Assembly: GCF_039535475.1 (NCBI RefSeq)
Contig: NZ_BAAAXG010000026.1
Location: 620,001-684,000 of the forward strand
Length of the DNA: 64,000 bases
Reading direction: 5' to 3'
DNA from: Streptomyces showdoensis
GTDB taxonomy: Bacteria > Actinomycetota > Actinomycetes > Streptomycetales > Streptomycetaceae
Part shown: positions 1-64,000 of the stretch, in pieces
Numbering within the stretch: position 1 is the first letter of the stretch
Layout: each line of letters opens with the position of its first letter
Made by a program: the position numbers and the translations under genes
The notes under the pieces: model-generated
Database searches by the model: none
Told to the model about the DNA's origin: nothing
The model's input: the letters and a program-made list of their open reading frames with translations, nothing else

Positions 1-743
1 GGGGAGAGGCCCGGATCGCCGAAGAGCTTGCGGCAGGCCTGGACGGTGGCGCTGAACGGGTTCCACTCCGCGATGGGCTGGAGCCAGCCGGGCAGCTTGC
101 TGGAGTCCACGAACGCGTTGGAGATGAAGGTCACCGGGAAGAGCCAGATCAGCCCGCCGGAGGTGGCCGCCTCCGGGGTGCGCACGGACAGGCCGATCAG
201 CGCCCCGATCCAGGTGAAGGCGTAGCCGAGGAGGAGCAGCAGCCCGAACCCGGCCATGATCTTCAGGAAGTTGGTCGGCGCCGCGTAGCCCGGGCGCCAG
301 CCGATGATCAGGGCGACGATCGCCAGGACCAGCAGGGTCAGCGCGGTCTGCACCAGGTCGGCGAGGGTGCGGCCGGTGAGGACCGCGCCGCGGGCCATCG
401 GCAGGGAGCGGAAGCGGTCGATGAGGCCCTTGTGCATGTCGTCGGCGATGCCCGCGCCCGCGCCGGCCGTGGCGAAGGTGACCGTCTGGGCGAAGATGCC
501 GGCCATCAGGAAGTTCTTGTAGACGTCCGGGTCGGTGGTGTCGCCGATCTGCATCGAGCCGCCGAAGACGTACGTGAAGAGGATCACGAACATCACCGGC
601 TGGATCAGACCGAAGATGATCATCTCGGGGATGCGCATCATCCGGATCAGATTGCGCTTGGTGACGACGAGCGAGTCGTGGAACGACTGGGCGACGCCGC
701 CGCGCGGCTTCGACCGGGGCGCGGTGTCGGTCAGGGTGGTCAC
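1..743 (-). CDS. ABC-2 type (DrrB-like) drug exporter permease, partial
   Basis: Membrane subunit of a daunorubicin-resistance type ABC exporter. The reading frame starts with GTG at 743 and runs off the left edge, so about 247 N-terminal residues are visible and the C-terminus is missing. A cytoplasmic N-terminus ends in VVTKRNLIRMMRIPE, a typical DrrB start. A first hydrophobic helix lies near residues 41-61, and further membrane segments surround an amphipathic stretch containing DDMHKGLIDRFRSLPMAR. Its GTG start overlaps the TGA of the upstream ATPase gene (GTGA), so the two subunits are translationally coupled. The substrate cannot be told from the sequence. Low-specificity drug or lipid export is the family norm. 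Confidence 0.9.
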   Translation of the reverse strand, partial: MTTLTDTAPRSKPRGGVAQSFHDSLVVTKRNLIRMMRIPEMIIFGLIQPVMFVILFTYVFGGSMQIGDTTDPDVYKNFLMAGIFAQTVTFATAGAGAGIADDMHKGLIDRFRSLPMARGAVLTGRTLADLVQTALTLLVLAIVALIIGWRPGYAAPTNFLKIMAGFGLLLLLGYAFTWIGALIGLSVRTPEAATSGGLIWLFPVTFISNAFVDSSKLPGWLQPIAEWNPFSATVQACRKLFGDPGLS

Positions 744-1798
744 TTGGCCGCCTCCGTCACCTTGGAGCGCTTGTCGCGGCCGGTCGCGCCGTCCTGCCGG
801 GCCTCGCCCCCGCCGCCGCCCTCGCCGTTCTCGTCGTCGGCGCGCTCGGCCGTGTGGCCGGTGAGGGAGAGGAAGACGTCGTCGAGGGTGGGGCGGCGCA
901 GGCCGATGTCGTCGATCTCGACGCCGACGGCGTCCAGGTCGCGGATGACCTCGGCGAGCAGCTTGGCGCCGCCGGTGACCGGGACGGTGAGCTTGCGGGT
1001 GTGGTTCTCGACGGAGACCTCGCCGTGGCCGATGTCCGCCACCCCGTAGCGCGCGAGGACCTCGCGGGCCGGCGGGATCATCTCGTGGGCGTGGACGACG
1101 ACTTCGACGCGCTCGCCGCCGGTCTGGGCCTTGAGCTGGTCGGAGGTGCCGCGGGCGATGACCTTGCCGTGGTCGATGACGCAGATGTCGTGCGCCAGGT
1201 GGTCGGCCTCCTCCAGGTACTGCGTGGTGAGGAGGAGGGTCGTGCCGCCGGCGACCAGTTCCTGGATGACCTCCCACAGGGCCTGGCGGTTGCGGGGGTC
1301 GAGGCCGGTGGTGGGCTCGTCCATGAACATGACGGGCGGGGAGACGACCAGGGCGGCCGCCAGGTCGAGGCGCCTGCGCATGCCGCCGGAGTAGGTCTTG
1401 GCGGGGCGGTCGGCGGCGTCGGCGAGGTTGAAGCGGTCCAGGAGCTCGCCGGCCCGCGCCTTCGCGGCCTTGCCGCTCAACTGGTAGAGCTGGCCGACCA
1501 TCTGGAGGTTCTCCCGGCCCGTCAGATACTCGTCCACGGCGGCGAACTGTCCGGACAGGCCTATGGAGCGCCTGACCTCGTTGGGGTGCTTGAGCACGTC
1601 GATGCCGGCGACGGAGGCGCGGCCGCTGTCGGGCTGGAGCAGCGTGGTGAGCACGCGCACCGCGGTGGTCTTCCCCGCGCCATTGGGACCGAGGAGGCCC
1701 AGGACGGTGCCCTCGGGCACGTCCAGGTCCACCCCGTCGAGAGCTCGTACGTCACCGAAGGTCTTCACCAGACCTTCGGCGTGGATCGCGCCTGGCAT
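740..1798 (-). CDS. DrrA-family ABC transporter ATP-binding protein
   Basis: Cytoplasmic ATPase of the exporter whose permease follows it with a 4-base overlap. The 352 residues contain a Walker A motif GPNGAGKTT at 37-45, the signature SGGMR at 137-141 and a Walker B VMFMDE at 156-161 followed by the PTTGLD D-loop. The C-terminal third matches the DrrA accessory domain, ending near HTAERADD. The last ~35 residues are a Gly/Glu/Lys-rich tail with no structure that I recognise. It is first in a two-gene operon. A tandem direct repeat 120-140 bp upstream is a possible operator. The DrrA subfamily is clear, but the exported compound is not. Confidence 0.95.
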   Translation of the reverse strand: MPGAIHAEGLVKTFGDVRALDGVDLDVPEGTVLGLLGPNGAGKTTAVRVLTTLLQPDSGRASVAGIDVLKHPNEVRRSIGLSGQFAAVDEYLTGRENLQMVGQLYQLSGKAAKARAGELLDRFNLADAADRPAKTYSGGMRRRLDLAAALVVSPPVMFMDEPTTGLDPRNRQALWEVIQELVAGGTTLLLTTQYLEEADHLAHDICVIDHGKVIARGTSDQLKAQTGGERVEVVVHAHEMIPPAREVLARYGVADIGHGEVSVENHTRKLTVPVTGGAKLLAEVIRDLDAVGVEIDDIGLRRPTLDDVFLSLTGHTAERADDENGEGGGGGEARQDGATGRDKRSKVTEAAK

Positions 1799-1920
1799 GT
1801 GGGTTCTCCCAGCGAGTGTGGCGGGATTCTTCTTTTGTCCTGATCCGGGCGTTTCCGTCCAAGTCTAGGAACGCCGGACGGCCGGCGCCCGGCGAACGAG
1901 TGACCTGGACCACAAGCTAA

Positions 1921-1940
1921 CGCGATACATCGCGATACAC
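1921..1940. promoter_or_regulatory. Tandem 10-bp direct repeat, possible operator of the ABC exporter
   Basis: CGCGATACAT is followed immediately by CGCGATACAC, a 9/10 direct repeat that includes the self-complementary core ATCGCGAT. It lies in the 206-bp gap between ilvA and the ABC ATPase, about 123-142 bp upstream of the ATPase start, in the position expected for its promoter. No regulator gene is adjacent on this side, so the binding protein is unknown. PadR or TetR families often control such exporters. Confidence 0.4.
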
Positions 1941-2004
1941 AACCGGTTCACGCCATCCCACGGATCCTCGGCCCGGGCCTCGGCCCGGCCCTCGGCCCGG
2001 GCCC

Positions 2005-3237
2005 TCAGCTCAGCACCGTGTACCCCGCGTCCCGCAGCGCCGCCTCCACCTCCGCGCAGTGCTCCGGTCCCTTCGTCTCCAGCTGCAGCTCGACCTCCAC
2101 CTCGGTGAGGCCGAGGCGCGGGTCCGTCCGCACGTGGCCCACGTCCAGCACGTTGGCGTCCACCACCGTCAGCACCGCGAGCAGCGTCGCCAGCGCGCCC
2201 GGCCGGTCGGTCACCTTGACCCGCAGGCTCAGGTACCGGCCTCCGGCGACCATGCCGTGCCGCAGCACCCGCTGCATCAGGAGCGGGTCCACGTTGCCGC
2301 CGGACAGCACCGCCACCACCGGCCCCCGACCGAACGCCTCCGGATCGGCCATCAGCGCCGCCACCGGGCTCGCCCCGGCCGGCTCCACCACCAGCTTCGC
2401 CCGCTCCAGGCAGAGCAGCAGCGCCGCCGCGATCTGGTCCTCCGTGACGGTCCGGACCTCGTCCACGTACTCCTGGACGATCGCGAACGGCACCTCGCCG
2501 GGGCGTCCGACCCGGATCCCGTCCGCCATCGTCACCGGCGACTCGACCGCCACCGGGTGCCCCGCCGCCAGCGAGGGCGGATAGGCCGCCGCCCCCTCCG
2601 CCTGCACGCCGATCACCCGCACGTCGGGCCGCAGCGACTTCACCGCGAGGCCGATCCCGGCCACCAGCCCGCCGCCGCCGACCCCCACCAGGATCGTCCG
2701 GACCTCGGGGCACTGCTCCAGGATCTCCAGGCCGACCGTGCCCTGCCCGGCGATGACGTCGGGGTGGTCGAAGGGGTGGATGAGGACCGCGCCGGTCTCC
2801 CGCGCGTACTCCTCGGCCGCCGCGAGCGTCTCGTCCACCACGTGCCCGTGCAGCCGCACGTCCGCCCCGTAGTCGCGGGTCGCCGCCACCTTCGGCAGCG
2901 GGGCGCCGACCGGCATGAAGACCGTGGCGTGCACGCCGAGCAGCGCGGAGGCCAGCGCCACGCCCTGCGCGTGGTTGCCCGCCGAGGCGGCGACCACGCC
3001 CGCCGCGCGCTGCTCCGGCCGCAGCCCCGCGATCCGCACGTACGCGCCGCGCAGCTTGAACGAGCCGGTCCGCTGGAGGTTCTCGCACTTCAGGTGCACC
3101 GGAGCGCCGACCAGCGAGGACAGGTGGCGGCTGCCCTCCAGCGCAGTCATCCGGGCCACCCCGGCGAGCATCTTCTGCGCTCCTCGCACATCGTCGAGGA
3201 TCACTCGCTGAAAGGGGTCTGGCGTACGGAAGCTCAT
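2005..3237 (-). CDS. ilvA: Threonine ammonia-lyase (biosynthetic/catabolic threonine dehydratase)
   Basis: PLP enzyme that deaminates L-threonine to 2-oxobutanoate, the first step toward isoleucine. The 410-residue protein has the Schiff-base lysine K61 in GSFKLRGAY, the SAGNHAQG substrate loop, and the glycine-rich phosphate loop VGVGGGGLVAG. A single C-terminal ACT-like domain covers about residues 330-410 (LRVKVTDRPGALATLL). One ACT domain and this length fit the short actinobacterial IlvA form rather than the 500-residue E. coli enzyme. It is divergent from the MarR gene, with about 170 bp between them. The 3' flank (1969-2004) is a CTCGGCCCGG-rich low-complexity tract. Confidence 0.95.
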   Translation of the reverse strand: MSFRTPDPFQRVILDDVRGAQKMLAGVARMTALEGSRHLSSLVGAPVHLKCENLQRTGSFKLRGAYVRIAGLRPEQRAAGVVAASAGNHAQGVALASALLGVHATVFMPVGAPLPKVAATRDYGADVRLHGHVVDETLAAAEEYARETGAVLIHPFDHPDVIAGQGTVGLEILEQCPEVRTILVGVGGGGLVAGIGLAVKSLRPDVRVIGVQAEGAAAYPPSLAAGHPVAVESPVTMADGIRVGRPGEVPFAIVQEYVDEVRTVTEDQIAAALLLCLERAKLVVEPAGASPVAALMADPEAFGRGPVVAVLSGGNVDPLLMQRVLRHGMVAGGRYLSLRVKVTDRPGALATLLAVLTVVDANVLDVGHVRTDPRLGLTEVEVELQLETKGPEHCAEVEAALRDAGYTVLS

Positions 3238-3406
3238 GACATCAAGTTTCGCAGTTCAACGGGTATGTGGCCGCCCGGGGAACCCGCGCCCGGTCCGGCC
3301 CGGAGCCCGTTCCGATCCGGATCGCGCAGCCCCGGTACGGACCCCGGCCGGTCCGCGTACTCTGTCCCCCACCAACCGACCACCGCACGAGAGAGCCCCT
3401 ACAGCC

Positions 3407-3934
3407 ATGCCCACATCTCAGGACATGACGACAGAGCTTGACCCCGGCCTCCTCGATGCCCTCCAGCACCAGGTGGCCGTCTTCGCCAGACGGGCCGAGC
3501 AGACCCGGCTCGGCGGCACCGGGCAGCTCCGCAACTCCATGGACCGCGCCGCGTACCTGCTGCTCAACCGGCTCGACCAGGAGGGCCCCATGGGCGTCAA
3601 GGCGCTCGCCGCAGGCATGGGCATCGACTCCTCCACCGTCACCCGCCAGGTCGCCCCGCTCGTCGACACCGGCCTGGTCAAGCGCACCTCCCACCCCGAG
3701 GACGGGCGCGCCGTCGTGCTCCAGCTCTCCCCGCGCGGGCAGGCCCGCCTGGAGGAGGTGCGGCTCTCCCGCCGGCAGCTGATGGCGGAGGTGACCGAGG
3801 GCTGGACGCCCGACGAGCGCGAGTCCTTCACCACCCTGCTCACGCGCTTCAACTCGGCACTCTCCGCACGCCAGTCGGGCCTGCCCGTGGTCCAGGAGGC
3901 CGCCGCCCCCGCGGAGTCCTCGCCGGAGTCTTGA
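3407..3934 (+). CDS. MarR-family transcriptional regulator
   Basis: A 175-residue DNA-binding protein of the MarR winged-helix family. Helices around residues 30-60 form the dimer region. The recognition helix lies in the stretch containing MGVKALAAGMGIDSSTVTRQ, followed by the wing RTSHPEDGRAVVLQLS, which carries the family's DxR signature. I chose ATG 3407 because the longer frame back to 3236 encodes a Pro/Arg-rich non-conserved leader and would overlap the ilvA start. It is divergent from ilvA and followed after 31 bp by the sigma-like gene. Its ligand and targets are unknown. Control of itself or of ilvA is possible but unproven. Confidence 0.9.
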   Translation: MPTSQDMTTELDPGLLDALQHQVAVFARRAEQTRLGGTGQLRNSMDRAAYLLLNRLDQEGPMGVKALAAGMGIDSSTVTRQVAPLVDTGLVKRTSHPEDGRAVVLQLSPRGQARLEEVRLSRRQLMAEVTEGWTPDERESFTTLLTRFNSALSARQSGLPVVQEAAAPAESSPES

Positions 3935-3965
3935 CCCCGGGCGCGCGCTGCCCTCATATGAGGAG

Positions 3966-4430
3966 GTGCGTGAGCGGAGAACCGGCCGGAGCGGCCGGAA
4001 CGGCCTCGGCGGCGAAGACGCCTACCGCACCCGGGAGTTCCACGCGTTCGTGGCCGGGGCGGCGGGCCGGCTGCTGCACACCGCGACCCTGCTCACCACC
4101 GAGCCCGCGCACCGCAACCCGCGCGCGCAGGCCCTGCTGACGGCCGCCCTCGCCCACACCTACGCCCAGTGGGACCGGCTGCGCGGCGAGGACCCGTACG
4201 ACGTCACCCGCTCGGAACTCGCCACCCGCTTCGCCCGCACCGCCTGGCGGCACCACCGCGGCCTGGGCGGGGTGCTCTCCGCACTCACCCCGCAGGAACG
4301 CCTGATCGTCGTGCTCCGGCTGTACGAGGGGGTGGCCGAGGAGCAGACCGCGGCGCTGCTCGGGCTGCCCGAGGAGCGGGTGCGGGCGGTCTGCGCCCGC
4401 TCCGTCTCGGCCCTGCGGGCGGCCTCGTGA
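3966..4430 (+). CDS. Sigma-70-like HTH protein
   Basis: A 154-residue protein with a sigma-factor region 4-like C-terminus. The segment LTPQERLIVVLRLYEGVAEE, followed by a helix-turn-helix with LLGLPEERVRAVCARSVSALR, resembles ECF sigma region 4.2. The N-terminal half (AGAAGRLLHTATLL) resembles a degenerate region 2 of SigE-type ECF proteins. The GTG start at 3966 sits very close to AGGAG, so the true start is uncertain. Its TGA overlaps the GTG of the next gene, a small membrane protein, as in sigma/anti-sigma pairs. It may be a sigma factor, or a sigma-like DNA-binding protein without polymerase function. Confidence 0.7.
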   Translation: MRERRTGRSGRNGLGGEDAYRTREFHAFVAGAAGRLLHTATLLTTEPAHRNPRAQALLTAALAHTYAQWDRLRGEDPYDVTRSELATRFARTAWRHHRGLGGVLSALTPQERLIVVLRLYEGVAEEQTAALLGLPEERVRAVCARSVSALRAAS

Positions 4431-4678
4431 GCCGGCACGAGCACAAGGAGGACGAGGTCCGGCGGATGCTGGAGAGCGGGCACCCGCACGTGCCCGGCGA
4501 CCTCGCCGCCCGGGCCACGGCCCGCGGCGTCCGGCTGCTGCACCGGGCCCGGGCGGTGCGGCGGATCTGGTGGACGCTGCTCGGCCTGGCGGTCTGCGCC
4601 TTCGTCGTCTGGGCCTCGATGGTCCGGCCCTGGGAGGCCCCGCCGGCCGGGACGACGCCGCCGCTCGAAGGCTGGTGA
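4427..4678 (+). CDS. Small single-pass membrane protein coupled to the sigma-like gene
   Basis: An 83-residue protein starting with GTG inside the stop of the sigma-like gene (GTGA overlap). The N-terminal ~45 residues are charged and cytoplasmic-looking (EHKEDEVRRMLESG). One transmembrane helix follows at about 48-66 (IWWTLLGLAVCAFVVWASM), and a Pro-rich tail would then be extracytoplasmic. Size and topology fit a membrane-tethered partner of the upstream protein. I see no HxxxCxxC zinc motif, so it is not a classical ZAS anti-sigma factor. A role as anti-sigma-like anchor is inferred only from coupling and topology. Confidence 0.7.
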   Translation: MSRHEHKEDEVRRMLESGHPHVPGDLAARATARGVRLLHRARAVRRIWWTLLGLAVCAFVVWASMVRPWEAPPAGTTPPLEGW

Positions 4679-4721
4679 GGGCGGGCGGGACGTGGGGCCG
4701 CGGACCCGCACCGCACGCGAA

Positions 4722-4752
4722 GGGGCCGGGTCCCGTCACGGAACCCGGCCCC
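4722..4752. terminator. Hairpin terminator between convergent genes
   Basis: A perfect 10-bp stem, GGGGCCGGGT at 4722-4731 pairing with ACCCGGCCCC at 4743-4752, with an 11-nt loop. It lies between the small membrane protein gene and the convergent metB and can serve both strands. There is no U-tract, as is usual in Streptomyces. Confidence 0.75.
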
Positions 4753-4789
4753 CGTCCGTACCGACGCGCGTCCCTACCCTCGCGGGTGA

Positions 4790-5944
4790 CTAGCCCAGCG
4801 CCTCGCGCAGGTCGGCGAGCAGGTCGTCGACGTTCTCGATGCCGACCGACAGGCGGACCAGGTCCGCCGGGACCTCCAGGGCGGAGCCCGCGACGCTCGC
4901 GTGGGTCATCCGGCCCGGGTGCTCGATCAGCGACTCGACGCCGCCCAGGGACTCGCCCAGGGTGAACAGCTTGGCGCGGTTGCAGACCTCGACCGCCGCC
5001 TCCTCGCCGCCCTCGACGCGGAAGGAGATCATGCCGCCGAAGTTGCGCATCTGCTTGGCCGCGATCTCGTGGCCCGGGTGCTCCGGCAGGCCCGGGTAGA
5101 GGACCTGGGTGACCTTCGGGTGCTGGGTCAGCATCTCGACGATCTTGGCGGCGTTCTCGCTGTGCCGGTCCATGCGGACGGCGAGCGTCTTGATGCCGCG
5201 CAGCACGATCCAGGAGTCGAACGGGCCGGCCACCGCGCCCATCGCGTTCTGGTGGTAGGCCAGTTCCTCGCCGAGCTCCGCGTCGGCCGTCACCAGGGCG
5301 CCACCGACGACGTCGGAGTGGCCGCCCATGTACTTGGTCAGGGAGTGCACGACGACGTCCGCGCCGAGCGCCAGCGGCTGCTGGAGGTAGGGCGAGGCGA
5401 AGGTGTTGTCGACGACGAGCTTCGCGCCGGCCTGGCGGGCCACGCCCGCGACGGCCTCGATGTCGGTGATGCCGAGCAGCGGGTTCGAGGGGGTCTCGAC
5501 CCAGATCAGCTTCGTGCGCTCGTTGAGCGCGCCGCGCACCGACTCGATGTCGGAGGTGTCCGCGACGGAGAAGTCCACGCCCCAGCGCTGGACGACCTTG
5601 GCGAACAGGCGGAAGGTGCCGCCGTAGGCGTCGTTGGGGATGACCACGTGGTCGCCCGGGACGAGGAGGGTGCGCAGCAGGCAGTCCTCGGCGGCGAGGC
5701 CGGAGGCGAAGGCGAGGCCGCGGCGGCCGCCCTCCAGCGCCGCCAGGTTCTCCTCCAGGGCGGTACGGGTCGGGTTGGCGCTGCGGCTGTACTCGTAGCC
5801 GCCGCGGAGCCCGCCCACGCCGTCCTGCTTGTAGGTGGACACCTGGTAGATGGGCGGGACGACCGCGCCGGTCAGCGGGTCTGCGGTGTTGCCCGCGTGG
5901 ATGGCGCGGGTCTCGAAGTTCTGGTGGGAGTGCTGGTCGCTCAT
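4790..5944 (-). CDS. metB: Cystathionine gamma-synthase (Cys/Met PLP enzyme)
   Basis: PLP-dependent enzyme of the Cys/Met metabolism family. It joins an activated homoserine ester to cysteine, giving cystathionine for methionine synthesis. The 384 residues have the usual length. The N-terminal RAIHAGNTADPLTGAVVPPI, the YEYSRSANPTR active-site segment and the PLP lysine K204 in HSLTKYMGGHSD are all present. It could equally work as cystathionine gamma-lyase, because the two activities are hard to separate by sequence. The monocistronic position with its own terminator agrees with a housekeeping role. Only 72 bp separate its start from the divergent gene at 6017, so both promoters lie there. 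Confidence 0.9.
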   Translation of the reverse strand: MSDQHSHQNFETRAIHAGNTADPLTGAVVPPIYQVSTYKQDGVGGLRGGYEYSRSANPTRTALEENLAALEGGRRGLAFASGLAAEDCLLRTLLVPGDHVVIPNDAYGGTFRLFAKVVQRWGVDFSVADTSDIESVRGALNERTKLIWVETPSNPLLGITDIEAVAGVARQAGAKLVVDNTFASPYLQQPLALGADVVVHSLTKYMGGHSDVVGGALVTADAELGEELAYHQNAMGAVAGPFDSWIVLRGIKTLAVRMDRHSENAAKIVEMLTQHPKVTQVLYPGLPEHPGHEIAAKQMRNFGGMISFRVEGGEEAAVEVCNRAKLFTLGESLGGVESLIEHPGRMTHASVAGSALEVPADLVRLSVGIENVDDLLADLREALG

Positions 5945-6016
5945 GGTCAGGAGCGTAGTGCCGAGGGGGCCCGCCCGCCGCCGTATGTCTCACCGGGTGT
6001 CCTGGACAATGGACGC

Positions 6017-7123
6017 ATGGACATTCTGTGGTTCCTGATCGCGCTCGGGCTGCTCTTCGGCATCCTGGGCCCCTACGTGCTGCGCCGGCGCGGCGGCGGC
6101 ATCCGGCAGGTGGCGCCCGGCGCCCCCGACGCGGCGGACCCGGAGGCGTACGGCTTCCTCCGGCAGGAACAGCAGGACGTACGGCTCCCCGGCCCCGACC
6201 GCGACCTCCTGGACGTGCTCGACGTCGTGCAGGCCACCCAGGACTGGCGGGCCGCCTCGCAGCTCCTGAAGGGCACCGCCAAGGAGGGCGAGTCGCGCTG
6301 GCAGCGGGTCCAGGCATTCGCGGGCGCCGCCTCCCTCGAACTGGCCGAGCGGCCGGGCGTCGGCGGGGCGTGGCTGCGGTCCTGGCGGGCCGAGGCGCCC
6401 AAGGACCCCGGCGGCGCGCAGGTGTACGCGGAGTTCCTGGTGCAGCAGGCGTGGCGCTCCTCGGCGGCCGGCACCGACGACTTCCGGATCATCCTGGAGG
6501 AGGCGCGGGCCGCGTGCGGCCAGGCCGCGCTGCTCGCGCCGGGCGACCCCGTGCCGTACATCTCCGAACTGGCCGTGGCGCGCGGACTGGGCGACACCCA
6601 CGAGCAGTTCGACCAGGTGTGGGCGAAGGTCATCGACCGCGCGCCGCAGCACATGGGGGCGCATCTGGCGGCGCTGCACTACTGGTGCGAGAAGTGGCAC
6701 GGCTCGCGCGAGGAGGCGGACCACTTCGCGACCACGGCCGCGGCCCGCGCCCCGCACGGCTCGCTGCTGGCGGCGCTGCCGCTGTTCGCCGTCTTCGAGC
6801 ACCAGCCGGACCTGGTGATCGTGCAGGACTACTACCGCACCGCGGTGGTGTCCAAGGCGATGGAGGGCGCGCTGTACGCGGTGCACTCGGCGCGTCCGGA
6901 CGACCCGATGCTGGCGCACGTACGCCACCTGCTGGTGCACTTCCTGGTCCGCGCGGAGCGCTGGGAGGAGGCCATGCGGCTGCTGGTGCGGGTGGACGGC
7001 TACGTGGGCGCGCTGCCGTGGACGCTGAGCGGGGACCCGGCGCTGGAGTACACGGTGTACCGGAACCTGGCGGTGGCCGGCTACGAGTCGAACGGCGGCA
7101 GCCCGGCTACGCTGGCGCGCTAG
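6017..7123 (+). CDS. Membrane-anchored helical-repeat protein of unknown function
   Basis: A 368-residue protein starting at ATG 6017, just after a short divergent promoter region. A single N-terminal membrane helix (residues 2-22, [20 protein letters not shown]) is followed by basic RRRGGG, placing the rest in the cytoplasm. The remainder is alpha-helical with TPR-like hydrophobic spacing ([23 protein letters not shown]), but I see no exact TPR consensus. I do not recognise a named family. Similar anchored helical proteins are widespread in Streptomyces. A strong hairpin follows the stop codon, so it is probably monocistronic. Confidence 0.8.
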
Positions 7124-7149
7124 CGCTCCGGTGCCCGCCGTCACGGCGT

Positions 7150-7183
7150 GAGGGCCCCCGGCGGGAATCCGCCGGGGGCCCTC
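7150..7183. terminator. Hairpin terminator
   Basis: A perfect 15-bp stem (7150-7164 with 7169-7183) around the loop GAAT. It lies 27 bp after the preceding stop codon and upstream of msrA. Confidence 0.8.
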
Positions 7184-7227
7184 GGCGTTGTGCTGGGAGC
7201 CCCACGACCGTCGAGGAGAGATGCCCG

Positions 7228-7887
7228 ATGTTCCTGTCCCGCACCCCCGTCCTCCCCACCGCCGACCAGGCCCTGCGCGGCCGTCCCGAGCCCGAGTTCG
7301 CGGTGCCGGAGCGGCACACCGTGCTCGGCACCCCGCTCCTCGGGCCCTACCCGGAGGGCCTGGAGGTCGCGGACTTCGGCCTGGGCTGCTTCTGGGGGGC
7401 CGAGCGCAAGTTCTGGCAGACCGAGGGGGTGTACACGACCCTCGTCGGCTACCAGGGCGGTCCGACGCCGAACCCGGTGTACGAGGAGGTCTGCTCGGGC
7501 CTCACCGGCCACACCGAGGTCGTCCGGGTGGTCTTCGACCCCGCGAAGGTGTCGTACGAGCGGCTCCTGAAGCTCTTCTGGGAGTCGCACAACCCGACCC
7601 AGGGCTTCCGCCAGGGCAACGACGTCGGCACCCAGTACCGCTCGGCCGTCTACACCCACTCCCCCGAGCAGGCCGCCACGGCCGAGGCCTCCCGCGAGGC
7701 CTACCAGAAGGTCCTGACCGGCTCCGGATACGGCACCATCACCACCGAGCTCCTCCCGGCCGAGGGCCGCCCCTTCTACCCGGCCGAGGGCTACCACCAG
7801 CAGTACCTGGACAAGAACCCGGCGGGCTACTGCGGCATCGGCGGCACGGGCGTCTCGTGCCCCATCGGGGTCGCGCGGGCGGAGTAG
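7228..7887 (+). CDS. msrA: Peptide methionine-(S)-S-oxide reductase MsrA
   Basis: Repairs oxidised methionine in proteins by reducing the S-sulfoxide. The 219-residue protein has the catalytic cysteine C54 in the canonical GCFWGAER motif, with conserved [19 protein letters not shown] and NDVGTQYRS segments. Resolving cysteines lie at the C-terminus in [13 protein letters not shown] chose ATG 7228 over ATG 7221 because 7221 is out of frame and GAGGAGA sits about 9 bases upstream. The N-terminal extension of about 45 residues is typical of the longer bacterial MsrA form. It is convergent with the DUF1330 gene. No MsrB gene is in the window. Confidence 0.96.
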
Positions 7888-7891
7888 CGGC

Positions 7892-8242
7892 TCAGGCCGG
7901 CGGCGCGGCGCGGAGCCGTGCCGCCGTGGCGGACGCCGCGTAGCCCTCGGGGACGCCGTCGATCAGCAGGACGTCGCCGGCCATGTGCCGGGTGCGCAGC
8001 GGTATCAGGGCCCGGTAGGGCTCGGAGTCGTACCAGTCGCGGGCGTCCTCGTACGTCGGGAAGCCGATGATCACGAGGGCGCCGGGCCACTCGCCCTCGC
8101 GGACCTCGCGCTCGGGGGCGCCGTGGACGAGGAAGCGCCCGCCGAAGGGGTCCAGGGTGTCCTGGATGCGCTCCATGTAGGTGAAGACCTCCTCGTCGAG
8201 GACGGGCTTCGGGTGCAGGTTTCCGATGGCGTATGCGGTCAT
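7892..8242 (-). CDS. DUF1330-family protein
   Basis: A 116-residue cytoplasmic protein with a ferredoxin-like dimeric alpha/beta-barrel fold (family level). The segments TAYAIGNLHPKPVLDEEVFTY, GGRFLVHG and LVIIGFPTYEDARDWYDSEPY are the hallmarks of DUF1330. I placed the start at ATG 8242 (MTAYAIG) rather than seven codons earlier, because the family begins with this beta strand. Its biochemical role is unknown; some relatives bind small molecules. It is convergent with msrA (4 bp between stops) and downstream of the alcohol dehydrogenase on the same strand. Confidence 0.85.
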   Translation of the reverse strand: MTAYAIGNLHPKPVLDEEVFTYMERIQDTLDPFGGRFLVHGAPEREVREGEWPGALVIIGFPTYEDARDWYDSEPYRALIPLRTRHMAGDVLLIDGVPEGYAASATAARLRAAPPA

Positions 8243-8343
8243 GGGTACAGCGTGCCGGGGCATGCCGTACGGGGTCGATTACCCCGGACGTCATGCCCCG
8301 GTGCGGTGCCGTGCCGTGCGCTGCGCCTCGGCGCGGCCGTGCG

Positions 8344-9387
8344 TCAGATCGTCGACGCGTCGATCACGAAGCGGTAGCGCACGTCGGAGGCGATGACCCG
8401 CTCGTAGGCCTCGTTGATCTGCTCGGCGGAGATCACCTCGATCTCCGAGCCCAGGCCGTGCGCGGCGCAGAAGTCGAGCATCTCCTGGGTCTCGGCGATG
8501 CCGCCGATCATCGAGCCGGCCAGCGTCCTGCGGCCGCCGATGAGGGAGAAGAGGCTGACCTTGACCGGCTCCTCGGGGGCGCCGACGTTCACCAGGGCGC
8601 CGTCGGTCTTGACCAGGCTCAGGTAGGCGTCGAAGTCCAGCGGCGCGGAGACCGTGGAGATCACCAGGTCGAAGGTGCCGGCCAGCTCCGTGAAGGTCTC
8701 CGGGTCGCTGGTGGCGTAGTAGTGGTCGGCGCCCAGCTTGCGGGCGTCCTCCTGCTTCTTCAGGGACTGGCTGAGCACCGTCACCTCGGCGCCGAGCGCG
8801 TGGGCGATCTTGACGCCCATGTGGCCGAGGCCGCCGAGGCCGACGATGGCGACCTTCTTGCCGGGGCCGGCCTGCCAGTGGGCGAGCGGCGAGTAGAGCG
8901 TGATGCCGGCGCACAGCAGGGGGGCGGCGACGTCGAGCTCGATGCCCTCGGGGATGCGCAGGGTGTAGTTCTCGTCGACGACGATGTGGCTGGAGTAACC
9001 GCCGTAGGTGGGCTCGCCGTTCTTGTCGAGGGCGTTGTACGTGCTGGTGCCGCCGTTGGCGCAGTACTGCTCCAGGCCGCGTTCGCAGTACTCGCAGGTG
9101 CGGCAGGAGTCGACGAAGCAGCCGACGCCGACGCGGTCGCCGACCCGGTGCTTGGTGACGCCGGGGCCGACCTCGGTGACGATTCCGGCGATCTCGTGGC
9201 CCGGCACCATGGGGAAGATGCCCTCGCCCCAGCCGTTGCGGGCCTGGTGGATGTCGGAGTGGCAGATGCCTGCGTACTTGATCTCTATGAGGACGTCGTG
9301 CTCGCCCACGGCCCGGCGCGGCACGGTGGTGCGCTCCAGCGGGGCGTTGGCGGCGGGCGCTGCGTAAGCGGAAACGTTCGTGGTCAT
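8344..9387 (-). CDS. Zinc-dependent NAD(P) alcohol dehydrogenase (CAD/AdhC-like)
   Basis: A 347-residue medium-chain dehydrogenase of the cinnamyl-alcohol-dehydrogenase subgroup, likely reducing aldehydes to alcohols with NADPH. Catalytic zinc ligands are visible in [10 protein letters not shown] and VPGHEIAG. The structural zinc site is [15 protein letters not shown]. The dinucleotide-binding [18 protein letters not shown] and the C-terminal [19 protein letters not shown] are intact. It is divergent from an XRE/MmyB regulator with 129 bp between the starts, an arrangement in which the regulator usually controls the oxidoreductase. The intergenic region holds CCACTG twice and a TGCC/GGCA inverted segment that could be the operator. 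Confidence 0.93.
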
Positions 9388-9516
9388 GGCGGCAAGCCTG
9401 CCGGATCCCGGCGGCCGGGCCCAGACCACTGCTCTGCCTATGTTCCGCGTGCCTACCACTGGCAGGGTCAGGCACACCGGTGCTTCCGCGGCCCCGGACG
9501 GGAATACTGGGGACGT

Positions 9517-10389
9517 ATGGACCTCAGTGCCGAACTCAGCGAATTCCTCCGCTCCCGCCGGGCCCGGCTGAAGCCGCAGGACGTGGGGCTGCCCGAGTTC
9601 GGGCGGCACCGGCGGGTGCCGGGGCTGCGCCGCGAGGAGCTGGCGCAGCTGGCCGGGGTCTCGGTGGCGTACTACACCCGTCTGGAACAGGGGAACGGGC
9701 GCAACGTGTCCATGGAGGTGCTCGACTCGATCGCGCGGGCCCTGCGGCTCAGCGACACCGAGCGGGCGCACCTGACGCACCTGGCGAAGCCGACGGTGAA
9801 GAAGCGGCAGAAGGCGATCGCCCGCCCGCAGAAGGTGCGGCCCGGCCTCGTGCAGCTGCTCGACTCGATGGAGGGCGTCCCGGCCTTCGTGCTGGGGCGG
9901 CGGGGCGACATCCTGGCCTGGAACCGGATGGCGCGGGCCCTGATGGGCGACTTCGCCGCCTGGGAGCCGCGCGAGCGGAACATGGCCCGGCTGGTCTTCC
10001 TGGACCCGAACGCGCGCGATCTGTACGTCGACTGGGAGTGCAAGGCGGTCGAGGTGGTGAGCGTGCTCCGGCTGTACGCGGGGCTGCACCCGGACGACCA
10101 GGAGCTGCTGGCGCTCGTCGGCGAACTGTCGGTCAGGAGCGAGGAGTTCCGCTCGCTGTGGGCGGCGCACACGGTGACCGACAAGGGGCACGGGACGAAG
10201 CGGGTGCGGCATCCGCTGGTGGGCGAGATGACCCTGTCGTACGAGTCGCTGAAGGTCTCGGGCGACGACCCCGACCTGATGCTCGTGACGTACCACGCGG
10301 AGCCCGGGACGCCGTCGGCGGACGCGCTGCGGCTGCTGGCGCAGTGGGGCCTGGACGAGCACGCCGACGCGCGGGACGTACGGAAGTAG
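9517..10389 (+). CDS. XRE-family regulator with MmyB-like ligand-binding domain
   Basis: A 290-residue regulator. The N-terminal helix-turn-helix spans about residues 35-70 and contains [20 protein letters not shown]. The C-terminal half ([26 protein letters not shown]...) is the MmyB-like PAS-type domain, thought to bind a small hydrophobic ligand. Such proteins are common in Streptomyces next to dehydrogenases. This one is divergent from the zinc alcohol dehydrogenase and probably represses it and itself. ATG 9517 is the first in-frame ATG after the promoter region and directly precedes the conserved [15 protein letters not shown]. Confidence 0.92.
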
Positions 10390-10450
10390 CCCGGTAGCCG
10401 GCCCGGTAGCCCGGTGGTCCGCCCCCGTCCGTGCCGTCCGTACGGCATAC

Positions 10451-10487
10451 GGAAGCGGCCCCCTCGGAGTCCGAGGGGGCCGCTTCC
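10451..10487. terminator. Bidirectional hairpin terminator
   Basis: A perfect 18-bp inverted repeat (10451-10468 with 10470-10487) with a nominal 1-nt loop. It lies between the convergent XRE gene and the L,D-transpeptidase gene, so it can stop both transcripts. Confidence 0.85.
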
Positions 10488-10502
10488 GCGTTCACACGCG
10501 GA

Positions 10503-11753
10503 TCAGACGGCGGAGCCGGCCTTCCACGCCGACCAGCTCATGTTCCAGCCGTTGAGGCCGTTGTCCGGAGCGATCGTCTTGTCCTTGGAGTTCTTGACGA
10601 TGACGACGTCGCCGACGATCGACTTGTCGTAGAACCAGGCGGCCTGCTGGTTCGGGTCGCCGGCACCCTTGACGTCGGCGAGGCCCACGCAGCCGTGGCT
10701 GGTGTTCACGGAGCCGAAGATCGAGCGGGAGCCCCAGTAGTTGCCGTGGATGAAGGTGCCCGACGTGGACAGGCGCATGGCGTGCGGCACGTCCTTGATG
10801 TCGTACTCGCCCTTGCCGTCGGAGTCGGTGAAGCCGACGGTGGCGCCGTTCATCCGGGTCTCCTTGAACTTCTCGGAGATCACCATCTCACCGTTGTAGG
10901 TGGTGTTCTCCGGGGAGCCGGCGGAGATCGGGATCGTCTTGATCGTCTGGCCGTCCTGCTTGACGGTCATCGTCTTGGTGGCCACGTCGACCGTGGAGAC
11001 CTGGTTGCGGCCGATCTTGAAGGTGACCGTCTTCTGCTGGACGCCGAAGACGCCGTTCGCGCCCTCGACGCCGTCGAGGTTCAGCTTCAGGGTGACCGTG
11101 GAGTTCTCGGTCCAGTACTTCTCGGGGCGGAAGTCGAGCCGCTGCGAGTTGAACCAGTGGCCGACGACCTCCTGGCCGGAGCTGGAGGAGACGCTGATGC
11201 CGCCCTGGACGGCCTTCTTGTCGGTGATCGCCTTGTTGAAGTTGATCGAGACCGGCATGCCGACGCCGACGACGGAGCCGTCCTCGGGCGTGAAGTTGCC
11301 GATGAAGCTGTTGGCCTGCGAGACCGTCGTGAACGAGGAGTTCTCGTGGGCCTCCAGACCGGCGGTGTCCTGGGCGGTCGCCGCGATCTTGTAGACGGTG
11401 GCGCGCTTGAGCTGCCCGGTCGGCTTCCAGCTGAGGCCGTCGGCGGATATCTGCCCCTCGACGGCGGCGCCCTCCGCGGAGGTCATCTTCACGTCGGTGA
11501 GCTTGCCGTCGGTGACGGTGACCTTGGCGTCGTTGTTGATCGACGCGTTCTGGGCGCCGTTCTTCGGCGAGATGGTGATCTGCGCCTTGGAGGTCTTCTG
11601 CGCGGCTGCCTCGTCGACCTGGGCCTGCGCGTTCTGTGACGCGTCCGAGGCGCTGCCGCCCTTGTCGCCGTCGTTGCACGCCGTGAGCACCAGCACGCCG
11701 CCGAGCACCGCGGCGGCGGCCGCCAGGCTCTTACGACGCTTGCCGTCCGTCAT
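10503..11753 (-). CDS. L,D-transpeptidase lipoprotein with Ig-like domains
   Basis: Extracytoplasmic enzyme forming 3-3 peptidoglycan cross-links. The signal peptide ends in the lipobox LTAC, with lipidated C26. Two bacterial Ig-like domains follow (about 60-270). A YkuD catalytic domain ends in HGNYWGSRSIFGSVNTSHGC, with nucleophile C355 and the SHGC signature. ATG 11753 is preferred over 11768 because GGAG lies nine bases upstream and gives a normal signal peptide; the longer form adds five residues. Architecture matches actinobacterial Ldt enzymes such as LdtMt2. The 3' end is bounded by the 10451 hairpin. Confidence 0.95.
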   Translation of the reverse strand: MTDGKRRKSLAAAAAVLGGVLVLTACNDGDKGGSASDASQNAQAQVDEAAAQKTSKAQITISPKNGAQNASINNDAKVTVTDGKLTDVKMTSAEGAAVEGQISADGLSWKPTGQLKRATVYKIAATAQDTAGLEAHENSSFTTVSQANSFIGNFTPEDGSVVGVGMPVSINFNKAITDKKAVQGGISVSSSSGQEVVGHWFNSQRLDFRPEKYWTENSTVTLKLNLDGVEGANGVFGVQQKTVTFKIGRNQVSTVDVATKTMTVKQDGQTIKTIPISAGSPENTTYNGEMVISEKFKETRMNGATVGFTDSDGKGEYDIKDVPHAMRLSTSGTFIHGNYWGSRSIFGSVNTSHGCVGLADVKGAGDPNQQAAWFYDKSIVGDVVIVKNSKDKTIAPDNGLNGWNMSWSAWKAGSAV

Positions 11754-11973
11754 CACACGCTTCTCCATCGTCGCCGACTACCCTGACTTCCTACTGAAAC
11801 ACCCATGAGAGCCCCTCCGGTTCCTCAACCGGGGGGTTTGTGGGGAACACCACTGTCCGACACGCACCGGCGGAGCCTCCGGTTCCCGCCCCCGTTCCGA
11901 TACGGCGCCGGACACGGCACAGGGCCGCGGGACGCCGCCGTCCCGAGGCCCTGTGGTGCGGGTGCGCGGGGGG

Positions 11974-12327
11974 TCAGCTGCGGTCGGGCTCGTGCTCTTC
12001 GTCGTCTTCCCGCACACCATCTTCGTCGTCGAGGTCCCACTCCATGGCATCGGGGTCGTACTCGATCTCCTCGCTGCTCCAGGAGGCCTGCACGAGCTCG
12101 ACGCCGGGGACGGTGCCGACCAGGTCGTAGGGCTCGACGAGGTACGCGAGGGCCTCGGCGCTGTCGTCCGCGACGGCGGCCCGGGCGTGCGTCCGTTCCT
12201 CCTCGGGCATGAACTCGTCGGCGTCGATCCGGCCGACGGCGGCCTCGGCGAGCGCCGCGGGTGCGTCGATCTCCAGGACCAGGTCGACCCGAAGCCGTAC
12301 ATAGCGTGATGTCTCGGAAGTGCTCAT
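11974..12327 (-). CDS. Conserved hypothetical acidic protein
   Basis: A 117-residue soluble protein without signal peptide or membrane segment. It starts MSTSETSRYVRLRVDLVLEID and has a strongly acidic C-terminus (EWDLDDEDGVREDDEEHEPD). The N-terminal part, with alternating hydrophobic residues, could form a small alpha/beta fold. I do not recognise the family. It lies between the L,D-transpeptidase and the LAETG protein genes and has its own start region next to the divergent gene at 12437. Codon usage is normal for the window, so the frame is probably real. Confidence 0.7.
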   Translation of the reverse strand: MSTSETSRYVRLRVDLVLEIDAPAALAEAAVGRIDADEFMPEEERTHARAAVADDSAEALAYLVEPYDLVGTVPGVELVQASWSSEEIEYDPDAMEWDLDDEDGVREDDEEHEPDRS

Positions 12328-12436
12328 GGCCGGAGCGTAGAGCGCCGGGAGCCCTCGGGTTTCCCGCGACGCGGTGTGTTCATTAGCATCTCCTCACCTG
12401 CCAATTCGCGGTTTCCGCAAGGGGGATCACCACACC

Positions 12437-12706
12437 GTGTCCGTCGCCCGACGCCCGCTGCTCACCGCCACCGCCGCGGGGACACTTCTCTGCGCCCTGT
12501 GGTTCGTCCCGTCGGCGAACGCCACGGACGAGCAGCGCCCGGGGGACCTTCCGGTGTCCTCCGTCTCCGACGAGGAACAGGATCCGCGGCTCGCGGAGAC
12601 CGGCGGCTTCGACACCACGCCGTACCTCCTCGGCGGGACGGCCTTCCTGGGCGTCGGGGCGGGCTTCGTGACCCTGGCGATGCGCAGGGGCGGCCGGGCC
12701 TGCTGA
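12437..12706 (+). CDS. Miniature LAETG-anchored surface protein (sortase E type substrate)
   Basis: An 89-residue exported protein starting at GTG 12437. A basic start and hydrophobic core (residues 4-25, ending SANA) form a signal peptide. The mature part is only about 35 residues and acidic (DLPVSSVSDEEQDPR). It is followed by LAETG, a hydrophobic helix (YLLGGTAFLGVGAGFVTLAM) and a basic tail RRGGRAC. LAxTG is the known recognition motif of Streptomyces class E sortases, so it should be cut after Thr and linked to peptidoglycan. No class E sortase is in the window. The mature domain is too short for an enzyme; a wall-anchored peptide or spacer is more likely. Confidence 0.8.
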   Translation: MSVARRPLLTATAAGTLLCALWFVPSANATDEQRPGDLPVSSVSDEEQDPRLAETGGFDTTPYLLGGTAFLGVGAGFVTLAMRRGGRAC

Positions 12707-12734
12707 GCCCCCGCCCCGGCGCCTGCCGGCACAT

Positions 12735-12774
12735 GCCGAAGGGCCGCCCCGGTCTCCCGGGGCGGCCCTTCGGC
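12735..12774. terminator. Bidirectional hairpin terminator
   Basis: A perfect 18-bp stem (12735-12752 with 12757-12774) with loop TCTC. It lies between the LAETG gene and the convergent hutH. Confidence 0.85.
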
Positions 12775-12811
12775 GCAGGTGCGTCCGCGACGCGAGCGGT
12801 TACGCGAGCGG

Positions 12812-14359
12812 TTACGCGAGCGGGCCGGTGACCGGCTCGACGGCGGCGACGAGGGCGCCCGCGCGCACGAAGGCGTCGGCGGCCTCCAGGTCGGGGGCGA
12901 GGAAGCGGTCCGGGCCGGGACCGGCGACACCGGCGGCGCGCAGCGCCTCGATGGCGGCGACGGAGGCGGGGGCCGGGGTCAGGCCGTGGCGGAGCTCGAT
13001 GCCGCGGGTGGCGGCGTACAGCTCGACGGCGATGATCCGGTTGAGGTTGCCGATCGCGGTGCGCAGCTTGCGGGCGGCGGACCAGCCCATGGAGACGTGG
13101 TCCTCCTGCATGGCCGAGGACGGGATGGAGTCGGCGGAGGCCGGGACGGCGAGCCGCTTCATCTCGCTGACCAGGGCGGCCTGCGTGTACTGGGCGATCA
13201 TCAGGCCGGAGTCGACGCCGGCGTCGTCGGCGAGGAAGGCCGGCAGGCCGTGCGAGCGGTTCTTGTCGAGGAGCCGGTCGGTGCGGCGCTCGGCGATGGA
13301 GCCGAGGTCGGCGGCGGCAATCGCGAGGAAGTCGAGGACGTACGCGACGGGGGCGCCGTGGAAGTTGCCGTTGGAGCGGACCTCGCCGTTGCCGAGGACG
13401 ACCGGGTTGTCGACGGCGGCGGCCAGCTCGCGCTCGGCGACCAGGAGGGCGTGCGCCATGGTGTCGCGGCCGGCGCCGGCGACCTGCGGGGCGCAGCGCA
13501 CCGAGTAGGCGTCCTGGACGCGGGGGGCCTCGCCGCTCTGGAAGTGGCCGGTGAGCTCGGAGCCCTTGAGCACGGCGAGCATGTTGGCGGCGGAGGCGGC
13601 CTGGCCGGGGTGCGGGCGGATGGCGTGCAGCTCGGGCTCCAGCACCTTCTCGGTGCCGAGGAGCGCCTCCAGGGAGAGGGCCGCGGTGATGTCGGCCGAC
13701 TTGTAGAGGGTGTCGAGGTCGGCGAGGGCCATGATCAGCATGCCGAGCATGCCGTCGGTGCCGTTGAGGAGGGCCAGGCCCTCCTTCTCCTTCAGCTCGA
13801 CGGGCGCGATGCCGGCGGCGGCGAGCAGCTCGCCGGCGGGCTTGACCACACCGTCGGGGCCCTCGGCGTCACCCTCGCCCATGAGGGCCAGGGCGCAGTG
13901 CGAGAGCGGGGCGAGGTCGCCGGAACAGCCGAGCGAGCCGTACTCGTGCACGACCGGGGTGATCCCCGCGTTGAGCACGTCGGCCATGGTCTGCGCGACC
14001 TCGGGACGGACGCCGGTGTGGCCGGAGGCGACGGTCTTGAGGCGCAGGAACATCAGCGCGCGCACGACCTCGCGCTCGACGCGCGGGCCCATGCCGGCGG
14101 CGTGCGAGCGGACGATGTTGCGCTGCAGCTGGGCCCGCAGCTCGTGGCCGATGTGCCGGGTGGCGAGGGCACCGAAGCCGGTGGAGACGCCGTAGACCGG
14201 CTCGGGCTTCGCGGCGAGCGCGTCCACGGTGGCGCGCGCGGTGGCGAGCGCCTGGACGGCCTCGGATGACAGCTCGACGCGCGCGCCGTGGCGGGCGACG
14301 TCGATGACGTCCTGCGGGGTGGTGCCGGACGTCCCAAGGACGACAGTCTGCATATCCAT
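12812..14359 (-). CDS. hutH: Histidine ammonia-lyase HutH
   Basis: Converts L-histidine to urocanate and ammonia, the first step of histidine utilisation. The 515 residues are the family length. The MIO cofactor tripeptide is C145-S146-G147 in GSLGCSGDLAPLSH; most HutH proteins have Ala-Ser-Gly, but Cys is an accepted first residue. Other landmarks are VYGVSTGFGALA and the QEDHVSMGWSAARK active-site loop. I chose ATG 14359 because AGGG lies eight bases upstream; a longer frame to 14395 adds a non-conserved Arg-rich leader. A 12-bp tandem repeat (GCGAGCGGTTAC, 12792-12815) spans the stop codon. No other hut genes are nearby, as usual in Streptomyces. Confidence 0.96.
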   Translation of the reverse strand: MDMQTVVLGTSGTTPQDVIDVARHGARVELSSEAVQALATARATVDALAAKPEPVYGVSTGFGALATRHIGHELRAQLQRNIVRSHAAGMGPRVEREVVRALMFLRLKTVASGHTGVRPEVAQTMADVLNAGITPVVHEYGSLGCSGDLAPLSHCALALMGEGDAEGPDGVVKPAGELLAAAGIAPVELKEKEGLALLNGTDGMLGMLIMALADLDTLYKSADITAALSLEALLGTEKVLEPELHAIRPHPGQAASAANMLAVLKGSELTGHFQSGEAPRVQDAYSVRCAPQVAGAGRDTMAHALLVAERELAAAVDNPVVLGNGEVRSNGNFHGAPVAYVLDFLAIAAADLGSIAERRTDRLLDKNRSHGLPAFLADDAGVDSGLMIAQYTQAALVSEMKRLAVPASADSIPSSAMQEDHVSMGWSAARKLRTAIGNLNRIIAVELYAATRGIELRHGLTPAPASVAAIEALRAAGVAGPGPDRFLAPDLEAADAFVRAGALVAAVEPVTGPLA

Positions 14360-14719
14360 ATTCAGCACCCTACGGACTGAAGAGCGACCTGTCACTAGGT
14401 GAATTCGTCACCGGCCCTCGGGTCGATGACCCCTTACGCGGTGACGCACGGACCCGGGGCGGCCCGGACCGGCACGCGCCGGGCCTCCAGTCTGCCGCGC
14501 GGGGGCGGGCGGGGCTCAGCGGACGGGGGCCGGTCGGCGGGGGCGGGCGGGGCCCGGGTCCGAGCGGTCCGAGCCGGGGTCCCCTCACCCGCACGTGGCA
14601 TATTCACTCGATGCGTTCATACGGCCACGCTGCGTGCGGTACCGTTCACGCAAATCGGCCCTCGCGATGGCGCCAACCATCGGCGAGGGCCTCGACCACT
14701 AGTGGATCAGGCCTCCACC
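14360..14719. other. Intergenic region between hutH and the HTH gene
   Basis: About 360 bp without a convincing gene. It must hold the promoters of hutH (leftward) and of the HTH gene (rightward). The first half is CGG-rich. The second half is less GC-rich around GCATATTCACTCGATGCGTTCATACGG when read in two pieces, a plausible promoter area. It ends with the large inverted repeat at 14657-14691. Confidence 0.6.
14657..14691. promoter_or_regulatory. Large imperfect inverted repeat upstream of HTH gene
   Basis: GGCCCTCGC-GATGG at 14657-14670 pairs with CCATC-G-GCGAGGGCC at 14677-14691. That is 14 paired positions with a single bulged G and a 6-nt spacer. It ends only 28 bp before the chosen GTG start of the HTH gene. 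It may be an operator for autoregulation or a structured 5' leader that limits translation. Confidence 0.5.
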
Positions 14720-15658
14720 GTGACGTATCGGCACTTTATCGCGCCCTCTCGCGGCTTCACCCAGTTCTCGCACGAGATCATCCGCCATCCGCGGCTCTGT
14801 TCCGATGCCGTACGGCTCCTGACCTGGCAGCTCTCCCTCCCCGACGGGGCCCGCGAGTCGCTGTCGCGGAGCGCCGAGCGGGCACGGATCGGGGCATGCG
14901 CGTTCACCCGGGCGAAGCGTCAGCTCATGGCCGAGGGTTTCGTCCACGAGCGGCGGGTGCAGGGGCCCGGAGGGCGGTGGGTGACCCAACAGCTCGTCTC
15001 CAACGTGCCCTTGGGCGAGGACCAGGCGGCCAGGCTGCTGGGGAGATCGCCGGCTTCCGCGCAGGTCGCGCCGAGTGCCCGGATTCCGGCGGTCGGTGTT
15101 CCGACCCCTCGGCGCGCCGACGGTCATCCAGGAAAAGACCACGGGGAGAACACCTCCCACCGTCCGCCCGCACCGCCACCCGCACCGGCACCCGCACCGG
15201 CACCGGCACGGGAATCAGCACCCACGGCGGCCGCGGGGGAGCCCGAGCCGCCCGAGGAGGCCCGCGCGCTCATCGGCGTGCTGCCGCTGCTCTCCCCCGC
15301 CCTGCGGTACGTCCCGCCCGGCATGCGGGAGGAGTTGGCCCGGCTCGCCGCGGCCTGGCTGGCCGCCGGGCACACGTCCGAGGCCGTGCACGAGCACATC
15401 CTGCGCGGCCTCCCGGCCGCCGGAACGCCCGTACACCGGCCCGGTGGCCTGCTGCGCCATCTGCTGCGCGACGTGCCGCCCACGCGGCGGGCGAGTCCGC
15501 CCGCGCCGTCCCGGCTGGCCGGGATGCGGGAGTGCGAGGGCCATCACGTGCAGGCGACGCTGTTCCGGCCCGTCGGGGACGAGGCGCTGTGCTGGTCCTG
15601 CCGGGCGGAGGGCGGGGGCGCCGCCGTCCCGCAGGAACGGGCGGCGCGTCCACGGTGA
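14720..15658 (+). CDS. Winged-helix DNA-binding protein with C-terminal Cys/His cluster
   Basis: A 312-residue protein. The N-terminal ~100 residues look like a MarR/replication-initiator-type winged helix (TYRHFIAPSRGFTQFSHEII, then DAVRLLTWQLSLP, then RAKRQLMAEGFVHERR). A Pro/Ala-rich linker covers about 150-190. A helical domain follows, and near the C-terminus the sequence CEGHHVQATLF...ALCWSCR could hold a zinc ion. This architecture recurs in Streptomyces as uncharacterised helix-turn-helix proteins. GTG 14720 matches the conserved start; GTG 14702 is possible. A large inverted repeat lies directly upstream, which fits autoregulation. The target is unknown. Confidence 0.75.
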   Translation: MTYRHFIAPSRGFTQFSHEIIRHPRLCSDAVRLLTWQLSLPDGARESLSRSAERARIGACAFTRAKRQLMAEGFVHERRVQGPGGRWVTQQLVSNVPLGEDQAARLLGRSPASAQVAPSARIPAVGVPTPRRADGHPGKDHGENTSHRPPAPPPAPAPAPAPARESAPTAAAGEPEPPEEARALIGVLPLLSPALRYVPPGMREELARLAAAWLAAGHTSEAVHEHILRGLPAAGTPVHRPGGLLRHLLRDVPPTRRASPPAPSRLAGMRECEGHHVQATLFRPVGDEALCWSCRAEGGGAAVPQERAARPR

Positions 15659-15702
15659 GCAGGGGGCCCGGTCGGCGCGATGGAGCCGGTGGCCGATGGG
15701 CT

Positions 15703-16584
15703 TCAGGCGTGAACCCCCTCGGAGAGCAGGGCGGTCCAGTCCTGCGCGGCCGCCCAGTCCGCGAACGTGGTCCAGCCCACCTCCGGGTACGCGCGCCGCA
15801 GGGCGGCCACGTCGACGGAGAGGCCGTGCGTGGCGAAGTACGCGAACATCGCGGCCAGGTCGGTGGAGTGGCGGCGGACCACGAAGAGAGGGACCTCGTG
15901 GTGGCCGATCGGGCGGCCGGTCGCGGCGGCGAGGACGGCCGCGATCGCCTCGGGGGTCAGTTCGTCGGAGGCGATGTCGATCCGGCGGCCGGCGAAGTCC
16001 CCGCGGCGGCCGATGGCCAGGGCCGCGAAGGCGCCGATGTCGGTGGCGGGGATGAGGGTGAGCGGCGTGCCGGACGGCATGGGCCAGAGGAAGGAGCCGT
16101 CCCGCAGGCCCTCCAGGGTCCAGCCGGTGGCGTAGTTGTCCATGAAGGCCGCGGGGGCGATCACCGTCCAGGGGACGCCGGAGGCCCGGAGGTGGCGCTC
16201 GATCAGGTCCTTGCTGTCGTAGTGCGGGACGCCGGTGGCCCGGTCCGCGTGGGCGGCGGAGGTGAACACCACGTGGCCGAGGCCGGCGCCGGCGGCGGCG
16301 TCGACGAGCGCCTCGCCCTGGCGGACCTCGGTGGCGGTGTCGGTGCCGAACGGGGTGGTGACCGCGAACAGCGCGTCCGCCCCGGCGAGCGCGGCGTCGA
16401 GCGACCCGCGGTCGTCGAAGTCGGCGCGCCGCAGCTCGGCGCCGAGGGCCGCCAGGGCCTCGGCGGCGGGCGAGGCGGGGTCGCGGGTGAGGGCGCGGAC
16501 GTGGTGACCGGCGGCGAGCAGGGCGCGGGCGGTGGCGCCTCCCTGGGCTCCGGTGGCGCCGGTGACGGCGACGGTGAGGGACAT
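15703..16584 (-). CDS. NmrA-like NAD(P)-binding atypical SDR
   Basis: A 293-residue Rossmann protein of the NmrA/QOR2-like atypical short-chain dehydrogenase group. The N-terminal VTGATGAQGGATARALLAAG carries the GxxGxxG nucleotide-binding motif. RALTRDPAS is the usual NADP-phosphate contact, and FDDRGSLDAALAGADALFAV follows. The catalytic YxxxK of classical SDRs is not in its normal context, so it may be a redox-sensing or quinone reductase type protein. Its promoter region contains a perfect palindrome (16662-16678). It is divergent from the DUF4097 gene. Such genes are often controlled by HxlR regulators, but none is adjacent here. Confidence 0.88.
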   Translation of the reverse strand: MSLTVAVTGATGAQGGATARALLAAGHHVRALTRDPASPAAEALAALGAELRRADFDDRGSLDAALAGADALFAVTTPFGTDTATEVRQGEALVDAAAGAGLGHVVFTSAAHADRATGVPHYDSKDLIERHLRASGVPWTVIAPAAFMDNYATGWTLEGLRDGSFLWPMPSGTPLTLIPATDIGAFAALAIGRRGDFAGRRIDIASDELTPEAIAAVLAAATGRPIGHHEVPLFVVRRHSTDLAAMFAYFATHGLSVDVAALRRAYPEVGWTTFADWAAAQDWTALLSEGVHA

Positions 16585-16661
16585 GGATCTCTCCTGGGGC
16601 GGGCGGGCGTAGCAATGCCTGCGTGACGCACTCTTTTCGATGCGCAGACGATAACGGAACC

Positions 16662-16678
16662 ATCTGCGTCGCGCAGAT
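16662..16678. promoter_or_regulatory. Perfect palindrome ATCTGCG-TCG-CGCAGAT, operator candidate
   Basis: Seven-base arms with a 3-bp spacer, 78-94 bp upstream of the NmrA-like gene. Related half-sites CTGCGTGACGCA and GATGCGCAGAC lie between it and the gene. The pattern is typical of a dimeric repressor such as HxlR or MarR. The regulator is not identified. Confidence 0.55.
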
Positions 16679-16727
16679 ATTTAGGCGGGACAGAGTCCGT
16701 CCCGCGTAGCCTTCACCCTGCCTCATT

Positions 16728-16877
16728 GCAACGCACACCTTCCTGACGTTGCATTAAATTCATATCTGTTGCAACGAATAATCTGCACTGAGCTGCATAG
16801 ATGCGTTTTTGACGCAACGAACTTGTTGCCACATTCGAGAACGCAACGTAGCTTTTCCGTTGTCAGAAACCGCAACG
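16728..16877. repeat. Cluster of eight GCAACG/CGTTGC motifs
   Basis: Copies start at 16728, 16771, 16814, 16843 and 16872 in the GCAACG orientation. Copies in the GTTGC/CGTTG orientation are at 16747, 16825 and 16858. They end 16 bp before the ATG of the DUF4097 gene, in AT-rich DNA. The dense two-orientation cluster looks like a multi-site regulator binding region. Confidence 0.6.
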
Positions 16878-16893
16878 AACGCAGGAGCTCGCG

Positions 16894-17565
16894 ATGCAGA
16901 CCTTCTCCACCACCGCCCCCATCACCGCCGTCCTCGACATCCCCGCCGGCCGCGTACGGCTCGTCGCCGCCGACCGGGCCGACACCACGGTCGAGGTCCT
17001 GCCCGCCCTCGCGTCGAGCGGCCGGGACGTGAAGGCGGCCGAGCGGATCACGGTCGCGTACGGCGACGGGGTCCTGCGGATCGAGGCGGCGCCGGCGCCG
17101 AACCGGGTCCTCGGCGCCTCCGGGGCCGTCGAGGTCACCGTTCGGCTCCCCGCCGGCTCCCGCGTCCGGGCGAAGGCGGCCGCCGCCGAACTCCGGGGCG
17201 TCGGACGGCTGGGCGACGTCTCCTTCGAGGCCGCGCAGGGCCTGGTCGAGCTGGACGAGGCCGCGAGCGCCCGGATCGGCCTCCGGGCGGGCGACGTCTC
17301 CGTCGGCCGGCTGGGCGGCTCCGCCGAGATCACCACCCACAAGGGCGACGTCACGGTCGCCGAGGCCGTGCGCGGCACGGTCGAACTGCGCACCGACGCC
17401 GGGGAGATCACGGTCGGCGCCGCCCCGGGCGTCTCCGCCTCCCTGGACGCGGGCACCGCCTACGGCCGCGTCCACAACACCCTGAAGAACGCCGAGGGTG
17501 CCGCCGCCCCGCTGAACATCCAGGCGACCACCTCGTACGGCGACATCACCGCCCGCGGCAACTGA
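16894..17565 (+). CDS. DUF4097 beta-strand repeat protein
   Basis: A 223-residue protein without signal peptide (MQTFSTTAPITAVLDIPAG). It shows regular short beta strands with alternating Val/Ala and Gly/Asp turns (DVSVGRLGGSAEITTHKGDVTVAEAVRGTV when read along residues 130-160). This is typical of the DUF4097 (adhesin-like) right-handed beta-helix family. In Streptomyces such genes usually precede drug-exporter or hydrolase genes; here it is followed by a hydrolase remnant. A Shine-Dalgarno CAGGAG lies eight bases upstream. The function is unknown. Its unusual AT-rich, motif-dense promoter suggests tight control. Confidence 0.85.
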   Translation: MQTFSTTAPITAVLDIPAGRVRLVAADRADTTVEVLPALASSGRDVKAAERITVAYGDGVLRIEAAPAPNRVLGASGAVEVTVRLPAGSRVRAKAAAAELRGVGRLGDVSFEAAQGLVELDEAASARIGLRAGDVSVGRLGGSAEITTHKGDVTVAEAVRGTVELRTDAGEITVGAAPGVSASLDAGTAYGRVHNTLKNAEGAAAPLNIQATTSYGDITARGN

Positions 17566-17621
17566 CCCCGCACCCGGCCCCACTCCCCCACCCGCCGCGC
17601 ACGTCCGAAGGAGCACCTCCC

Positions 17622-17819
17622 ATGACCAGCACCACCGCCGCCCCCTGGACCGGCCTCGTACCGATCGACGACACCGCGCTCGCCGTCACCGACACCGGCG
17701 GCCCCGGCCAGGCCGTCGTCTACCTCAACGGCTCCTACGCCGACCAGAAGCACTGGCGCCGCGCCATCGCCGACACGATCCGCGAACTCGCCGCCGCGCC
17801 GGCCCCCGCGGCCGCGTGA
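17622..17819 (+). pseudogene. Remnant of an alpha/beta hydrolase (N-terminal fragment only)
   Basis: A 65-residue frame whose first ~48 residues (TGLVPIDDTALAVTDTGGPG, then VVYLNGSYADQKHWRRAI) match, as I remember it, the N-terminus of the ~260-residue alpha/beta hydrolases often found beside DUF4097 genes. The fragment ends in a low-complexity AAPAPAAA tail and a stop. The nucleophile elbow, catalytic Asp and His are absent, and only 11 bp separate the stop from the end of the convergent GGDEF gene. I read this as a 3' deletion that removed three quarters of the gene. A strong ribosome site remains, so the fragment may still be translated. Confidence 0.75.
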
Positions 17820-17830
17820 CGCTCCCCGCG

Positions 17831-18946
17831 CTACACCGGCGGCGCGTCCCGGAAGCGGCGGCGGTCGCGCGCCCCGGGCGGGGCGTCGGCGAGGCGGATG
17901 ACCGTGCCGTCGCGCCCCGCCACCACCGGCTTCACCGAGCGCGCGGCCTTCGCCTGGTACTGCGCCGCGTCGGCGAGCCGGAAGAGCCGGCGGGCCGACT
18001 TCAGCGGGCCGATCGGATCGCCGGTCGACGCGACCCCGCAGGCGACGCCCTCGCCCAGTTCCAGCTCCGCGGCCCGGACGCACAGCTCCTCGGCGACGCC
18101 CACGACCTCGTCGGCGCTCGGCCCGACCGACACCAGGCAGAACTCGTCGCCGCCCAGCCGCGCGGCGAGCGCCCCCGACAGCCGCGCCCCGCACCGTGAC
18201 AGCACGGAGCCGAATCGTTCCAGCAGACGGTCTCCGACCGCGTGGCCGTGCGTGTCGTTGACTCGTTTCAGACCATTGAGGTCGCAGACCACGAGGCTCA
18301 CCACCGAGCCGTCGACCCGATAGCGCTCGATCGCCTCGTCGAGGCGGGTGTCGACCGCCCGCCGGTTGGCGAGGCCCGTCAGCGGGTCGGTGAAGGCCAG
18401 CTTGCGGACCTCCTCCAGCCGCTCCGACTGCGCGATCCCGGCCGCGACCACCGCGGCCAGCACGGTCGCGAAGTCCGCGTCGTCCCGGTCGAAGCACACC
18501 TCCCCGGCCCGGCGGGCCACGTACAGCTCGCCCCAGGCCCGCCCGTGCAGCACGATCGGCGCGACCACGCAGCAGCCGCGCCCGCGCCGCCGCAGCCCGG
18601 CGACCCGGCCGGTCGGCACGCTGTCGGCGGCGGTCTCCACCCAGGCGTCGGGCTCCCCGCCGCCCGCCCACTGCTCGTGCAGGAACTCGGTGATCTCCGG
18701 GAACTGGTGCACGGGATACGTCTCGGAGTCCGGGAACTCCTCCTCCCCCACGGCCCGCTCCCCGGCGTTCACCAGGACCTTCAGCCGCCCGTGGTCCCGC
18801 TCCCAGACCGAGAGCGCGGCGAAGCTGCCGCCGAGCGCCTCGCAGGCGCCCAGCGCGGCGGCCCGCCAGAACTCGCGCGGGGTGTGCGCCGCCGCAATCG
18901 CCTGAGCCAGCGCCACTACGGCCCGCAACCGTACGTCCTCACCCAT
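17831..18946 (-). CDS. GAF-GGDEF diguanylate cyclase (CdgE-like)
   Basis: A 371-residue cytoplasmic enzyme predicted to make cyclic di-GMP from two GTP. A GAF-type sensory domain covers about residues 10-175. A short linker leads to FTDPLTGLANRRA and the GGDEF domain, with the intact active-site motif G265-G266-D267-E268-F269. The RxxD inhibitory site normally five residues upstream is not present (RLSG instead), so product inhibition may be weak. By position between hutH and adenylate cyclase it corresponds, from memory, to CdgE of Streptomyces. A BldD-like box lies 45 bp upstream. Confidence 0.92.
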   Translation of the reverse strand: MGEDVRLRAVVALAQAIAAAHTPREFWRAAALGACEALGGSFAALSVWERDHGRLKVLVNAGERAVGEEEFPDSETYPVHQFPEITEFLHEQWAGGGEPDAWVETAADSVPTGRVAGLRRRGRGCCVVAPIVLHGRAWGELYVARRAGEVCFDRDDADFATVLAAVVAAGIAQSERLEEVRKLAFTDPLTGLANRRAVDTRLDEAIERYRVDGSVVSLVVCDLNGLKRVNDTHGHAVGDRLLERFGSVLSRCGARLSGALAARLGGDEFCLVSVGPSADEVVGVAEELCVRAAELELGEGVACGVASTGDPIGPLKSARRLFRLADAAQYQAKAARSVKPVVAGRDGTVIRLADAPPGARDRRRFRDAPPV

Positions 18947-18990
18947 TCCTCCAGCTTAGGGAGGTTTGATCCGTTTTCCCCTCTGAGACG

Positions 18991-19003
18991 TCACGGAAAG
19001 TTA
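18991..19003. promoter_or_regulatory. BldD-like binding box upstream of the GGDEF gene
   Basis: TCACGGAAAGTTA (TAACTTTCCGTGA on the gene's strand) fits the TNAC-N5-GTNA frame of the published BldD consensus, missing some inner positions. It lies 45-57 bp upstream of the GGDEF start, next to an A/T-rich CACTATATGTAAC promoter-like stretch. BldD uses c-di-GMP as co-repressor and is known to control cdg genes. Confidence 0.5.
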
Positions 19004-19053
19004 CATATAGTGAAAATCGGGACGATATCGGGACGAAAGACCCGGCGTCCCGG

Positions 19054-19860
19054 TCACTCCCCCGGCCAGTTCGGCTTCCGCTTCTCGTTGAACGCCGCCA
19101 CGCCCTCCGCCCGGTCGCCCGAGAAGGCCACCGAGCGCCAGGCCGCGTCCTCGACCTCCAGGCCCGCCCGCAGGTCCAGGCCCTGACCGAGCCGCATGGC
19201 CTTCTTGGCGGCGCGCAGCCCGACCGGCGAGTTGGCCGCGATCCGGCCGGCCAGCTCCAGGGCGGCCGTACGGGCGTCCTCCTCCAGAAGGTCCACCAGA
19301 CCCAGCTCGCGCGCCTCGGCGGCCTCCACCCGGCGGGCCGTGAAGACCAGCTCGGCGGCGCGGGCCGCACCCACCCGGCGCGGCAGCAGCTGCGTACCGC
19401 CGCCGCCGGGGGTGACGCCCACGGAGACCTCGGGCAGCCCGACCACGGCGGTCGCGTCGGCGACGATCACGTCGCAGGCGAGCGCCAGCTCGAAGCCGCC
19501 GCCGAGGGCGAAGCCGTGCACGGCGGCGACGGTCGGCATGGGCAGCTCCAGGACGCCGGTGTAGGCGGCGCGGGCGGTGGGCCGCTGCCGGACCAGCTCG
19601 GCGTCGGTGAAGGAGTTGCGCTCCTTGAGGTCGGCGCCGACGCAGAAGGCCCGGTCGTTGGAGGAGGTCAGCACGGTGACCCGCACCGAGGGATCGGCGG
19701 CGAGCGCGTCGCAGGCGGCGCCGATGGAACGGGCCATCTCGGAGGAGACGGCGTTCATCGCCTTGGGCCGGTCGAGGACGAGCTCGGCGACGAATCCCTC
19801 CCTGCGGACCGCGACGAACTCACCAAAGCGCTGCTCCGACTGCCCGGACTGCTCCGACAT
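19054..19860 (-). CDS. Enoyl-CoA hydratase/isomerase family protein
   Basis: A 268-residue crotonase-fold protein. The oxyanion-hole regions are visible as RAFCVGADLKE and AAVHGFALGGGFELALACD. The catalytic-type glutamate lies in GLPEVSVGVTPGGGG, consistent with hydration of trans-2-enoyl-CoA. It ends KRKPNWPGE, a typical crotonase C-terminus. It probably acts in fatty acid or branched-chain degradation, feeding acyl-CoA units to the carboxylases nearby. It lies 40 bp downstream of the adenylate cyclase gene on the same strand, so co-transcription is possible. Substrate chain length cannot be predicted. Confidence 0.92.
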   Translation of the reverse strand: MSEQSGQSEQRFGEFVAVRREGFVAELVLDRPKAMNAVSSEMARSIGAACDALAADPSVRVTVLTSSNDRAFCVGADLKERNSFTDAELVRQRPTARAAYTGVLELPMPTVAAVHGFALGGGFELALACDVIVADATAVVGLPEVSVGVTPGGGGTQLLPRRVGAARAAELVFTARRVEAAEARELGLVDLLEEDARTAALELAGRIAANSPVGLRAAKKAMRLGQGLDLRAGLEVEDAAWRSVAFSGDRAEGVAAFNEKRKPNWPGE

Positions 19861-19900
19861 GACCGCACACCCTCCCGGTTAACGACTGTTCACCGGGATC

Positions 19901-21085
19901 CTAGGTCGGGCGGCGCCCCAGCAGCCAGGGCTCCACGACGCCGAGTCCGCGGACCGGGCGCTGCCACATCGGCTGGAGGCCGAAGCGGTACGTGGGGGCG
20001 CGCTCGCCCTCCTTCTCCGCGCGGGCGGCCTCCTCGGCCGCCTTCGTCTCGGAGACGGGCGCCTCTCCGGTCCTGGTCAGCTCCTCGGCGAAGGCGCTGT
20101 CGACCAGGACGGCGTCCTTGGGGGCTATCGAGGTGAGCCTGCTGGCCAGGTTCACCGTGGTGCCGAAGACGTCGCCCATCCGGGTCGTCACGGTGCCGAA
20201 GGCGATGCCGACGCGCAGCGCGGGCATGGTCTCGTCGTGGCTGAGGGTCTCGATGAGGCGCAGCGCGATCTCGGCGGCGGTGCCGGCGTCGTCGGCGGCG
20301 TAGAGCACCTCGTCGCCGAGGGTCTTGATGAGCCGGCCGCCGTGCGCGGCGACCAGGTCGGCGCAGGTGGTCTCGAAGGCCTCGACGAGCTCGCCGAGCT
20401 CCTCCTCCTCCAGACGGCGGGTGAGCCGGGTGAAGCCCACGAGGTCGGCGAAGCCGACCGCGAGCCGCCGGTCGACCATCTCCTCGTCGTCGGCGGCCTG
20501 CACGACGCGGCCGGTCGCGGCGGCGAGCTGGCGGCGCCACACGTAGATGAGGAACTCCTCCAGCTCGGGCAGGAGCAGCTCGACGAGGGGGTACGTGACC
20601 TCGGTGCGGGTCATGCCCGGCTCGGGCGGCTCGGTCAGGCCCTCCAGGAAGGAGTCGATCTGCCATTCGGCCAGTCGGGCGGTGGTCTGCCCGGTGGAGC
20701 GGGCGACCTGCACGGCCATCGGCTCGCTGAGCAGCCCCGCCTCGACGAGGCCGGCGAGCCGGCGCAGGGCGAGGACGTCGGCCTCGGTGAGCGCCTTGGC
20801 CTGGCCGATGTCGGCGAAGCCCATGGCGCGCCAGAAGCGGGAGGCGAGCTCCATGGAGACGCCGGCGGTACGGGCGGCCTGGAAGGGGGTGTAGCGGCGG
20901 TCCGCGCCCAGGATGAGCTGTTCGAGGCGGATCGCGAGGGGGTCGTCGGTCGGTTCGGCCGTGTGGTCGACGACGTGGTGGGGGGTCGGGTACGCCGAGG
21001 GTTCCGGCGCTTCCGCGGCCGTGGAGGGCCGTGCGGGTTCGGCTGGTCCGGACACGTCGCCGCTGCCCGCGTCGTCGACGGTCAC
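19901..21085 (-). CDS. cya: Class III adenylate cyclase
   Basis: A 394-residue cytoplasmic cyclase making cAMP from ATP. The N-terminal ~190 residues form a helical actinobacterial regulatory region (TPFQAARTAGVSMELASRFW). The catalytic domain (about 205-375) has the first metal aspartate in VGFADLVGFT, the second in IKTLGDEVLYA, and conserved GDVFGTTVNLASRL. GTG 21085 has AGGAGG six bases upstream. By its neighbours (birA, pccB) it corresponds from memory to the S. coelicolor Cya needed for germination and development. It may be co-transcribed with the enoyl-CoA hydratase gene. Confidence 0.94.
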   Translation of the reverse strand: MTVDDAGSGDVSGPAEPARPSTAAEAPEPSAYPTPHHVVDHTAEPTDDPLAIRLEQLILGADRRYTPFQAARTAGVSMELASRFWRAMGFADIGQAKALTEADVLALRRLAGLVEAGLLSEPMAVQVARSTGQTTARLAEWQIDSFLEGLTEPPEPGMTRTEVTYPLVELLLPELEEFLIYVWRRQLAAATGRVVQAADDEEMVDRRLAVGFADLVGFTRLTRRLEEEELGELVEAFETTCADLVAAHGGRLIKTLGDEVLYAADDAGTAAEIALRLIETLSHDETMPALRVGIAFGTVTTRMGDVFGTTVNLASRLTSIAPKDAVLVDSAFAEELTRTGEAPVSETKAAEEAARAEKEGERAPTYRFGLQPMWQRPVRGLGVVEPWLLGRRPT

Positions 21086-21266
21086 CGGCCGCCTCCTGCC
21101 CGTTCCCTGCCCACTGTCCTGCCGTTCTGTCGCGTGGACGGCGCTTCACGTTCGCGCCCCACGAATCGGGCTCCACGATACGACAGGTGTGTGCTGGCTC
21201 ACGCCCGAACCGGCCGCCACCCGGGGTGACCGACCGGTTCGGACGCGCCGCGCGTCCCGCGCCGGG

Positions 21267-22118
21267 TCAGTCGGCCGCCCGCAGGTGGACGATGTCGCCC
21301 GCCGCGACGGACTCGGTGCCGCCGCCCTCGGTGGCCACGACCAGGCGCCCGTCGCCGTCGATCCCGACGGCGTCGCCCTCCAGCATCCGCTCGCCCGGCA
21401 GGTCGGCGCGGACCCGGCGGCCGAGGGTGGCGCACCGCTCCTCGTAGGCCGCCAGGAGGCCGGAGGCGCCCGGGTCGCCCTCGGCCCGCACCCAGTCCCC
21501 GTACCACTGCTCCAGGGAGCGCAGGACGGCCCGCAGGAGGGTGTCGCGGTCGGTGGAGACGGCGTCGGCGAGCAGGAGGGAGCCGGCCGCGGGGACGGGG
21601 AGCTCGTCCGGGCGCAGGGTGACGTTGAGGCCGAGGCCGACGACCACGCCGTCCGCGCCGGCCCGCTCGGCGAGGATGCCGCCGGTCTTGCGCTCCTCCC
21701 CCTCGACGCGCACCAGCAGGTCGTTGGGCCACTTGAGGGTCAGGTCGGCGCCGGCGGCCTTGGAGAGGCCGCTCGCGGCGGCGACGCCGGTGAGCAGCGG
21801 CAGCCAGCCCCAGCGGTGCACGGGCACGTCCGGCTTGAGCAGCACGGAGAGGAAGAGCCCGGAGCGGGCGGGGGCGGTCCAGGTGCGGTCGAGCCGGCCG
21901 CGGCCGGAGGTCTGCTCCTCCGCGACCAGCACCGCGCCCTCGGGGAGTTCGTCGGCGCGGTCGGCGAGGTCGGAGTTGGTGGATCCGGTGGAGTCGACCA
22001 CGTCGAGGGAGGTCCACAGTCCGTCGGGGAGGACGAGCGCGTGGCGCAGGGCGGGCGCGTTGAGCGGCGGCCGGTCGAGGTCGGACCAGCGTCCCGCTGA
22101 GCCTTGGGAGGACGTCAT
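21267..22118 (-). CDS. birA: Biotin-[acetyl-CoA-carboxylase] ligase
   Basis: Attaches biotin to the lysine of carboxyl carrier domains, here very likely the AccA2-type subunit encoded at 28074. The 283 residues include SLDVVDSTGSTNSDL, the biotinyl-AMP loop SGRGRLDRTW (GRGR-x motif) and LKWPNDLLV with the catalytic Lys-Trp-Pro-Asn-Asp. A C-terminal SH3-like domain ends AAGDIVHLRAAD. There is no N-terminal DNA-binding helix-turn-helix, so this is a group I ligase without repressor function. ATG 22118 was chosen over the 382-residue frame because the extra leader is not conserved-looking. Divergent from pccB. Confidence 0.94.
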   Translation of the reverse strand: MTSSQGSAGRWSDLDRPPLNAPALRHALVLPDGLWTSLDVVDSTGSTNSDLADRADELPEGAVLVAEEQTSGRGRLDRTWTAPARSGLFLSVLLKPDVPVHRWGWLPLLTGVAAASGLSKAAGADLTLKWPNDLLVRVEGEERKTGGILAERAGADGVVVGLGLNVTLRPDELPVPAAGSLLLADAVSTDRDTLLRAVLRSLEQWYGDWVRAEGDPGASGLLAAYEERCATLGRRVRADLPGERMLEGDAVGIDGDGRLVVATEGGGTESVAAGDIVHLRAAD

Positions 22119-22252
22119 GCAAGCCAGCGTAGGTGTGGCAAACGCCGCACTGCCGAACCGTATCGACGCCGATACGCTACGGGTCAGTAGCCCAGCGCTA
22201 GCCCATTCGTAGTCAACGAACCCCCCGTGACCAGGCAGGGAGCCGCATCCCG

Positions 22253-23854
22253 ATGTCCGAGCCGGCAGAGCACGACCAGATCGACATTCACACGACCGCG
22301 GGCAAGATCGCGGACCTGCAGCGCCGGATCGGCGAGGCCACCCACGCCGGTTCCGAACGCGCGGTCGAGAAGCAGCACGCCAAGGGCAAGCTGACCGCGC
22401 GCGAGCGGATCGCACTGCTGCTCGACGAAGGTTCGTTCGTGGAGCTGGACGAACTGGCCCGGCACCGCTCGACCAACTTCGGCCTGGAGAAGAACCGTCC
22501 CTACGGCGACGGCGTCGTCACCGGCTACGGCACGGTCGACGGGCGCCCGGTGGCCGTCTTCTCGCAGGACTTCACCGTCTTCGGCGGGGCCCTCGGCGAG
22601 GTCTACGGCCAGAAGATCATCAAGGTGATGGACTTCGCGCTGAAGACGGGCTGCCCGGTCATCGGCATCAACGACTCCGGCGGCGCCCGCATCCAGGAGG
22701 GCGTCAGCGCGCTCGGCATGTACGGGGAGATCTTCCGCCGCAACACCCACGCCTCCGGCGTGATCCCGCAGATCTCGCTGGTCGTCGGGCCCTGCGCGGG
22801 CGGTGCGGTCTACTCGCCCGCGATCACCGACTTCACGGTGATGGTCGACCAGACCTCGCACATGTTCATCACCGGCCCGGACGTCATCAAGACGGTGACC
22901 GGCGAGGACGTCGGCTTCGAGGAGCTCGGCGGCGCGCGCACCCACAACACCACCTCGGGCGTCGCGCACCACATGGCGGGCGACGAGAAGGACGCGATCG
23001 AGTACGTCAAGTCCCTTCTGTCCTACCTGCCTTCGAACAACCTCTCCGAGCCGCCGGCCTTCCCGGAGACGGCCGAGACCGAGGCGACGGACGAGGACCG
23101 CGAGCTCGACGTCCTCATCCCGGACTCGGCGAACCAGCCGTACGACATGCACACCGTGATCGAGCACGTCCTCGACGACGGCGAATTCCTGGAGACCCAG
23201 GCGCTGTTCGCGCCGAACATCCTGACCGGCTTCGGCCGCGTCGAGGGCTTCCCGGTCGGCGTGGTCGCCAACCAGCCGATGCAGTTCGCCGGCTGCCTCG
23301 ACATCGACGCGAGCGAGAAGGCCGCGCGCTTCGTGCGCACCTGCGACGCCTTCAACATCCCGGTGCTCACCTTCGTCGACGTGCCGGGCTTCCTGCCGGG
23401 CGTGGACCAGGAGTACGGCGGCATCATCCGGCGCGGCGCGAAGCTGATCTACGCGTACGCCGAGGCGACCGTCCCGCTCATCACCGTCATCACCCGCAAG
23501 GCCTTCGGCGGCGCGTACGACGTCATGGGCTCCAAGCACCTGGGCGCCGACCTCAACCTGGCCTGGCCGACCGCGCAGATCGCCGTCATGGGCGCGCAGG
23601 GCGCGGTCAACATCCTGCACCGCCGCACGATCGCGGAGGCGGAGGAGGCCGGCACCGCGGACGCGGAGCGGGCGCGGCTGATCCAGGAGTACGAGGACGC
23701 GCTGCTCAACCCGTACATCGCCGCCGAGCGCGGTTACATCGACGGGGTGATCCTGCCGTCCGACACGCGCCCGCAGATCGTCAAGGGTCTGCGTCAGCTG
23801 CGGACGAAGCGGGAATCCCTGCCTCCGAAGAAGCACGGCAACATCCCGCTCTAG
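22253..23854 (+). CDS. pccB: Propionyl/acyl-CoA carboxylase beta (carboxyltransferase) subunit
   Basis: Transfers the carboxyl group from carboxybiotin to propionyl-CoA, giving methylmalonyl-CoA for polyketides and odd-chain metabolism. The 533 residues match PccB/AccB of Streptomyces in length and start ([20 protein letters not shown]). Two crotonase-like halves carry oxyanion glycines, visible as [14 protein letters not shown] and [16 protein letters not shown]. Substrate choice between propionyl- and acetyl-CoA depends on one residue near position 420 that I did not assign, so the specificity is inferred. It is followed after 20 bp by the epsilon subunit gene and faces birA. Confidence 0.95.
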
Positions 23855-23874
23855 GCGCTGGGAGGGACAACACG

Positions 23875-24087
23875 ATGATCAAGGTCGTACGAGGCAACCC
23901 GACCCCTGAGGAGCTGGCCGCCGCACTGGCGGTGGTCCAGGCCCGGGCCGCGGCCACGGCGGCGGCTGCCGCCGAGGGCGGCGGCCCCGGGGTGCCGCAG
24001 GGCTGGTCGGACCCGGCGCGGATCGCGCTCGGCGCGCAGCACCGTCCGGGGCCGCGCTCCTGGGCGCGGTCCTACTGGCCGGTCTGA
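23875..24087 (+). CDS. Acyl-CoA carboxylase epsilon subunit
   Basis: A 70-residue protein that stabilises and activates the alpha-beta carboxylase complex in actinomycetes. It has the family start IKVVRGNPTPEELAAALAVV, an Ala-rich middle, and the C-terminal RSWARSYWPV (W-A-R-S) typical of AccE/PccE. It starts 20 bp after pccB and is followed at once by a strong terminator, so pccB and this gene form the operon. The small size and low complexity make such genes easy to miss. Confidence 0.93.
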   Translation: MIKVVRGNPTPEELAAALAVVQARAAATAAAAAEGGGPGVPQGWSDPARIALGAQHRPGPRSWARSYWPV

Positions 24088-24114
24088 GCCGGACCGGAGG
24101 AGACCGCCACGAGA

Positions 24115-24147
24115 GAAGGCCGGACCCCGTGCGGGGGTCCGGCCTTC
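24115..24147. terminator. Hairpin terminator of the pccB operon
   Basis: A perfect 14-bp stem (24115-24128 with 24134-24147) with loop GTGCG. It lies 27 bp after the epsilon-subunit stop and before the convergent MFS gene. Confidence 0.85.
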
Positions 24148-24202
24148 GTCGTGCGCGGGGCGCGGGGCCGCTCGCCGGGCCGCCCGGCCGGCCGCGGGGC
24201 GG

Positions 24203-25648
24203 CTACGGGCGGTCCCGGCGCAGGAACAGCGCCGAGGCGAGCGCGCCGACGAGGACCACGGCCGCGTTGACCAGGACGGCCCGGCCGATGCCGTCGGGGA
24301 GGGCGGCCGAGGTGACGACGACGGCGCTCATGACCGGGGTGCCGAGCGTGATGCCGACCTGCTGGGTCATGGTCGCGATGCCGGTCGCCATGCCCTGCTC
24401 CGCGTCGGGCAGCCCGGAGGTGGCGGTGACCATGAAGCCGACGATGGCGAGCATGTTGCCGACGCCGCCGGCGAAGGTGCCCGCGAGCAGCAGCGCGTAC
24501 ATGCTCCGGTCGTCGCCGAGGGCGGTGAGGGAGAGGGTCGCGACGGCCTGGAGCACCCCGCCGGCGATCAGCGCGGTACGGGCCGACCACCGGCCGATGA
24601 ACCGGGCGGCGAACAGTCCGCCGAGCACGGTGCCCGCGCCCAGGACGCCGAAGGAGAGCCCGGCGGCGAGCGGGGAGAAGCCCAGCACGTCCTGGAGGTG
24701 CAGGGTCATCAGGAAGACCAGCGAGGTCTCGGTGGCGAAGGCGACGAGCCCGGCGAGGTTGCCCCACACGACGGTGCGGCGCCTCAGGACCCGGACGGGC
24801 ACGAGCGGCGCGGCGGCCCGCCGCTCCACCAGCGGGAAGGCGGTCAGCAGGACGGCGGCGGCGGCGAGGGCGGCGAGGACGCCCGGGTCGCTCCAGCCGT
24901 GCCCGCCCGCGGCGGTGAGCCCGTAGACGAGGGCGAGGAGTCCGCCGGTGACGGTGACCGCGCCCGGAACGTCCAGCCGGGGCCGGTCGGCCGGGCGGCT
25001 CTCCTTCAGTACGGCGGGGGCGACGAGCAGGACGGCGAGCGCGACCGGCACGTTGACGAAGAAGGCCCAGCGCCAGGAGAGCAGGTCGGTGAGGACCCCG
25101 CCGAGGACGGCTCCGGTGGTGAACCCGGCGGACATCAGCGCCCCGTTGAGCCCCAGCGCCCTGGCCCGCAGCGGGCCCTCGGGGAACGAGGAGGTCAGCA
25201 GCGAGAGCCCGGCGGGGGTGACGGCGGCGGTGGCCAGGCCCTGGGCGACGCGGGCGGCCATCAGCAGCTCGGGGCCGGTGGCGAGTCCGCCGACGAGGGA
25301 GGCGGCGCCGAGGACGCCCATGCCGCCGAGGAAGACCCGGCGGCGCCCGGCGAGGTCGGCGACGCGCCCGAAGAGCAGGGTGAATCCGGCGGCGGCGAGG
25401 GCGAAGGCGGTGGCGATCCACTGGAGGCCGCCGAGGGTGAAGCCGAGCCCCTGGCCGATGACGGGGAGGGCGACGTTCAGGATCGAGAAGTCGACGGCCA
25501 GCATGAACTGGGAGACGAGGAGGACGAGCAGGACGAGCCGCATCCGGCCGTCCATGCGGGCGCTCTCGGGGACGGAGGCGGTGGCGGTGGCGGTGGCGGT
25601 GGCGGCGACAGGGGCAGGTGCAGGGGCAGGGCTGTCGAGGGAAACCAT
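24203..25648 (-). CDS. DHA2-type MFS drug efflux transporter
   Basis: A 481-residue inner-membrane proton antiporter of the 14-helix EmrB/QacA (DHA2) group. The N-terminal cytoplasmic ~30 residues are an Ala/Thr/Pro repeat (encoded by a GGTGGC-like hexamer near 25577). Helices begin at MRLVLLVLLVSQFMLAVDFS. Motif A is LFGRVADLAGRRRVFLGG, and the antiporter motif C region is LGLNGALMSAGFTTGAVLGG. RBS AAGGGG lies eight bases before ATG 25648. The divergent TetR gene and shared operator suggest an inducible efflux pump. The drug is unknown. Confidence 0.93.
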   Translation of the reverse strand: MVSLDSPAPAPAPVAATATATATASVPESARMDGRMRLVLLVLLVSQFMLAVDFSILNVALPVIGQGLGFTLGGLQWIATAFALAAAGFTLLFGRVADLAGRRRVFLGGMGVLGAASLVGGLATGPELLMAARVAQGLATAAVTPAGLSLLTSSFPEGPLRARALGLNGALMSAGFTTGAVLGGVLTDLLSWRWAFFVNVPVALAVLLVAPAVLKESRPADRPRLDVPGAVTVTGGLLALVYGLTAAGGHGWSDPGVLAALAAAAVLLTAFPLVERRAAAPLVPVRVLRRRTVVWGNLAGLVAFATETSLVFLMTLHLQDVLGFSPLAAGLSFGVLGAGTVLGGLFAARFIGRWSARTALIAGGVLQAVATLSLTALGDDRSMYALLLAGTFAGGVGNMLAIVGFMVTATSGLPDAEQGMATGIATMTQQVGITLGTPVMSAVVVTSAALPDGIGRAVLVNAAVVLVGALASALFLRRDRP

Positions 25649-25659
25649 GACGGGGACCC

Positions 25660-25685
25660 CTTAATGGGATGACGGTTCCGTTAAG
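25660..25685. promoter_or_regulatory. Shared TetR operator between MFS and TetR genes
   Basis: CTTAATGGGA (25660-25669) and TTCCGTTAAG (25676-25685) form an inverted repeat with 8 of 10 matching positions around a 6-bp spacer. A further half-site, CGTTAATGGAA, lies at 25714-25724 and overlaps the TetR start codon. One repressor dimer bound here would cover both divergent promoters. Confidence 0.7.
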
Positions 25686-25718
25686 ATGTCGGCGACAGTA
25701 GCAGAGCCCGGAGCGTTA

Positions 25719-26378
25719 ATGGAACAGGAGACCCGTTTGAGCGAGAGCCCGTCGGCCGTGCCCGGCACCGTGCGCCCCGGAGGCCGTACCGCGAAGGTGC
25801 GCCGGGCGGTCCTCGACGCCACCGAGGACGCCCTGGCCGAGGCCGCCTTCCACACCCTGAACCCGGACCGGATCGCGGCGGCGGCGGGCGTCGGCAAGAC
25901 CACCGTCTACCGCCGCTGGGGCTCCCCCGCGGGCCTGGTCGCCGACCTCCTGCGCGACATGGCCGAGCAGTCCCTGCCCGCCGCCGACACCGGGAGCCTC
26001 GCGGGCGACCTGCGGGCCAACGCGGAGCTCGTGCTCCGGACCCTCACCGACCCGCGGATGGGCGCCGTCTTCCAGGCCGTGATCGCCGCGGCGGCCTGCG
26101 ACGAGGAGTGCGCGCGGACCCTGAACGGCTTCTACCGCACCCGGCTCGCGGAATGGGCCCCGGTCGCGGCCCGGGCGGCGGCCCGCGGCGAACTCCCCCC
26201 GGACACCGACGCCCTCGAACTGCTGCGGGCGGTCTCCGCCCCGCTCTACTACCGCTTCGCCGTCACCCGCGAGGAGCTCACCGCGGCCGACGCCGAACGG
26301 GCGGTCACGGCGGCCCTCGCCGCGGCGGCGGCCGGCGCCTTCGCCCCCCGGCCGGCCGCCGGGCCCGGCGTGGACTAG
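25719..26378 (+). CDS. TetR-family repressor of the adjacent MFS pump
   Basis: A 219-residue TetR protein. The N-terminal DNA-binding domain contains RIAAAAGVGKTTVYRRWGSP, and the C-terminal ligand domain is helical and Ala-rich (TetR_C type). I chose ATG 25719 because GGAG lies five bases upstream and the earlier ATG 25686 would fall inside the operator region. It is divergent from the MFS transporter with an inverted repeat between them, the classic layout of a drug-sensing repressor. The gene pair may be a lineage-specific insertion between the carboxylase genes and maf. Confidence 0.92.
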   Translation: MEQETRLSESPSAVPGTVRPGGRTAKVRRAVLDATEDALAEAAFHTLNPDRIAAAAGVGKTTVYRRWGSPAGLVADLLRDMAEQSLPAADTGSLAGDLRANAELVLRTLTDPRMGAVFQAVIAAAACDEECARTLNGFYRTRLAEWAPVAARAAARGELPPDTDALELLRAVSAPLYYRFAVTREELTAADAERAVTAALAAAAAGAFAPRPAAGPGVD

Positions 26379-26397
26379 TCCTTCGGCACGGGGTGCT

Positions 26398-26413
26398 TGA
26401 GTACCCGTACTCA
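26398..26413. promoter_or_regulatory. Perfect palindrome TGAGTAC-CC-GTACTCA
   Basis: Seven-base arms separated by two bases, 37 bp upstream of the small membrane protein gene and right after the TetR stop codon. It has the size and symmetry of a dimeric repressor or activator site. I cannot assign a regulator. Confidence 0.55.
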
Positions 26414-26449
26414 GGCGCCCCGGGCCCTCCGGGCCCCAGGATCGGGAGC

Positions 26450-26578
26450 ATGCTCTGGTCCGACCCGAACAACGAGCCGCCGAAGGACATGCGCGACATG
26501 CAGGCCATGCTGCGCCGCGCGGGCGTGCTGCTCGGGTTCGCGATGGTGGTGCTGATGTTCGTGCTCGGCGCGCGCTGA
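26450..26578 (+). CDS. Small single-pass membrane protein (42 residues)
   Basis: A very short protein starting at ATG 26450 with GGGAG just upstream. A soluble acidic N-terminus (WSDPNNEPPKDMRDMQAM) is followed by basic LRRAG and one membrane helix (VLLGFAMVVLMFVLGAR). Codon usage is fully Streptomyces-like. A perfect palindrome lies in its promoter. It precedes maf by 54 bp on the same strand, so the two may be co-transcribed. I recall similar conserved small proteins in this spot in other Streptomyces, but I do not know a function. Confidence 0.7.
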   Translation: MLWSDPNNEPPKDMRDMQAMLRRAGVLLGFAMVVLMFVLGAR

Positions 26579-26632
26579 GGGGACGCCCGATCAGGCGCGG
26601 CGCGCACGGGGGGCGCTCGATACGCTGCCCCC

Positions 26633-27238
26633 ATGACTGCTGACCGCCGCCGTGTCGTACTCGCCTCCGCCTCCCCCGCCCGGCTCGGCCTGCTCCGCCA
26701 GGCCGGGCTCGCCCCGGAGGTGATCGTGAGCGGCGTCGACGAGGACAAGACGACCGCCCCGACCCCGGCCGAGCTGGCGCTGGCCCTGGCCGAGGCCAAG
26801 GCCGCCCATGTCGCCGCCCGCCCCGAGGCCTTCGGCGCGCTCGTCATCGGCTGCGACTCGGTCCTGGAGCTGGACAAGCAGGCCCTCGGCAAGCCGGCCG
26901 ACGCCGAGGAGGCGACCGCCCGCTGGAAGGCGATGCGGGGCCGCGTCGGCATCCTCCAGACCGGCCACTGCGTGTACGACACGGCGGCCAAGCGCTACGA
27001 GTCGGCCACCGCCTCCACCGTCGTGCGCTTCGGCAACCCGACCGACGCCGAGATCGCCGCCTACGTCGCGAGCGGCGAACCGCTGCACGTGGCGGGCGCG
27101 TTCACCCTCGACGGCCGCTCGGCCCCGTTCATCGAGGGCATCGACGGCGACCCGGGCAACGTGATCGGCCTGTCGCTGCCGCTGCTCCGCACCCTGCTCG
27201 GCAAGCTGGGCGTCTCGATCACCGACCTCTGGGCCTGA
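26633..27238 (+). CDS. maf: Maf-like nucleoside triphosphate pyrophosphatase
   Basis: A 201-residue cytoplasmic enzyme that hydrolyses non-canonical or selected nucleoside triphosphates to monophosphates and pyrophosphate (house-cleaning). It has the N-terminal [16 protein letters not shown] substrate motif, GCDSVLELD with the metal/catalytic Asp, [12 protein letters not shown], and [14 protein letters not shown]. The C-terminal part carries [27 protein letters not shown]. It lies between the small membrane protein and the convergent membrane protein gene. The member with dTTP/UTP or pseudo-UTP/CTP preference cannot be decided by eye. Confidence 0.94.
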
Positions 27239-27277
27239 GCCCGCGCCGGGCCCGGGGGCCGCACGGCCCCCGGCGCC

Positions 27278-27700
27278 TCAGGCGGCGGCCGGCGCCCCCT
27301 CGGCGCCCTTGGGCTCCCCGAACGCCACGAGGGTGAGCACGATCAGCGCGACCACCGCCATCATGAACGCGAACGCGCCCCAGCCCATCAGACCCACCGT
27401 CACCGCGCCGAGGATGCCGTGCACCACCGCGCAGCCGATCAGCAGCACCCGGCCGGCCCGGCCCGGGCGGCGGTCGCGGATCGCGGCGATCAGGGGGACC
27501 AGGCCGCAGAGCAGCAGCAGGGCGCCGGAGCCGAGGCCCAGCGCCCAGGTGCCGGCGTACATCGCGTCCGGATGCAGCCCGTCGAGGGACATCGACTGGG
27601 CCTTCACGAAGCGGGCCATCACGGCGTTGAAGGCGACGATCCCGGGTGCTTCGAGGAAGAGCACCGCGGCCGTCACGAGCGCTATCGGTCTGCGGGCCAC
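27278..27700 (-). CDS. Four-helix membrane protein of unknown function
   Basis: A 140-residue integral membrane protein with about four hydrophobic helices (IALVTAAVLFLEAPGIVAFN, then ALGLGSGALLLLCGLVPLIA, VLLIGCAVVHGILGAVTVGL, MAVVALIVLTLVAF). The C-terminal tail is short and Ala-rich. GTG 27700 is preferred to the nearby GTG 27709 because AGGGGG then sits eight bases upstream; the longer 207-residue frame has an implausible Arg-rich leader. I do not recognise a family. It is divergent from the carboxylase alpha gene and convergent with maf. Confidence 0.75.
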   Translation of the reverse strand: MARRPIALVTAAVLFLEAPGIVAFNAVMARFVKAQSMSLDGLHPDAMYAGTWALGLGSGALLLLCGLVPLIAAIRDRRPGRAGRVLLIGCAVVHGILGAVTVGLMGWGAFAFMMAVVALIVLTLVAFGEPKGAEGAPAAA

Positions 27701-28073
27701 CTCGGCCACCCCCTGAGTACGGCTGTTACCTCCGGTACGAACGACAGGGCGAAGGCTACTGGCCGGTAAAACCCTGGACAAGGGTTCGTGCCGTGGAGCG
27801 GAACGGCGGCGCTCGGGCAAAGAATGATTGAGCCATTCGTAGGGACTCCACAAAGAAACCCATTTGGCGACTGGTCCCACGAACAGAGACCTGCGCCACA
27901 CCTCGGAGCTACTGTGCCGTAAAGAAACCCTGCGTACCGTGGTGCGACAAGGGATTTCACGACCCGAGCAGGCCTCGTATCACGCTCCGTGTGGGCAAGC
28001 TCACCACTGGGGACGGGTCGAAAGGCCGTGTCGGCAGTCCCTAAACTCAGCTTGTTTCAAGGAGGGAGCCATC
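27701..28073. other. Long intergenic region upstream of accA
   Basis: A 373-bp gap with no coding bias and a lower GC content than the flanks. It holds a short inverted repeat AACCCT-GGACA-AGGGTT (27770-27786), several AAAGAAACCC segments (near 27853 and 27920), and a promoter-like CCCTAAACTC about 30 bp before the accA ribosome site (28059-28067, AAGGAGGGA). The length suggests complex control or an untranslated leader of the carboxylase transcript. I recognise no known riboswitch. Confidence 0.5.
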
Positions 28074-29828
28074 GTGCGCAAGGTGCTCATCGCCAACCGT
28101 GGCGAAATCGCTGTCCGCGTCGCCCGGGCCTGCCGGGACGCCGGGATCGCCAGCGTAGCCGTCTACGCCGATCCGGACCGGGACGCTCTGCACGTCCGCG
28201 CGGCCGACGAGGCGTTCGCCCTGGGCGGTGACACCCCGGCCACCAGCTACCTGGACATGGCCAAGGTGCTCCAGGCGGCCGCGGATTCCGGCGCCGACGC
28301 AATCCACCCGGGCTACGGCTTCCTCTCCGAGAACGCCGAGTTCGCCCAGGCCGTCCTCGACGCCGGCCTCACCTGGATCGGCCCGCCGCCGCAGGCCATC
28401 CGCGACCTCGGCGACAAGGTCGCCGCCCGGCACATCGCGCAGCGCGCCGGCGCCCCGCTGGTCGCCGGCACCCCGGACCCGGTCTCGGGCGCCGACGAGG
28501 TCGTCGCCTTCGCCGAGGAGCACGGCCTGCCGATCGCCATCAAGGCCGCCTTCGGCGGCGGTGGCCGCGGCCTGAAGGTCGCCCGCACCCTCGAAGAGGT
28601 GCCGGAGCTCTACGACTCCGCCGTCCGCGAGGCCGTCGCCGCCTTCGGCCGCGGCGAGTGCTTCGTCGAGCGCTACCTGGACAATCCGCGGCACGTCGAG
28701 ACCCAGTGCCTCGCCGACACCCACGGCAACGTGGTCGTCGTCTCCACCCGTGACTGCTCCCTCCAGCGCCGCCACCAGAAGCTGGTCGAGGAGGCCCCGG
28801 CCCCGTTCCTGTCGGAGGCTCAGAACGCCCAGCTGTACGCGGCGTCCAAGGCCATCCTGAAGGAGGCCGGCTACGTCGGCGCGGGCACCGTCGAGTTCCT
28901 GGTCGGCCTCGACGGGACGATCTCCTTCCTCGAGGTCAACACCCGCCTCCAGGTCGAGCACCCGGTCACCGAGGAGGTCACCGGCCTGGACCTGGTCCGC
29001 GAGATGTTCCGGATCGCCGACGGCGAGGAGCTCGGCTACGGCGACCCCGAGATCCGCGGTCACTCCTTCGAGTTCCGCATCAACGGCGAGGACCCGGGCC
29101 GCAACTTCCTGCCGGCCCCCGGCACCGTGACCCTCTTCGCCCCGCCGACCGGCCCGGGCGTCCGCCTGGACGCGGGTGTCGAGTCCGGCTCGGTCATCGG
29201 CCCCGCCTGGGACTCGCTGCTCGCGAAGCTGATCGTCACCGGCGCCACCCGTGAGCAGGCGCTCCAGCGCGCCGCCCGCGCGCTCGCCGAGTTCAAGGTC
29301 GAGGGCATGGCCACCGCCATCCCCTTCCACCAGGCCGTCGTGGTCGACCCGGCGTTCACCGCCGACCCGTTCCGCGTCCACACCCGGTGGATCGAGACCG
29401 AGTTCGTCAACGAGATCAAGCCGTTCGCCCCGGCGGGCGCCGAGGCCGACGAGGACGAGTCCGGCCGCGAGACGATCGTCGTCGAGGTCGGCGGCAAGCG
29501 CCTCGAGGTCTCCCTGCCGTCCTCGCTCGGCATGACGCTGGCCCGCACCGGCCTCGCCGCCGGCGCCAAGCCGAAGCGCCGCGCCGCGAAGAAGTCCGGT
29601 CCGACCGCCTCCGGCGACACCCTCGCGTCCCCGATGCAGGGCACCATCGTCAAGGTGGCCGTCGAGGAGGGCCAGGAGGTCAAGGAGGGCGACCTGATCG
29701 TCGTCCTGGAGGCCATGAAGATGGAGCAGCCGCTGAACGCCCACCGTTCCGGCACCGTCAAGGGCCTGTCCGCCGAGGTCGGCGCCTCGATCACCTCCGG
29801 CGCCGCGATCTGCGAGATCAAGGACTGA
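28074..29828 (+). CDS. accA2: Acyl-CoA carboxylase alpha subunit (biotin carboxylase + BCCP)
   Basis: A 584-residue two-domain protein that carboxylates its own biotin with ATP and bicarbonate and serves acetyl- and propionyl-CoA carboxylase complexes. The N-terminal biotin carboxylase starts [20 protein letters not shown]; the ATP-grasp glycine loop is [12 protein letters not shown], and [17 protein letters not shown] is the active-site segment. The C-terminal carrier domain has the biotin site EAMKMEQ with K549. GTG 28074 follows AAGGAGGGA at an ideal distance. Partners PccB and epsilon, and the ligase BirA, are encoded 4-7 kb to the left. A strong terminator follows. Confidence 0.96.
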
Positions 29829-29859
29829 AACCGGGCCCCGGACACCGGGGTACGGTACG

Positions 29860-29890
29860 AAGGGCCCGCAGGCACCGCCTGCGGGCCCTT
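29860..29890. terminator. Hairpin terminator of accA
   Basis: A perfect 13-bp stem (29860-29872 with 29878-29890) with loop CACCG, 32 bp after the carboxylase stop. Confidence 0.85.
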
Positions 29891-29922
29891 CGCGACGCGG
29901 TCCCCGGCAGGGAGGAGTACGG

Positions 29923-30468
29923 ATGCGTGCCGACGCGCGCCGGAACCACGAGCGGCTGCTCGCCGAGGCCCGCACCGCCTTCGCCGCGCACGGCACGGAC
30001 GCGTCCCTGGAGGACATCGCGCGCCGGGCCGGGGTCGGCATCGGCACCCTCTACCGGCACTTCCCCAACCGCGAGGCCCTGCTCGGCGCCGTCTTCCAGG
30101 ACGCCCTGGCCGCGCTGCTCCGCCACTCGGCCGAGCTGGCCGGCGCGCCCGAGCCCTGCGCGGCGCTCGTGGCCTGGCTGCGCACCCTGATCACCCACGC
30201 GGGCGAGTACCGCGGACTGGCCGTCGCGCTCATGTCCGCGTCGCACGACCGCGGTTCGGCGCTCGCCGAGTGCAGCGAGCCGCTGCGGGCGGCGGGCCTG
30301 CGGCTGCTCGTCCGGGCCCAGGAGGCGGGCGCGGTGCGCGCGGACGTGTCGATCGGCGACCTGATCCAGCTCACCAACGCCATCGCCCTGGCCGCCGAAC
30401 GCTCGCCGGAGGAGCCGGAGTTGGCGGACCGGCTGCTCAGCCTGACGCTGCGGGGCATCAAGAGCTGA
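29923..30468 (+). CDS. TetR-family transcriptional regulator
   Basis: A 181-residue TetR protein with a ribosome site GGAGG nine bases before ATG 29923. The N-terminal helix-turn-helix is in EDIARRAGVGIGTLYRHFPN. The C-terminal domain (ALVAWLRTLITHAGEYRGLA) matches the common TetR_C subgroup with a YRGL motif. It stands alone between accA and the convergent DeoR gene, and no divergent target gene is visible. It may regulate genes elsewhere. From memory this gene is not in the S. coelicolor arrangement, so it could be an insertion. Confidence 0.92.
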   Translation: MRADARRNHERLLAEARTAFAAHGTDASLEDIARRAGVGIGTLYRHFPNREALLGAVFQDALAALLRHSAELAGAPEPCAALVAWLRTLITHAGEYRGLAVALMSASHDRGSALAECSEPLRAAGLRLLVRAQEAGAVRADVSIGDLIQLTNAIALAAERSPEEPELADRLLSLTLRGIKS

Positions 30469-30501
30469 GCGGAGGAGGAGCGCCGGACGGCGCCCCCCGC
30501 C

Positions 30502-31470
30502 TCAGCGCCGCCTCATGTCCGCGACCCGCACCGGCCGTTCGGGCGCGAGCACCTCGCCCGCGAGACCTCCGGGACCGCCGGGGCCGCCCCGGAACTGCCC
30601 GGCGGGCACCCGGCCGCGCTGCCCCGGCAGGGGGACGTCACGGCGCGGGCGGCCGCCCGGGGGGTGCTGGTCGCCTCCGTGGGCCGCGCCGGTGCCGGCC
30701 ACCGCGATCTGCACGCCCTGGTCGGCCAGGGCCTGGAGCTCGGTGGCGGCCCGCTCGTCGTGGGCGGGGGGCTCGTCGGTGACCAGGCGGGTGATCACGT
30801 CGGTCGGCACCGTCTGGAACATGGTGTCGGTGCCCAGCTTGGTGTGGTCGGCGAGGACCACCACCTCCGCCGCCGCCTGCACCAGCGCCCGGTCCACGCT
30901 CGCGGAGAGCATGTTCGAGGTGGACAGGCCGCGCTCGGCGGTCAGCCCGCTGCCGGAGAGGAAGGCCCGGGAGACCCGGAGCCCCTGGAGCGACTGCTCG
31001 GCCCCGCTGCCCACCAGCGCGTAGTTGGAGCCGCGCAGGGTGCCGCCGGTCATGACGACCTCCACCCGGTTGGCGTGGGCGAGGGCCTGGGCGACGAGCA
31101 GGGAGTTGGTGACGACGGTGAGCCCGGGCACCCGGGCCAGCCGGCGGGCCAGCTCCTGCGTGGTGGTCCCCGCGCCGACGACGATGGCCTCGCCCTCTTC
31201 GACGAGGCTCGCGGCCACGTCGGCGATGGCGGTCTTCTCGGCGGTCGCGAGATGGGATTTCTGCGGGAAGCCGGATTCGCGCGTGAATCCGCCCGGCAGC
31301 ACCGCACCGCCGTGGCGGCGGTCGAGGAGTCCTTCTGCCTCAAGGGCCCGCACGTCTCGCCGTACGGTCACTTCTGAGGTCTGGACGACGCGGGCGAGCT
31401 CACGGAGCGACACGGCTCCATTGGCCCGCACCATTTCGAGGATCAACTGGCGACGTTCTGCAGCGAACAC
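30502..31470 (-). CDS. DeoR-family transcriptional regulator
   Basis: A 322-residue sugar/nucleoside-type repressor. The N-terminal helix-turn-helix RQLILEMVRANGAVSLRELA and VTVRRDVRALEAEGLLDRRH is the DeoR signature. The sugar-phosphate-sensing DeoRC domain contains VVGAGTTTQELARRL, VVTNSLLVAQALA and VVLADHTKLG. After about residue 255 the C-terminus becomes a Gly/Pro/Arg-rich tail with no homology that I can see. It starts with GTG 31470. It lies near genes of nucleoside breakdown that share the CTACGCGCGTAG palindrome, which makes it a candidate regulator of them. No copy of that palindrome lies at its own start. Confidence 0.92.
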   Translation of the reverse strand: MFAAERRQLILEMVRANGAVSLRELARVVQTSEVTVRRDVRALEAEGLLDRRHGGAVLPGGFTRESGFPQKSHLATAEKTAIADVAASLVEEGEAIVVGAGTTTQELARRLARVPGLTVVTNSLLVAQALAHANRVEVVMTGGTLRGSNYALVGSGAEQSLQGLRVSRAFLSGSGLTAERGLSTSNMLSASVDRALVQAAAEVVVLADHTKLGTDTMFQTVPTDVITRLVTDEPPAHDERAATELQALADQGVQIAVAGTGAAHGGDQHPPGGRPRRDVPLPGQRGRVPAGQFRGGPGGPGGLAGEVLAPERPVRVADMRRR

Positions 31471-31658
31471 GAAACTGACAGTAACGTGAGCGGCCGATAC
31501 TTTTCAGCACTATGCGCCGAATTGCAGAAGATGCGCACAGGCGGGGTCCCCAAGTGGTATGGGAGACCCCGCCGTTGTCCCGGCTTGCCGGGGGTTGTCC
31601 GACCCGGCGAACCGTTCCCGCAGGCGGGAGCGGTTCCCGACCGGCCCGGACGGGACCG

Positions 31659-33098
31659 CTACGCCTCGCCCGCGGTCTTTCGGGTGTGCAACTGCCGTGC
31701 CACTTCCGCGATCGAGCCCGACAGGGAGGGGTACACGGTGAAAGCATTTGCGATCTGTTCGACGGTCAGATTGTTGTCGACCGCGATCGAGATCGGGTGG
31801 ATCAGCTCGCTCGCCCGGGGGGCGACGACACAGCCGCCGACCACGATGCCGGTGCCCGGACGGCAGAAGATCTTGACGAAGCCGTCCCGGATGCCCTGCA
31901 TCTTCGCGCGGGGGTTGCGCAGCAGCGGCAGCTTGACGACCCGGGCGTCGATCTTGCCCGCGTCCACGTCGGCCTGGGTGTAGCCGACGGTGGCGATCTC
32001 CGGGTCGGTGAAGACGTTCGAGGAGACCGTCTTCAGGTTGAGCGGGGCCACCGCGTCGCCCAGGAAGTGGTACATCGCGATGCGGCCCTGCATGGCGGCC
32101 ACCGAGGCGAGCGCGAAGACGCCGGTGACGTCACCGGCCGCGTACACGCCGGGGGCGGAGGTGCGGGAGACCTTGTCGGTCCAGATGTGACCGGAGTCCT
32201 TCAGCCGGACACCGGCCTCCTCCAGACCCATTCCGGCCGAGTTCGGGATGGCGCCGACGGCCATCAGGCAGTGCGTGCCGGAGATGACCCGGCCGTCCGA
32301 CAGGGTGACCTCGACCCGGTCGCCGACCCGCTTGGCGGACTCCGCGCGGGAGCGGGCCATGACGTTCATGCCGCGGCGGCGGAAGACGTCCTCCAGGACG
32401 GCGGCGGCGTCGGGGTCCTCGCCCGGCAGCACGCGGTCGCGGGAGGAGACCAGGGTGACCCGGGAGCCGAGCGCCTGGTAGGCGCCGGCGAACTCGGCGC
32501 CGGTGACGCCGGAGCCGACCACGATGAGCTCCTCGGGGAGCTCCTTGAGGTCGTAGACCTGGGTCCAGTTCAGGATCCGCTCGCCGTCCGGCTTGGCGTC
32601 GGGCAGCTCGCGCGGGTGGCCGCCGGTGGCGATCAGGACCGCGTCGGCGGTGATCGTCTCCTCGCTGCCGTCGGCGGCGGTCACGACCACCTGGCGGGAG
32701 CCGTCCATGGCCTGCCGCCCGGACAGCCGCCCACGGCCGCGCAGCACCCGGGCGCCGGCCCGGGTGACGGAGGCGGTGATGTCGTGGGACTGGGCGAGCG
32801 CCAGGCGCTTCACCCGTCGGTTGACCTTGCCCAGGTCGACGCCGACCACCCGGGCGGCCTGCTCGACGTGCGGGGTGTCGTCCGCGACGATGATGCCCAG
32901 CTCCTCGTAGGAGGAGTCGAAGGTGGTCATCACCTCGGCCGTGGCGATCAGGGTCTTGGAGGGGACGCAGTCGGTCAGGACGGATGCGCCGCCGAGGCCG
33001 TCGCAGTCGACGACGGTCACCTCCGCGCCGAGTTGGGCGCCCACGAGGGCCGCCTCGTAGCCGCCGGGTCCGCCGCCGATGATCACGATCCGGGTCAC
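31659..33098 (-). CDS. lpdA: NAD(P)H-quinone reductase of the flavoprotein disulfide reductase family (LpdA-like)
   Basis: A 479-residue FAD protein with dihydrolipoamide-dehydrogenase fold. FAD binding is shown by IIGGGPGGYEAALVGAQLGA and NAD binding by VVGSGVTGAEFAGAYQALGS. The active-site segment GGASVLTDCVPSKTL keeps only the second cysteine; Ser replaces the first of the usual CxxxxC pair, so no redox disulfide can form. This matches the Mycobacterium LpdA (Rv3303c) type, reported as a quinone reductase rather than lipoamide dehydrogenase. GTG 33098 start. It has no E2 or E3 neighbours. Confidence 0.9.
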   Translation of the reverse strand: MTRIVIIGGGPGGYEAALVGAQLGAEVTVVDCDGLGGASVLTDCVPSKTLIATAEVMTTFDSSYEELGIIVADDTPHVEQAARVVGVDLGKVNRRVKRLALAQSHDITASVTRAGARVLRGRGRLSGRQAMDGSRQVVVTAADGSEETITADAVLIATGGHPRELPDAKPDGERILNWTQVYDLKELPEELIVVGSGVTGAEFAGAYQALGSRVTLVSSRDRVLPGEDPDAAAVLEDVFRRRGMNVMARSRAESAKRVGDRVEVTLSDGRVISGTHCLMAVGAIPNSAGMGLEEAGVRLKDSGHIWTDKVSRTSAPGVYAAGDVTGVFALASVAAMQGRIAMYHFLGDAVAPLNLKTVSSNVFTDPEIATVGYTQADVDAGKIDARVVKLPLLRNPRAKMQGIRDGFVKIFCRPGTGIVVGGCVVAPRASELIHPISIAVDNNLTVEQIANAFTVYPSLSGSIAEVARQLHTRKTAGEA

Positions 33099-33152
33099 TG
33101 GGATCTACGCCTCGCGCTCTCGTTCTGCCGGGGGGTCCCCCCGCTGGGATGC

Positions 33153-33208
33153 AGTGCGTACGCCATTGTCCCGCACGCTTCAAGTGCGTACCCCATTGTC
33201 CCGTACGC
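33153..33208. repeat. Tandem 30-bp-period repeat upstream of LpdA gene
   Basis: AGTGCGTACGCCATTGTCCC followed by GCACGC (33153-33178) recurs 30 bp later as AGTGCGTACCCCATTGTCCC followed by GTACGC. Only two or three bases differ. It lies 55-110 bp upstream of the LpdA start in the divergent gap before 33351. Confidence 0.65.
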
Positions 33209-33350
33209 GCCGGGCGGCCACGCGCCGGGGGCGTACCGACGGGTCACCCGGCTCGCGGCGGTCCGGCGGGCGCCCCCGGTCCCGGGGGCCGCCGGGCCCC
33301 CTACCACGGACTTCGTCATCCACCCCGCCCCCTCCCGTACCCTCGATCCC

Positions 33351-33788
33351 ATGTCGCTCTACGCCGCCTACGCCGGCAACCTCGACGCGCGGCTCATGAC
33401 CCGCCGCGCACCGCACTCGCCGCTGCGCGGCACCGGCTGGCTGAACGGCTGGCGTCTGACCTTCGGCGGGGAGCAGATGGGCTGGGAGGGTGCGCTGGCC
33501 ACGATCGTGGAGGCGCCGCGCTCCCAGGTCTTCGTCGCCCTGTACGACATCGCGCCCATGGACGAGGACTCGCTGGACCGCTGGGAGGGCGTCGGGCTCG
33601 ACATCTACCGGCGGATGCGGGTGCGGGTGCACACCCTGGACGGCGAGGAGCCGGCCTGGGTGTACGTGCTCAACGCGTACGAGGGCGGGCTGCCCTCCGC
33701 CCGCTACCTGGGCGAGGTCGCGGACGCGGCGGAGTCGGCCGGAGCGCCGCACGACTACGTGATGGAGCTGCGCAAGCGCCCGTGCTGA
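33351..33788 (+). CDS. Gamma-glutamylcyclotransferase-fold protein
   Basis: A 145-residue protein of the AIG2/GGCT-like fold. The N-terminal SLYAAYAGNLDARLM corresponds to the YG(S/N)L substrate loop of cyclotransferases. DIAPMDEDSLDRWEGVG carries the conserved acidic helix with the catalytic-type glutamate, and Y..R.Y..V strands follow. It ends DYVMELRKRPC. Family members make 5-oxoproline from gamma-glutamyl compounds; the substrate here is unknown. ATG 33351 is the only good start. It stands alone between the divergent LpdA gene and the purine nucleoside phosphorylase gene. Confidence 0.82.
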   Translation: MSLYAAYAGNLDARLMTRRAPHSPLRGTGWLNGWRLTFGGEQMGWEGALATIVEAPRSQVFVALYDIAPMDEDSLDRWEGVGLDIYRRMRVRVHTLDGEEPAWVYVLNAYEGGLPSARYLGEVADAAESAGAPHDYVMELRKRPC

Positions 33789-33846
33789 GGCCGGGCGCCG
33801 GGGCCGGCCGGCCGGGACCTCGGTTCCGGCCTTCGCGGCGGCCGCC

Positions 33847-33882
33847 GTCGCGATGTCCGTCGCGATGTCCGTCGCGATCTTC
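33847..33882. repeat. Three 12-bp tandem repeats
   Basis: GTCGCGATGTCC twice, followed by GTCGCGATCTTC. It lies in the 233-bp gap before the PNP gene, about 47 bp upstream of the CTACGCGCGTAG palindrome. It has no evident coding role. Confidence 0.6.
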
Positions 33883-33928
33883 GTCGGAAACGACAAGACA
33901 ACGATCGCAGCTCCGTCCGCAACGTCAT

Positions 33929-33940
33929 CTACGCGCGTAG
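33929..33940. promoter_or_regulatory. CTACGCGCGTAG operator, copy 1 (purine nucleoside phosphorylase)
   Basis: A perfect 12-bp palindrome 82 bp upstream of the PNP start codon. Identical copies precede deoC and add. TAGGGATTCT and CGGCTAGGCTGC just downstream look like -10 elements, so a bound repressor would block the promoter. Confidence 0.8.
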
Positions 33941-34021
33941 GGATTCTCCGGCTAGGCTGCTGCGCGTATCAAATCCGTCCGGGGCTCCCCTCGGACCCCC
34001 CTCCCCGAGGCGAGAGAGTCA

Positions 34022-34825
34022 GTGAACGCAACTGCCACCCCGTACGAGGCCGCCGAGGCCGCTGCCACGCGCCTTCGCGAGCTGACCGGAGTCGAGAACC
34101 ACGACGTCGCCCTGGTCATGGGCTCCGGCTGGGCACCGGCCGTCGACGCCCTGGGCGCCCCCGAGGCCGAGTTCCCGGTCACCGAGCTGCCCGGCTTCCC
34201 GCCGCCGGCCGTCGAGGGCCACGGCGGCAAGGTCCGCTCGTACAAGATCGGCGAGAAGCGCGCCCTGGTCTTCCTCGGCCGCACCCACTTCTACGAGGGC
34301 CGGGGCGTCGCCTCCGTCGCCCACGGTGTCCGCACCGCCGTCGCCGCCGGCTGCAAGACGGTCATCCTCACCAACGGCTGCGGCGGCCTGCGCGAGGGCA
34401 TGCGCCCCGGCCAGCCGGTGCTGATCAGCGACCACCTGAACCTGACGGCCGCCTCCCCGATCGTCGGCGCCAACTTCGTCGACCTCACCGACCTGTACTC
34501 GCCGCGCCTGCGCGCGCTGTGCAAGGAGGTCGACGAGACGCTGGAGGAGGGCGTCTACGTCCAGTTCCCCGGCCCGCACTACGAGACCCCGGCCGAGATC
34601 AACATGGTCCGCGTCATGGGCGGCGACCTGGTCGGCATGTCCACCGTCCTGGAGGCCATCGCGGCCCGCGAGGCCGGCGCCGAGGTCCTGGGCATCTCCC
34701 TCGTCACCAACCTGGCCGCGGGCCTGTCGGGCGAGCCGCTGAACCACGAGGAGGTCCTCCAGGCGGGCCGCGACTCGGCCGCCCGCATGGGCGAGCTGCT
34801 CACGCGGGTCCTGGACCGGATCTGA
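34022..34825 (+). CDS. Purine nucleoside phosphorylase
   Basis: Cleaves purine (deoxy)nucleosides with phosphate into base plus (deoxy)ribose-1-phosphate. The 267-residue trimeric-type PNP shows [11 protein letters not shown] (phosphate serine loop), [22 protein letters not shown], and the base-binding [14 protein letters not shown]. Start GTG 34022 follows GAGAGAGTCA closely. The palindrome CTACGCGCGTAG at 33929 marks it as part of a nucleoside-catabolism regulon with deoC and add. The phosphomutase gene follows after 87 bp on the same strand and would convert its sugar product. Confidence 0.95.
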
Positions 34826-34912
34826 TTCCTCCCCCCGTTCGGGAAGGGGCGGCGCGGGGAAGGAAACCGCCCGCCCCTCCGCACCGCCGCACTCCCCGAA
34901 AGGCACACCACC

Positions 34913-36568
34913 GTGACGACGCAGGACGACCTCCTCGCCCGGGCCCAGGCGTGGCTCGCCGAGGACCCCGACCCGGAGACCCGCGAGGAACTCGGCGCGC
35001 TCCTGGACCGCGGTGCCGTCGACGAGCTCGCCGAGCGCTTCGCCGGCACGCTGCAGTTCGGCACCGCCGGCCTCCGCGGCGAGCTGGGCGCCGGCCCGAT
35101 GCGGATGAACCGCGCCGTGGTCATCCGCGCCGCCGCCGGCCTCGCCGCGTACCTCAAGGCCAAGGGGCAGAGCGGCGGCCTGGTCGTCATCGGCTACGAC
35201 GCCCGCTACAAGTCGGCCGACTTCGCCCGCGACACCGCCGCCGTGATGACCGGCGCCGGGCTGCGCGCCGCGCTCCTGCCGCGCCCGCTGCCGACGCCCG
35301 TCCTCGCGTACGCGATAAGGCATCTGGGCGCCGTCGCGGGTGTCGAGGTGACCGCGAGCCACAACCCGCCGCGCGACAACGGCTACAAGGTGTACCTGGG
35401 CGACGGCTCGCAGATCACGCCGCCCGCCGACGTGGAGATCGCCGCCGAGATCGACGCGGTGCGCGCGCTGGCCGACGTGCCCCGCCCGGAGGACGGCTGG
35501 GAGACCCTCGGCGACGAGGTCCTGGAGGCGTACCTGGCGCGAACCGACGCCGTGCTGACCCCCGGCTCCCCCCGCACCGTGCGGACCGTCTACACGGCCA
35601 TGCACGGCGTCGGCAAGGACGTCCTGACGGCGGCCTTCGGCCGGCACGGCTTCCCGCCGCCGGCGCTGGTCGCCGAGCAGGCGGAGCCGGACCCGGCGTT
35701 CCCGACGGTCGCGTTCCCGAACCCGGAGGAGCCGGGTGCCATGGACCTCGCCTTCGAGGCGGCCCGGGCCGTGGACCCCGACATCGTGATCGCCAACGAC
35801 CCGGACGCCGACCGCTGCGCGGTGGCCGTGCCGGACGCGTCCGTCGAGGGCGGCTGGCGGATGCTGCGCGGCGACGAGGTCGGCGCGCTGCTCGCGGCCC
35901 ACCTGGTGCACAAGGGCGCCCGGGGCGTGTTCGCCGAGTCGATCGTGTCCTCCTCGCTGCTCGGCCGGATCGCCGAGGCGGCGGGCGTCGGCTACGAGGA
36001 GACGCTGACCGGCTTCAAGTGGATCGCCCGCGTCGAGGGCCTGCGGTACGGCTACGAGGAGGCGCTGGGCTACTGCGTCGACCCGGAGGGCGTGCGCGAC
36101 AAGGACGGCATCACGGCGGCGCTGCTCGTCGCCGAGCTGGCCTCGGTGCTCAAGGAGCAGGACCGCACCCTGAGCGACCTGCTGGACGACCTCGCGGTGG
36201 CCCACGGGCTGCACGCCACGGACCAGCTGTCGGTGCGCGTGGAGGACCTGAGCGTCATCGCCGACGCCATGGCGGCGCTGCGCGCGAAGCCGCCGGTGCG
36301 CCTCGCGGGCCTGACGGTCGTCTCGGCCGAGGACCTGACGAAGGGCACGGAGTCGCTGCCGCCGACCGACGGCCTGCGCTACCACCTGGAGGGCGACTAC
36401 AAGGCCCGGGTGATCGTCCGCCCGTCCGGCACCGAGCCGAAGATCAAGTGCTACCTGGAGGTCGTGGTCCCGGTCGCCGACGCGAGCGAGCTGGCGACGG
36501 CCCGCGCGACCGGCGCCGACGTGCTGGCCGCGATCAAGAAGGACCTGGCGGAGGCCGCCGGCCTGTAG
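34913..36568 (+). CDS. Phospho-sugar mutase (phosphopentomutase/phosphoglucomutase type)
   Basis: A 551-residue alpha-D-phosphohexomutase family enzyme. The phosphoserine is S149 in VTASHNPPRDNGYK, the Mg loop is NDPDADRCAV, the sugar loop is ETLTGFKWI, and the phosphate-binding end is RPSGTEPKIKCYLEV. In nucleoside catabolism it would convert (deoxy)ribose-1-phosphate to the 5-phosphate between PNP and DeoC. Its position right after PNP supports that, although glucose or mannose phosphate could also be substrates. GTG 34913 start. A strong terminator follows at 36586. Confidence 0.93.
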   Translation: MTTQDDLLARAQAWLAEDPDPETREELGALLDRGAVDELAERFAGTLQFGTAGLRGELGAGPMRMNRAVVIRAAAGLAAYLKAKGQSGGLVVIGYDARYKSADFARDTAAVMTGAGLRAALLPRPLPTPVLAYAIRHLGAVAGVEVTASHNPPRDNGYKVYLGDGSQITPPADVEIAAEIDAVRALADVPRPEDGWETLGDEVLEAYLARTDAVLTPGSPRTVRTVYTAMHGVGKDVLTAAFGRHGFPPPALVAEQAEPDPAFPTVAFPNPEEPGAMDLAFEAARAVDPDIVIANDPDADRCAVAVPDASVEGGWRMLRGDEVGALLAAHLVHKGARGVFAESIVSSSLLGRIAEAAGVGYEETLTGFKWIARVEGLRYGYEEALGYCVDPEGVRDKDGITAALLVAELASVLKEQDRTLSDLLDDLAVAHGLHATDQLSVRVEDLSVIADAMAALRAKPPVRLAGLTVVSAEDLTKGTESLPPTDGLRYHLEGDYKARVIVRPSGTEPKIKCYLEVVVPVADASELATARATGADVLAAIKKDLAEAAGL

Positions 36569-36585
36569 CGGCGGCCATGGCCGAG

Positions 36586-36623
36586 GGAGGGCCCGTACGG
36601 AATCGTTTCCGTACGGGCCCTCC
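36586..36623. terminator. Hairpin terminator after the phosphomutase gene
   Basis: A perfect 17-bp stem (36586-36602 with 36607-36623) with loop TCGT, ending the PNP-phosphomutase unit. Confidence 0.88.
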
Positions 36624-36739
36624 GGCGTTCCCCGGGGGCTCCCGACGACTCCCCTTCCGGGTGAACCGGGTACGGCAGGTGACCTAAGGCGCGCCCCGCG
36701 TCCGGGCGGCCGGGGCGGGGCCGGAGCAAGGGTGACCCG

Positions 36740-37936
36740 GTGTCCCCCGTGCCGTCCCAGCTGATCCCCCGCCGCACCGTCCCCGCCGCGCGCGGCCCCG
36801 CTCCCGCGCCGCCGGACCGGCGGCTGCTCCGCCTGCTGCGGCACGCGGCCCGGCGCGCGGCACCGGCGCTGCTCGGCTATCTGGCGGTACGGCTGCTCGG
36901 CCTGCTGGTGCTGGCCCGCTGGGCGCACCTCAAGGGCCACGGGGTGTGGCCGACGCTGGCGGCCTCCTGGGACTCCACCTGGTACCTGGGGATCGCCGAC
37001 CACGGCTACGACGACGAGCTCGGCACCCGCACCAACCACAACAACCTGGCGTTCTTCCCGCTGTTCCCGCTGCTGGTCAAGGCCTTCGCGGCGGTCACCC
37101 CGGGCTCGCGGGCCTCCGTCGGCCTGGTGCTCGCGTGGGCGTGCTCGCTGGTCGCCGCCTGGGGGGTCTTCGCCGTCGGGGACCGGCTGCACGGGCGCCG
37201 CACGGGCGCGGTCCTGGCGGTGCTGTGGGGGGCGCTGCCGGTCGCGGTGGTGCAGTGGATGGGCTACACCGAATCGCTGTTCACGGCGCTCGCCGCGTGG
37301 GCGCTGTACGCGGTCCTGGGCGGCCGCTGGGCGTGGGCGGCGGGCCTCGCGGTGGCGGCGGGGCTGACCCGGCCGACCGGGGTGGCGGTCGCGGCGGCGG
37401 TGGCGGCCGGCGCGCTGCTCGCCGTCCGGCACGGCGAGCGCCGGGCCCTCGGGGCCGCCCTCGCGGCCCCGCTGGGGTGGCTCGGCTACGTCGGGTGGGT
37501 CGGGGTGCGGCTGGGCCGCTGGGACGGCTACTTCGCGGTGCAGCGGCTGTGGACCAACGAGTGGGACGGCGGCGCGGACACCCTGCGGCAGCTGCGCGGC
37601 CTGCTGGTCTACGCCCGCCATCCGCAGCTCTTCCTGGTGGTGGTCTCGCTGGTCCTGGTGGTGTCGGCGGGCCTGTTCCTGCTCTGTGTGGCGGACCGGC
37701 AGCCGCTGCCGCTGCTGGTGTTCACGGGGGTGCTGCTGCTGGTCGTCCTGGGGAGCGGCGGTGTCTACTTCCCGCGCGCCCGCTTCCTTCTGCCGGGCTT
37801 CCCGCTGCTCCTGCCGGTGGCCCTGGCGCTGGCCCGGGCGCGCCGCCCGGCGGCCGTCCTGGTGCTGGCCGGGGCGGCGCTGTCCTCGGCGTGGCTGGGG
37901 GGCTACATGCTGCTGGTGTGGCCGGGGCCGCCGTGA
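36740..37936 (+). CDS. PIG-V-like membrane mannosyltransferase
   Basis: A 398-residue polytopic membrane protein with about nine helices. The first luminal-type loop carries AASWDSTWYLGIADHGY, the WD..WY signature of PIG-V/GT-C mannosyltransferases, with the catalytic-type Asp. NNLAFFPLFPLLVK and QWMGYTESLFTALAAWALY are further family motifs. It likely uses polyprenyl-phosphate mannose to glycosylate lipids or secreted proteins outside the membrane. GTG 36740 start. It lies just upstream of the two large secreted repeat proteins, which are possible but unproven substrates. Confidence 0.85.
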   Translation: MSPVPSQLIPRRTVPAARGPAPAPPDRRLLRLLRHAARRAAPALLGYLAVRLLGLLVLARWAHLKGHGVWPTLAASWDSTWYLGIADHGYDDELGTRTNHNNLAFFPLFPLLVKAFAAVTPGSRASVGLVLAWACSLVAAWGVFAVGDRLHGRRTGAVLAVLWGALPVAVVQWMGYTESLFTALAAWALYAVLGGRWAWAAGLAVAAGLTRPTGVAVAAAVAAGALLAVRHGERRALGAALAAPLGWLGYVGWVGVRLGRWDGYFAVQRLWTNEWDGGADTLRQLRGLLVYARHPQLFLVVVSLVLVVSAGLFLLCVADRQPLPLLVFTGVLLLVVLGSGGVYFPRARFLLPGFPLLLPVALALARARRPAAVLVLAGAALSSAWLGGYMLLVWPGPP

Positions 37937-38098
37937 GAGACCCCTGTGGGCCCCTGCCGGTCCGCGGATGCCTCTGTCACAGAACTGTGACGAACAGGGA
38001 CGAGCTTGTGACGATCGATTCGGGGTTCGAACAGAGGAGGAGGTTTTAACCTCGGGAGGTTGACACGTGAACCACTAGTGACTCTGAGGGGGGACACG

Positions 38099-41000
38099 TT
38101 GCGTGACACACGATCGGGCGGGACTCTGAAGGCCGCCCGCGGCAGACGCATGACCGCGACCGCGGTCGCCATGACGGCGGCCCTCGCCTCGCTCGCACCG
38201 CTCGCCGGGGGGACGGCGGTCGCGGCGGAGGCACCCACGGCACAGGCACAGGCCCAGGCACCGCTGACGATCGCGCCCGAGCACTTCCCGAGTCCGGGCA
38301 AGCTGCAATTCGCCGGGGCGACCGGCTTCCTGCACGAGGACTCCCGCGGCTTCTCCTGGGTGCCGTACGCGGGCGGGAAGACCACCCGGTTCGCCCCCGA
38401 CCGCTCGTACGCGCTGTACGGCGGCGGCGGTGACGTCATCGCGCGCCAGTACCACGGCAGGGTCGTCCTCCAGGACGGGCCCACCGGCCCCGAGCGGACG
38501 GTGACGATCCCGCAGCGGCAGTACTTCGCGAGCGTCCAGGGCGGCAAGGTCATCACCAACGGCGAGGACAAGGTCGTCCACATCCTGTCGGTCGAGAACG
38601 GCGTCCAGAAGGACGTGAAGGTGCTCTCCCCGGCCGGATCGGCCTGGATCTCCACGATTTCACGGCACTCCGGCCGGCAGGGCGACGGGCAGGGCTTCTT
38701 CGTCGCCTACTCGCTGAACGGCAAGACGCTCCTCGGCTGGGTCGCCTTCGCCGATCCGGTCGTCAAGCCCACCGCGATCCCGTTCGACATCGCCGACTAC
38801 GCCCCCGACGTCTCCGGGACCCGCGCCTTCAGCTGGGACCGGAGGACCAAGCAGCTCAAGGTCTGGGACCTGACCGGCGACCTCACCCGGCCCACGGCGG
38901 AGATCCCGGTGTCCGAGGGGCACCCGGTGGCGCTGGTGGGCCAGGACGTCCTGGTGGTGACGAAGGTCGGGCAGGGCGACGTCCCGTACGTGCTGTACCC
39001 GCTGGCGGGCGGGGCGCCCCGGCCGGCCTTCGACGCGGCCGACGTCGTCCCCACCGCCGACGGCGGCGTCCTCGCCACGGCCACGGGCGCGGACGGGCAG
39101 CCCGCCGTCCACAAGGTCACCGTCCCCGGGCCCGGCTCGGCGCCGGTCCTCACCAAGCTCTACGACACCCCGGACACGGTCGCCCAGACCCGGCGGCTCG
39201 CCGTCGCCCAGGGCGAGCTGCACGCGGCGGAGCACCAGGGCCTGGACGACATGTACGGCCGGGTGACCAGCCGGAAGGTCACCGTCGCCGGCGAGCTCTC
39301 CGCGGGCCCGAAGACCGACCGGGGGTACGAGCACGAGACCGCCATCCCCGGCAGCTGCCTCCCGGGGTGCGTGCCCGTGAAGCCCACCGGCGACGGGCGG
39401 CTGGTCTTCCAGGCGTACCCGGGCAGCCTGTACGTGGTCAACCCGGGCGGCGGCCTGGACGACCGCAACTGGACCGGTGCCGAGCCCGAGAAGTACGGCG
39501 AGGACTTCCTGCTCTCGGGCCGCTACGTGTCGTACATCGCGCGCGTCAGCTCGGGCCGGGCCGTCACCCGCGAGGTCCTCGACCTCGACAGCCGCACGGT
39601 CGTGTTCCGCCGCGACCTCGGCGCCCGGCAGACCTCGCTCGACGGCGGCACCCTGTGGACCGAATCCACCGCCACCGGCACCGTCGACGCGGTCGACGTC
39701 CGCACGGGCACGACGAGGCGCACGGTGAAGCTGGCCGGCTGCGACCTCACCGGGCTCCAGGTCGTGGGCTCCTTCGCGTACTGGAAGTGCACGTCGAGCA
39801 CGGGCGTGAAGAACCTCGACACCCTCGCGAACGTCTCCCTGCCCGCGCACACCAACGCGCTGCTCGGCGACGGCTACCTCGCCCACGAGAAGGGCGGCAC
39901 GGTCTCCGTCACCCCGCTGCGCGGCGGCGGCGCGACCCGTGCGGTGGGGCCCGTGGCCGACTCCCGGCCGGACTACGGCTGGACGGTCGACCGCTTCGGC
40001 GGCCACGTGAGCCTCGTGGACGCGGACCAGAACATCCACGTCGTGCCCACCGGTGTCCCCGCCTCGCCGCTGCGTCTCCTCGACGCCGAGGAAAAGAAGA
40101 TCCTCGACCGCAAGGCGGCGAAGCCGGCGTGGGCCGCGAAGTGGTGGCTGAACAAGCCCGCCGCCTCCTGGCGGATGGACGTCCGCGACAGCGCGGGCAC
40201 CGTCGTGCGCACCCTTGAGGGCGGCGAGGCCCGCGGCCTGGTGAAGCCCGACTGGGACGGGAAGGACGCGGCCGGGAACGCACTGCCGGACGGGCTGTAC
40301 GACTGGACCCTGACGGCCGCCCCGGCGGACGGCGTGGGCCCCGCGCTCACCCGGACCGGCGACGTGGCGCTGGTGCGCGGGCAGTCCACGCTGGCCACCG
40401 GGCGGTACGAGCCGGTGACGCCGACGCGCGTGATGGACACTCGCTCCGGCGTCGGTGTCGCCAAGGCGAAGATCGGCGCCGGCAAGACGGTCACCCTGAC
40501 GGTCGCGGGCCGGGGCGGGGTGCCCGCGAAGGGCGTCTCGGCCGTGGTCCTGAACGTGACGGCGACCCATGCGACGGCGTCGACGTTCGTGTCGGCGTAC
40601 CCGTACGGGACGACCCGCACCAGCGCGTCGAACCTCAACGTGGTCGCCGGCCGGACCGTCCCGAACCTCGTCGTGGTCCCGGTCAGGGACGGCAAGGTCA
40701 CCTTCTACAACCGCAACGGCAGCGTCGACCTCATCGCCGACGTCGCCGGGTACTACTCGCTGTCGGGCAAGGGCTCGCTGTACGAGCCGGTGACGCCGAA
40801 CCGGCTGATGGACACGCGCTCCGGCATCGGCGTGCCGAAGGCCAAGCTCGGCGCCGACAGGACGGTCTCCCTGACGGTCGCGGGCCAGGGCGGCGTCCCC
40901 GCCACGGGCGTCACGGCCGTCGTCCTCAACGTCACGGCCACGAACCCGACGGCGTCGACGTTCGTCTCGGCCTACCCGTACGGGACGACCCGCACCAGCG

Positions 41001-41515
41001 CGTCGAACCTCAACGTGGTCGCGGGCCAGACGGTCCCGAACCTCGTCGTGGTCCCGGTCAGGGACGGCAAGGTCACCTTCTACAACCGCAACGGCAGCGT
41101 CGACCTCATCGCCGACGTCGCCGGGTACTACACCAGCGGCACCACGGGCTCCCTCTACGAGCCGGTGACCCCGGCCCGCCTGATGGACACCCGTAACGGC
41201 ACCGGCGTCACCAAGGCGAAGGTCGGCGCGGGCCAGACGGTCACCCTGACCGTCGCGGACAGGGGCGGCGTCCCGGCCGAGGGCGTCACCGCCGTGGTCC
41301 TCAACGTGACCGCGACGAACCCGACGGCGGCGACCTTCGTCTCCGTCTACCCGTACGGCACCACCCGCACCAGCGCCTCCAACCTCAACGTCGTCGCGGG
41401 CCAGACGATCCCCAACCTGGTCGTCGTCCCCGTCAAGGACGGCAAGGTCACCTTCTACAACCGCAACGGCAGCGTCGACCTCATCGCCGACGTCGCCGGG
41501 TACTACGGCCCCTGA
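38099..41515 (+). CDS. Large secreted repeat protein A with FlgD-Ig domain and three 125-residue repeats
   Basis: A 1138-residue exported protein. TTG 38099 is preferred because AGGGGGGA sits five bases upstream; the paralogue at 41708 has the same TTG layout. The signal peptide ends near GGTAVAA. Residues ~60-680 are beta-rich with propeller-like repeats (KLQFAGATGFL..FSWVPY). Next comes a FlgD-type Ig domain (WDGKDAAGNALPDGLYDWTL). Three repeats then start YEPVTP.R.MDTRSG and end VDLIADVAGYY, with an exact 375-nt period. There is no membrane anchor or sorting signal, so it is probably secreted. Function unknown; an adhesive or wall-binding role is only a guess. Confidence 0.85.
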   Translation: MRDTRSGGTLKAARGRRMTATAVAMTAALASLAPLAGGTAVAAEAPTAQAQAQAPLTIAPEHFPSPGKLQFAGATGFLHEDSRGFSWVPYAGGKTTRFAPDRSYALYGGGGDVIARQYHGRVVLQDGPTGPERTVTIPQRQYFASVQGGKVITNGEDKVVHILSVENGVQKDVKVLSPAGSAWISTISRHSGRQGDGQGFFVAYSLNGKTLLGWVAFADPVVKPTAIPFDIADYAPDVSGTRAFSWDRRTKQLKVWDLTGDLTRPTAEIPVSEGHPVALVGQDVLVVTKVGQGDVPYVLYPLAGGAPRPAFDAADVVPTADGGVLATATGADGQPAVHKVTVPGPGSAPVLTKLYDTPDTVAQTRRLAVAQGELHAAEHQGLDDMYGRVTSRKVTVAGELSAGPKTDRGYEHETAIPGSCLPGCVPVKPTGDGRLVFQAYPGSLYVVNPGGGLDDRNWTGAEPEKYGEDFLLSGRYVSYIARVSSGRAVTREVLDLDSRTVVFRRDLGARQTSLDGGTLWTESTATGTVDAVDVRTGTTRRTVKLAGCDLTGLQVVGSFAYWKCTSSTGVKNLDTLANVSLPAHTNALLGDGYLAHEKGGTVSVTPLRGGGATRAVGPVADSRPDYGWTVDRFGGHVSLVDADQNIHVVPTGVPASPLRLLDAEEKKILDRKAAKPAWAAKWWLNKPAASWRMDVRDSAGTVVRTLEGGEARGLVKPDWDGKDAAGNALPDGLYDWTLTAAPADGVGPALTRTGDVALVRGQSTLATGRYEPVTPTRVMDTRSGVGVAKAKIGAGKTVTLTVAGRGGVPAKGVSAVVLNVTATHATASTFVSAYPYGTTRTSASNLNVVAGRTVPNLVVVPVRDGKVTFYNRNGSVDLIADVAGYYSLSGKGSLYEPVTPNRLMDTRSGIGVPKAKLGADRTVSLTVAGQGGVPATGVTAVVLNVTATNPTASTFVSAYPYGTTRTSASNLNVVAGQTVPNLVVVPVRDGKVTFYNRNGSVDLIADVAGYYTSGTTGSLYEPVTPARLMDTRNGTGVTKAKVGAGQTVTLTVADRGGVPAEGVTAVVLNVTATNPTAATFVSVYPYGTTRTSASNLNVVAGQTIPNLVVVPVKDGKVTFYNRNGSVDLIADVAGYYGP
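40406..41515 (+). repeat. Three 375-bp coding repeats in protein A
   Basis: Units begin at 40406, 40781 and 41156, each at the codon for Tyr in YEPVTP. The first two are exactly 375 bp and the last is 360 bp to the stop. Long stretches such as AACCTCAACGTGGTCGC are identical between units, which indicates recent duplication or gene conversion. Confidence 0.9.
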
Positions 41516-41537
41516 CCGACGGGGCCGCGGGAGAACC

Positions 41538-41581
41538 CCGAGGGCCGGTCGCTCGCCACACGGCGCGCGACCGGCCCTCGG
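41538..41581. terminator. Hairpin terminator after protein A
   Basis: A perfect 15-bp stem (41538-41552 with 41567-41581) with a 14-nt loop. The stem shares CCGAGGGCCGG with the terminator after protein B, consistent with duplication of the whole gene unit. Confidence 0.85.
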
Positions 41582-41707
41582 TCGTTCGAACCTGAACCAC
41601 TGTTACTGTCGGGGCAGTTGCGGCAGGTGGGGGTGCGGACCGGGGGGGTCCACCAGCGGAACGCCACCACCTCCCACACACGTACTCATACGGGGAGGGA
41701 CCCTTCT

Positions 41708-44700
41708 TTGCGACAGATACGAACGCGCCGCCGTGCGCGTCTGACGGCGGCCGCCGTCGCGCTCACGGCGGCGCTGGCCACGGTGTCGCCACTCGGCGCG
41801 GGCACGGCGGTCGCGGCACCGTCGGCCCCGGCGGAACTGGTGATCCCGTCCGAGCGCAACGCGACACCGGACGCCGGACGTCTGCAACTGGCCGGTGCCA
41901 CCGGCTTCCTCAGGGGTGACGGCGGGACGGGGCTCAAGTGGGTCCCGTACAACGGCGGAACGGTCGGCTCGTACAAGATCTCCGACGGGGAGCGGCTCTT
42001 CGGCACCGGACGCGACCTGATCGCCCGGCTGAGCGCCGCGCGGGACAGGGTCGACTTCACCGACCCCTACGGCGGGACCACGGCGACCGTCGCCATCCCC
42101 GCGGGCCACAGGTTCGCGGCGGTCTCGGGGACCGAGGTCATCACCGAGGAGTACGAGGACGGCGCGGTCGTCGCCGTACACGCCCTGACCGTCGTGGACG
42201 GGGTGGCCAAGGACCGTACGGTCTGGGGATTCCGGCCCGGCACCACCGACATCTCGGTGGCGGGCGGGGACAACCCGAAGGGCTTCTTCGTCTCCTACAC
42301 GCTCGACGGACAGAAGCGGACGGCCTGGGTGCGGACCGCGTCGCTCGGCATGTGGGCGCCGGAGAACGCGCGGAGCGTGAGCGCGGCGGGCGACTACCTC
42401 TTCGTCGTCACCCAGGAGCAGCGGCTCCAGATCTGGAGCGCCGACCTCTTCGGGGGCCAGACCCCCTTCCACGAGATGGACTGGCCTGAGGGCCTGGAGC
42501 CGGTCGGCATGGTCGGCAGCAACGTGATCACCCGTTCGGCCGACGGGCCCGACGGGGCCACGCTGACGGCGTACCACGTCAGCGGAGGGCTGGGACGCGT
42601 CGTCCTCTCCCAGGTGCGCGGTGACCTCCGGCTCACCCCGGACGGGCGCCTGCTGGCCGTCAAGTTCGGCGCCGAGAACATCCGCACCGTCCAGGCACTG
42701 CGGAACGACATCAACGGCGGCGCGCTCCGCGTCGACACGGTCCACCAGATCCCGCTCGTCCCCACCGCCCGCCAGCGCATCGCGGTCGCCCAGGGCGAGG
42801 TGAGCACCGTGGACCGGATCCCGTGGGAGGCACCCCGCCTGCGGAGCACCCGGCTCACCCTCGGCGACCCGGTCCTGGCCGACCAGGCGCAGGACCGGGG
42901 CACCGGCCCCGACTTCGGACGCCAGTGCGCGGACGAGCCCGACTGCCCCGTGCTCGTGCCGACGGGCGACGGACGGGTCGTCTACCGGAACTCCCGCCAG
43001 GCCCTGGTCCTCCTCGACGCCGGCAAGCAGCTGCCCGGCACCACCGTCGTCGACGGGGGCGTCGTCGGCGACGTCGAGGCCTCGGGCCGGTACGTCTCCT
43101 TCCGCTCCCTCGACGGCACGCAGAAGGTCCTGGACCTCGACGCCCGCACGGTCGTCTTCGACCGCGGCGGCCTCGCCGGACGGGCGACCGCGCTGGACGG
43201 CGGCACCCTCTGGTCGGAGAGCACGACCGCCGGCACCGTCGACGCCCTCGACGTCCGCACCGGCGCGGTCCTGCGCTCGGAGAAGGTCGCCGACTGCTCC
43301 CTGACGGACCTTCAGGTACGGGGCGGCTCCGCGTACTGGAAGTGCGACACCGCCTCCGGCGTCACCGACCTGAACACGAAGACCACCCGCACCCTGCCCG
43401 GCCATGACGCCGCGCTCCTCGGGGACGGCTACGTGGCCCACGCCGCCAAGGACGGCACCCTGTCGCTGACCCCGCTCCGGGGCGGCGACACGGCGACCCG
43501 GACCGTCGGCCGGCCGGCCGACATCCGGCCCGGCTTCGGCTGGGCGGTGGACCGCTTCGGCGGCCATCTGGCCTGGGTCGACGAGCTCCAGCGCACCCAC
43601 GTGACGCCGAGCGGCGTCTCGACGGCGGACTTCTCCGTCCTCGACTCCGAGCGGCCCACCGCCCTCCTGGACCGCAAGGCGGCCACGCCTCAGAAGTGGT
43701 CGGGGAAGTGGTGGTTCTCCAACCCGCTGCGCCGCTGGAGCATCACGTTCGTGAGCGACTCGGGCGCCCACCAGCGCACCCTGCAGGGGTGGAGCCAGGT
43801 CCGGGGCGCGCTCGAGGTGAACTGGGACGGCACGGACTCGGCCGGGCAGCCGATGGCCGACGGCCTGTACCGCTGGACCCTGACCGCCGAGCCCGAGGTC
43901 GAGTTCGGCATGGCGACTTACACGTACGGGGAGGTGGCGCTGACCCGCCTGACCTCGCTCGCCTCGGGCCGCTACCAGCCCGTGGCTCCGGCCCGGGTGA
44001 TGGACACCCGCTCCGGCATCGGCGTGCCCAAGGCGAAGGTCGGCCCGGGCGGGACGGTCACGCTCCAGGTCGCCGGACGCGGCGGGGTCCCCGAGTCGAG
44101 CGCCGTCTCGGCCGTGGTCCTGAACGTCACCGCGACGAACCCGACGGCGGCGACCTTCGTCTCCGTCTACCCGTACGGCACCACCCGCACCAGCGCCTCC
44201 AACCTCAACGTGGTCGCGGGGCAGACCGTCCCGAACCTCGTCGTCGTCCCCGTCAAGGACGGCAAGGTCACCTTCTACAACCGCGGCGGCAGCATCGACC
44301 TCCTCGCCGACGTCGCCGGGTACTACTGGCCGGCGTCGACGGGCTCGCTGTACGAGCCGGTGACGCCGACGCGTCTCATGGACACCCGCTCCGGCACCGG
44401 CGTCCCCAAGGCCAGGCTCGGCGCCGACCAGACCGTCTCGCTGACGGTCGCGGGCAAGGGCGGGGTCCCGGCCACGGGCGTCACCGCCGTCGTCCTCAAC
44501 GTCACCGCGACGAACCCGACGGCGACGACGTTCGTCTCCGTCTACCCGTACGGCACCACCCGCACCAGCGCCTCCAACCTCAACGTGGTCGCCGGACAGA
44601 CCGTCCCGAACCTCGTCGTCGTCCCCGTCAAGGACGGCAAGGTCACCTTCTACAACCGCGGCGGCTCGCTCGACCTGCTCGCGGACGTCGCCGGGTACTT

Positions 44701-45085
44701 CACCGACGGGAGCTCCGGTTCGCTGTACGAGCCGGTGACGCCCACCCGCCTGATGGACACCCGCTCCGGCACCGGCGTCCCCAAGGCCAAGCTCGGCGCC
44801 GACCAGACCGTCTCGCTGACGGTCGCGGGCAAGGGCGGGGTCCCGGCCACGGGCGTCACCGCCGTCGTCCTCAACGTCACCGCCACGAACCCCACGACGG
44901 CGACGTTCGTCTCCGTCTACCCGTACGGCACCACCCGCACCAGCGCCTCCAACCTCAACGTGGTCGCCGGACAGACCGTCCCGAACCTCGTCGTCGTCCC
45001 CGTCAAGGACGGCAAGGTCACCTTCTACAACCGCGGCGGCAGCATCGACCTCCTCGCCGACGTCGCCGGGTACTACAGCCCCTGA
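41708..45085 (+). CDS. Large secreted repeat protein B, paralogue of A
   Basis: A 1125-residue exported protein, paralogous along its whole length to the preceding gene. TTG 41708 follows GGGGAGGGA at a good distance. The signal peptide ends near AGTAVAAPSA. The beta-rich region begins RLQLAGATGFL, then GLKWVPYNGG. The FlgD-like Ig domain holds NWDGTDSAGQPMADGLYRWTL. Three C-terminal repeats start at 43973, 44351 and 44726. Its own terminator separates it from A, so the two are tandem copies rather than a tight operon. No anchor is visible. Confidence 0.85.
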   Translation: MRQIRTRRRARLTAAAVALTAALATVSPLGAGTAVAAPSAPAELVIPSERNATPDAGRLQLAGATGFLRGDGGTGLKWVPYNGGTVGSYKISDGERLFGTGRDLIARLSAARDRVDFTDPYGGTTATVAIPAGHRFAAVSGTEVITEEYEDGAVVAVHALTVVDGVAKDRTVWGFRPGTTDISVAGGDNPKGFFVSYTLDGQKRTAWVRTASLGMWAPENARSVSAAGDYLFVVTQEQRLQIWSADLFGGQTPFHEMDWPEGLEPVGMVGSNVITRSADGPDGATLTAYHVSGGLGRVVLSQVRGDLRLTPDGRLLAVKFGAENIRTVQALRNDINGGALRVDTVHQIPLVPTARQRIAVAQGEVSTVDRIPWEAPRLRSTRLTLGDPVLADQAQDRGTGPDFGRQCADEPDCPVLVPTGDGRVVYRNSRQALVLLDAGKQLPGTTVVDGGVVGDVEASGRYVSFRSLDGTQKVLDLDARTVVFDRGGLAGRATALDGGTLWSESTTAGTVDALDVRTGAVLRSEKVADCSLTDLQVRGGSAYWKCDTASGVTDLNTKTTRTLPGHDAALLGDGYVAHAAKDGTLSLTPLRGGDTATRTVGRPADIRPGFGWAVDRFGGHLAWVDELQRTHVTPSGVSTADFSVLDSERPTALLDRKAATPQKWSGKWWFSNPLRRWSITFVSDSGAHQRTLQGWSQVRGALEVNWDGTDSAGQPMADGLYRWTLTAEPEVEFGMATYTYGEVALTRLTSLASGRYQPVAPARVMDTRSGIGVPKAKVGPGGTVTLQVAGRGGVPESSAVSAVVLNVTATNPTAATFVSVYPYGTTRTSASNLNVVAGQTVPNLVVVPVKDGKVTFYNRGGSIDLLADVAGYYWPASTGSLYEPVTPTRLMDTRSGTGVPKARLGADQTVSLTVAGKGGVPATGVTAVVLNVTATNPTATTFVSVYPYGTTRTSASNLNVVAGQTVPNLVVVPVKDGKVTFYNRGGSLDLLADVAGYFTDGSSGSLYEPVTPTRLMDTRSGTGVPKAKLGADQTVSLTVAGKGGVPATGVTAVVLNVTATNPTTATFVSVYPYGTTRTSASNLNVVAGQTVPNLVVVPVKDGKVTFYNRGGSIDLLADVAGYYSP
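43973..45085 (+). repeat. Three ~375-bp coding repeats in protein B
   Basis: Units start at 43973, 44351 and 44726 (378, 375 and 360 bp). The first has one extra codon in GVPESSAVSAV. Units 2 and 3 are almost identical at DNA level (GTCCCCAAGGCC, GACCAGACCGTCTCGCTGAC and many longer matches), so they were copied recently. Confidence 0.9.
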
Positions 45086-45104
45086 GCCACGCACGGGGTA
45101 AAGC

Positions 45105-45148
45105 CCGAGGGCCGGGTGCGCACCGCGTGGTGCGCGCCCGGCCCTCGG
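45105..45148. terminator. Bidirectional hairpin terminator after protein B
   Basis: A 12-bp stem (45105-45116 with 45137-45148) with a partly paired loop. It lies between protein B and the convergent PH-domain gene. Confidence 0.8.
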
Positions 45149-45164
45149 CCGTTCAGGGGTCGGC

Positions 45165-45812
45165 TCAGCCGGTCACGGAGAGCACGACGAGCAGCACGAG
45201 GCCGGCCGCGGCGGGCGCGAGGATCTCGTACGCCCAGCGGATCTGCGGCGCGCCCTGTGCCTCGGGGCGCCCGCCGAGGCGCTCGGCCAGCTCGCGCAGG
45301 TCGGCGACGGTCTGGTCGGTGGGGGCGACCCGGGCCTTGGTGTCGGTGACGTCGGCGGTGACCGAGGAGCGGCCGTGCGGGTCGTCCTGGGAGGCGCGGG
45401 CGGCGTTGCGGGCCGCGCGCTTGCGCTGGCGCAGCGAGACGGGGATCGCCCACAGCTGGTACTTGTCGCCGTCCTGGGTGAAGACCTCGCTGGAGTAGCC
45501 GGCCCGCAGGTCGGCGACCGAACCCCAGGGCAGCACGATGGTGCGGAAGGGGTTGCGGATCCGCAGCCGCTCGTCGTTGGCGAAGACCGCCGGCCGGATC
45601 GTGAAGGCGACGATCAGCGGGACCACGAGGACCAGCCCGGCGAGCGTGATCCACGGGACCCGGCCCTCGCCCCGGAACAGCGAGTCGCCGCCGAGGAGCG
45701 CGGCGAGGACGAGCAGGATGACCCCGCCCGCGATGCCCAGGGAGGACCGGAAGACGCGGTCGGCGTGGGCGGGCTCGGAGGGCTGCTGGGAGGGCGGCTC
45801 GGGGGTCGTCAT
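45165..45812 (-). CDS. Bacterial PH-domain membrane protein
   Basis: A 215-residue membrane protein. Two helices (LGIAGGVILLVLAALLGG and ITLAGLVLVVPLIVAFTI) come first. A bPH6-type domain follows, beginning RPAVFANDERLRIRNPFRTI and LPWGSVADLRAGYSSEV. A charged linker and a C-terminal helix (ILAPAAAGLVLLVVLSV) complete it. This is a common actinobacterial family of unknown function. It starts 34 bp after the sortase gene on the same strand and is probably the last gene of the surface-protein/sortase unit. A link to sortase function is inferred only from position. Confidence 0.87.
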   Translation of the reverse strand: MTTPEPPSQQPSEPAHADRVFRSSLGIAGGVILLVLAALLGGDSLFRGEGRVPWITLAGLVLVVPLIVAFTIRPAVFANDERLRIRNPFRTIVLPWGSVADLRAGYSSEVFTQDGDKYQLWAIPVSLRQRKRAARNAARASQDDPHGRSSVTADVTDTKARVAPTDQTVADLRELAERLGGRPEAQGAPQIRWAYEILAPAAAGLVLLVVLSVTG

Positions 45813-45846
45813 GGGGCCGATTCTGCCTCAGCGCTCCCCGTTCGGC

Positions 45847-46473
45847 TCACGCGGCTCGGGTGAGCAGATCGGCGTACACGACGATGTTGTCGGGGCGGTG
45901 GCCGTCGACCAGCTCGCCGCCGCAGGTGATCAGCCGCAGTTCGGGCCGCCGGGTGTCCCCGTACACCTTCCGGGTCGGGAAGGCCTTCTTGTCGACCTGC
46001 TCCAGCTCGCGCACCCGGAAGACGGCGTCGGTGCCGTCGGCGCGGGTGACGGTGATGCGGTCGCCGACGCGGATCCTCGCCACGTCCTTGAGCACGGCGG
46101 GGCCCTCGGCGGTGTCGTAGTGGCCGATGAGGACGGCGGGGCCGGTCTCACCGGGCGTCACGCCCTTGTCGTACCAGCCGATCCGGCCGGCCTGGGCGAC
46201 CGAGGGCACCTGGACGGTGCCGTCCGGGTTGAGGCCGAGGTCCAGCAGCGGCCGGGCGTCGACGCCGGCGGAGGGCACCCGCACGCGGACCGGCTTCGAG
46301 CGCGGCATCGGCGCGGTGGCGAGCTGCGCGGCCGGAGCGGGGGCCGCGGTCGCCGTGACCCGCGGGGCCGGGACGCCGGGCCCCTTCGGCGCCTCGGCGG
46401 CGGGCGCCGCGCAGCCCGCGAGCGCGACGGCGGCCACGGCGAGGGTGAGCAGGAGGGGGCGGCGGCGGTTCAT
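45847..46473 (-). CDS. Class F sortase (lipoprotein-type signal)
   Basis: A 208-residue extracytoplasmic transpeptidase. The N-terminal signal ends in LAGC with C21, so it may be a lipoprotein or N-anchored. The catalytic triad is complete: H118 in IGHYDT, C184 in RLITCGGEL, and R193 in HRPDNIVVYAD. The VPSVAQAGRIGWYDKG strand is typical of class F sortases, which are widespread in actinobacteria and poorly characterised. The gene directly upstream encodes a secreted protein with a C-terminal helix and basic tail, the natural substrate candidate. Confidence 0.93.
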   Translation of the reverse strand: MNRRRPLLLTLAVAAVALAGCAAPAAEAPKGPGVPAPRVTATAAPAPAAQLATAPMPRSKPVRVRVPSAGVDARPLLDLGLNPDGTVQVPSVAQAGRIGWYDKGVTPGETGPAVLIGHYDTAEGPAVLKDVARIRVGDRITVTRADGTDAVFRVRELEQVDKKAFPTRKVYGDTRRPELRLITCGGELVDGHRPDNIVVYADLLTRAA

Positions 46474-46576
46474 GGGCGTGCTCCGGGACAGGGGTCCGGC
46501 GGGCCGCCGAGGAGGAGGGGCGGCCCGCCGTAGGGGTGTGGGTGTGACGTGTGGGGTGTGAGGTGCGCGGAGGGCG

Positions 46577-47770
46577 TCAGCCGCGGGCGGCGGCGCGACG
46601 GCGCAGGGTGGCGAGGCCGAGCCCGGCGACGACCAGGGCGGCGCCGGCGCCGGCGGCCGTCAGCGCGGTGTCGTTGCCCTGCTCGACGGTGCCGGTCTCG
46701 GCCCCGGCGGCGACCCCGCCCTTGGGCACGACGGTGGTCTGGCCGCCCTGGGTGCCGGTTCCGGTGCCCGTGCCGGTGGCGGGCGCGGGGGTGGCCGTGG
46801 AGGCGGGCTTCCTGCCGCAGTCCTTCGGCAGCTTCGGGAAGTCGTTCCACTGGTACGGCGCGGTGTCGCCGCCGTTGGTGTGCTGTCCGAAGCGAGCGGT
46901 GGAGGTGCGCGGCCGGTCGATCTTCATGCCGAGCCCGGTCGGGCCGGGGTGGGCGCGGTCGACCGACTGGAGGACCTTGCCCTTCGCGTCCTTGAGGACG
47001 GCCTTCGGGCCCTTCTCCAGGTCGTTGGTGAGAACGACGGTCCAGCCGCCGCCGTAGCCCGACTCGATGACCTCGGTGACGGTGCACGGGCCGAGGGAGG
47101 TCGGGCCGCTGAGGACCTTCGCCGGGGGCGCGGGCTTCGGGGCCGGGGTCGGGGTCGGGGTCGGCTTGGGCGTGACGATGCCGGGGCCCAGGTACTCGGG
47201 GGTGGCCTGCTTCGCCCCGCCCGCGATGTAGGCGGAGAGACCGCCGTCGGCCTCCATGACGACCACGGCGCTCTTGGCCATGTAGAAGACCCTGCGGATC
47301 TCGCCCGGCGTCACGTACGTGTAGCCGAGCCCCTTGCCGCGGTCGATCAGCTGGATGCCCGTCCTCGTGTCCTGCCGGTCCAGCTGCACAAGCGTGCCGT
47401 CGGCGAGGCGGTAGGTGCCGGAGCGGGTGGGCTGGGCGTAGTTGCCCTGCCACGAGAAGATGCGGCCGTCCTCGGTGAGGACCATGAACCGCCCGTTGTC
47501 ATTGCCCGCCGCGGGCCGCCCGTTGGCCTCGATCGCGCCGATCGACTCGCCGCGCACGAAGCCCTCGGCGCGGAACCACGCCTTGCCCAGCTTGTAGACC
47601 TTCACGACGGTGCCGTCGGCGAGGGTCTCGGTCCTGACGAGCGTGCCGGTGCTCTCCGCGGTGGCCGCCGGCCCGTCCGCCGCGAAGGCGGTTGCGGTGG
47701 CGACGACCGGCGTGAGTGCCAGGCCCGTGAGGAGGGCGGTGGCGACGGCGGTGCGGAGGGCGGTGCGCAT
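46577..47770 (-). CDS. Secreted surface protein with C-terminal anchor, probable sortase F substrate
   Basis: A 397-residue exported protein. The signal peptide covers residues 1-30 (TGLALTPVVATATAFAA). The mature part holds short beta repeats of the type GTLVRTETLADGTVVKVYKL, a Pro/Thr linker TPKPTPTPTPAPKPAPP, and a domain with two cysteines (LGPCTV and KDCGRK). The C-terminus has VPKGGVAAGAETG, a hydrophobic helix (ALTAAGAGAALVVAGLGLAT) and RRRAAARG. No LPxTG is present; the PKGGVAAGxE segment stands where a sorting motif should be. It lies 103 bp upstream of the class F sortase gene on the same strand. Confidence 0.85.
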   Translation of the reverse strand: MRTALRTAVATALLTGLALTPVVATATAFAADGPAATAESTGTLVRTETLADGTVVKVYKLGKAWFRAEGFVRGESIGAIEANGRPAAGNDNGRFMVLTEDGRIFSWQGNYAQPTRSGTYRLADGTLVQLDRQDTRTGIQLIDRGKGLGYTYVTPGEIRRVFYMAKSAVVVMEADGGLSAYIAGGAKQATPEYLGPGIVTPKPTPTPTPAPKPAPPAKVLSGPTSLGPCTVTEVIESGYGGGWTVVLTNDLEKGPKAVLKDAKGKVLQSVDRAHPGPTGLGMKIDRPRTSTARFGQHTNGGDTAPYQWNDFPKLPKDCGRKPASTATPAPATGTGTGTGTQGGQTTVVPKGGVAAGAETGTVEQGNDTALTAAGAGAALVVAGLGLATLRRRAAARG

Positions 47771-48028
47771 CACGACTCCCGTGAAGTCAGAAAGGTCGGG
47801 TGTGGAAGAGCCGCATGCCGCTGACGTCTCGTTCGGTGGAGGCCGGTGAGTTCTGGCTGGCTGCGGAGGAAACGTTATGGATCTTGGGTTCTGGACGCGT
47901 CCGCTCCGTGTCACGGGCATGTGACAGAGCTCACCGGCCCCGCCTCCTCCCGCACCCACCTGCGCTTTCGCACGCTCGTCCGAGCGGCCCCCTGTACAGG
48001 CCGCTACGCGCGTAGATATGCTCGACTG
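47771..48028. other. Divergent promoter region, surface protein / deoC
   Basis: A 258-bp gap without a gene. The left half serves the surface-protein gene and includes CCGGTGAGTTCTGGCTGGC and GGAAACGTTATGGATC, the most A/T-rich part. The right end has the CTACGCGCGTAG palindrome right before deoC. Confidence 0.6.
48004..48015. promoter_or_regulatory. CTACGCGCGTAG operator, copy 2 (deoC)
   Basis: A perfect 12-bp palindrome ending 13 bp before the GTG start of deoC. It overlaps TAGATATGCT, the likely -10 element, which implies a very short leader and direct promoter blocking by a repressor. Confidence 0.8.
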
Positions 48029-48994
48029 GTGACCATGCCCACCACTGCAACCGCAGCACACGCTTTCGCCGACGTGACCGCGTCCGACAGCACGCTGCGC
48101 CGCTTCCTCCACGGGCTGCCCGGCGTCGACGCCGTCGGCCTGGAGGCGCGCGCCGCGTCCCTCGGTACCCGCTCGATCAAGACCACGGCCAAGGCATACG
48201 CCATCGACCTGGCCATCTCCATGATCGACCTGACGACGCTCGAAGGCGCGGACACCCCGGGCAAGGTCCGGGCGCTCGCCGCCAAGGCCGTCAACCCCGA
48301 TCCGACCGACCGCACCACGCCGACCACCGCGGCCGTCTGCGTCTACCCCGACATGGTGGCCACCGCCAAGGCCGCCGTGAAGGGCTCCGACGTCAAGGTC
48401 GCCTCGGTCGCCACCGCCTTCCCGGCCGGGCGCGCCGCGCTGCCGGTGAAGCTGGCCGACACCGCCGACGCGATCGCCGCCGGCGCCGACGAGATCGACA
48501 TGGTCATCGACCGTGGCGCCTTCCTCGCCGGCCGCTACCTGGAGGTGTTCGAGCAGATCGCCGCCGTCAAGGCCGAGTGCGGCGACCGCGCGCGCCTCAA
48601 GGTGATCTTCGAGACGGGCGAGCTGTCCACGTACGACAACATCCGCCGCGCCTCCTGGCTCGGCATGATGGCCGGCGCGGACTTCATCAAGACCTCGACC
48701 GGCAAGGTCGCGGTCAACGCCACCCCCGCCAACACCCTCCTGATGCTGGAGGCCGTGCGCGACTTCCGCGCCCAGACCGGCGTCCAGATCGGCGTGAAGC
48801 CCGCGGGCGGCATCCGCAACACCAAGGAAGCCGTCAAGTTCCTGGTCCTGGTCAACGAGACCGTCGGCGAGGACTGGCTGGATAACCACTGGTTCCGCTT
48901 CGGTGCCTCCAGCCTGCTCAACGACCTGCTGATGCAGCGTCAGAAGCTGGCGACCGGCCGTTACTCCGGCCCCGATTACGTGACGGTGGACTGA
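48029..48994 (+). CDS. deoC: Deoxyribose-phosphate aldolase
   Basis: Class I aldolase splitting 2-deoxyribose-5-phosphate into glyceraldehyde-3-phosphate and acetaldehyde. The 321 residues include the Schiff-base lysine K221 in DFIKTSTGK, the second active-site lysine in IGVKPAGGIR, and MIDLTTLEG and EIDMVIDRGAFL strands. The start is GTG 48029 or ATG 48035. An N-terminal extension of about 40 residues is typical of actinobacterial DeoC. It leads an operon with two aldehyde dehydrogenases that can remove its acetaldehyde, and it carries the nucleoside operator in its promoter. Confidence 0.95.
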   Translation: MTMPTTATAAHAFADVTASDSTLRRFLHGLPGVDAVGLEARAASLGTRSIKTTAKAYAIDLAISMIDLTTLEGADTPGKVRALAAKAVNPDPTDRTTPTTAAVCVYPDMVATAKAAVKGSDVKVASVATAFPAGRAALPVKLADTADAIAAGADEIDMVIDRGAFLAGRYLEVFEQIAAVKAECGDRARLKVIFETGELSTYDNIRRASWLGMMAGADFIKTSTGKVAVNATPANTLLMLEAVRDFRAQTGVQIGVKPAGGIRNTKEAVKFLVLVNETVGEDWLDNHWFRFGASSLLNDLLMQRQKLATGRYSGPDYVTVD

Positions 48995-48999
48995 TCAAC

Positions 49000-50436
49000 A
49001 TGGCATCTGCATTCGAGTACGCGCCGGCGCCCGAGTCCCGGTCCGTCGTCGACATCGCGCCCTCCTACGGGCTGTTCATCGACGGCGAGTTCGTCGACGC
49101 GGCCGACGGCAAGGTCTTCAAGACCGTCTCCCCGTCCACCGAGGAGGTCCTGTCCGAGATCGCCCAGGCGGGCGCCGAGGACGTGGACCGCGCGGTCAAG
49201 GCCGCCCGGAAGGCCTTCGAGAAGTGGTCGGCGCTGCCCGGCTCCGAGCGCGCCAAGTACCTCTTCCGGATCGCCCGGATCATCCAGGAGCGCAGCCGCG
49301 AGCTGGCCGTCCTGGAGACCCTGGACAACGGCAAGCCGATCAAGGAGACCCGCGACGCGGACCTCCCGCTGGTCGCCGCGCACTTCTTCTACTACGCGGG
49401 CTGGGCCGACAAGCTGGACCACGCGGGCTACGGCGCGGACCCGCGCCCGCTGGGCGTGGCCGGCCAGGTCATCCCGTGGAACTTCCCGCTGCTCATGCTG
49501 GCGTGGAAGATCGCCCCGGCCCTCGCGACCGGCAACACGGTCGTCCTGAAGCCGGCCGAGACGACCCCGCTCTCCGCGCTGTTCTTCGCGGACATCTGCC
49601 GCCAGGCCGGCCTGCCCAAGGGCGTCGTCAACATCCTTCCCGGTTACGGCGACACGGGCGCGGCCCTGGTCGAGCACCCGGACGTGAACAAGGTCGCCTT
49701 CACCGGCTCGACCGCGGTCGGCCGGGCCATCGCCAAGTCGGTGGCCGGCACCGACAAGAAGCTCACCCTGGAGCTGGGCGGCAAGGGCGCCAACATCGTC
49801 TTCGACGACGCCCCGATCGACCAGGCCGTCGAGGGCATCGTCAACGGCATCTTCTTCAACCAGGGCCAGGTCTGCTGCGCGGGCTCCCGCCTGCTGGTCC
49901 AGGAGTCGATCCACGACGAGCTGCTGGACTCCCTCAAGCGCCGCCTCGGCACCCTGCGGCTGGGCGACCCGCTCGACAAGAACACCGACATCGGCGCGAT
50001 CAACTCCGAGGAGCAGCTGGCCCGGATCACCTCGCTCGTCGAGCAGGGCGTGGCGGAGGGCGCCGAGCGCTGGTCGGCCGCCTGCGAGATCCCCTCGGCC
50101 GGCTACTGGTTCGCCCCGACGCTCTTCACCGGCGTCACCCAGGCGCACACCGTGGCCCGCGACGAGATCTTCGGCCCGGTCCTGTCGGTGCTCACCTTCC
50201 GTACGCCCGACGAGGCCGTCGCCAAGGCCAACAACAGCCAGTACGGCCTGTCGGCGGGCATCTGGACGGAGAAGGGCTCGCGGATCCTCGCCGTCGCCAA
50301 CAAGCTCCGGGCCGGGGTCGTCTGGGCCAACACGTTCAACAAGTTCGACCCGACCTCGCCCTTCGGCGGCTACAAGGAGTCGGGCTTCGGCCGCGAGGGC
50401 GGCCGCCACGGTCTGGAGGCCTACCTCGATGTCTGA
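49000..50436 (+). CDS. Aldehyde dehydrogenase (NAD(P)-dependent)
   Basis: A 478-residue ALDH superfamily enzyme oxidising aldehydes to acids. It has the PWNFPLLM Rossmann start, the cofactor loop FTGSTAVGR, catalytic base E258 in LELGGKGANIV, and the nucleophile C292 in NQGQVCCAGSR. The end is FGGYKESGFGREGGRHGLEAY. It begins five bases after the deoC stop, so it is surely co-transcribed. The likely substrate in this context is acetaldehyde released by DeoC, an inference from gene order. Its last eight bases overlap the next gene. Confidence 0.94.
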   Translation: MASAFEYAPAPESRSVVDIAPSYGLFIDGEFVDAADGKVFKTVSPSTEEVLSEIAQAGAEDVDRAVKAARKAFEKWSALPGSERAKYLFRIARIIQERSRELAVLETLDNGKPIKETRDADLPLVAAHFFYYAGWADKLDHAGYGADPRPLGVAGQVIPWNFPLLMLAWKIAPALATGNTVVLKPAETTPLSALFFADICRQAGLPKGVVNILPGYGDTGAALVEHPDVNKVAFTGSTAVGRAIAKSVAGTDKKLTLELGGKGANIVFDDAPIDQAVEGIVNGIFFNQGQVCCAGSRLLVQESIHDELLDSLKRRLGTLRLGDPLDKNTDIGAINSEEQLARITSLVEQGVAEGAERWSAACEIPSAGYWFAPTLFTGVTQAHTVARDEIFGPVLSVLTFRTPDEAVAKANNSQYGLSAGIWTEKGSRILAVANKLRAGVVWANTFNKFDPTSPFGGYKESGFGREGGRHGLEAYLDV

Positions 50437-51319
50437 CGCGACCCGTCTTGGCGTCTTCAAGACCTACAAGCTGTACGTGGGCGGGAAGTTCCCGCGTTCC
50501 GAGAGCGGCCGGGTGTACGAGGTGACCGACTCCAAGGGCAACTGGCTGGCCAACGCGCCCCTCTCGTCCCGCAAGGACGCCCGTGACGCGGTCGTCGCCG
50601 CGCGCAAGGCCTTCGGCGGCTGGGCGGGCGCGACCGCCTACAACCGCGGTCAGATCCTCTACCGCGTCGCCGAGATGCTGGAGGGCCGCCGCGACCAGTT
50701 CGTGCGCGAGGTCGGCGAGGCCGAGGGCCTGTCCAAGTCGAAGGCCGCCGCCGTCGTGGACGCCGCCGTCGACCGCTGGGTCTGGTACGCGGGCTGGACC
50801 GACAAGATCGCCCAGGTCGTCGGCGGGGCCAACCCGGTGGCGGGCCCGTACTTCAACCTGTCGACCCCGGAGCCCACCGGTGTCGTCACCGTGATCGCCC
50901 CGCAGGACTCGTCCTTCCTGGGCCTGGTCTCGGTGATCGCCCCGGTCATCGCGACCGGCAACACGGCGGTCGTCGTCACCAGCGAGAAGGCCCCGCTCCC
51001 GGCGCTGTCCCTGGGCGAGGTGCTGGCCACCTCCGACCTGCCCGGCGGCGTGGTCAACCTGCTCTCCGGCAAGGCCTCCGAGATGGGCCCGCACCTGGCG
51101 GCCCACCAGGACGTCAACGCGATCGACCTGACCGGCGCGGACGCCGACCTGGCGCGCGAGCTGGAGATCGCGGCGGCGGACAACCTGAAGCGCGTCCTGC
51201 GCCCGCGCGCCGAGGACTTCACCGCGTCCCCGGGCACGGACCGCATGACCGCGTTCCTGGAGACGAAGACCGTCTGGCACCCCACGGGTTCGCTGGGCGC
51301 GAGCGGCTCCGCCTACTAG
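50429..51319 (+). CDS. Short aldehyde dehydrogenase-like protein lacking the catalytic half
   Basis: A 296-residue ALDH-like protein, coupled to the full ALDH by an 8-base overlap. It begins KTYKLYVGGKFPRSESGRVY and follows the coenzyme-binding domain (TGVVTVIAPQ, ATGNTAVVVTSEKAPL, LPGGVVNLLSGKASEM). There is no ELGGK base motif, no active-site Cys and no C-terminal domain. The frame ends naturally with a terminator after it, so it is not a sequencing cut. From memory the same short gene sits here in other Streptomyces, which argues for a structural or regulatory partner rather than decay. Confidence 0.88.
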   Translation: MSDATRLGVFKTYKLYVGGKFPRSESGRVYEVTDSKGNWLANAPLSSRKDARDAVVAARKAFGGWAGATAYNRGQILYRVAEMLEGRRDQFVREVGEAEGLSKSKAAAVVDAAVDRWVWYAGWTDKIAQVVGGANPVAGPYFNLSTPEPTGVVTVIAPQDSSFLGLVSVIAPVIATGNTAVVVTSEKAPLPALSLGEVLATSDLPGGVVNLLSGKASEMGPHLAAHQDVNAIDLTGADADLARELEIAAADNLKRVLRPRAEDFTASPGTDRMTAFLETKTVWHPTGSLGASGSAY

Positions 51320-51327
51320 GTCCGTCA

Positions 51328-51365
51328 CGGCGACGGCCCCCGGGAGCTCCCGGGGGCCGTCGCCG
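51328..51365. terminator. Bidirectional perfect palindrome terminator
   Basis: A 38-bp perfect palindrome (two 19-bp arms without spacer) after the deoC operon and before the convergent secreted-protein gene. Confidence 0.88.
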
Positions 51366-51416
51366 TACCCGCACCCCCGCACGGCCCCCGAGGCCGCGCC
51401 GGGCTGACGGGGGTCG

Positions 51417-51809
51417 TTACGGGAGCAGCCCCTGGGTCAGCGGCCCCGCGACGGGCAGGTCGGCCAGCGCCCCGCCCTTGGTGACGTGGTCGGTGAGCAG
51501 GTTGGTGCCGACCGGCTTGAAGTCGGCGACCTGGGTGCCGAGCCCGTTGTCGAGCGGGTCGACGCCGGTGTTGGCCAGCGGGTCGAGCTGGAGCCGGGTC
51601 AGCGGCGCCACCCCGTGCCCGAGGCCCTCCAGGGCCGCGGCGCCGTCCACCTGGGTGAGCGAGTCGGTCGGCATCGGCAGCCCCACGCCGTCGGCGGCCT
51701 GCGCCGCGCCTCCCACGCCGAACACGGCCGCGCCGGCCGCCGTGACCGTGAGACCGGCCTTCAGCAGGGCGCTGCGACGGGGGTTCCTGGATTCTGCGTG
51801 ACGCGCCAT
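51417..51809 (-). CDS. Small secreted protein of unknown function
   Basis: A 130-residue exported protein. A basic start (MARHAESRNPRRS) and a hydrophobic core end in AAQAAD, a clear signal peptide. The mature ~90 residues are rich in Leu, Gly, Pro and Asp with short repeats (LDPLANTGVDPLDNGLG, then ADLPVAGPLTQGLLP) and no cysteine. It resembles the protein encoded at 57509 in composition and in LP/TQ motifs; such proteins are often mislabelled ATP-binding. ATG 51809 is preferred to the longer frame on signal-peptide grounds. The role is unknown, perhaps at the cell surface. Confidence 0.8.
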   Translation of the reverse strand: MARHAESRNPRRSALLKAGLTVTAAGAAVFGVGGAAQAADGVGLPMPTDSLTQVDGAAALEGLGHGVAPLTRLQLDPLANTGVDPLDNGLGTQVADFKPVGTNLLTDHVTKGGALADLPVAGPLTQGLLP

Positions 51810-51927
51810 GGAGATCCTTCCGAGGAGTGAGCGGGCGGGTACGGACAGTAGTGGAGGTGTGATGCTCGATACCAACGGGCCGCCTCGGTGGTCCCCTTTA
51901 CGGGGTAATGGTTCACACTGGTGTCCC

Positions 51928-52557
51928 GTGAGTTCCCAACCGATCCCGACCCGGGTCGTCCTGCTCTCGGGCCCCTCAGGCTCCGGCAAGTCGTCCCTCG
52001 CCGCCGTCACCGGACTGCCGGTGCTGCGCCTCGACGACTTCTACAAGGAGGCCGACGACCCTTCGCTGCCGCTGGTCGAGGGCAGCGCGGACATCGACTG
52101 GGACTCCCCGGTCTCCTGGGACGGGGACGCGGCCGTCGCCGCGATCGTCGAACTGTGCCGCAGCGGCCGGACCGCCGTGCCCGTGTACGACATCGCCACC
52201 AGCTCGCGCGTGGACCACGAGACCCTCGACATCGAGCGGACCCCGCTGTTCGTGGCAGAGGGCATCTTCGCCGCCGACATCGTGGAGCGCTGCCGTGAGC
52301 TCGGCGTCCTCGCCGACGCGCTCTGCCTGCGCGGCCGCCCGTCCACGACCTTCCGCCGCCGGCTGGCCCGCGATCTGAAGGAGGGCCGCAAGTCGGTCCC
52401 CTTCCTGCTCCGCCGGGGCTGGCGCCTGATGCGCGCCGAACGCTCGATCGTCGCCCGCCAGACCGCCCTGGGCGCCCACCCCTGCGGCAAGGACGAGGCC
52501 CTGGGCCGCCTCGCCGCCGCCGCGGCCGGCCGCTGCCGCACCCCCGCGACCCGCTGA
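51928..52557 (+). CDS. Uridine-kinase-like P-loop NTPase
   Basis: A 209-residue kinase-type protein. The Walker A loop GPSGSGKSS lies at about 15-23, followed by LPVLRLDDFYKEADDPSLP. This is the uridine kinase/phosphoribulokinase layout, with the substrate aspartates in DDFY and the IDWDSP segment. VAEGIFAAD is the Walker B region and LCLRGRPSTTFRRRLARDL the lid arginines. Phosphorylation of uridine or another small molecule is plausible. GTG 51928 lacks a clear ribosome site; TAATGG upstream suggests a short or leaderless transcript. Divergent from the secreted-protein gene. Confidence 0.85.
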   Translation: MSSQPIPTRVVLLSGPSGSGKSSLAAVTGLPVLRLDDFYKEADDPSLPLVEGSADIDWDSPVSWDGDAAVAAIVELCRSGRTAVPVYDIATSSRVDHETLDIERTPLFVAEGIFAADIVERCRELGVLADALCLRGRPSTTFRRRLARDLKEGRKSVPFLLRRGWRLMRAERSIVARQTALGAHPCGKDEALGRLAAAAAGRCRTPATR

Positions 52558-52579
52558 CCCCCACGGGCGTCCGCACACG

Positions 52580-52626
52580 CGTCGAGGGCCGGACAGGATC
52601 CCCCGATCCCCGTCCGGCCCTCGACG
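52580..52626. terminator. Bidirectional hairpin terminator
   Basis: A perfect 15-bp stem (52580-52594 with 52612-52626) and a 17-nt loop, between the kinase-like gene and the convergent sigQ. Confidence 0.85.
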
Positions 52627-52628
52627 TG

Positions 52629-52703
52629 TTTCCCCCGTGGTCCCCCGTACCCCCGTACGGTCCCCCGTCGCTTCCCCCGTATCCCCCGTATCCCCCGTAC
52701 CGC
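52629..52703. repeat. CCCCCGT-rich tandem tract downstream of sigQ
   Basis: Seven close copies of (T)CCCCCGT(A/G) in about 75 bp, ending at the sigQ stop codon at 52706. The strand asymmetry is extreme (nearly all C on the + strand). It may come from slippage, or the G-rich minus strand (the sigQ transcript) could form a G-quadruplex. Confidence 0.75.
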
Positions 52704-52705
52704 CC

Positions 52706-53428
52706 TCAGGCGACAAGCTCGCCGAAGGACTCCTCCTCGTCACGGCCGAAGCTCAGCACCTCGTCCTCGCGGAGCCTCCGCAGGGAGCGCCAGATGCTCG
52801 ACTTCACCGTGCCGACACTGATGTCCAGGATCTCCGCGATCTCCGGATCCGTACGGCCCTCGTAGTAGCGCAGCACCAGCATCGTGCGCTGGAGCTCGGG
52901 CAGCCGGGCCAGGGCCTGCCACAGGACCGCGCGCAGCTCGGTGCCCCGCATCGCGTCCGTCTCGCCCACCGTCTCCGGCAGCTCCTCGGTCGGGTACTCG
53001 TTGAGCTTGCGCCGGCGCCAGGCACTGATGTGCAGGTTGGTCATGGTGCGCCGCAGGTAGCCGCCGACCGCGGCCTTGTCGCTGATCCGGTCCCAGGCCC
53101 GGTAGGTCGAGAACAGCGCGCTCTGCAGCAGGTCCTCGGCCTCGAACCGGTCACCGGTCAGGTGGTAGGCGGTGGCGTACAGGGAGGCCCGGCGCTCCTG
53201 GACGTAGGCCGTGAACTCGGCCTCCGAACACCCGGAGCGCTCCCCCGTGACCTCCCCGTACACCGCTGCCCCGTCAGCCACGGCGACCATGTACGGCGCC
53301 TTGTGCTGACGCCCGACGCTGCGAACGCACCCCCGTCCGTTCACCGCGCCGGACTTCTCCGTGCTCCGCGTGACGTCGTGGAGACGCGTGACAACTGCGC
53401 TTGAGGTGGTGCTGTGCAGTGCGTTCAT
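52706..53428 (-). CDS. sigQ: ECF sigma factor SigQ
   Basis: A 240-residue SigE-subfamily ECF sigma factor. An N-terminal extension of about 65 residues is followed by region 2 (FTAYVQERRASLYATAYHLT, GDRFEAEDLLQSALFSTYRAW). Region 4 is ELRAVLWQALARLPELQRTM and the helix-turn-helix DPEIAEILDISVGTVKSSIW. It is divergent from afsQ1, as in S. coelicolor, where AfsQ1 directly controls sigQ. The intergenic region has an exact AfsQ1-type box. The start may be a later Met (for example in HKAPYMVAVADG), since the first ~45 residues are poorly structured. Confidence 0.92.
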   Translation of the reverse strand: MNALHSTTSSAVVTRLHDVTRSTEKSGAVNGRGCVRSVGRQHKAPYMVAVADGAAVYGEVTGERSGCSEAEFTAYVQERRASLYATAYHLTGDRFEAEDLLQSALFSTYRAWDRISDKAAVGGYLRRTMTNLHISAWRRRKLNEYPTEELPETVGETDAMRGTELRAVLWQALARLPELQRTMLVLRYYEGRTDPEIAEILDISVGTVKSSIWRSLRRLREDEVLSFGRDEEESFGELVA

Positions 53429-53512
53429 TCCGCGCCCCCCGTCGGTTGGAGTCCGTAGGTCCTTGATGTCGAAAAGCCTGCCCGGCCGACTTCATGGCGG
53501 TGTCCGCCGACT

Positions 53513-53528
53513 GTCACAGGCGTGTCAC
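53513..53528. promoter_or_regulatory. AfsQ1 box between sigQ and afsQ1
   Basis: GTCAC-AGGCGT-GTCAC fits the published GTnAC-n6-GTnAC AfsQ1 consensus exactly. It lies in the divergent sigQ/afsQ1 promoter region, 71 bp before the afsQ1 start, and could control both genes. Confidence 0.8.
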
Positions 53529-53598
53529 AGGCGGGGGGTCGCACGGCGTCCCGACCGGACGGTCGAACTCCGACGGCCGGATGGGACAGAATGAGGCC

Positions 53599-54276
53599 GT
53601 GCCTTTCCTGTTGCTGATCGAGGACGACGACGCCATCCGCACGGCCCTCGAACTCTCCCTGTCCCGCCAGGGCCACCGTGTGGCCACCGCGGCGACGGGA
53701 GAGGACGGCCTGAAGCTGCTCAAGGAGCAGCGGCCCGACCTGGTCGTGCTGGACGTGATGCTGCCCGGCATCGACGGTTTCGAGGTCTGCCGCCGGATCC
53801 GGCGTACGGACCAGCTGCCGATCATCCTGCTCACGGCCCGCAGCGACGACATCGACGTGGTCGTGGGCCTGGAGTCCGGAGCCGACGACTACGTGGTCAA
53901 GCCCGTCCAGGGCCGGGTGCTCGACGCCCGGATCCGGGCCGTGCTGCGCCGCGGCGAGCGGGAGTCGACCGACTCGGCCAGCTTCGGCTCGCTGGTCATC
54001 GACCGTTCCGCGATGACCGTCACGAAGAACGGCGAGGACCTCCAGCTCACGCCGACCGAACTGCGGCTGCTCCTGGAGCTGAGCCGGCGGCCCGGCCAGG
54101 CCCTGTCGCGCCAGCAGTTGCTGCGGCTCGTCTGGGAGCACGACTACCTGGGCGACTCCCGCCTGGTGGACGCCTGCGTGCAGCGGCTGCGGGCCAAGGT
54201 CGAGGACGTGCCGTCCTCGCCGACCCTGATCCGCACCGTGCGCGGCGTCGGCTACCGGCTGGACGTCCCTGCGTGA
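53599..54276 (+). CDS. afsQ1: Response regulator AfsQ1
   Basis: A 225-residue OmpR-type regulator of antibiotic production, nutrient (nitrogen) stress and morphology. The receiver domain has acidic E8-D9-D10, phospho-acceptor D52 in VVLDVMLPG, and the conserved Thr and Lys in LLTARS and VVKPV. The C-terminal winged helix (about 130-223) contains LTPTELRLLLELSRRPGQAL and RTVRGVGYRLD. GTG 53599 (start PFLLLIEDDD) fits the known 225-residue protein. The stop overlaps the GTG of afsQ2. The AfsQ1 box upstream suggests autoregulation. Confidence 0.95.
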   Translation: MPFLLLIEDDDAIRTALELSLSRQGHRVATAATGEDGLKLLKEQRPDLVVLDVMLPGIDGFEVCRRIRRTDQLPIILLTARSDDIDVVVGLESGADDYVVKPVQGRVLDARIRAVLRRGERESTDSASFGSLVIDRSAMTVTKNGEDLQLTPTELRLLLELSRRPGQALSRQQLLRLVWEHDYLGDSRLVDACVQRLRAKVEDVPSSPTLIRTVRGVGYRLDVPA

Positions 54277-55844
54277 GCAAGGGGATCATCGCGGGGCTCC
54301 GGCTCACCAGCCTGCGGCTCCGCCTAGTCGTCGTGTTCGCCCTCGTCGCGCTCACCGCTGCCGCCGCCGCCTCCGGCATCGCGTACTGGCTGAACCGCGA
54401 GGCGGTGCTCACCCGTACCCAGAACGGGGCGCTGAACGACTTCCGGCAGGAGATGCAGAACCGGGCGGCGTCGCTGCCGCCGCGGCCCACCGAGGAGGAG
54501 CTGCGCCGCACCGCCGAGCAGATGGCGAGCGGCAGCGCCGGCTACAGCGTGCTGCTCATCGGCGAGCGCGACGCGGGCAAGCCGATCGTCGGCGCCTCCG
54601 ACCCGGACGCGTTCACGCTCGCGGACGTGCCGCGCTCGCTGCAGACCGCGGTGGAGACCGAGCGGCCGGTGACGGACGCCAACCCCTTCCCGTACCACCT
54701 GTTCTGGCAGCGGACCCAGCGCGGTTCGACGCCGTACCTGGTCGGCGGGACGAAGATCGACGGCGGCGGGCCGACCGGCTACATGTTCAAGTCGCTCGCC
54801 GCGGAGAAGGCCGACCTCAACTCCCTGTCCTGGTCCCTCGGGATCGCCACCGGGCTCGCGGTGATCGGCTCGGTGCTGCTCGCGCAGGTCGCCTCGTCGA
54901 CCGTGCTGCGCCCGGTGCAGCGGCTCGGCGAGGCCGCCCGGCAGCTCGGCGAGGGCAAGCTGGACACCCGCCTGCAGGTCTCCGGCACCGACGAACTGGC
55001 CGATCTCTCCCGTACGTTCAACAGCGCCGCCGAATCGCTGCAGAAGCGGGTCGCGGACATGAGCGCCCGGGACGAGGCGAGCCGTCGCTTCGTCGCCGAC
55101 ATGTCCCACGAGCTGCGCACCCCGCTGACCGCGCTGACCGCCGTCACGGAGGTCCTGGAGGACGAGCAGGACTCGCTCGACCCGATGATCGCCCCGGCGG
55201 TCGCGCTGGTGGTGAGCGAGACCCGGCGGCTCAACGACCTGGTGGAGAACCTGATGGAGGTGACCCGCTTCGACGCGGGCACCGCCCGGCTGGTCCTCGA
55301 CGACGTCGACATCGCCGACCAGATCACCGCGTGCATCGACGCGCGCGCCTGGCTGGACGCGGTGGACCTGGACGCCGAACGCGGGATCGTGGCGCGCCTC
55401 GATCCGCGCCGGCTGGACGTGATCCTGGCGAACCTGATCGGCAACGCGCTCAAGCACGGCGGTTCGCCGGTGCGGGTCTCGGTGCGGACCGAGCCCGCCG
55501 AGCCCGCCGAGGACGGCGAGGAGGGCGCCGGCCTCGGGGAGGACCTGGTGATCGCCGTGCGCGACCACGGGCCCGGCATCCCCGAGGAGGTCCTGCCGCA
55601 CGTGTTCGACCGCTTCTACAAGGCGAGCGCCTCCCGGCCGCGGTCCGACGGCAGCGGCCTCGGACTGTCGATCGCGATGGAGAACGCGGTGATCCACGGC
55701 GGTTCGATCACCGCCGCCAATTCGACGGACGAGCAGGGCCGGGTGGACGGCGCGGTGTTCGTGCTGCGGTTCCCCAGGGACGCCTCCGGGATCGCGCGCG
55801 AGCTGCAGACCCGCAGCAGCCAGGGCGAGGTGGAGGAGAGTTGA
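54273..55844 (+). CDS. afsQ2: Sensor histidine kinase AfsQ2
   Basis: A 523-residue membrane kinase paired with AfsQ1. It has a first transmembrane helix at about 15-38, an extracytoplasmic sensor loop of ~145 residues (WQRTQRGSTPYLVGGTKIDG), a second helix near 186-206, and HAMP (LRPVQRLGEAARQLGEGKLD). The HisKA box is FVADMSHELRTPLTAL with phospho-accepting H279. The ATPase domain has LIGNALKHG, RDHGPGIPEE and GSGLGLSIAMENAV. GTG 54273 overlaps the afsQ1 stop (GTGA). Its own stop overlaps the TTG of the lipoprotein gene, so the three genes form one coupled operon. Confidence 0.95.
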   Translation: MSKGIIAGLRLTSLRLRLVVVFALVALTAAAAASGIAYWLNREAVLTRTQNGALNDFRQEMQNRAASLPPRPTEEELRRTAEQMASGSAGYSVLLIGERDAGKPIVGASDPDAFTLADVPRSLQTAVETERPVTDANPFPYHLFWQRTQRGSTPYLVGGTKIDGGGPTGYMFKSLAAEKADLNSLSWSLGIATGLAVIGSVLLAQVASSTVLRPVQRLGEAARQLGEGKLDTRLQVSGTDELADLSRTFNSAAESLQKRVADMSARDEASRRFVADMSHELRTPLTALTAVTEVLEDEQDSLDPMIAPAVALVVSETRRLNDLVENLMEVTRFDAGTARLVLDDVDIADQITACIDARAWLDAVDLDAERGIVARLDPRRLDVILANLIGNALKHGGSPVRVSVRTEPAEPAEDGEEGAGLGEDLVIAVRDHGPGIPEEVLPHVFDRFYKASASRPRSDGSGLGLSIAMENAVIHGGSITAANSTDEQGRVDGAVFVLRFPRDASGIARELQTRSSQGEVEES

Positions 55845-56470
55845 GACGTCGCCGTACGGGTGCGCTGCTCGTGACGGGCGTGGCCCTGGCCGCCGGCCTG
55901 GTCTCCGGCTGCGGGATCAGGACGACCTCGGTACCGGTGGACGCGGGCGCCGCGCCCACCCGGGTGCCCTGCAACGTGACCGGGTCCTCCGAGCCCGCGG
56001 CGCAGGGCGTCCAGCTGCGCGTGTACCTGCTGTGCGGGGCGCAGCTGGAGCGGGTGGACCGCCGCTCGCCGCTGCCGGAGGAGAAGGCCGTCGGCGATCC
56101 CGTGCGCACGGCCTCGGCGCTGCTCGCGCAGCTGGAGGGCGAGCCGTCGGAGGAGGAGCGGCAGGCGGGGTTCGCCACGGCCGTGAAGGGGCCGCTGGCG
56201 GTGACCGCCGGCCACCGGGGCGACCCGAAGGACACGCTGCGGCTGAGCCGTCAGCCGGAGGACCTGCCGCCGACCGCGCTCGCGCAGGTGGTCTGCACGT
56301 TCGCGGAGAGCGCGGCGGGCGCGGGCGACGACACGGTGGTGCTCGGCGGCCCGGGCGCGTACGAACCCCGGCGCTACCGGTGCACGCAGGAGCTGAAGGA
56401 GCGCCCGGACTCGACGGTGCCGACGGTGCCGGTGGCCTCGGCCCCGGTCTCGGCGCCGCCGGCCCCCTGA
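55841..56470 (+). CDS. Lipoprotein co-translated with AfsQ1/Q2
   Basis: A 209-residue lipoprotein. The basic start LRRRRTG and hydrophobic segment end in LVSGC with lipidated C24. The mature part is a small folded domain with three further cysteines (VPCNVTG, YLLCGAQ, VVCTFAE) and a Pro/Val-rich tail. TTG 55841 lies inside the afsQ2 stop, with GGAGGAGAG as ribosome site. It corresponds from memory to SCO4905. Its coupling suggests an accessory role in signal sensing by AfsQ2, but the biochemistry is unknown. Part of it resembles GerMN-type lipoproteins. Confidence 0.87.
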   Translation: MRRRRTGALLVTGVALAAGLVSGCGIRTTSVPVDAGAAPTRVPCNVTGSSEPAAQGVQLRVYLLCGAQLERVDRRSPLPEEKAVGDPVRTASALLAQLEGEPSEEERQAGFATAVKGPLAVTAGHRGDPKDTLRLSRQPEDLPPTALAQVVCTFAESAAGAGDDTVVLGGPGAYEPRRYRCTQELKERPDSTVPTVPVASAPVSAPPAP

Positions 56471-56560
56471 ACCGGCTTCCTCATGCCGTCCCGGCGCGCC
56501 CCTGACCTCGGTCTCCGGGGCGGCGGAACCGATTCCGGCGGGGCGCGCGTCTTGGGGGTC

Positions 56561-57127
56561 GTGCAGCGTCAAGGTTCGGGTGATTCCGGCGGTTCGGGCG
56601 GCAGTGCCGCCATGGTCGTGCGCGTGGCGGGGTTCGTCCTCCTCCTCGCCCATCTGCTGCTGGTCGCCTGGGTGGCGCTCCGCCCGCGCGACGTGGCCTG
56701 GGTGACCGCGCCGAACCTGACCCCGCTGGCCGGGATCAGGGGCGATCTGGCGCTCGGCGCGGCCGAGGCGGCCCGGCGGATCGCCGGGGGGCTGCTGCTC
56801 CTCGCCCCGCTCGGGGTGCTGCTGCCGATGGCCGACGGGCGGCTCTCCGTCTCGCCGTGGGCGTCGCTGGCCCGTACGACGGCGGCGGGGGCGCTGTTGT
56901 CGGTGACGATCGAGATGCTGCAGACGGCGGTGCCGGGGCAGGTCGTGGACGTGGACTCGGTGCTGCTGAACACCGCGGGCGTGGCCCTCGCCCATCTGTT
57001 GGTGGTGCCGGCCGGGCGGGCGCGGCTGCGCCGCAGGTCGGGGGTGGGGTCCTCCTCGGGGAGGAGACGGGGGCGTTCCCCGCAGGGGGTGACCCCGACG
57101 ATTCCCAGGGTCGGGATCGCCCCGTAG
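56561..57127 (+). CDS. VanZ-family membrane protein
   Basis: A 188-residue membrane protein with four or five helices. MVVRVAGFVLLLAHLLLVAW is first; ILL-rich AGGLLLLAPLGVLLPM comes next. The family segment is LSVTIEMLQTAVPGQVVDVDSVLLNTAG, in which the E-x-Q...R/V-D-x-D-x-x-x-N pattern is the VanZ signature. A basic tail follows. GTG 56561 is preferred over the 214-residue frame because the preceding part is non-conserved. VanZ proteins are linked with glycopeptide tolerance, but the molecular role is unknown. Downstream of the AfsQ operon by 90 bp. Confidence 0.87.
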   Translation: MQRQGSGDSGGSGGSAAMVVRVAGFVLLLAHLLLVAWVALRPRDVAWVTAPNLTPLAGIRGDLALGAAEAARRIAGGLLLLAPLGVLLPMADGRLSVSPWASLARTTAAGALLSVTIEMLQTAVPGQVVDVDSVLLNTAGVALAHLLVVPAGRARLRRRSGVGSSSGRRRGRSPQGVTPTIPRVGIAP

Positions 57128-57218
57128 ACCGACGCTTTGTCCCGGGGGCCCGGGCGAGGATGGAGTCACATCGGGGGCCCGACGAAGCGGCCTCCGCGAG
57201 ACTCCGAAGGAGCCCACC

Positions 57219-57419
57219 ATGGCCGCACTTGCCCGCCCCCGTGACGGACGCATGATCGGTGGAGTGTGCGCGGCGCTGGCACGGCGCTTCGGCATCTCCG
57301 CGGGGACGATGCGACTGATCTTCCTGGTGTCGTGTCTGCTGCCCGGCCCGCAGTTCCTGCTCTACCTGGCGCTGTGGGTGCTGCTGCCGGCGGAGAAGGC
57401 GCCGAGCACGGCCTGGTAG
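57219..57419 (+). CDS. PspC-domain small membrane protein
   Basis: A 66-residue PspC-type protein. The family pattern RPRDGRMIGGVCAALARRFG leads into ISAGTMRLIFLVSCLLPG and a single membrane helix (QFLLYLALWVLLPAE). PspC proteins sense or answer envelope stress, and short single-domain forms are common in Streptomyces. ATG 57219 follows a good AAGGAG. It is bounded by a very strong terminator, so it is probably monocistronic. No PspA or PspB gene is in the window. Confidence 0.92.
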   Translation: MAALARPRDGRMIGGVCAALARRFGISAGTMRLIFLVSCLLPGPQFLLYLALWVLLPAEKAPSTAW

Positions 57420-57439
57420 CCGGTCCGTCTTCCGTACGC

Positions 57440-57486
57440 ACGCCCGAGGGCGCCCCTCCCGGTCCGGGAGGGGCGCCCTCGGGCGT
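57440..57486. terminator. Very long perfect hairpin terminator
   Basis: Two perfectly matched 23-bp arms (57440-57462 and 57464-57486) with a nominal 1-nt loop. It lies between the PspC gene and the convergent secreted-protein gene and is the longest perfect stem noted in the window. Confidence 0.88.
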
Positions 57487-57508
57487 CTGGTGCGGGAGCG
57501 CGGGTGCG

Positions 57509-57955
57509 TCAGACCGGCAGGCCGAGGCCGCCGGTGGGCAGGCCGCCGGTGGGCAGACCGCCGGTGAGGCCGCCGACCGGGAGGCCGCCGAGGAGGCCGG
57601 TGAGCTGACCGGCCGGGGTGTGGGCGAGGCCGTTCTGCACGCCGTCCATCGGGACCTTGGTGGCCTGCTCGGTGACCGGCGGGAGGGCCTTGGTCGCCTG
57701 GTCGGTGATCTGCGGGAGCGTCCCGATGCCCTGCTCGGCGCCGAGGTTGAGGGCGCCCTGGCCGGCCCCGAGGGTCTCGGCGACGCCGGAGGGGAGGTCG
57801 GTCACGTCTTCGCCGAGCGGCACGATGCTGGTGACCGTGCCGAGCGCGTCGGGGCCGAGCGGCAGCGCGGTGGCGGAGGCCGTGCCGGCGGCGGCAGCGG
57901 CGAAAGCGGCACCGAGAGCGGCGACACCGAGCGTCTTGGCGGCAGACTGCTTCAT
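57509..57955 (-). CDS. Small secreted Leu/Gly/Pro-rich protein
   Basis: A 148-residue exported protein. The signal peptide MKQSAAKTLGVAALGAAFAA ends near TASATA. The mature part is rich in Leu, Gly, Thr and Pro and ends in short tandem repeats GGLPTGGLPTGGLGLPV. There are no cysteines. It resembles the 51417 protein in composition. ATG 57955 is chosen over the longer frame because it gives a canonical signal peptide. In Streptomyces such proteins are abundant and unassigned. A structural or surface role is possible but not shown. Confidence 0.8.
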   Translation of the reverse strand: MKQSAAKTLGVAALGAAFAAAAAGTASATALPLGPDALGTVTSIVPLGEDVTDLPSGVAETLGAGQGALNLGAEQGIGTLPQITDQATKALPPVTEQATKVPMDGVQNGLAHTPAGQLTGLLGGLPVGGLTGGLPTGGLPTGGLGLPV

Positions 57956-58093
57956 CAGAAAATCGTCCTCAGGAATCTCGGGGAATGCAGAGTGGCTACG
58001 CAAACTAATCATCGAAACCTCCGTCCGCAAATACCGAAATGCGGCCGGTCGCCGTGCGGCCGGCCGCATTCCGTGCCCCTTCCGAGAGGGAGT

Positions 58094-59248
58094 TCAGCTC
58101 GTCTGGCGGGAAGACTCGCTGGTCGTGGCCGTCTGCTGGAACAGCCATTCGGACTTCAGCTCGGCATATCCGGGCTTGATCACATCGTTGATCATCGCGA
58201 GGCGTTCATCGAAAGGAATGAACGCTGATTTCATCGCATTGACCGTGAACCACTGCATGTCGTCGAGCGTGTAGTCGAATGCCTCGACCAGGAATTCGAA
58301 TTCCCGGCTCATGCTGGTGCCGCTCATCAGCCGGTTGTCGGTGTTGACGGTGGCCCGGAAGTGCAGCTTGCGGAGCAGCCCGATGGGGTGCTCCTTGTAC
58401 GAGTCGGCGGCGCCGGTCTGCAGGTTGGAGGTGGGGCACATCTCCAGCGGGATGCGCTTGTCCCGCACGTACGCGGCGAGCCGGCCCAGGGTGACCGAGC
58501 CGTCGTCGGCGACCTCGATGTCGTCGATGATCCGCACCCCGTGGCCGAGCCGGTCGGCGCCGCACCACTGGAGGGCCTGCCAGATCGAGGGCAGGCCGAA
58601 GGCCTCGCCGGCGTGGATGGTGAAGTGGTTGTTCTCGCGCTTCAGGTACTCGAAGGCGTCGAGGTGGCGGGTGGGCGGGAAGCCCGCCTCGGCGCCCGCG
58701 ATGTCGAAGCCGACGACCCCGGTGTCGCGGTAGCGGTTGGCGAGTTCGGCGATCTCCAGGGCGCGGGCGGCGTGCCGCATCGCGGTGAGCAGGGCGCCGA
58801 CCCGGATGCGGTGGCCGTTCGCCCTGGCCTGGCGCTCGCCCTCGCGGAAGCCCTCGTTGACCGCCTCGACGACCTCTTCGAGGGTCAGGCCGCCCTCCAG
58901 GTGCTGTTCGGGGGCGTAGCGGACCTCGGCGTAGACGACGCCGTCCTCGGCCAGGTCGATCGCGCACTCGGCGGCGACCCGGAACAGGGCCTCGCGGGTC
59001 TGCATGACGGCGCAGGTGTGCGCGAAGGTCTCCAGGTAGCGCTCCAGGGAGCCGGAGTCGGCGGCCTCCCGGAACCAGACGCCGAGCTTGTCGGGCTCGG
59101 TCTCGGGAAGGTTCTCGTAGCCCTGGGCACGGGCGAGTTCGATGATCGTGCCGGGGCGCAGCCCACCGTCGAGGTGGTCGTGGAGGAGCACCTTCGGGGC
59201 ACGGCGGATCTGGTCCGCGGCGGGGGTGCTGGGGATCTGGCTCGTCAT
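58094..59248 (-). CDS. add: Adenosine deaminase
   Basis: Zinc enzyme converting (deoxy)adenosine to (deoxy)inosine, feeding PNP. The 384 residues include the metal-binding [11 protein letters not shown] (HxH), the [10 protein letters not shown] histidine and catalytic glutamate, RLGHGVRI, and CPTSNLQTG followed later by [12 protein letters not shown] with the zinc aspartate. Start ATG 59248. The palindrome CTACGCGCGTAG lies 17 bp upstream, the same element as in front of PNP and deoC. Convergent with the small secreted-protein gene only by distance; on the same strand it stands alone. Confidence 0.95.
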
Positions 59249-59264
59249 TTCGGCACTCTAGCGC

Positions 59265-59276
59265 CTACGCGCGTAG
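59265..59276. promoter_or_regulatory. CTACGCGCGTAG operator, copy 3 (add)
   Basis: A perfect 12-bp palindrome ending 17 bp upstream of the add start codon, in a 105-bp divergent gap. It is identical to the copies at 33929 and 48004. Its position so close to the start implies direct blocking of the add promoter. Confidence 0.8.
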
Positions 59277-59353
59277 AGCGCGCCTCTTCGGCACCACATC
59301 CCACGGCCCGAATTCCGGTGCGCCCGGGTGGCCGGGCGCCCTAGCCTGGCGGT

Positions 59354-60172
59354 ATGACCGCAGCCGCGCCCGCCCCGTCCCCGGATCCCGCCGGCCCCCG
59401 TGCCGAAGCCGGCGCCGACGCCGAACTGCGCCGGATCCACGCCTTCCTCGCCGCCTTCACCCGGCGGCAGGCGGAGCGGACGGTCCCGGTCCCGGGCGGC
59501 TTCGCCGCGCTGGACGACACGTACGCGCTGTCCTACGGGAACAACTACGTCCTGATCGACGGACCGACCGACCCCGATGCGCTGCCCGGCCACGTGGACG
59601 CGGCCATGGCCCCGCTGGCGCACCGGGCCGTGTGGGTGCTGGACGCGGCGACCGGCGAGGCCTGCGCGGGGCCGCTGGCCCGGGCCGGCTACACCCTCAC
59701 GACCGTCCTCGTGATGCGCCACACCGGCCCGGTGCCCGAGCGCGGCGGGGCCCGCGAGGTGGACCTGCCGGCGCTCCGCGGGCCGCTCACCGAGAGCCAG
59801 CGGCGCTTCCTGCCGGACGCCCCCGAGGAGGTGATCCGCGCCCTCGTGGAGCGGCGGACGGCCCGCCGGCGCGGCGCCGACGACGTCCGCTTCCTCGCCT
59901 CGCACGACGCGTGGGGCGAGCCGGCCTCCTGGGCCGACCTGTACCTGGACCGGACCGAGGGCGTCGCCCAGATCGAGGACCTCGTCACGGCCGCCTCCCA
60001 CCTCGGACAGGGCCACGCGGGCGTCGTCCTGGACACCGCCCTGCGCACCGCCGCCGAGGCCGGCTGCACCACCCGCTTCCTGACGGCCCTGGCCGACGAC
60101 TGGCCCCGGCACTGGTACGAACGGCGCGGCTTCGTCACCGTCGGCAGCGTGCACTGCTTCGAACGGACGTGA
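59354..60172 (+). CDS. GNAT-family N-acetyltransferase
   Basis: A 272-residue protein. The C-terminal GNAT domain shows IEDLVTAASHLGQGHAGVVL, the acetyl-CoA loop of type Q/R-x-x-G-x-G/A in weak form, and DWPRHWYERRGFVTVGSV, the typical last strand-helix-strand. The N-terminal half (FLAAFTRRQAERTVPVPGG) is an extra GNAT-like or dimer domain found in actinobacterial members. The substrate is unknown. ATG 59354 start. It is divergent from add and followed after about 100 bp by the hydrolase-like gene. Confidence 0.85.
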   Translation: MTAAAPAPSPDPAGPRAEAGADAELRRIHAFLAAFTRRQAERTVPVPGGFAALDDTYALSYGNNYVLIDGPTDPDALPGHVDAAMAPLAHRAVWVLDAATGEACAGPLARAGYTLTTVLVMRHTGPVPERGGAREVDLPALRGPLTESQRRFLPDAPEEVIRALVERRTARRRGADDVRFLASHDAWGEPASWADLYLDRTEGVAQIEDLVTAASHLGQGHAGVVLDTALRTAAEAGCTTRFLTALADDWPRHWYERRGFVTVGSVHCFERT

Positions 60173-60270
60173 GGGAGGCGGCCGTTCGGCCGACGGGACG
60201 CGCCGGGCGATACGTAACAGTGACCGCGCGTACGGATGGCGTACACCTCGGCTTCTGAGACTGTTCTGCC

Positions 60271-61044
60271 ATGGCGCACTACGCACTCGTAGGGACGGCC
60301 GGCTCCCGGAGACCCCGGCTCGGGCGGCCCGCAGGAGCGACGAACCCGGTCACCGAGGCGGGCGGGGTGGTCCTGCTGCTCCCGGACGGCGAGCCCTCCT
60401 CCGCGCGGGGCCCCTCCCCCCTCGCCCACGCAACGGCCCTGCCGCTGGCCCGCCGGCTGGCCCGCGCGGGCCGGGCCGACGGACTGGTCGCGCACGTGGT
60501 CCGCTACCGGGGGCGCGGCTGGAACGGCACGGACGCCCAACTCGCCGAGGACGCCTCCTGGGCGGTCTCCGAGGCGGTACGGCGCTACGGCGACGTCCCG
60601 GTCTGCCTGCTGGGCCGCGGGATGGGCGGACGGGCGGCGCTGCGGGCGGCCGGCCACCCGGCGGTGTCGGCGGTGCTGGCGCTCGCGCCCTGGCTGCCCG
60701 AGGAGGACCGGGCGGCCGAGCCGGAGCCGGTGCGGCAGCTCGTCGGGCGGCGGGTGCTGATCGTCCACGGGACGAACGACGCCCGGACCGACCCCGAGCT
60801 GTCCTACCGCTTCGCCGAGCGGGCCAAGAAGTCCAACCGGGACACCTGCCGCTTCGAGGTGCACGCGGACGGGCACGCGCTGCGCCAGTACCACGAGGAA
60901 GTCGGAGCCCTGGCCGCCGACTTCGTACTGTCCGCGCTCTTCTCGCACGCGCCGAGCCGGCCGCTCGCGGACGCCATGGCCGCGCCGCCGCCGCTGGGGC
61001 TGCGGATGCCGCTGGCGGCCGGGTTCGGGCGCTCGCTGCGGTAG
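60271..61044 (+). CDS. Alpha/beta-hydrolase-fold protein with Gly at the nucleophile position
   Basis: A 257-residue alpha/beta-hydrolase-fold protein of dienelactone-hydrolase-like type. The expected nucleophile elbow GxSxG reads LLGRGMGGRAAL, with Gly instead of Ser. The acid region LIVHGTNDARTDP and the histidine region ADGHALRQYHEE are intact. Without a nucleophile normal hydrolase chemistry is unlikely, so it may be a binding protein or use another mechanism. It stands alone downstream of the GNAT gene. ATG 60271 start. A perfect GxSxG is the family norm, so this substitution is notable. Confidence 0.83.
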   Translation: MAHYALVGTAGSRRPRLGRPAGATNPVTEAGGVVLLLPDGEPSSARGPSPLAHATALPLARRLARAGRADGLVAHVVRYRGRGWNGTDAQLAEDASWAVSEAVRRYGDVPVCLLGRGMGGRAALRAAGHPAVSAVLALAPWLPEEDRAAEPEPVRQLVGRRVLIVHGTNDARTDPELSYRFAERAKKSNRDTCRFEVHADGHALRQYHEEVGALAADFVLSALFSHAPSRPLADAMAAPPPLGLRMPLAAGFGRSLR

Positions 61045-61153
61045 CGGTCCGGCGGCGCCCGGCCTGCGGGCCGCGGGTCCGGCGGGGTGGCCCGTCCCGC
61101 GACGGCGCGTCCGGCGGCGGCCCGCCGGGCGCGGACCGTCCCGTACGCCCGGG

Positions 61154-62050
61154 TCACTCCGGCAGCAGGCTGCCCCGCTTGCCGAGGAGGAACTTCTTGA
61201 AGGCGGCCACCGGAGGCGTGTCCGGGTGTCCGTCGAGCCAGGCCACTCCGATCTCGCGGACCGCCCGCGGGGAGGTCACGCCCAGCTCGACGACGCCCGG
61301 GCGGGCGACGGCCGGCGGGGGCAGCAGGGCGACGCCGAGGCCCGCGGCGACCAGGCCGCGCAGGGTCTCGGCCTCCTCGCCCTCGAAGGCGATCCGGGGC
61401 TTGAACCCGGCCTGGGCGCACAGGTCGTCGGTGATGCGGCGCAGCCCGTAGCCGGGTTCCAGGGTCACGAAGGTCTCGTCGGCGGCCTCGGCCAGCCGGA
61501 TGCGCTTGCGGCCCGCGAGGCGGTGGTCGTCGGGGACGACGAGGCGGAGCCGCTGCTCGTCGAGGCGGCGGGCGACCAGGTCGGGGGCGTCCGGCACGGG
61601 GGAGGTCAGGCAGAGGTCGAGCTCGCCGGCCCGGAGCCGTTCGATCATCGCCTCGCCGTAGTTCTGCACCAGGGTGAAGCGGACCCTGGGGTGGTCGGCA
61701 CGGAAGGCGCGGAGGAGTCCGGGCACGGTCTCGGAGCCCATGGTGTGCAGGAAGCCGAAGGCGACCCGGCCGGCGGTGGGGTCGGCGTCGGCCCGGACCG
61801 AGTCGGCGGCCTTCTCGACCTCGGCGAGCGCCCGCTCGGCGGAGGCCAGGAAACGGCGGCCGGCCGGGGTGAGCGAGACCGTGCGGCCGCGGCGGGCGAA
61901 CAGGGCGACGCCGAGGTCCTCCTCCAGCCGGACCACGGCCCGCGAGAGGGTCGACTGGGGGACGCCCATCTCGGCGGCGGCCCGGGTCACGTGCTCGTGC
62001 CGGGCGACGGCCGCGAAGTAGGCGAGCCGCGGCGCGAGCAGCAGTCCCAT
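61154..62050 (-). CDS. LysR-family transcriptional regulator
   Basis: A 298-residue LTTR. The N-terminal winged helix reads LAYFAAVARHEHVTRAAAEM and QSTLSRAVVRLEEDLGVALF. The effector domain (about 95-290) contains RVAFGFLHTMGSETVPGLL and LRGLVAAGLGVALLP. I chose ATG 62050, because the longer frames run into the shared promoter region. It is divergent from the MFS gene with 119 bp between the starts, the classic LTTR layout, and probably controls that transporter and itself. The effector is unknown. The palindrome CATGCAGCATG lies in the gap. Confidence 0.92.
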   Translation of the reverse strand: MGLLLAPRLAYFAAVARHEHVTRAAAEMGVPQSTLSRAVVRLEEDLGVALFARRGRTVSLTPAGRRFLASAERALAEVEKAADSVRADADPTAGRVAFGFLHTMGSETVPGLLRAFRADHPRVRFTLVQNYGEAMIERLRAGELDLCLTSPVPDAPDLVARRLDEQRLRLVVPDDHRLAGRKRIRLAEAADETFVTLEPGYGLRRITDDLCAQAGFKPRIAFEGEEAETLRGLVAAGLGVALLPPPAVARPGVVELGVTSPRAVREIGVAWLDGHPDTPPVAAFKKFLLGKRGSLLPE

Positions 62051-62097
62051 GTCTTCTTCGTTACTGTTCGGTGACAGGCGAGGCTGTGACCTGTACT

Positions 62098-62108
62098 CAT
62101 GCAGCATG
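62098..62108. promoter_or_regulatory. Palindrome CATGC-A-GCATG, LysR site candidate
   Basis: A perfect 11-bp palindrome midway between the divergent LysR and MFS genes. A second TGCAT...ATGAA element lies at 62132-62147. Position fits the LTTR recognition site. Confidence 0.5.
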
Positions 62109-62169
62109 GGAACGATTACAGCAGGTCCGTGCATTGGACGCATGAACCGGGCCGTCCTACGTTCGAGGC

Positions 62170-63426
62170 ATGCCTTCCGCCAGTACCAAGGCGGCCGTCA
62201 CCAGCCCGGCCGCCGACTCCCGCCTCTCCCCCGGTGCCCCCGGCTACCGCCGGATGAGCCTCGCGCTGTTCGCCGCAGGAGTGGCCACCTTCGCCCTCCT
62301 CTACTCCACCCAGGCCCTCCTCCCCGCCGTCTCGGCCGAGTTCGGCGCCACCGCGTCGGCGGCCTCCTGGACGGTCTCCGCCGCGACCGGCGCGCTCGCC
62401 CTGTGCGTGATCCCCCTCAGCGCCCTGTCCGAGCGCTTCGGGCGGCGCTCGATGATGACGGCCTCGCTCGCGGTCGCCGTTCTGGTCGGACTCCTCGTCC
62501 CGCTCGCCCCCAGCCTGGAGGTCCTGATCGCGCTGCGCGCGGTGCAGGGCGCGGCGCTGGCCGGCGTGCCCGCCTCGGCGATGGCCTTCCTCGCCGAGGA
62601 GGTCCGGCCGAAGGCGCTGATCGCCGCGATCGGCCTGTTCGTGGCGGGCAACTCCATCGGCGGGATGAGCGGACGGATCGTCACCGGCTGGGTCGCCCAG
62701 CTGTGGGGCTGGCGGGCGGGCCTGGCGGCCGTCGGCCTGATGGCCGTGGTCTGCGCGGTCGCCTTCCGGGCGCTGCTGCCCAAGGCCCGGCACTTCACGC
62801 CCGGCCCGCTGAACCCGAGGGCGCTCGGCCGGACCGTGCGGGAGCATCTGGCGGACCCGCTGCTGATGCGGCTGTACGCGATCGGCGCGCTGTTCATGAC
62901 GGTGTTCGGCGCCGTGTACACGGTGATCGGCTACCGGCTGGTCGAGGCGCCGTTCTCGCTCCCCCAGGGCGTGATCGGCTCGATCTTCCTGGTCTACCTG
63001 GTCGGCACAGTCTCCTCGGCCGCCGCCGGAAGGCTGGTCGGCCGGCTCGGCCGCCGCGGGGCGCTCTACCTGGCCGTCTCCACGACGGCGGCGGGCCTGC
63101 TGCTCTCGCTCGCCGACGCGCTGCCCGCCGTCCTCGCGGGCCTGGTGCTGATCACGGCCGGCTTCTTCGCCGGACACGCGGTCGCCTCCTCCTCGGTGAG
63201 CCGCACCGCGAAGACCGGCCGCGCGCAGGCCTCGGCGCTCTACCAGTCCGCCTACTACCTCGGCAGCAGCGCGGGCGGCACGCTCGGCGCGGTCGCCTTC
63301 CACGCGGGCGGCTGGGCCGGGACGGTCCTGATCGGCCTGGTGGCGGTGCTCGGCGTCGTGTCGGTCACCCTCTACGGCACGCACAGCGCGCGGGCCGAGG
63401 CCCGCCGGCTGCGGGTCGCCTGCTGA
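62170..63426 (+). CDS. MFS transporter (YnfM-like, 12 helices)
   Basis: A 418-residue membrane transporter. Twelve helices start at MSLALFAAGVATFALLYSTQ. The motif A equivalent is LSALSERFGRRSMMTASLAV, and the second-half copy is GRLVGRLGRRGALYLAVS. The FAAGVATFALLYSTQALLP start and the QLWGWRAGL segment match the YnfM/arabinose-efflux-like group. Probably an exporter of sugars, drugs or arsenical-type compounds. It is controlled by the divergent LysR regulator. ATG 62170 is the first start after the promoter gap. Confidence 0.92.
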   Translation: MPSASTKAAVTSPAADSRLSPGAPGYRRMSLALFAAGVATFALLYSTQALLPAVSAEFGATASAASWTVSAATGALALCVIPLSALSERFGRRSMMTASLAVAVLVGLLVPLAPSLEVLIALRAVQGAALAGVPASAMAFLAEEVRPKALIAAIGLFVAGNSIGGMSGRIVTGWVAQLWGWRAGLAAVGLMAVVCAVAFRALLPKARHFTPGPLNPRALGRTVREHLADPLLMRLYAIGALFMTVFGAVYTVIGYRLVEAPFSLPQGVIGSIFLVYLVGTVSSAAAGRLVGRLGRRGALYLAVSTTAAGLLLSLADALPAVLAGLVLITAGFFAGHAVASSSVSRTAKTGRAQASALYQSAYYLGSSAGGTLGAVAFHAGGWAGTVLIGLVAVLGVVSVTLYGTHSARAEARRLRVAC

Positions 63427-63492
63427 TCCGCTGCAACTGTCCGGCTCCCCCGAGCGTCGTAATCAGCAGGACTCAAGGGGGAGTTGACGATC

Positions 63493-64000
63493 ATGAACGC
63501 GATACGGAGGAGAGCCGTCATCGGCCTCGCGGTGACGGCTCTGACGGTGCCGACGACGGTGGCGCTCGGCACCGCACCGGCGGCCGCGGCGTCCTGCAAC
63601 GTGACGACCGGCCCGTACCAGAAGCAGGTGGAGAAGTTCCTGGGCCGGCCGGTCGACGGGCGCCAGTCGCTCGCCGACTGCAAGGCGATCCGGTCCTTCC
63701 AGCTCAAGCACGGCATCACGCCGTCCGCGGGCTACGCGGGGACGGTCACCTGGCGCACGATGTCGACGATGCTGGCGCAGCGGGCGGCGGGGACCAACCC
63801 GAACCGGGACGGCAAGTGCCCGACGAACAAGGGGCGGATCGCCTGCGTCGACCTGACCCGGCAGCTCAGCTGGATCCAGGACGGCTCCCGGCTGAAGTAC
63901 GGCCCGGTGCCGGTGCGCACGGGCAAGGCGGCCTCGCCGACCCGGACCGGCGCCAAGAAGATCTACTGGCGCAACATCAACCACTGGTCGACGCTGTACA
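63493..64000 (+). CDS. Secreted peptidoglycan-binding / L,D-transpeptidase protein, partial
   Basis: An exported protein that runs off the right edge; 169 residues are visible. The signal peptide (residues 1-34) ends APAAAASC. A peptidoglycan-binding PG_1-like segment follows (YQKQVEKFLGRPVDGRQSLAD, AIRSFQLKHGITPSAGYAG). The start of a YkuD-type L,D-transpeptidase domain reads CVDLTRQLSWIQDGSRLKYG and PVRTGKAASPTRTGAKKIYW. The catalytic SHGC lies beyond the window. ATG 63493 follows GGGGGAGTTGACG. The architecture differs from the lipoprotein Ldt at 10503, so the strain has at least two kinds. Confidence 0.9.
   Translation, partial: MNAIRRRAVIGLAVTALTVPTTVALGTAPAAAASCNVTTGPYQKQVEKFLGRPVDGRQSLADCKAIRSFQLKHGITPSAGYAGTVTWRTMSTMLAQRAAGTNPNRDGKCPTNKGRIACVDLTRQLSWIQDGSRLKYGPVPVRTGKAASPTRTGAKKIYWRNINHWSTLY

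Follow-up and report, generated by a model that had tools for sequence, protein, structure and literature searches.

Introduction

In Escherichia coli, the DeoR/CytR system controls deoCABD, cdd, nup and udp. In Streptomyces, the PHO (PhoP) regulon includes phosphatases that are secreted, along with further scavenging enzymes, and its PHO boxes consist of GTTCACC-type units in direct repeat. According to PMC4052901, which covers the effectors of CytR, sites of the LacI family are even palindromes, mostly of 16-22 bp, that lie mostly 140-30 bp before the start codon. NupR of Bacillus thuringiensis, a GntR/HutC protein, is described as a dedicated regulator of nucleoside uptake, mainly in connection with transport. 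Streptomycetes digest and recycle nucleic acids; the papers found do not state how the genes needed are co-switched.

Here, we describe a 12-bp palindrome, CTACGCGCGTAG, in front of pnp, deoC and add in a 64,000-nt stretch of Streptomyces DNA (the window), and we suggest that it is a putative operator. As in the E. coli DeoR/CytR system, one specific repressor system would cover nucleoside uptake, a deaminase, phosphorylases and deoxyribose-phosphate aldolase. However, the operator differs in sequence and length, it consists of single short sites in probably leaderless promoters, and the gene set includes nucleases and nucleotidases that are predicted to be secreted; as far as tested, the two systems are not orthologous. 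With the sites of the LacI-family proteins UriR, AdeR and HpxR, as described in PMC4052901, it shares the even palindrome, the central CG and the association with nucleoside genes, while its symmetry spans 12 bp and its +/-1 bases are asymmetric. Similar to the PHO regulon, scavenging enzymes are included, but the operator sequence is unrelated and intracellular nucleoside catabolism is covered as well. With NupR, the common element would be a dedicated regulator of nucleoside uptake; NupR is described mainly for nucleoside transport, and GntR/HutC is its class.

Results

The window contains three perfect copies of CTACGCGCGTAG (Table 1) with a shuffle expectation of 0.01. They are also the only copies in the genome (8,497,953 bases in 29 contigs; reversed control, 0), and each lies within a core promoter, that of pnp, deoC or add. 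A sequence-only reading of this DNA had reported three identical palindromes before nucleoside-catabolism genes, expected well under once by chance and without further copies in the window. We confirmed all three positions and checked the gene identities, and the expectation and the counts agree with that reading. It had also named scatter inside genes and loss of the site before orthologous pnp, deoC and add as observations that would speak against it; no copy lies inside a gene in this genome, and the site is conserved at these genes across the sampled relatives. A chance origin of the copies was rejected based on the shuffle expectation, the empty reversed control and the presence of the palindrome in 150/150 sampled genomes of the genus. 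Allowing up to two mismatches added one match in the window, giving a total of 4 versus 4.41 expected and, thus, not above chance. Because one-mismatch places genome-wide (18) hardly exceed those of the reversed control (13), the case for mismatched sites rests on conservation and function.

Table 1. Features of the pnp, deoC and add loci, in window coordinates
Feature	Position	Strand	Basis
DeoR/GlpR-family regulator gene, candidate reader, not supported	30502..31470	-	Presence, promoter, outgroup comparison
Putative operator CTACGCGCGTAG of pnp	33929..33940		Exact match; +/-1 bases T..G in 38/38 pnp contexts
Likely -10 TAGGCT of pnp	33953..33958	+	Sequence; in relatives, TANNNT 12 nt after operator and 7 nt before GTG
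pnp, purine nucleoside phosphorylase	34022..34825	+	Pfam PNP_UDP_1; NCBIfam TIGR01698 above cut-off
Phosphohexo/pentomutase-family gene, downstream of pnp	34913..36568	+	Pfam PGM_PMM I-IV
Putative operator CTACGCGCGTAG of deoC	48004..48015		Exact match; +/-1 bases G..A in 15/15 deoC contexts
Likely -10 TATGCT of deoC	48017..48022	+	Sequence; spacing invariant in 14 deoC contexts
deoC, deoxyribose-phosphate aldolase	48029..48994	+	TIGR00126 above cut-off
Aldehyde dehydrogenase gene downstream of deoC	49000..50436	+	Pfam Aldedh
Second aldehyde dehydrogenase-family gene	50429..51319	+	Pfam Aldedh
add, adenosine deaminase	58094..59248	-	Pfam A_deaminase; NF006847 above cut-off
Likely -10 TAGAGT of add	59255..59260	-	Sequence
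Putative operator CTACGCGCGTAG of add	59265..59276		Exact match; +/-1 bases T..G in 23/27 add contexts

The suggestion that each copy sits on or next to a likely -10 region is supported by TATGCT (deoC), TAGAGT (add) and TAGGCT (pnp). At deoC, the site is 13 bp before the start, as previously described, if GTG 48029 is taken as the start codon; ATG 48035 follows in frame. The add site is close to its start as well, but the gap to ATG 59248 on the minus strand is 16 bp rather than 17 bp. For pnp, the gap to the start used here, GTG 34022, is 81 bp, and the palindrome ends 12 nt before the -10 element. In both deoC and add, 6 nt separate the -10 element from the start codon, and both mRNAs are, therefore, probably leaderless; the promoter rule used, as given in PMC7157823, is a TANNNT -10 element with the transcription start site 7-8 bp downstream. 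The gene downstream of pnp scored above the cut-off of no NCBIfam model; we infer that it possibly encodes phosphopentomutase.

The palindrome is present in 100/101 sampled genomes of the family, representing 16/17 genera, while outside the genus it occurs in only 10/268 genomes of the class. A single genome outside the family has three exact copies, and none of these is at a gene of the reference set; three other class genomes have one exact copy each. Among 110 distinct family contexts, 101 are at pnp, add, deoC or a PnrA-type nucleoside ABC operon, and four of the other nine are at a metallophosphatase/5'-nucleotidase, a nuclease or purS. The same site precedes several unlinked transcription units of one pathway, among them 5'-nucleotidase and nuclease genes, and is rare elsewhere; in the genome analysed here, 3/3 copies are at genes of this pathway. 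Orthologous pnp and deoC sites of divergent genera show single-base variants, and one-mismatch copies precede deoA and the PnrA-type ABC operon with cdd just outside the window. The +/-1 bases vary at the ABC operon (G..A in only 12/21), and the four add contexts lacking T..G belong to a second add gene.

Since pnp, deoC, add, deoA and the ABC operon are located in one conserved region, the copies might be a functionless bystander sequence inherited with the gene neighbourhood. We consider this extremely unlikely. The 12-mer itself was the search criterion for the pnp contexts; the +/-1 bases are constant in all 38 of them, while several neighbouring columns are nearly uninformative (0.04 and 0.02 bits for +4 and +6). 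Moreover, a shorter core recurs at unlinked nuclease and nucleotidase genes.

This 11-bp core, TCTACGCGCGT, occurs at 10 places in the genome, and seven of these are at genes for nucleoside or nucleic-acid scavenging, including those for a nucleoside-binding lipoprotein, a 5'-nucleotidase and two predicted nucleases. In 12 other genomes of the family, it is found at 133 places versus 18 for the reversed control. Of 116 contexts read in these genomes, 76 are at genes for nucleases, nucleotidases, nucleoside transport or catabolism, a purine/pyrimidine permease, purS or purF, while 40 were left unassigned, several of them within coding regions. The exact core is present at 26/30 loci of one 5'-nucleotidase, all 26 of which have at least 69% identity. 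A half-degenerate form, in which the base after TCTACGCGCGT is mostly a pyrimidine or A and the next one a purine, is found at nucleases, 5'-nucleotidases and the nucleoside-binding lipoprotein; its occurrence at purS and purF is mostly outside the genus. The proposed role in (deoxy)nucleoside breakdown is supported, and the gene set is wider than breakdown. A nitrilase-type gene was set apart because the centre of its own element is TG or GG.

The proximity to a -10 element in the promoters examined could also indicate that the site is a promoter element, such as one used by an alternative sigma factor, or a DNA-modification element. This is very unlikely: the distance and side relative to the -10 element vary (the site lies 12, 4 or 1 bp before it, immediately after it in the 5'-nucleotidase gene, and among the first codons in the second add gene), a separate TANNNT-like -10 element is present in each of pnp, deoC and add, and three places in 8.5 Mb are too few for a modification motif.

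Discussion

Based on the sequence comparisons reported here, we suggest with considerable confidence that one transcription factor, which most likely represses genes for the use of external nucleic acids and nucleosides, has CTACGCGCGTAG as the strong, palindromic version of its putative operator. The full palindrome is carried by pnp, deoC and add, in many relatives also by the nucleoside ABC operon, and the distance between site and -10 element is at most about 40 bp. In this model, a protein dimer bound to the core promoter or just beyond the start site would block RNA polymerase and would be released by a nucleoside, a nucleobase, a pentose phosphate or a related signal. The palindromic and half-degenerate sites together may allow graded control, from extracellular digestion via uptake to phosphorolysis and pentose breakdown. 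The positions relative to the -10 elements fit repression; the pnp site, however, is near the -35 region and could also act for an activator. Moreover, it is unusual for purine synthesis and nucleoside breakdown to be controlled jointly. Both points speak against our explanation.

In its broadest form, which we regard as somewhat better than an even bet, the model predicts a Streptomycetaceae-wide regulon for a nucleic-acid diet. Here, a single transcription factor that reads TCTACGCGCGT as well as its palindromic form would coordinate secreted nucleases, RNase, nucleotidases, import of nucleosides and bases, and nucleoside breakdown; de novo purine synthesis (purS operon, purF) would be included mostly outside Streptomyces. 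If so, the candidate transcription factor would be a nucleoside/purine master regulator of Streptomycetaceae; motif and topic searches, which were not exhaustive, retrieved no report of such a regulator or of a CTACGCGCGTAG-type operator among the papers listed. Because the site is rare and strictly conserved, the regulator should be findable by a single pull-down; the site also supplies a target list from nucleases to purine genes and may serve as a compact operator for nucleoside-responsive promoters.

Candidate regulators

The DeoR/GlpR-family protein encoded in the window had been proposed as a regulator, and within the family sample it is present wherever the operator is: it was found in 101/101 family genomes at 73-100% identity, except for one split match, with next-best matches at ~45%. 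Its gene is near pnp in the seven loci of divergent genera examined, and its recognition helix is identical in the 44 family loci compared. Nevertheless, it is unlikely to be the repressor that binds CTACGCGCGTAG. None of 44 distinct DeoR promoters has the site at up to two mismatches and three have it at up to three, although an operator in a regulator's own promoter is common rather than obligatory. Outside the genus, 23 genomes with DeoR orthologues (52-70% identity) have one exact copy of CTACGCGCGTAG in all. In the outgroup loci compared, these orthologues retain the core of the recognition helix, and the operator does not follow their distribution. In four outgroup loci read gene by gene, they adjoin RbsA-type sugar transporters, and the promoters of three outgroup genomes have a TGATCGG-N2-CCGATCA-like palindrome. 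The proposal is, therefore, not supported.

A LacI-family, CytR-like repressor had been considered as well. The even symmetry and the central CG are as described for this family, and LacI-type regulators of nucleoside genes exist in CytR, UriR and AdeR, according to PMC4052901. Still, such a reader is improbable and disfavoured because of the site length: the symmetry stops at 12 bp instead of reaching 16-22 bp, and the +/-1 pairs are asymmetric (T..G, G..A and others). Moreover, deoC, add and many pnp genes have the site at a distance of 13-25 bp from the start, closer than is typical of LacI sites.

In neighbourhoods looked over, no shared regulator gene was seen beside the second add, 5'-nucleotidase, purS/purF, permease, PLD and acid-phosphatase genes. 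A MarR gene (C26:183571-184065), which diverges from a GH25 muramidase gene and has an intergenic match at up to two mismatches in 19/30 loci, was rejected as a general reader because 21/101 family genomes lack a match to this gene at E 1e-25 (80/101 have one, versus 100/101 with the operator). A LysR gene adjoins add and still does so in three other loci (L175, L179 and L314); a site of 12 bp, however, is not typical of LysR regulators. Between the genes of a GntR/MFS pair, a site was seen in a single genome (L279).

Results

The 12-bp palindrome CTACGCGCGTAG is present exactly three times in the window versus 0.01 times expected from shuffles that keep dinucleotides, and the same three copies are the only ones in the whole S. 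showdoensis genome (8,497,953 bases, 29 contigs), in which the reversed pattern used as control has none. Our pattern search thus agrees with the sequence-only reading on the three positions and on the absence of further copies in the window. With two mismatches allowed, the window contains one extra match, a total that does not exceed the chance expectation. Places with at most one mismatch number 18 in the genome, which barely differs from the 13 in the control, and mismatched copies therefore need other support; such support or a fitting function was found for seven of the 15 one-mismatch places.

Genes and sites of interest in S. showdoensis (plain positions, window; C26 and C12, contigs of the genome)
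Feature	Position	Site	Remarks
pnp	34022 (start GTG)	exact	Pfam and NCBIfam model above cut-off
deoC	48029 (start GTG); 48035 (in-frame ATG)	exact	Pfam and NCBIfam model above cut-off
add	59248 (start ATG), minus strand	exact	Pfam and NCBIfam model above cut-off
deoA	C26:687705	one mismatch	
Nucleoside ABC operon	C26:692273	one mismatch	
Two 5'-nucleotidase-type genes	C26:1343804, 3684075	one mismatch	
GmrSD_C/HNH-type protein	C26:3293767	one mismatch	
Nitrilase-type gene	C12:181712	one mismatch	
GH25 muramidase	C26:184179	one mismatch	muramidase by eye; GH25 by Pfam in the homologue of genome G441
Bmp lipoprotein	C26:693514	11-bp core	
DeoR-family gene	30502-31470		
Two adjoining large genes	38060-41515, 41618-45085		1151 and 1155 aa; between pnp-pgm and deoC; both with FlgD_ig matches and weak DUF4330 matches

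All 150 genomes sampled in the genus Streptomyces carry 2-6 exact copies (control, 0-3), and at least one is present in 100 of the 101 genomes sampled in the family Streptomycetaceae (16 of 17 genera); the sole family genome without an exact copy, G445, carries CTACTCGCGTAG immediately before deoC. In a class sample of 296 genomes, copies are present in all 28 that belong to the genus and in 10 of the 268 others, which have 12 copies in total; in the seven of those ten genomes for which contexts were read, none lies at a gene of the nucleoside reference set. Outside the family, G233 alone has as many as three exact copies; they all lie away from reference-set genes, and one is just upstream of genes that by eye resemble deazapurine/GTP metabolism.

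Exact copies in the fetched loci represent 117 distinct contexts, i.e. 38 at pnp, 27 at add (four of these at a second adenosine deaminase gene, whose ATG immediately precedes the site), 21 at the nucleoside ABC operon, 15 at deoC and 16 others. Because seven of these 16 are outside the family, 101 of the 110 family contexts are at pnp, add, deoC or the nucleoside ABC operon. The remaining nine include two copies at metallophosphatase genes that run divergently from a GNAT gene (one of the two encodes a 5'-nucleotidase domain), one at an EEP/LTD nuclease gene and one 51 bp before purS. In divergent genera, orthologous sites carry single changes at pnp (CTACGCGCATAG, CTATGCGCGTAG, ATACGCGCGTAG) and at deoC (CTACACGCGTAG). 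A 20-base deoC-promoter pattern matched at least 120 stretches in named genomes; the 80 titles among the matches listed are all Streptomyces, with one written '[Kitasatospora] papulosa'.

The bases flanking the 12-mer are fixed gene by gene for pnp (T..G, 38/38), add (T..G, 23/27; G..A in the four second-add contexts) and deoC (G..A, 15/15), and are looser at the ABC operon (G..A 12, G..C 6, A..A 2 and G..T 1; n=21). The palindrome does not extend past 12 bp.

The S. showdoensis genome has ten copies of the 11-bp core, TCTACGCGCGT (control, 1+1), including those at pnp, deoC, add, the Bmp lipoprotein gene, a 5'-nucleotidase gene, an EEP/LTD-type nuclease gene (62% to the homologue in genome G135 over 451 aa) and the GmrSD_C/HNH-type gene, where it lies within the first codons; three of the ten lack such a link, one being within an AfsR-type regulator gene. 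Across 12 other family genomes from 10 genera, the core occurs 133 times versus 18 in the control. Of 116 distinct contexts read there, 76 were assigned to scavenging-type genes, by Pfam for some members and by BLAST to a checked member for the rest; the label "secreted" was a reading of N-termini. The assigned contexts comprise nucleotidases and phosphatases (5'-nucleotidase 9 and 1 of a second type, acid phosphatase B 4), nucleases (EEP/LTD 9, PLD-type 5, GmrSD_C/HNH 4, guanyl-type ribonuclease domain 2), transport (Bmp/ABC 15, purine/pyrimidine permease 2), nucleoside breakdown (add 7, pnp and deoC 7, deoA 3), purine synthesis (purS 4, purF 3) and GH25 (1). The purS and purF sites are from four and three genera, respectively, other than Streptomyces, and one Streptomyces genome (L084) has the full palindrome at purS. 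Among the 40 unassigned contexts, some are within coding regions and some precede genes for peptidoglycan hydrolases or genes with no known role; full palindromes number 17 among the assigned versus 1 among the unassigned contexts.

On the sense strand, the promoters read CTACGCGCGTAG-gcgc-TAGAGT-gccgaa-ATG (add), CTACGCGCGTAG-a-TATGCT-cgactg-GTG (deoC) and CTACGCGCGTAG-(12 nt)-TAGGCT (pnp). In the other pnp contexts printed, the -10 also starts 12 nt past the operator and GTG follows 7 nt after it, a leaderless-type start 25 bp after the operator, while the operator-to-start distance in S. showdoensis is 81 bp.

Beyond the window, the transporter operon encodes a PnrA-like protein (Pfam Bmp), two permeases and an ABC ATPase, with cdd and deoA located downstream. 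One 5'-nucleotidase gene was traced through 30 loci; the core precedes it in 26, all with at least 69% identity, and a second unit follows 13-14 bp downstream in five of the 26 and 32 bp downstream in one. At the nitrilase/CN-hydrolase gene, 26 of 30 loci show a related but different element, CTACG(T/G)GCGTAG; it is mostly within CT...AG, and its centre is TG or GG, and CG in none of the 26. The region separating a MarR-type gene from the GH25 muramidase gene contains an imperfect copy, and in 19 of 30 loci this region has a match within two mismatches.

Discussion

Based on these data, we suggest that CTACGCGCGTAG is a real, exceptionally conserved putative operator controlling a regulon for the scavenging of nucleosides and nucleic acids. 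The operator interpretation of the sequence-only reading was right, given that the copies in this genome are confined to target promoters and that they are conserved in the family. Because the operator precedes the -10 by 12, 4 and 1 bp at pnp, add and deoC, respectively, it would lie within the RNA polymerase footprint, matching the expectation for a repressor site. In a passage of PMC7157823, a TANNNT -10 is described with the start site 7-8 bp downstream, and for this reason the add and deoC mRNAs should be leaderless. The pnp leader of S. showdoensis (~57 bp, within 33941-34021) seems to have been gained in this lineage. The PnrA-like transporter, judged from its family and context, probably imports nucleosides, and the GH25 site hints at possible co-regulation of a lytic enzyme. 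Overall, the system would work like DeoR/CytR-type systems, a likeness by which we claim no regulator family membership.

As for the protein that reads the operator, it is probably neither DeoR nor LacI, the types proposed in the sequence-only reading, and neither proposal found support. The DeoR-family protein as reader would accord with the presence of its gene in all 101 family genomes, close to pnp in the divergent loci that were mapped and with an unchanged recognition helix, but a site within two mismatches is present in none of 44 DeoR promoters (within three, in 3/44), 23 non-genus genomes with DeoR orthologues (52-70% identity) have one exact copy altogether, and the orthologue adjoins RbsA-type sugar transporters in four outgroup loci. 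A LacI-family protein would have to read a site that fits neither in length nor in position the site description in a passage of PMC4052901. The MarR protein encoded beside GH25 was rejected, as it is without match in 21 of the 101 family genomes; beyond these three, no candidates emerged from our analysis.

The DeoR promoter (upstream of 31470, and in relatives) has a strongly conserved element of its own, with GAAYAAC-N4-GTTAWTC within one mismatch in 22 of 44, and outgroup orthologues in three genomes have a TGATCGG-N2-CCGATCA-like palindrome.

The DeoR homologue is presumably SCO4920. In passages of the respective papers, SCO4920 is the centre of a predicted network module (PMC3224704) and is tabulated among carbon-responsive regulators (PMC4848846); in an argR mutant, SCO4914, named as deoxyribose-phosphate aldolase, is under-represented (PMC3293853), and the SCO4914 promoter belongs to a group of WblC-bound, repressed promoters described as lacking a distinctive feature (PMC7157823); and a comparison of two strains shows a higher abundance of the adenosine deaminase SCO4901 and of some putative nucleases in one of them (PMC7244524). 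The operator is not reported in those passages of the five papers.

Finally, the nucleoside ABC ATPase gene just past the window, and in relatives, has an apparent ATC start. GGAG..TGCGCC-ATC-(A/G)ACGC is present in 16 of 16 distinct contexts, which were found by that same pattern; of its 20 occurrences, 13 lack any in-frame ATG, GTG, TTG or CTG from the preceding stop codon up to the ATC. If conserved, an AUC start codon would be unusual.
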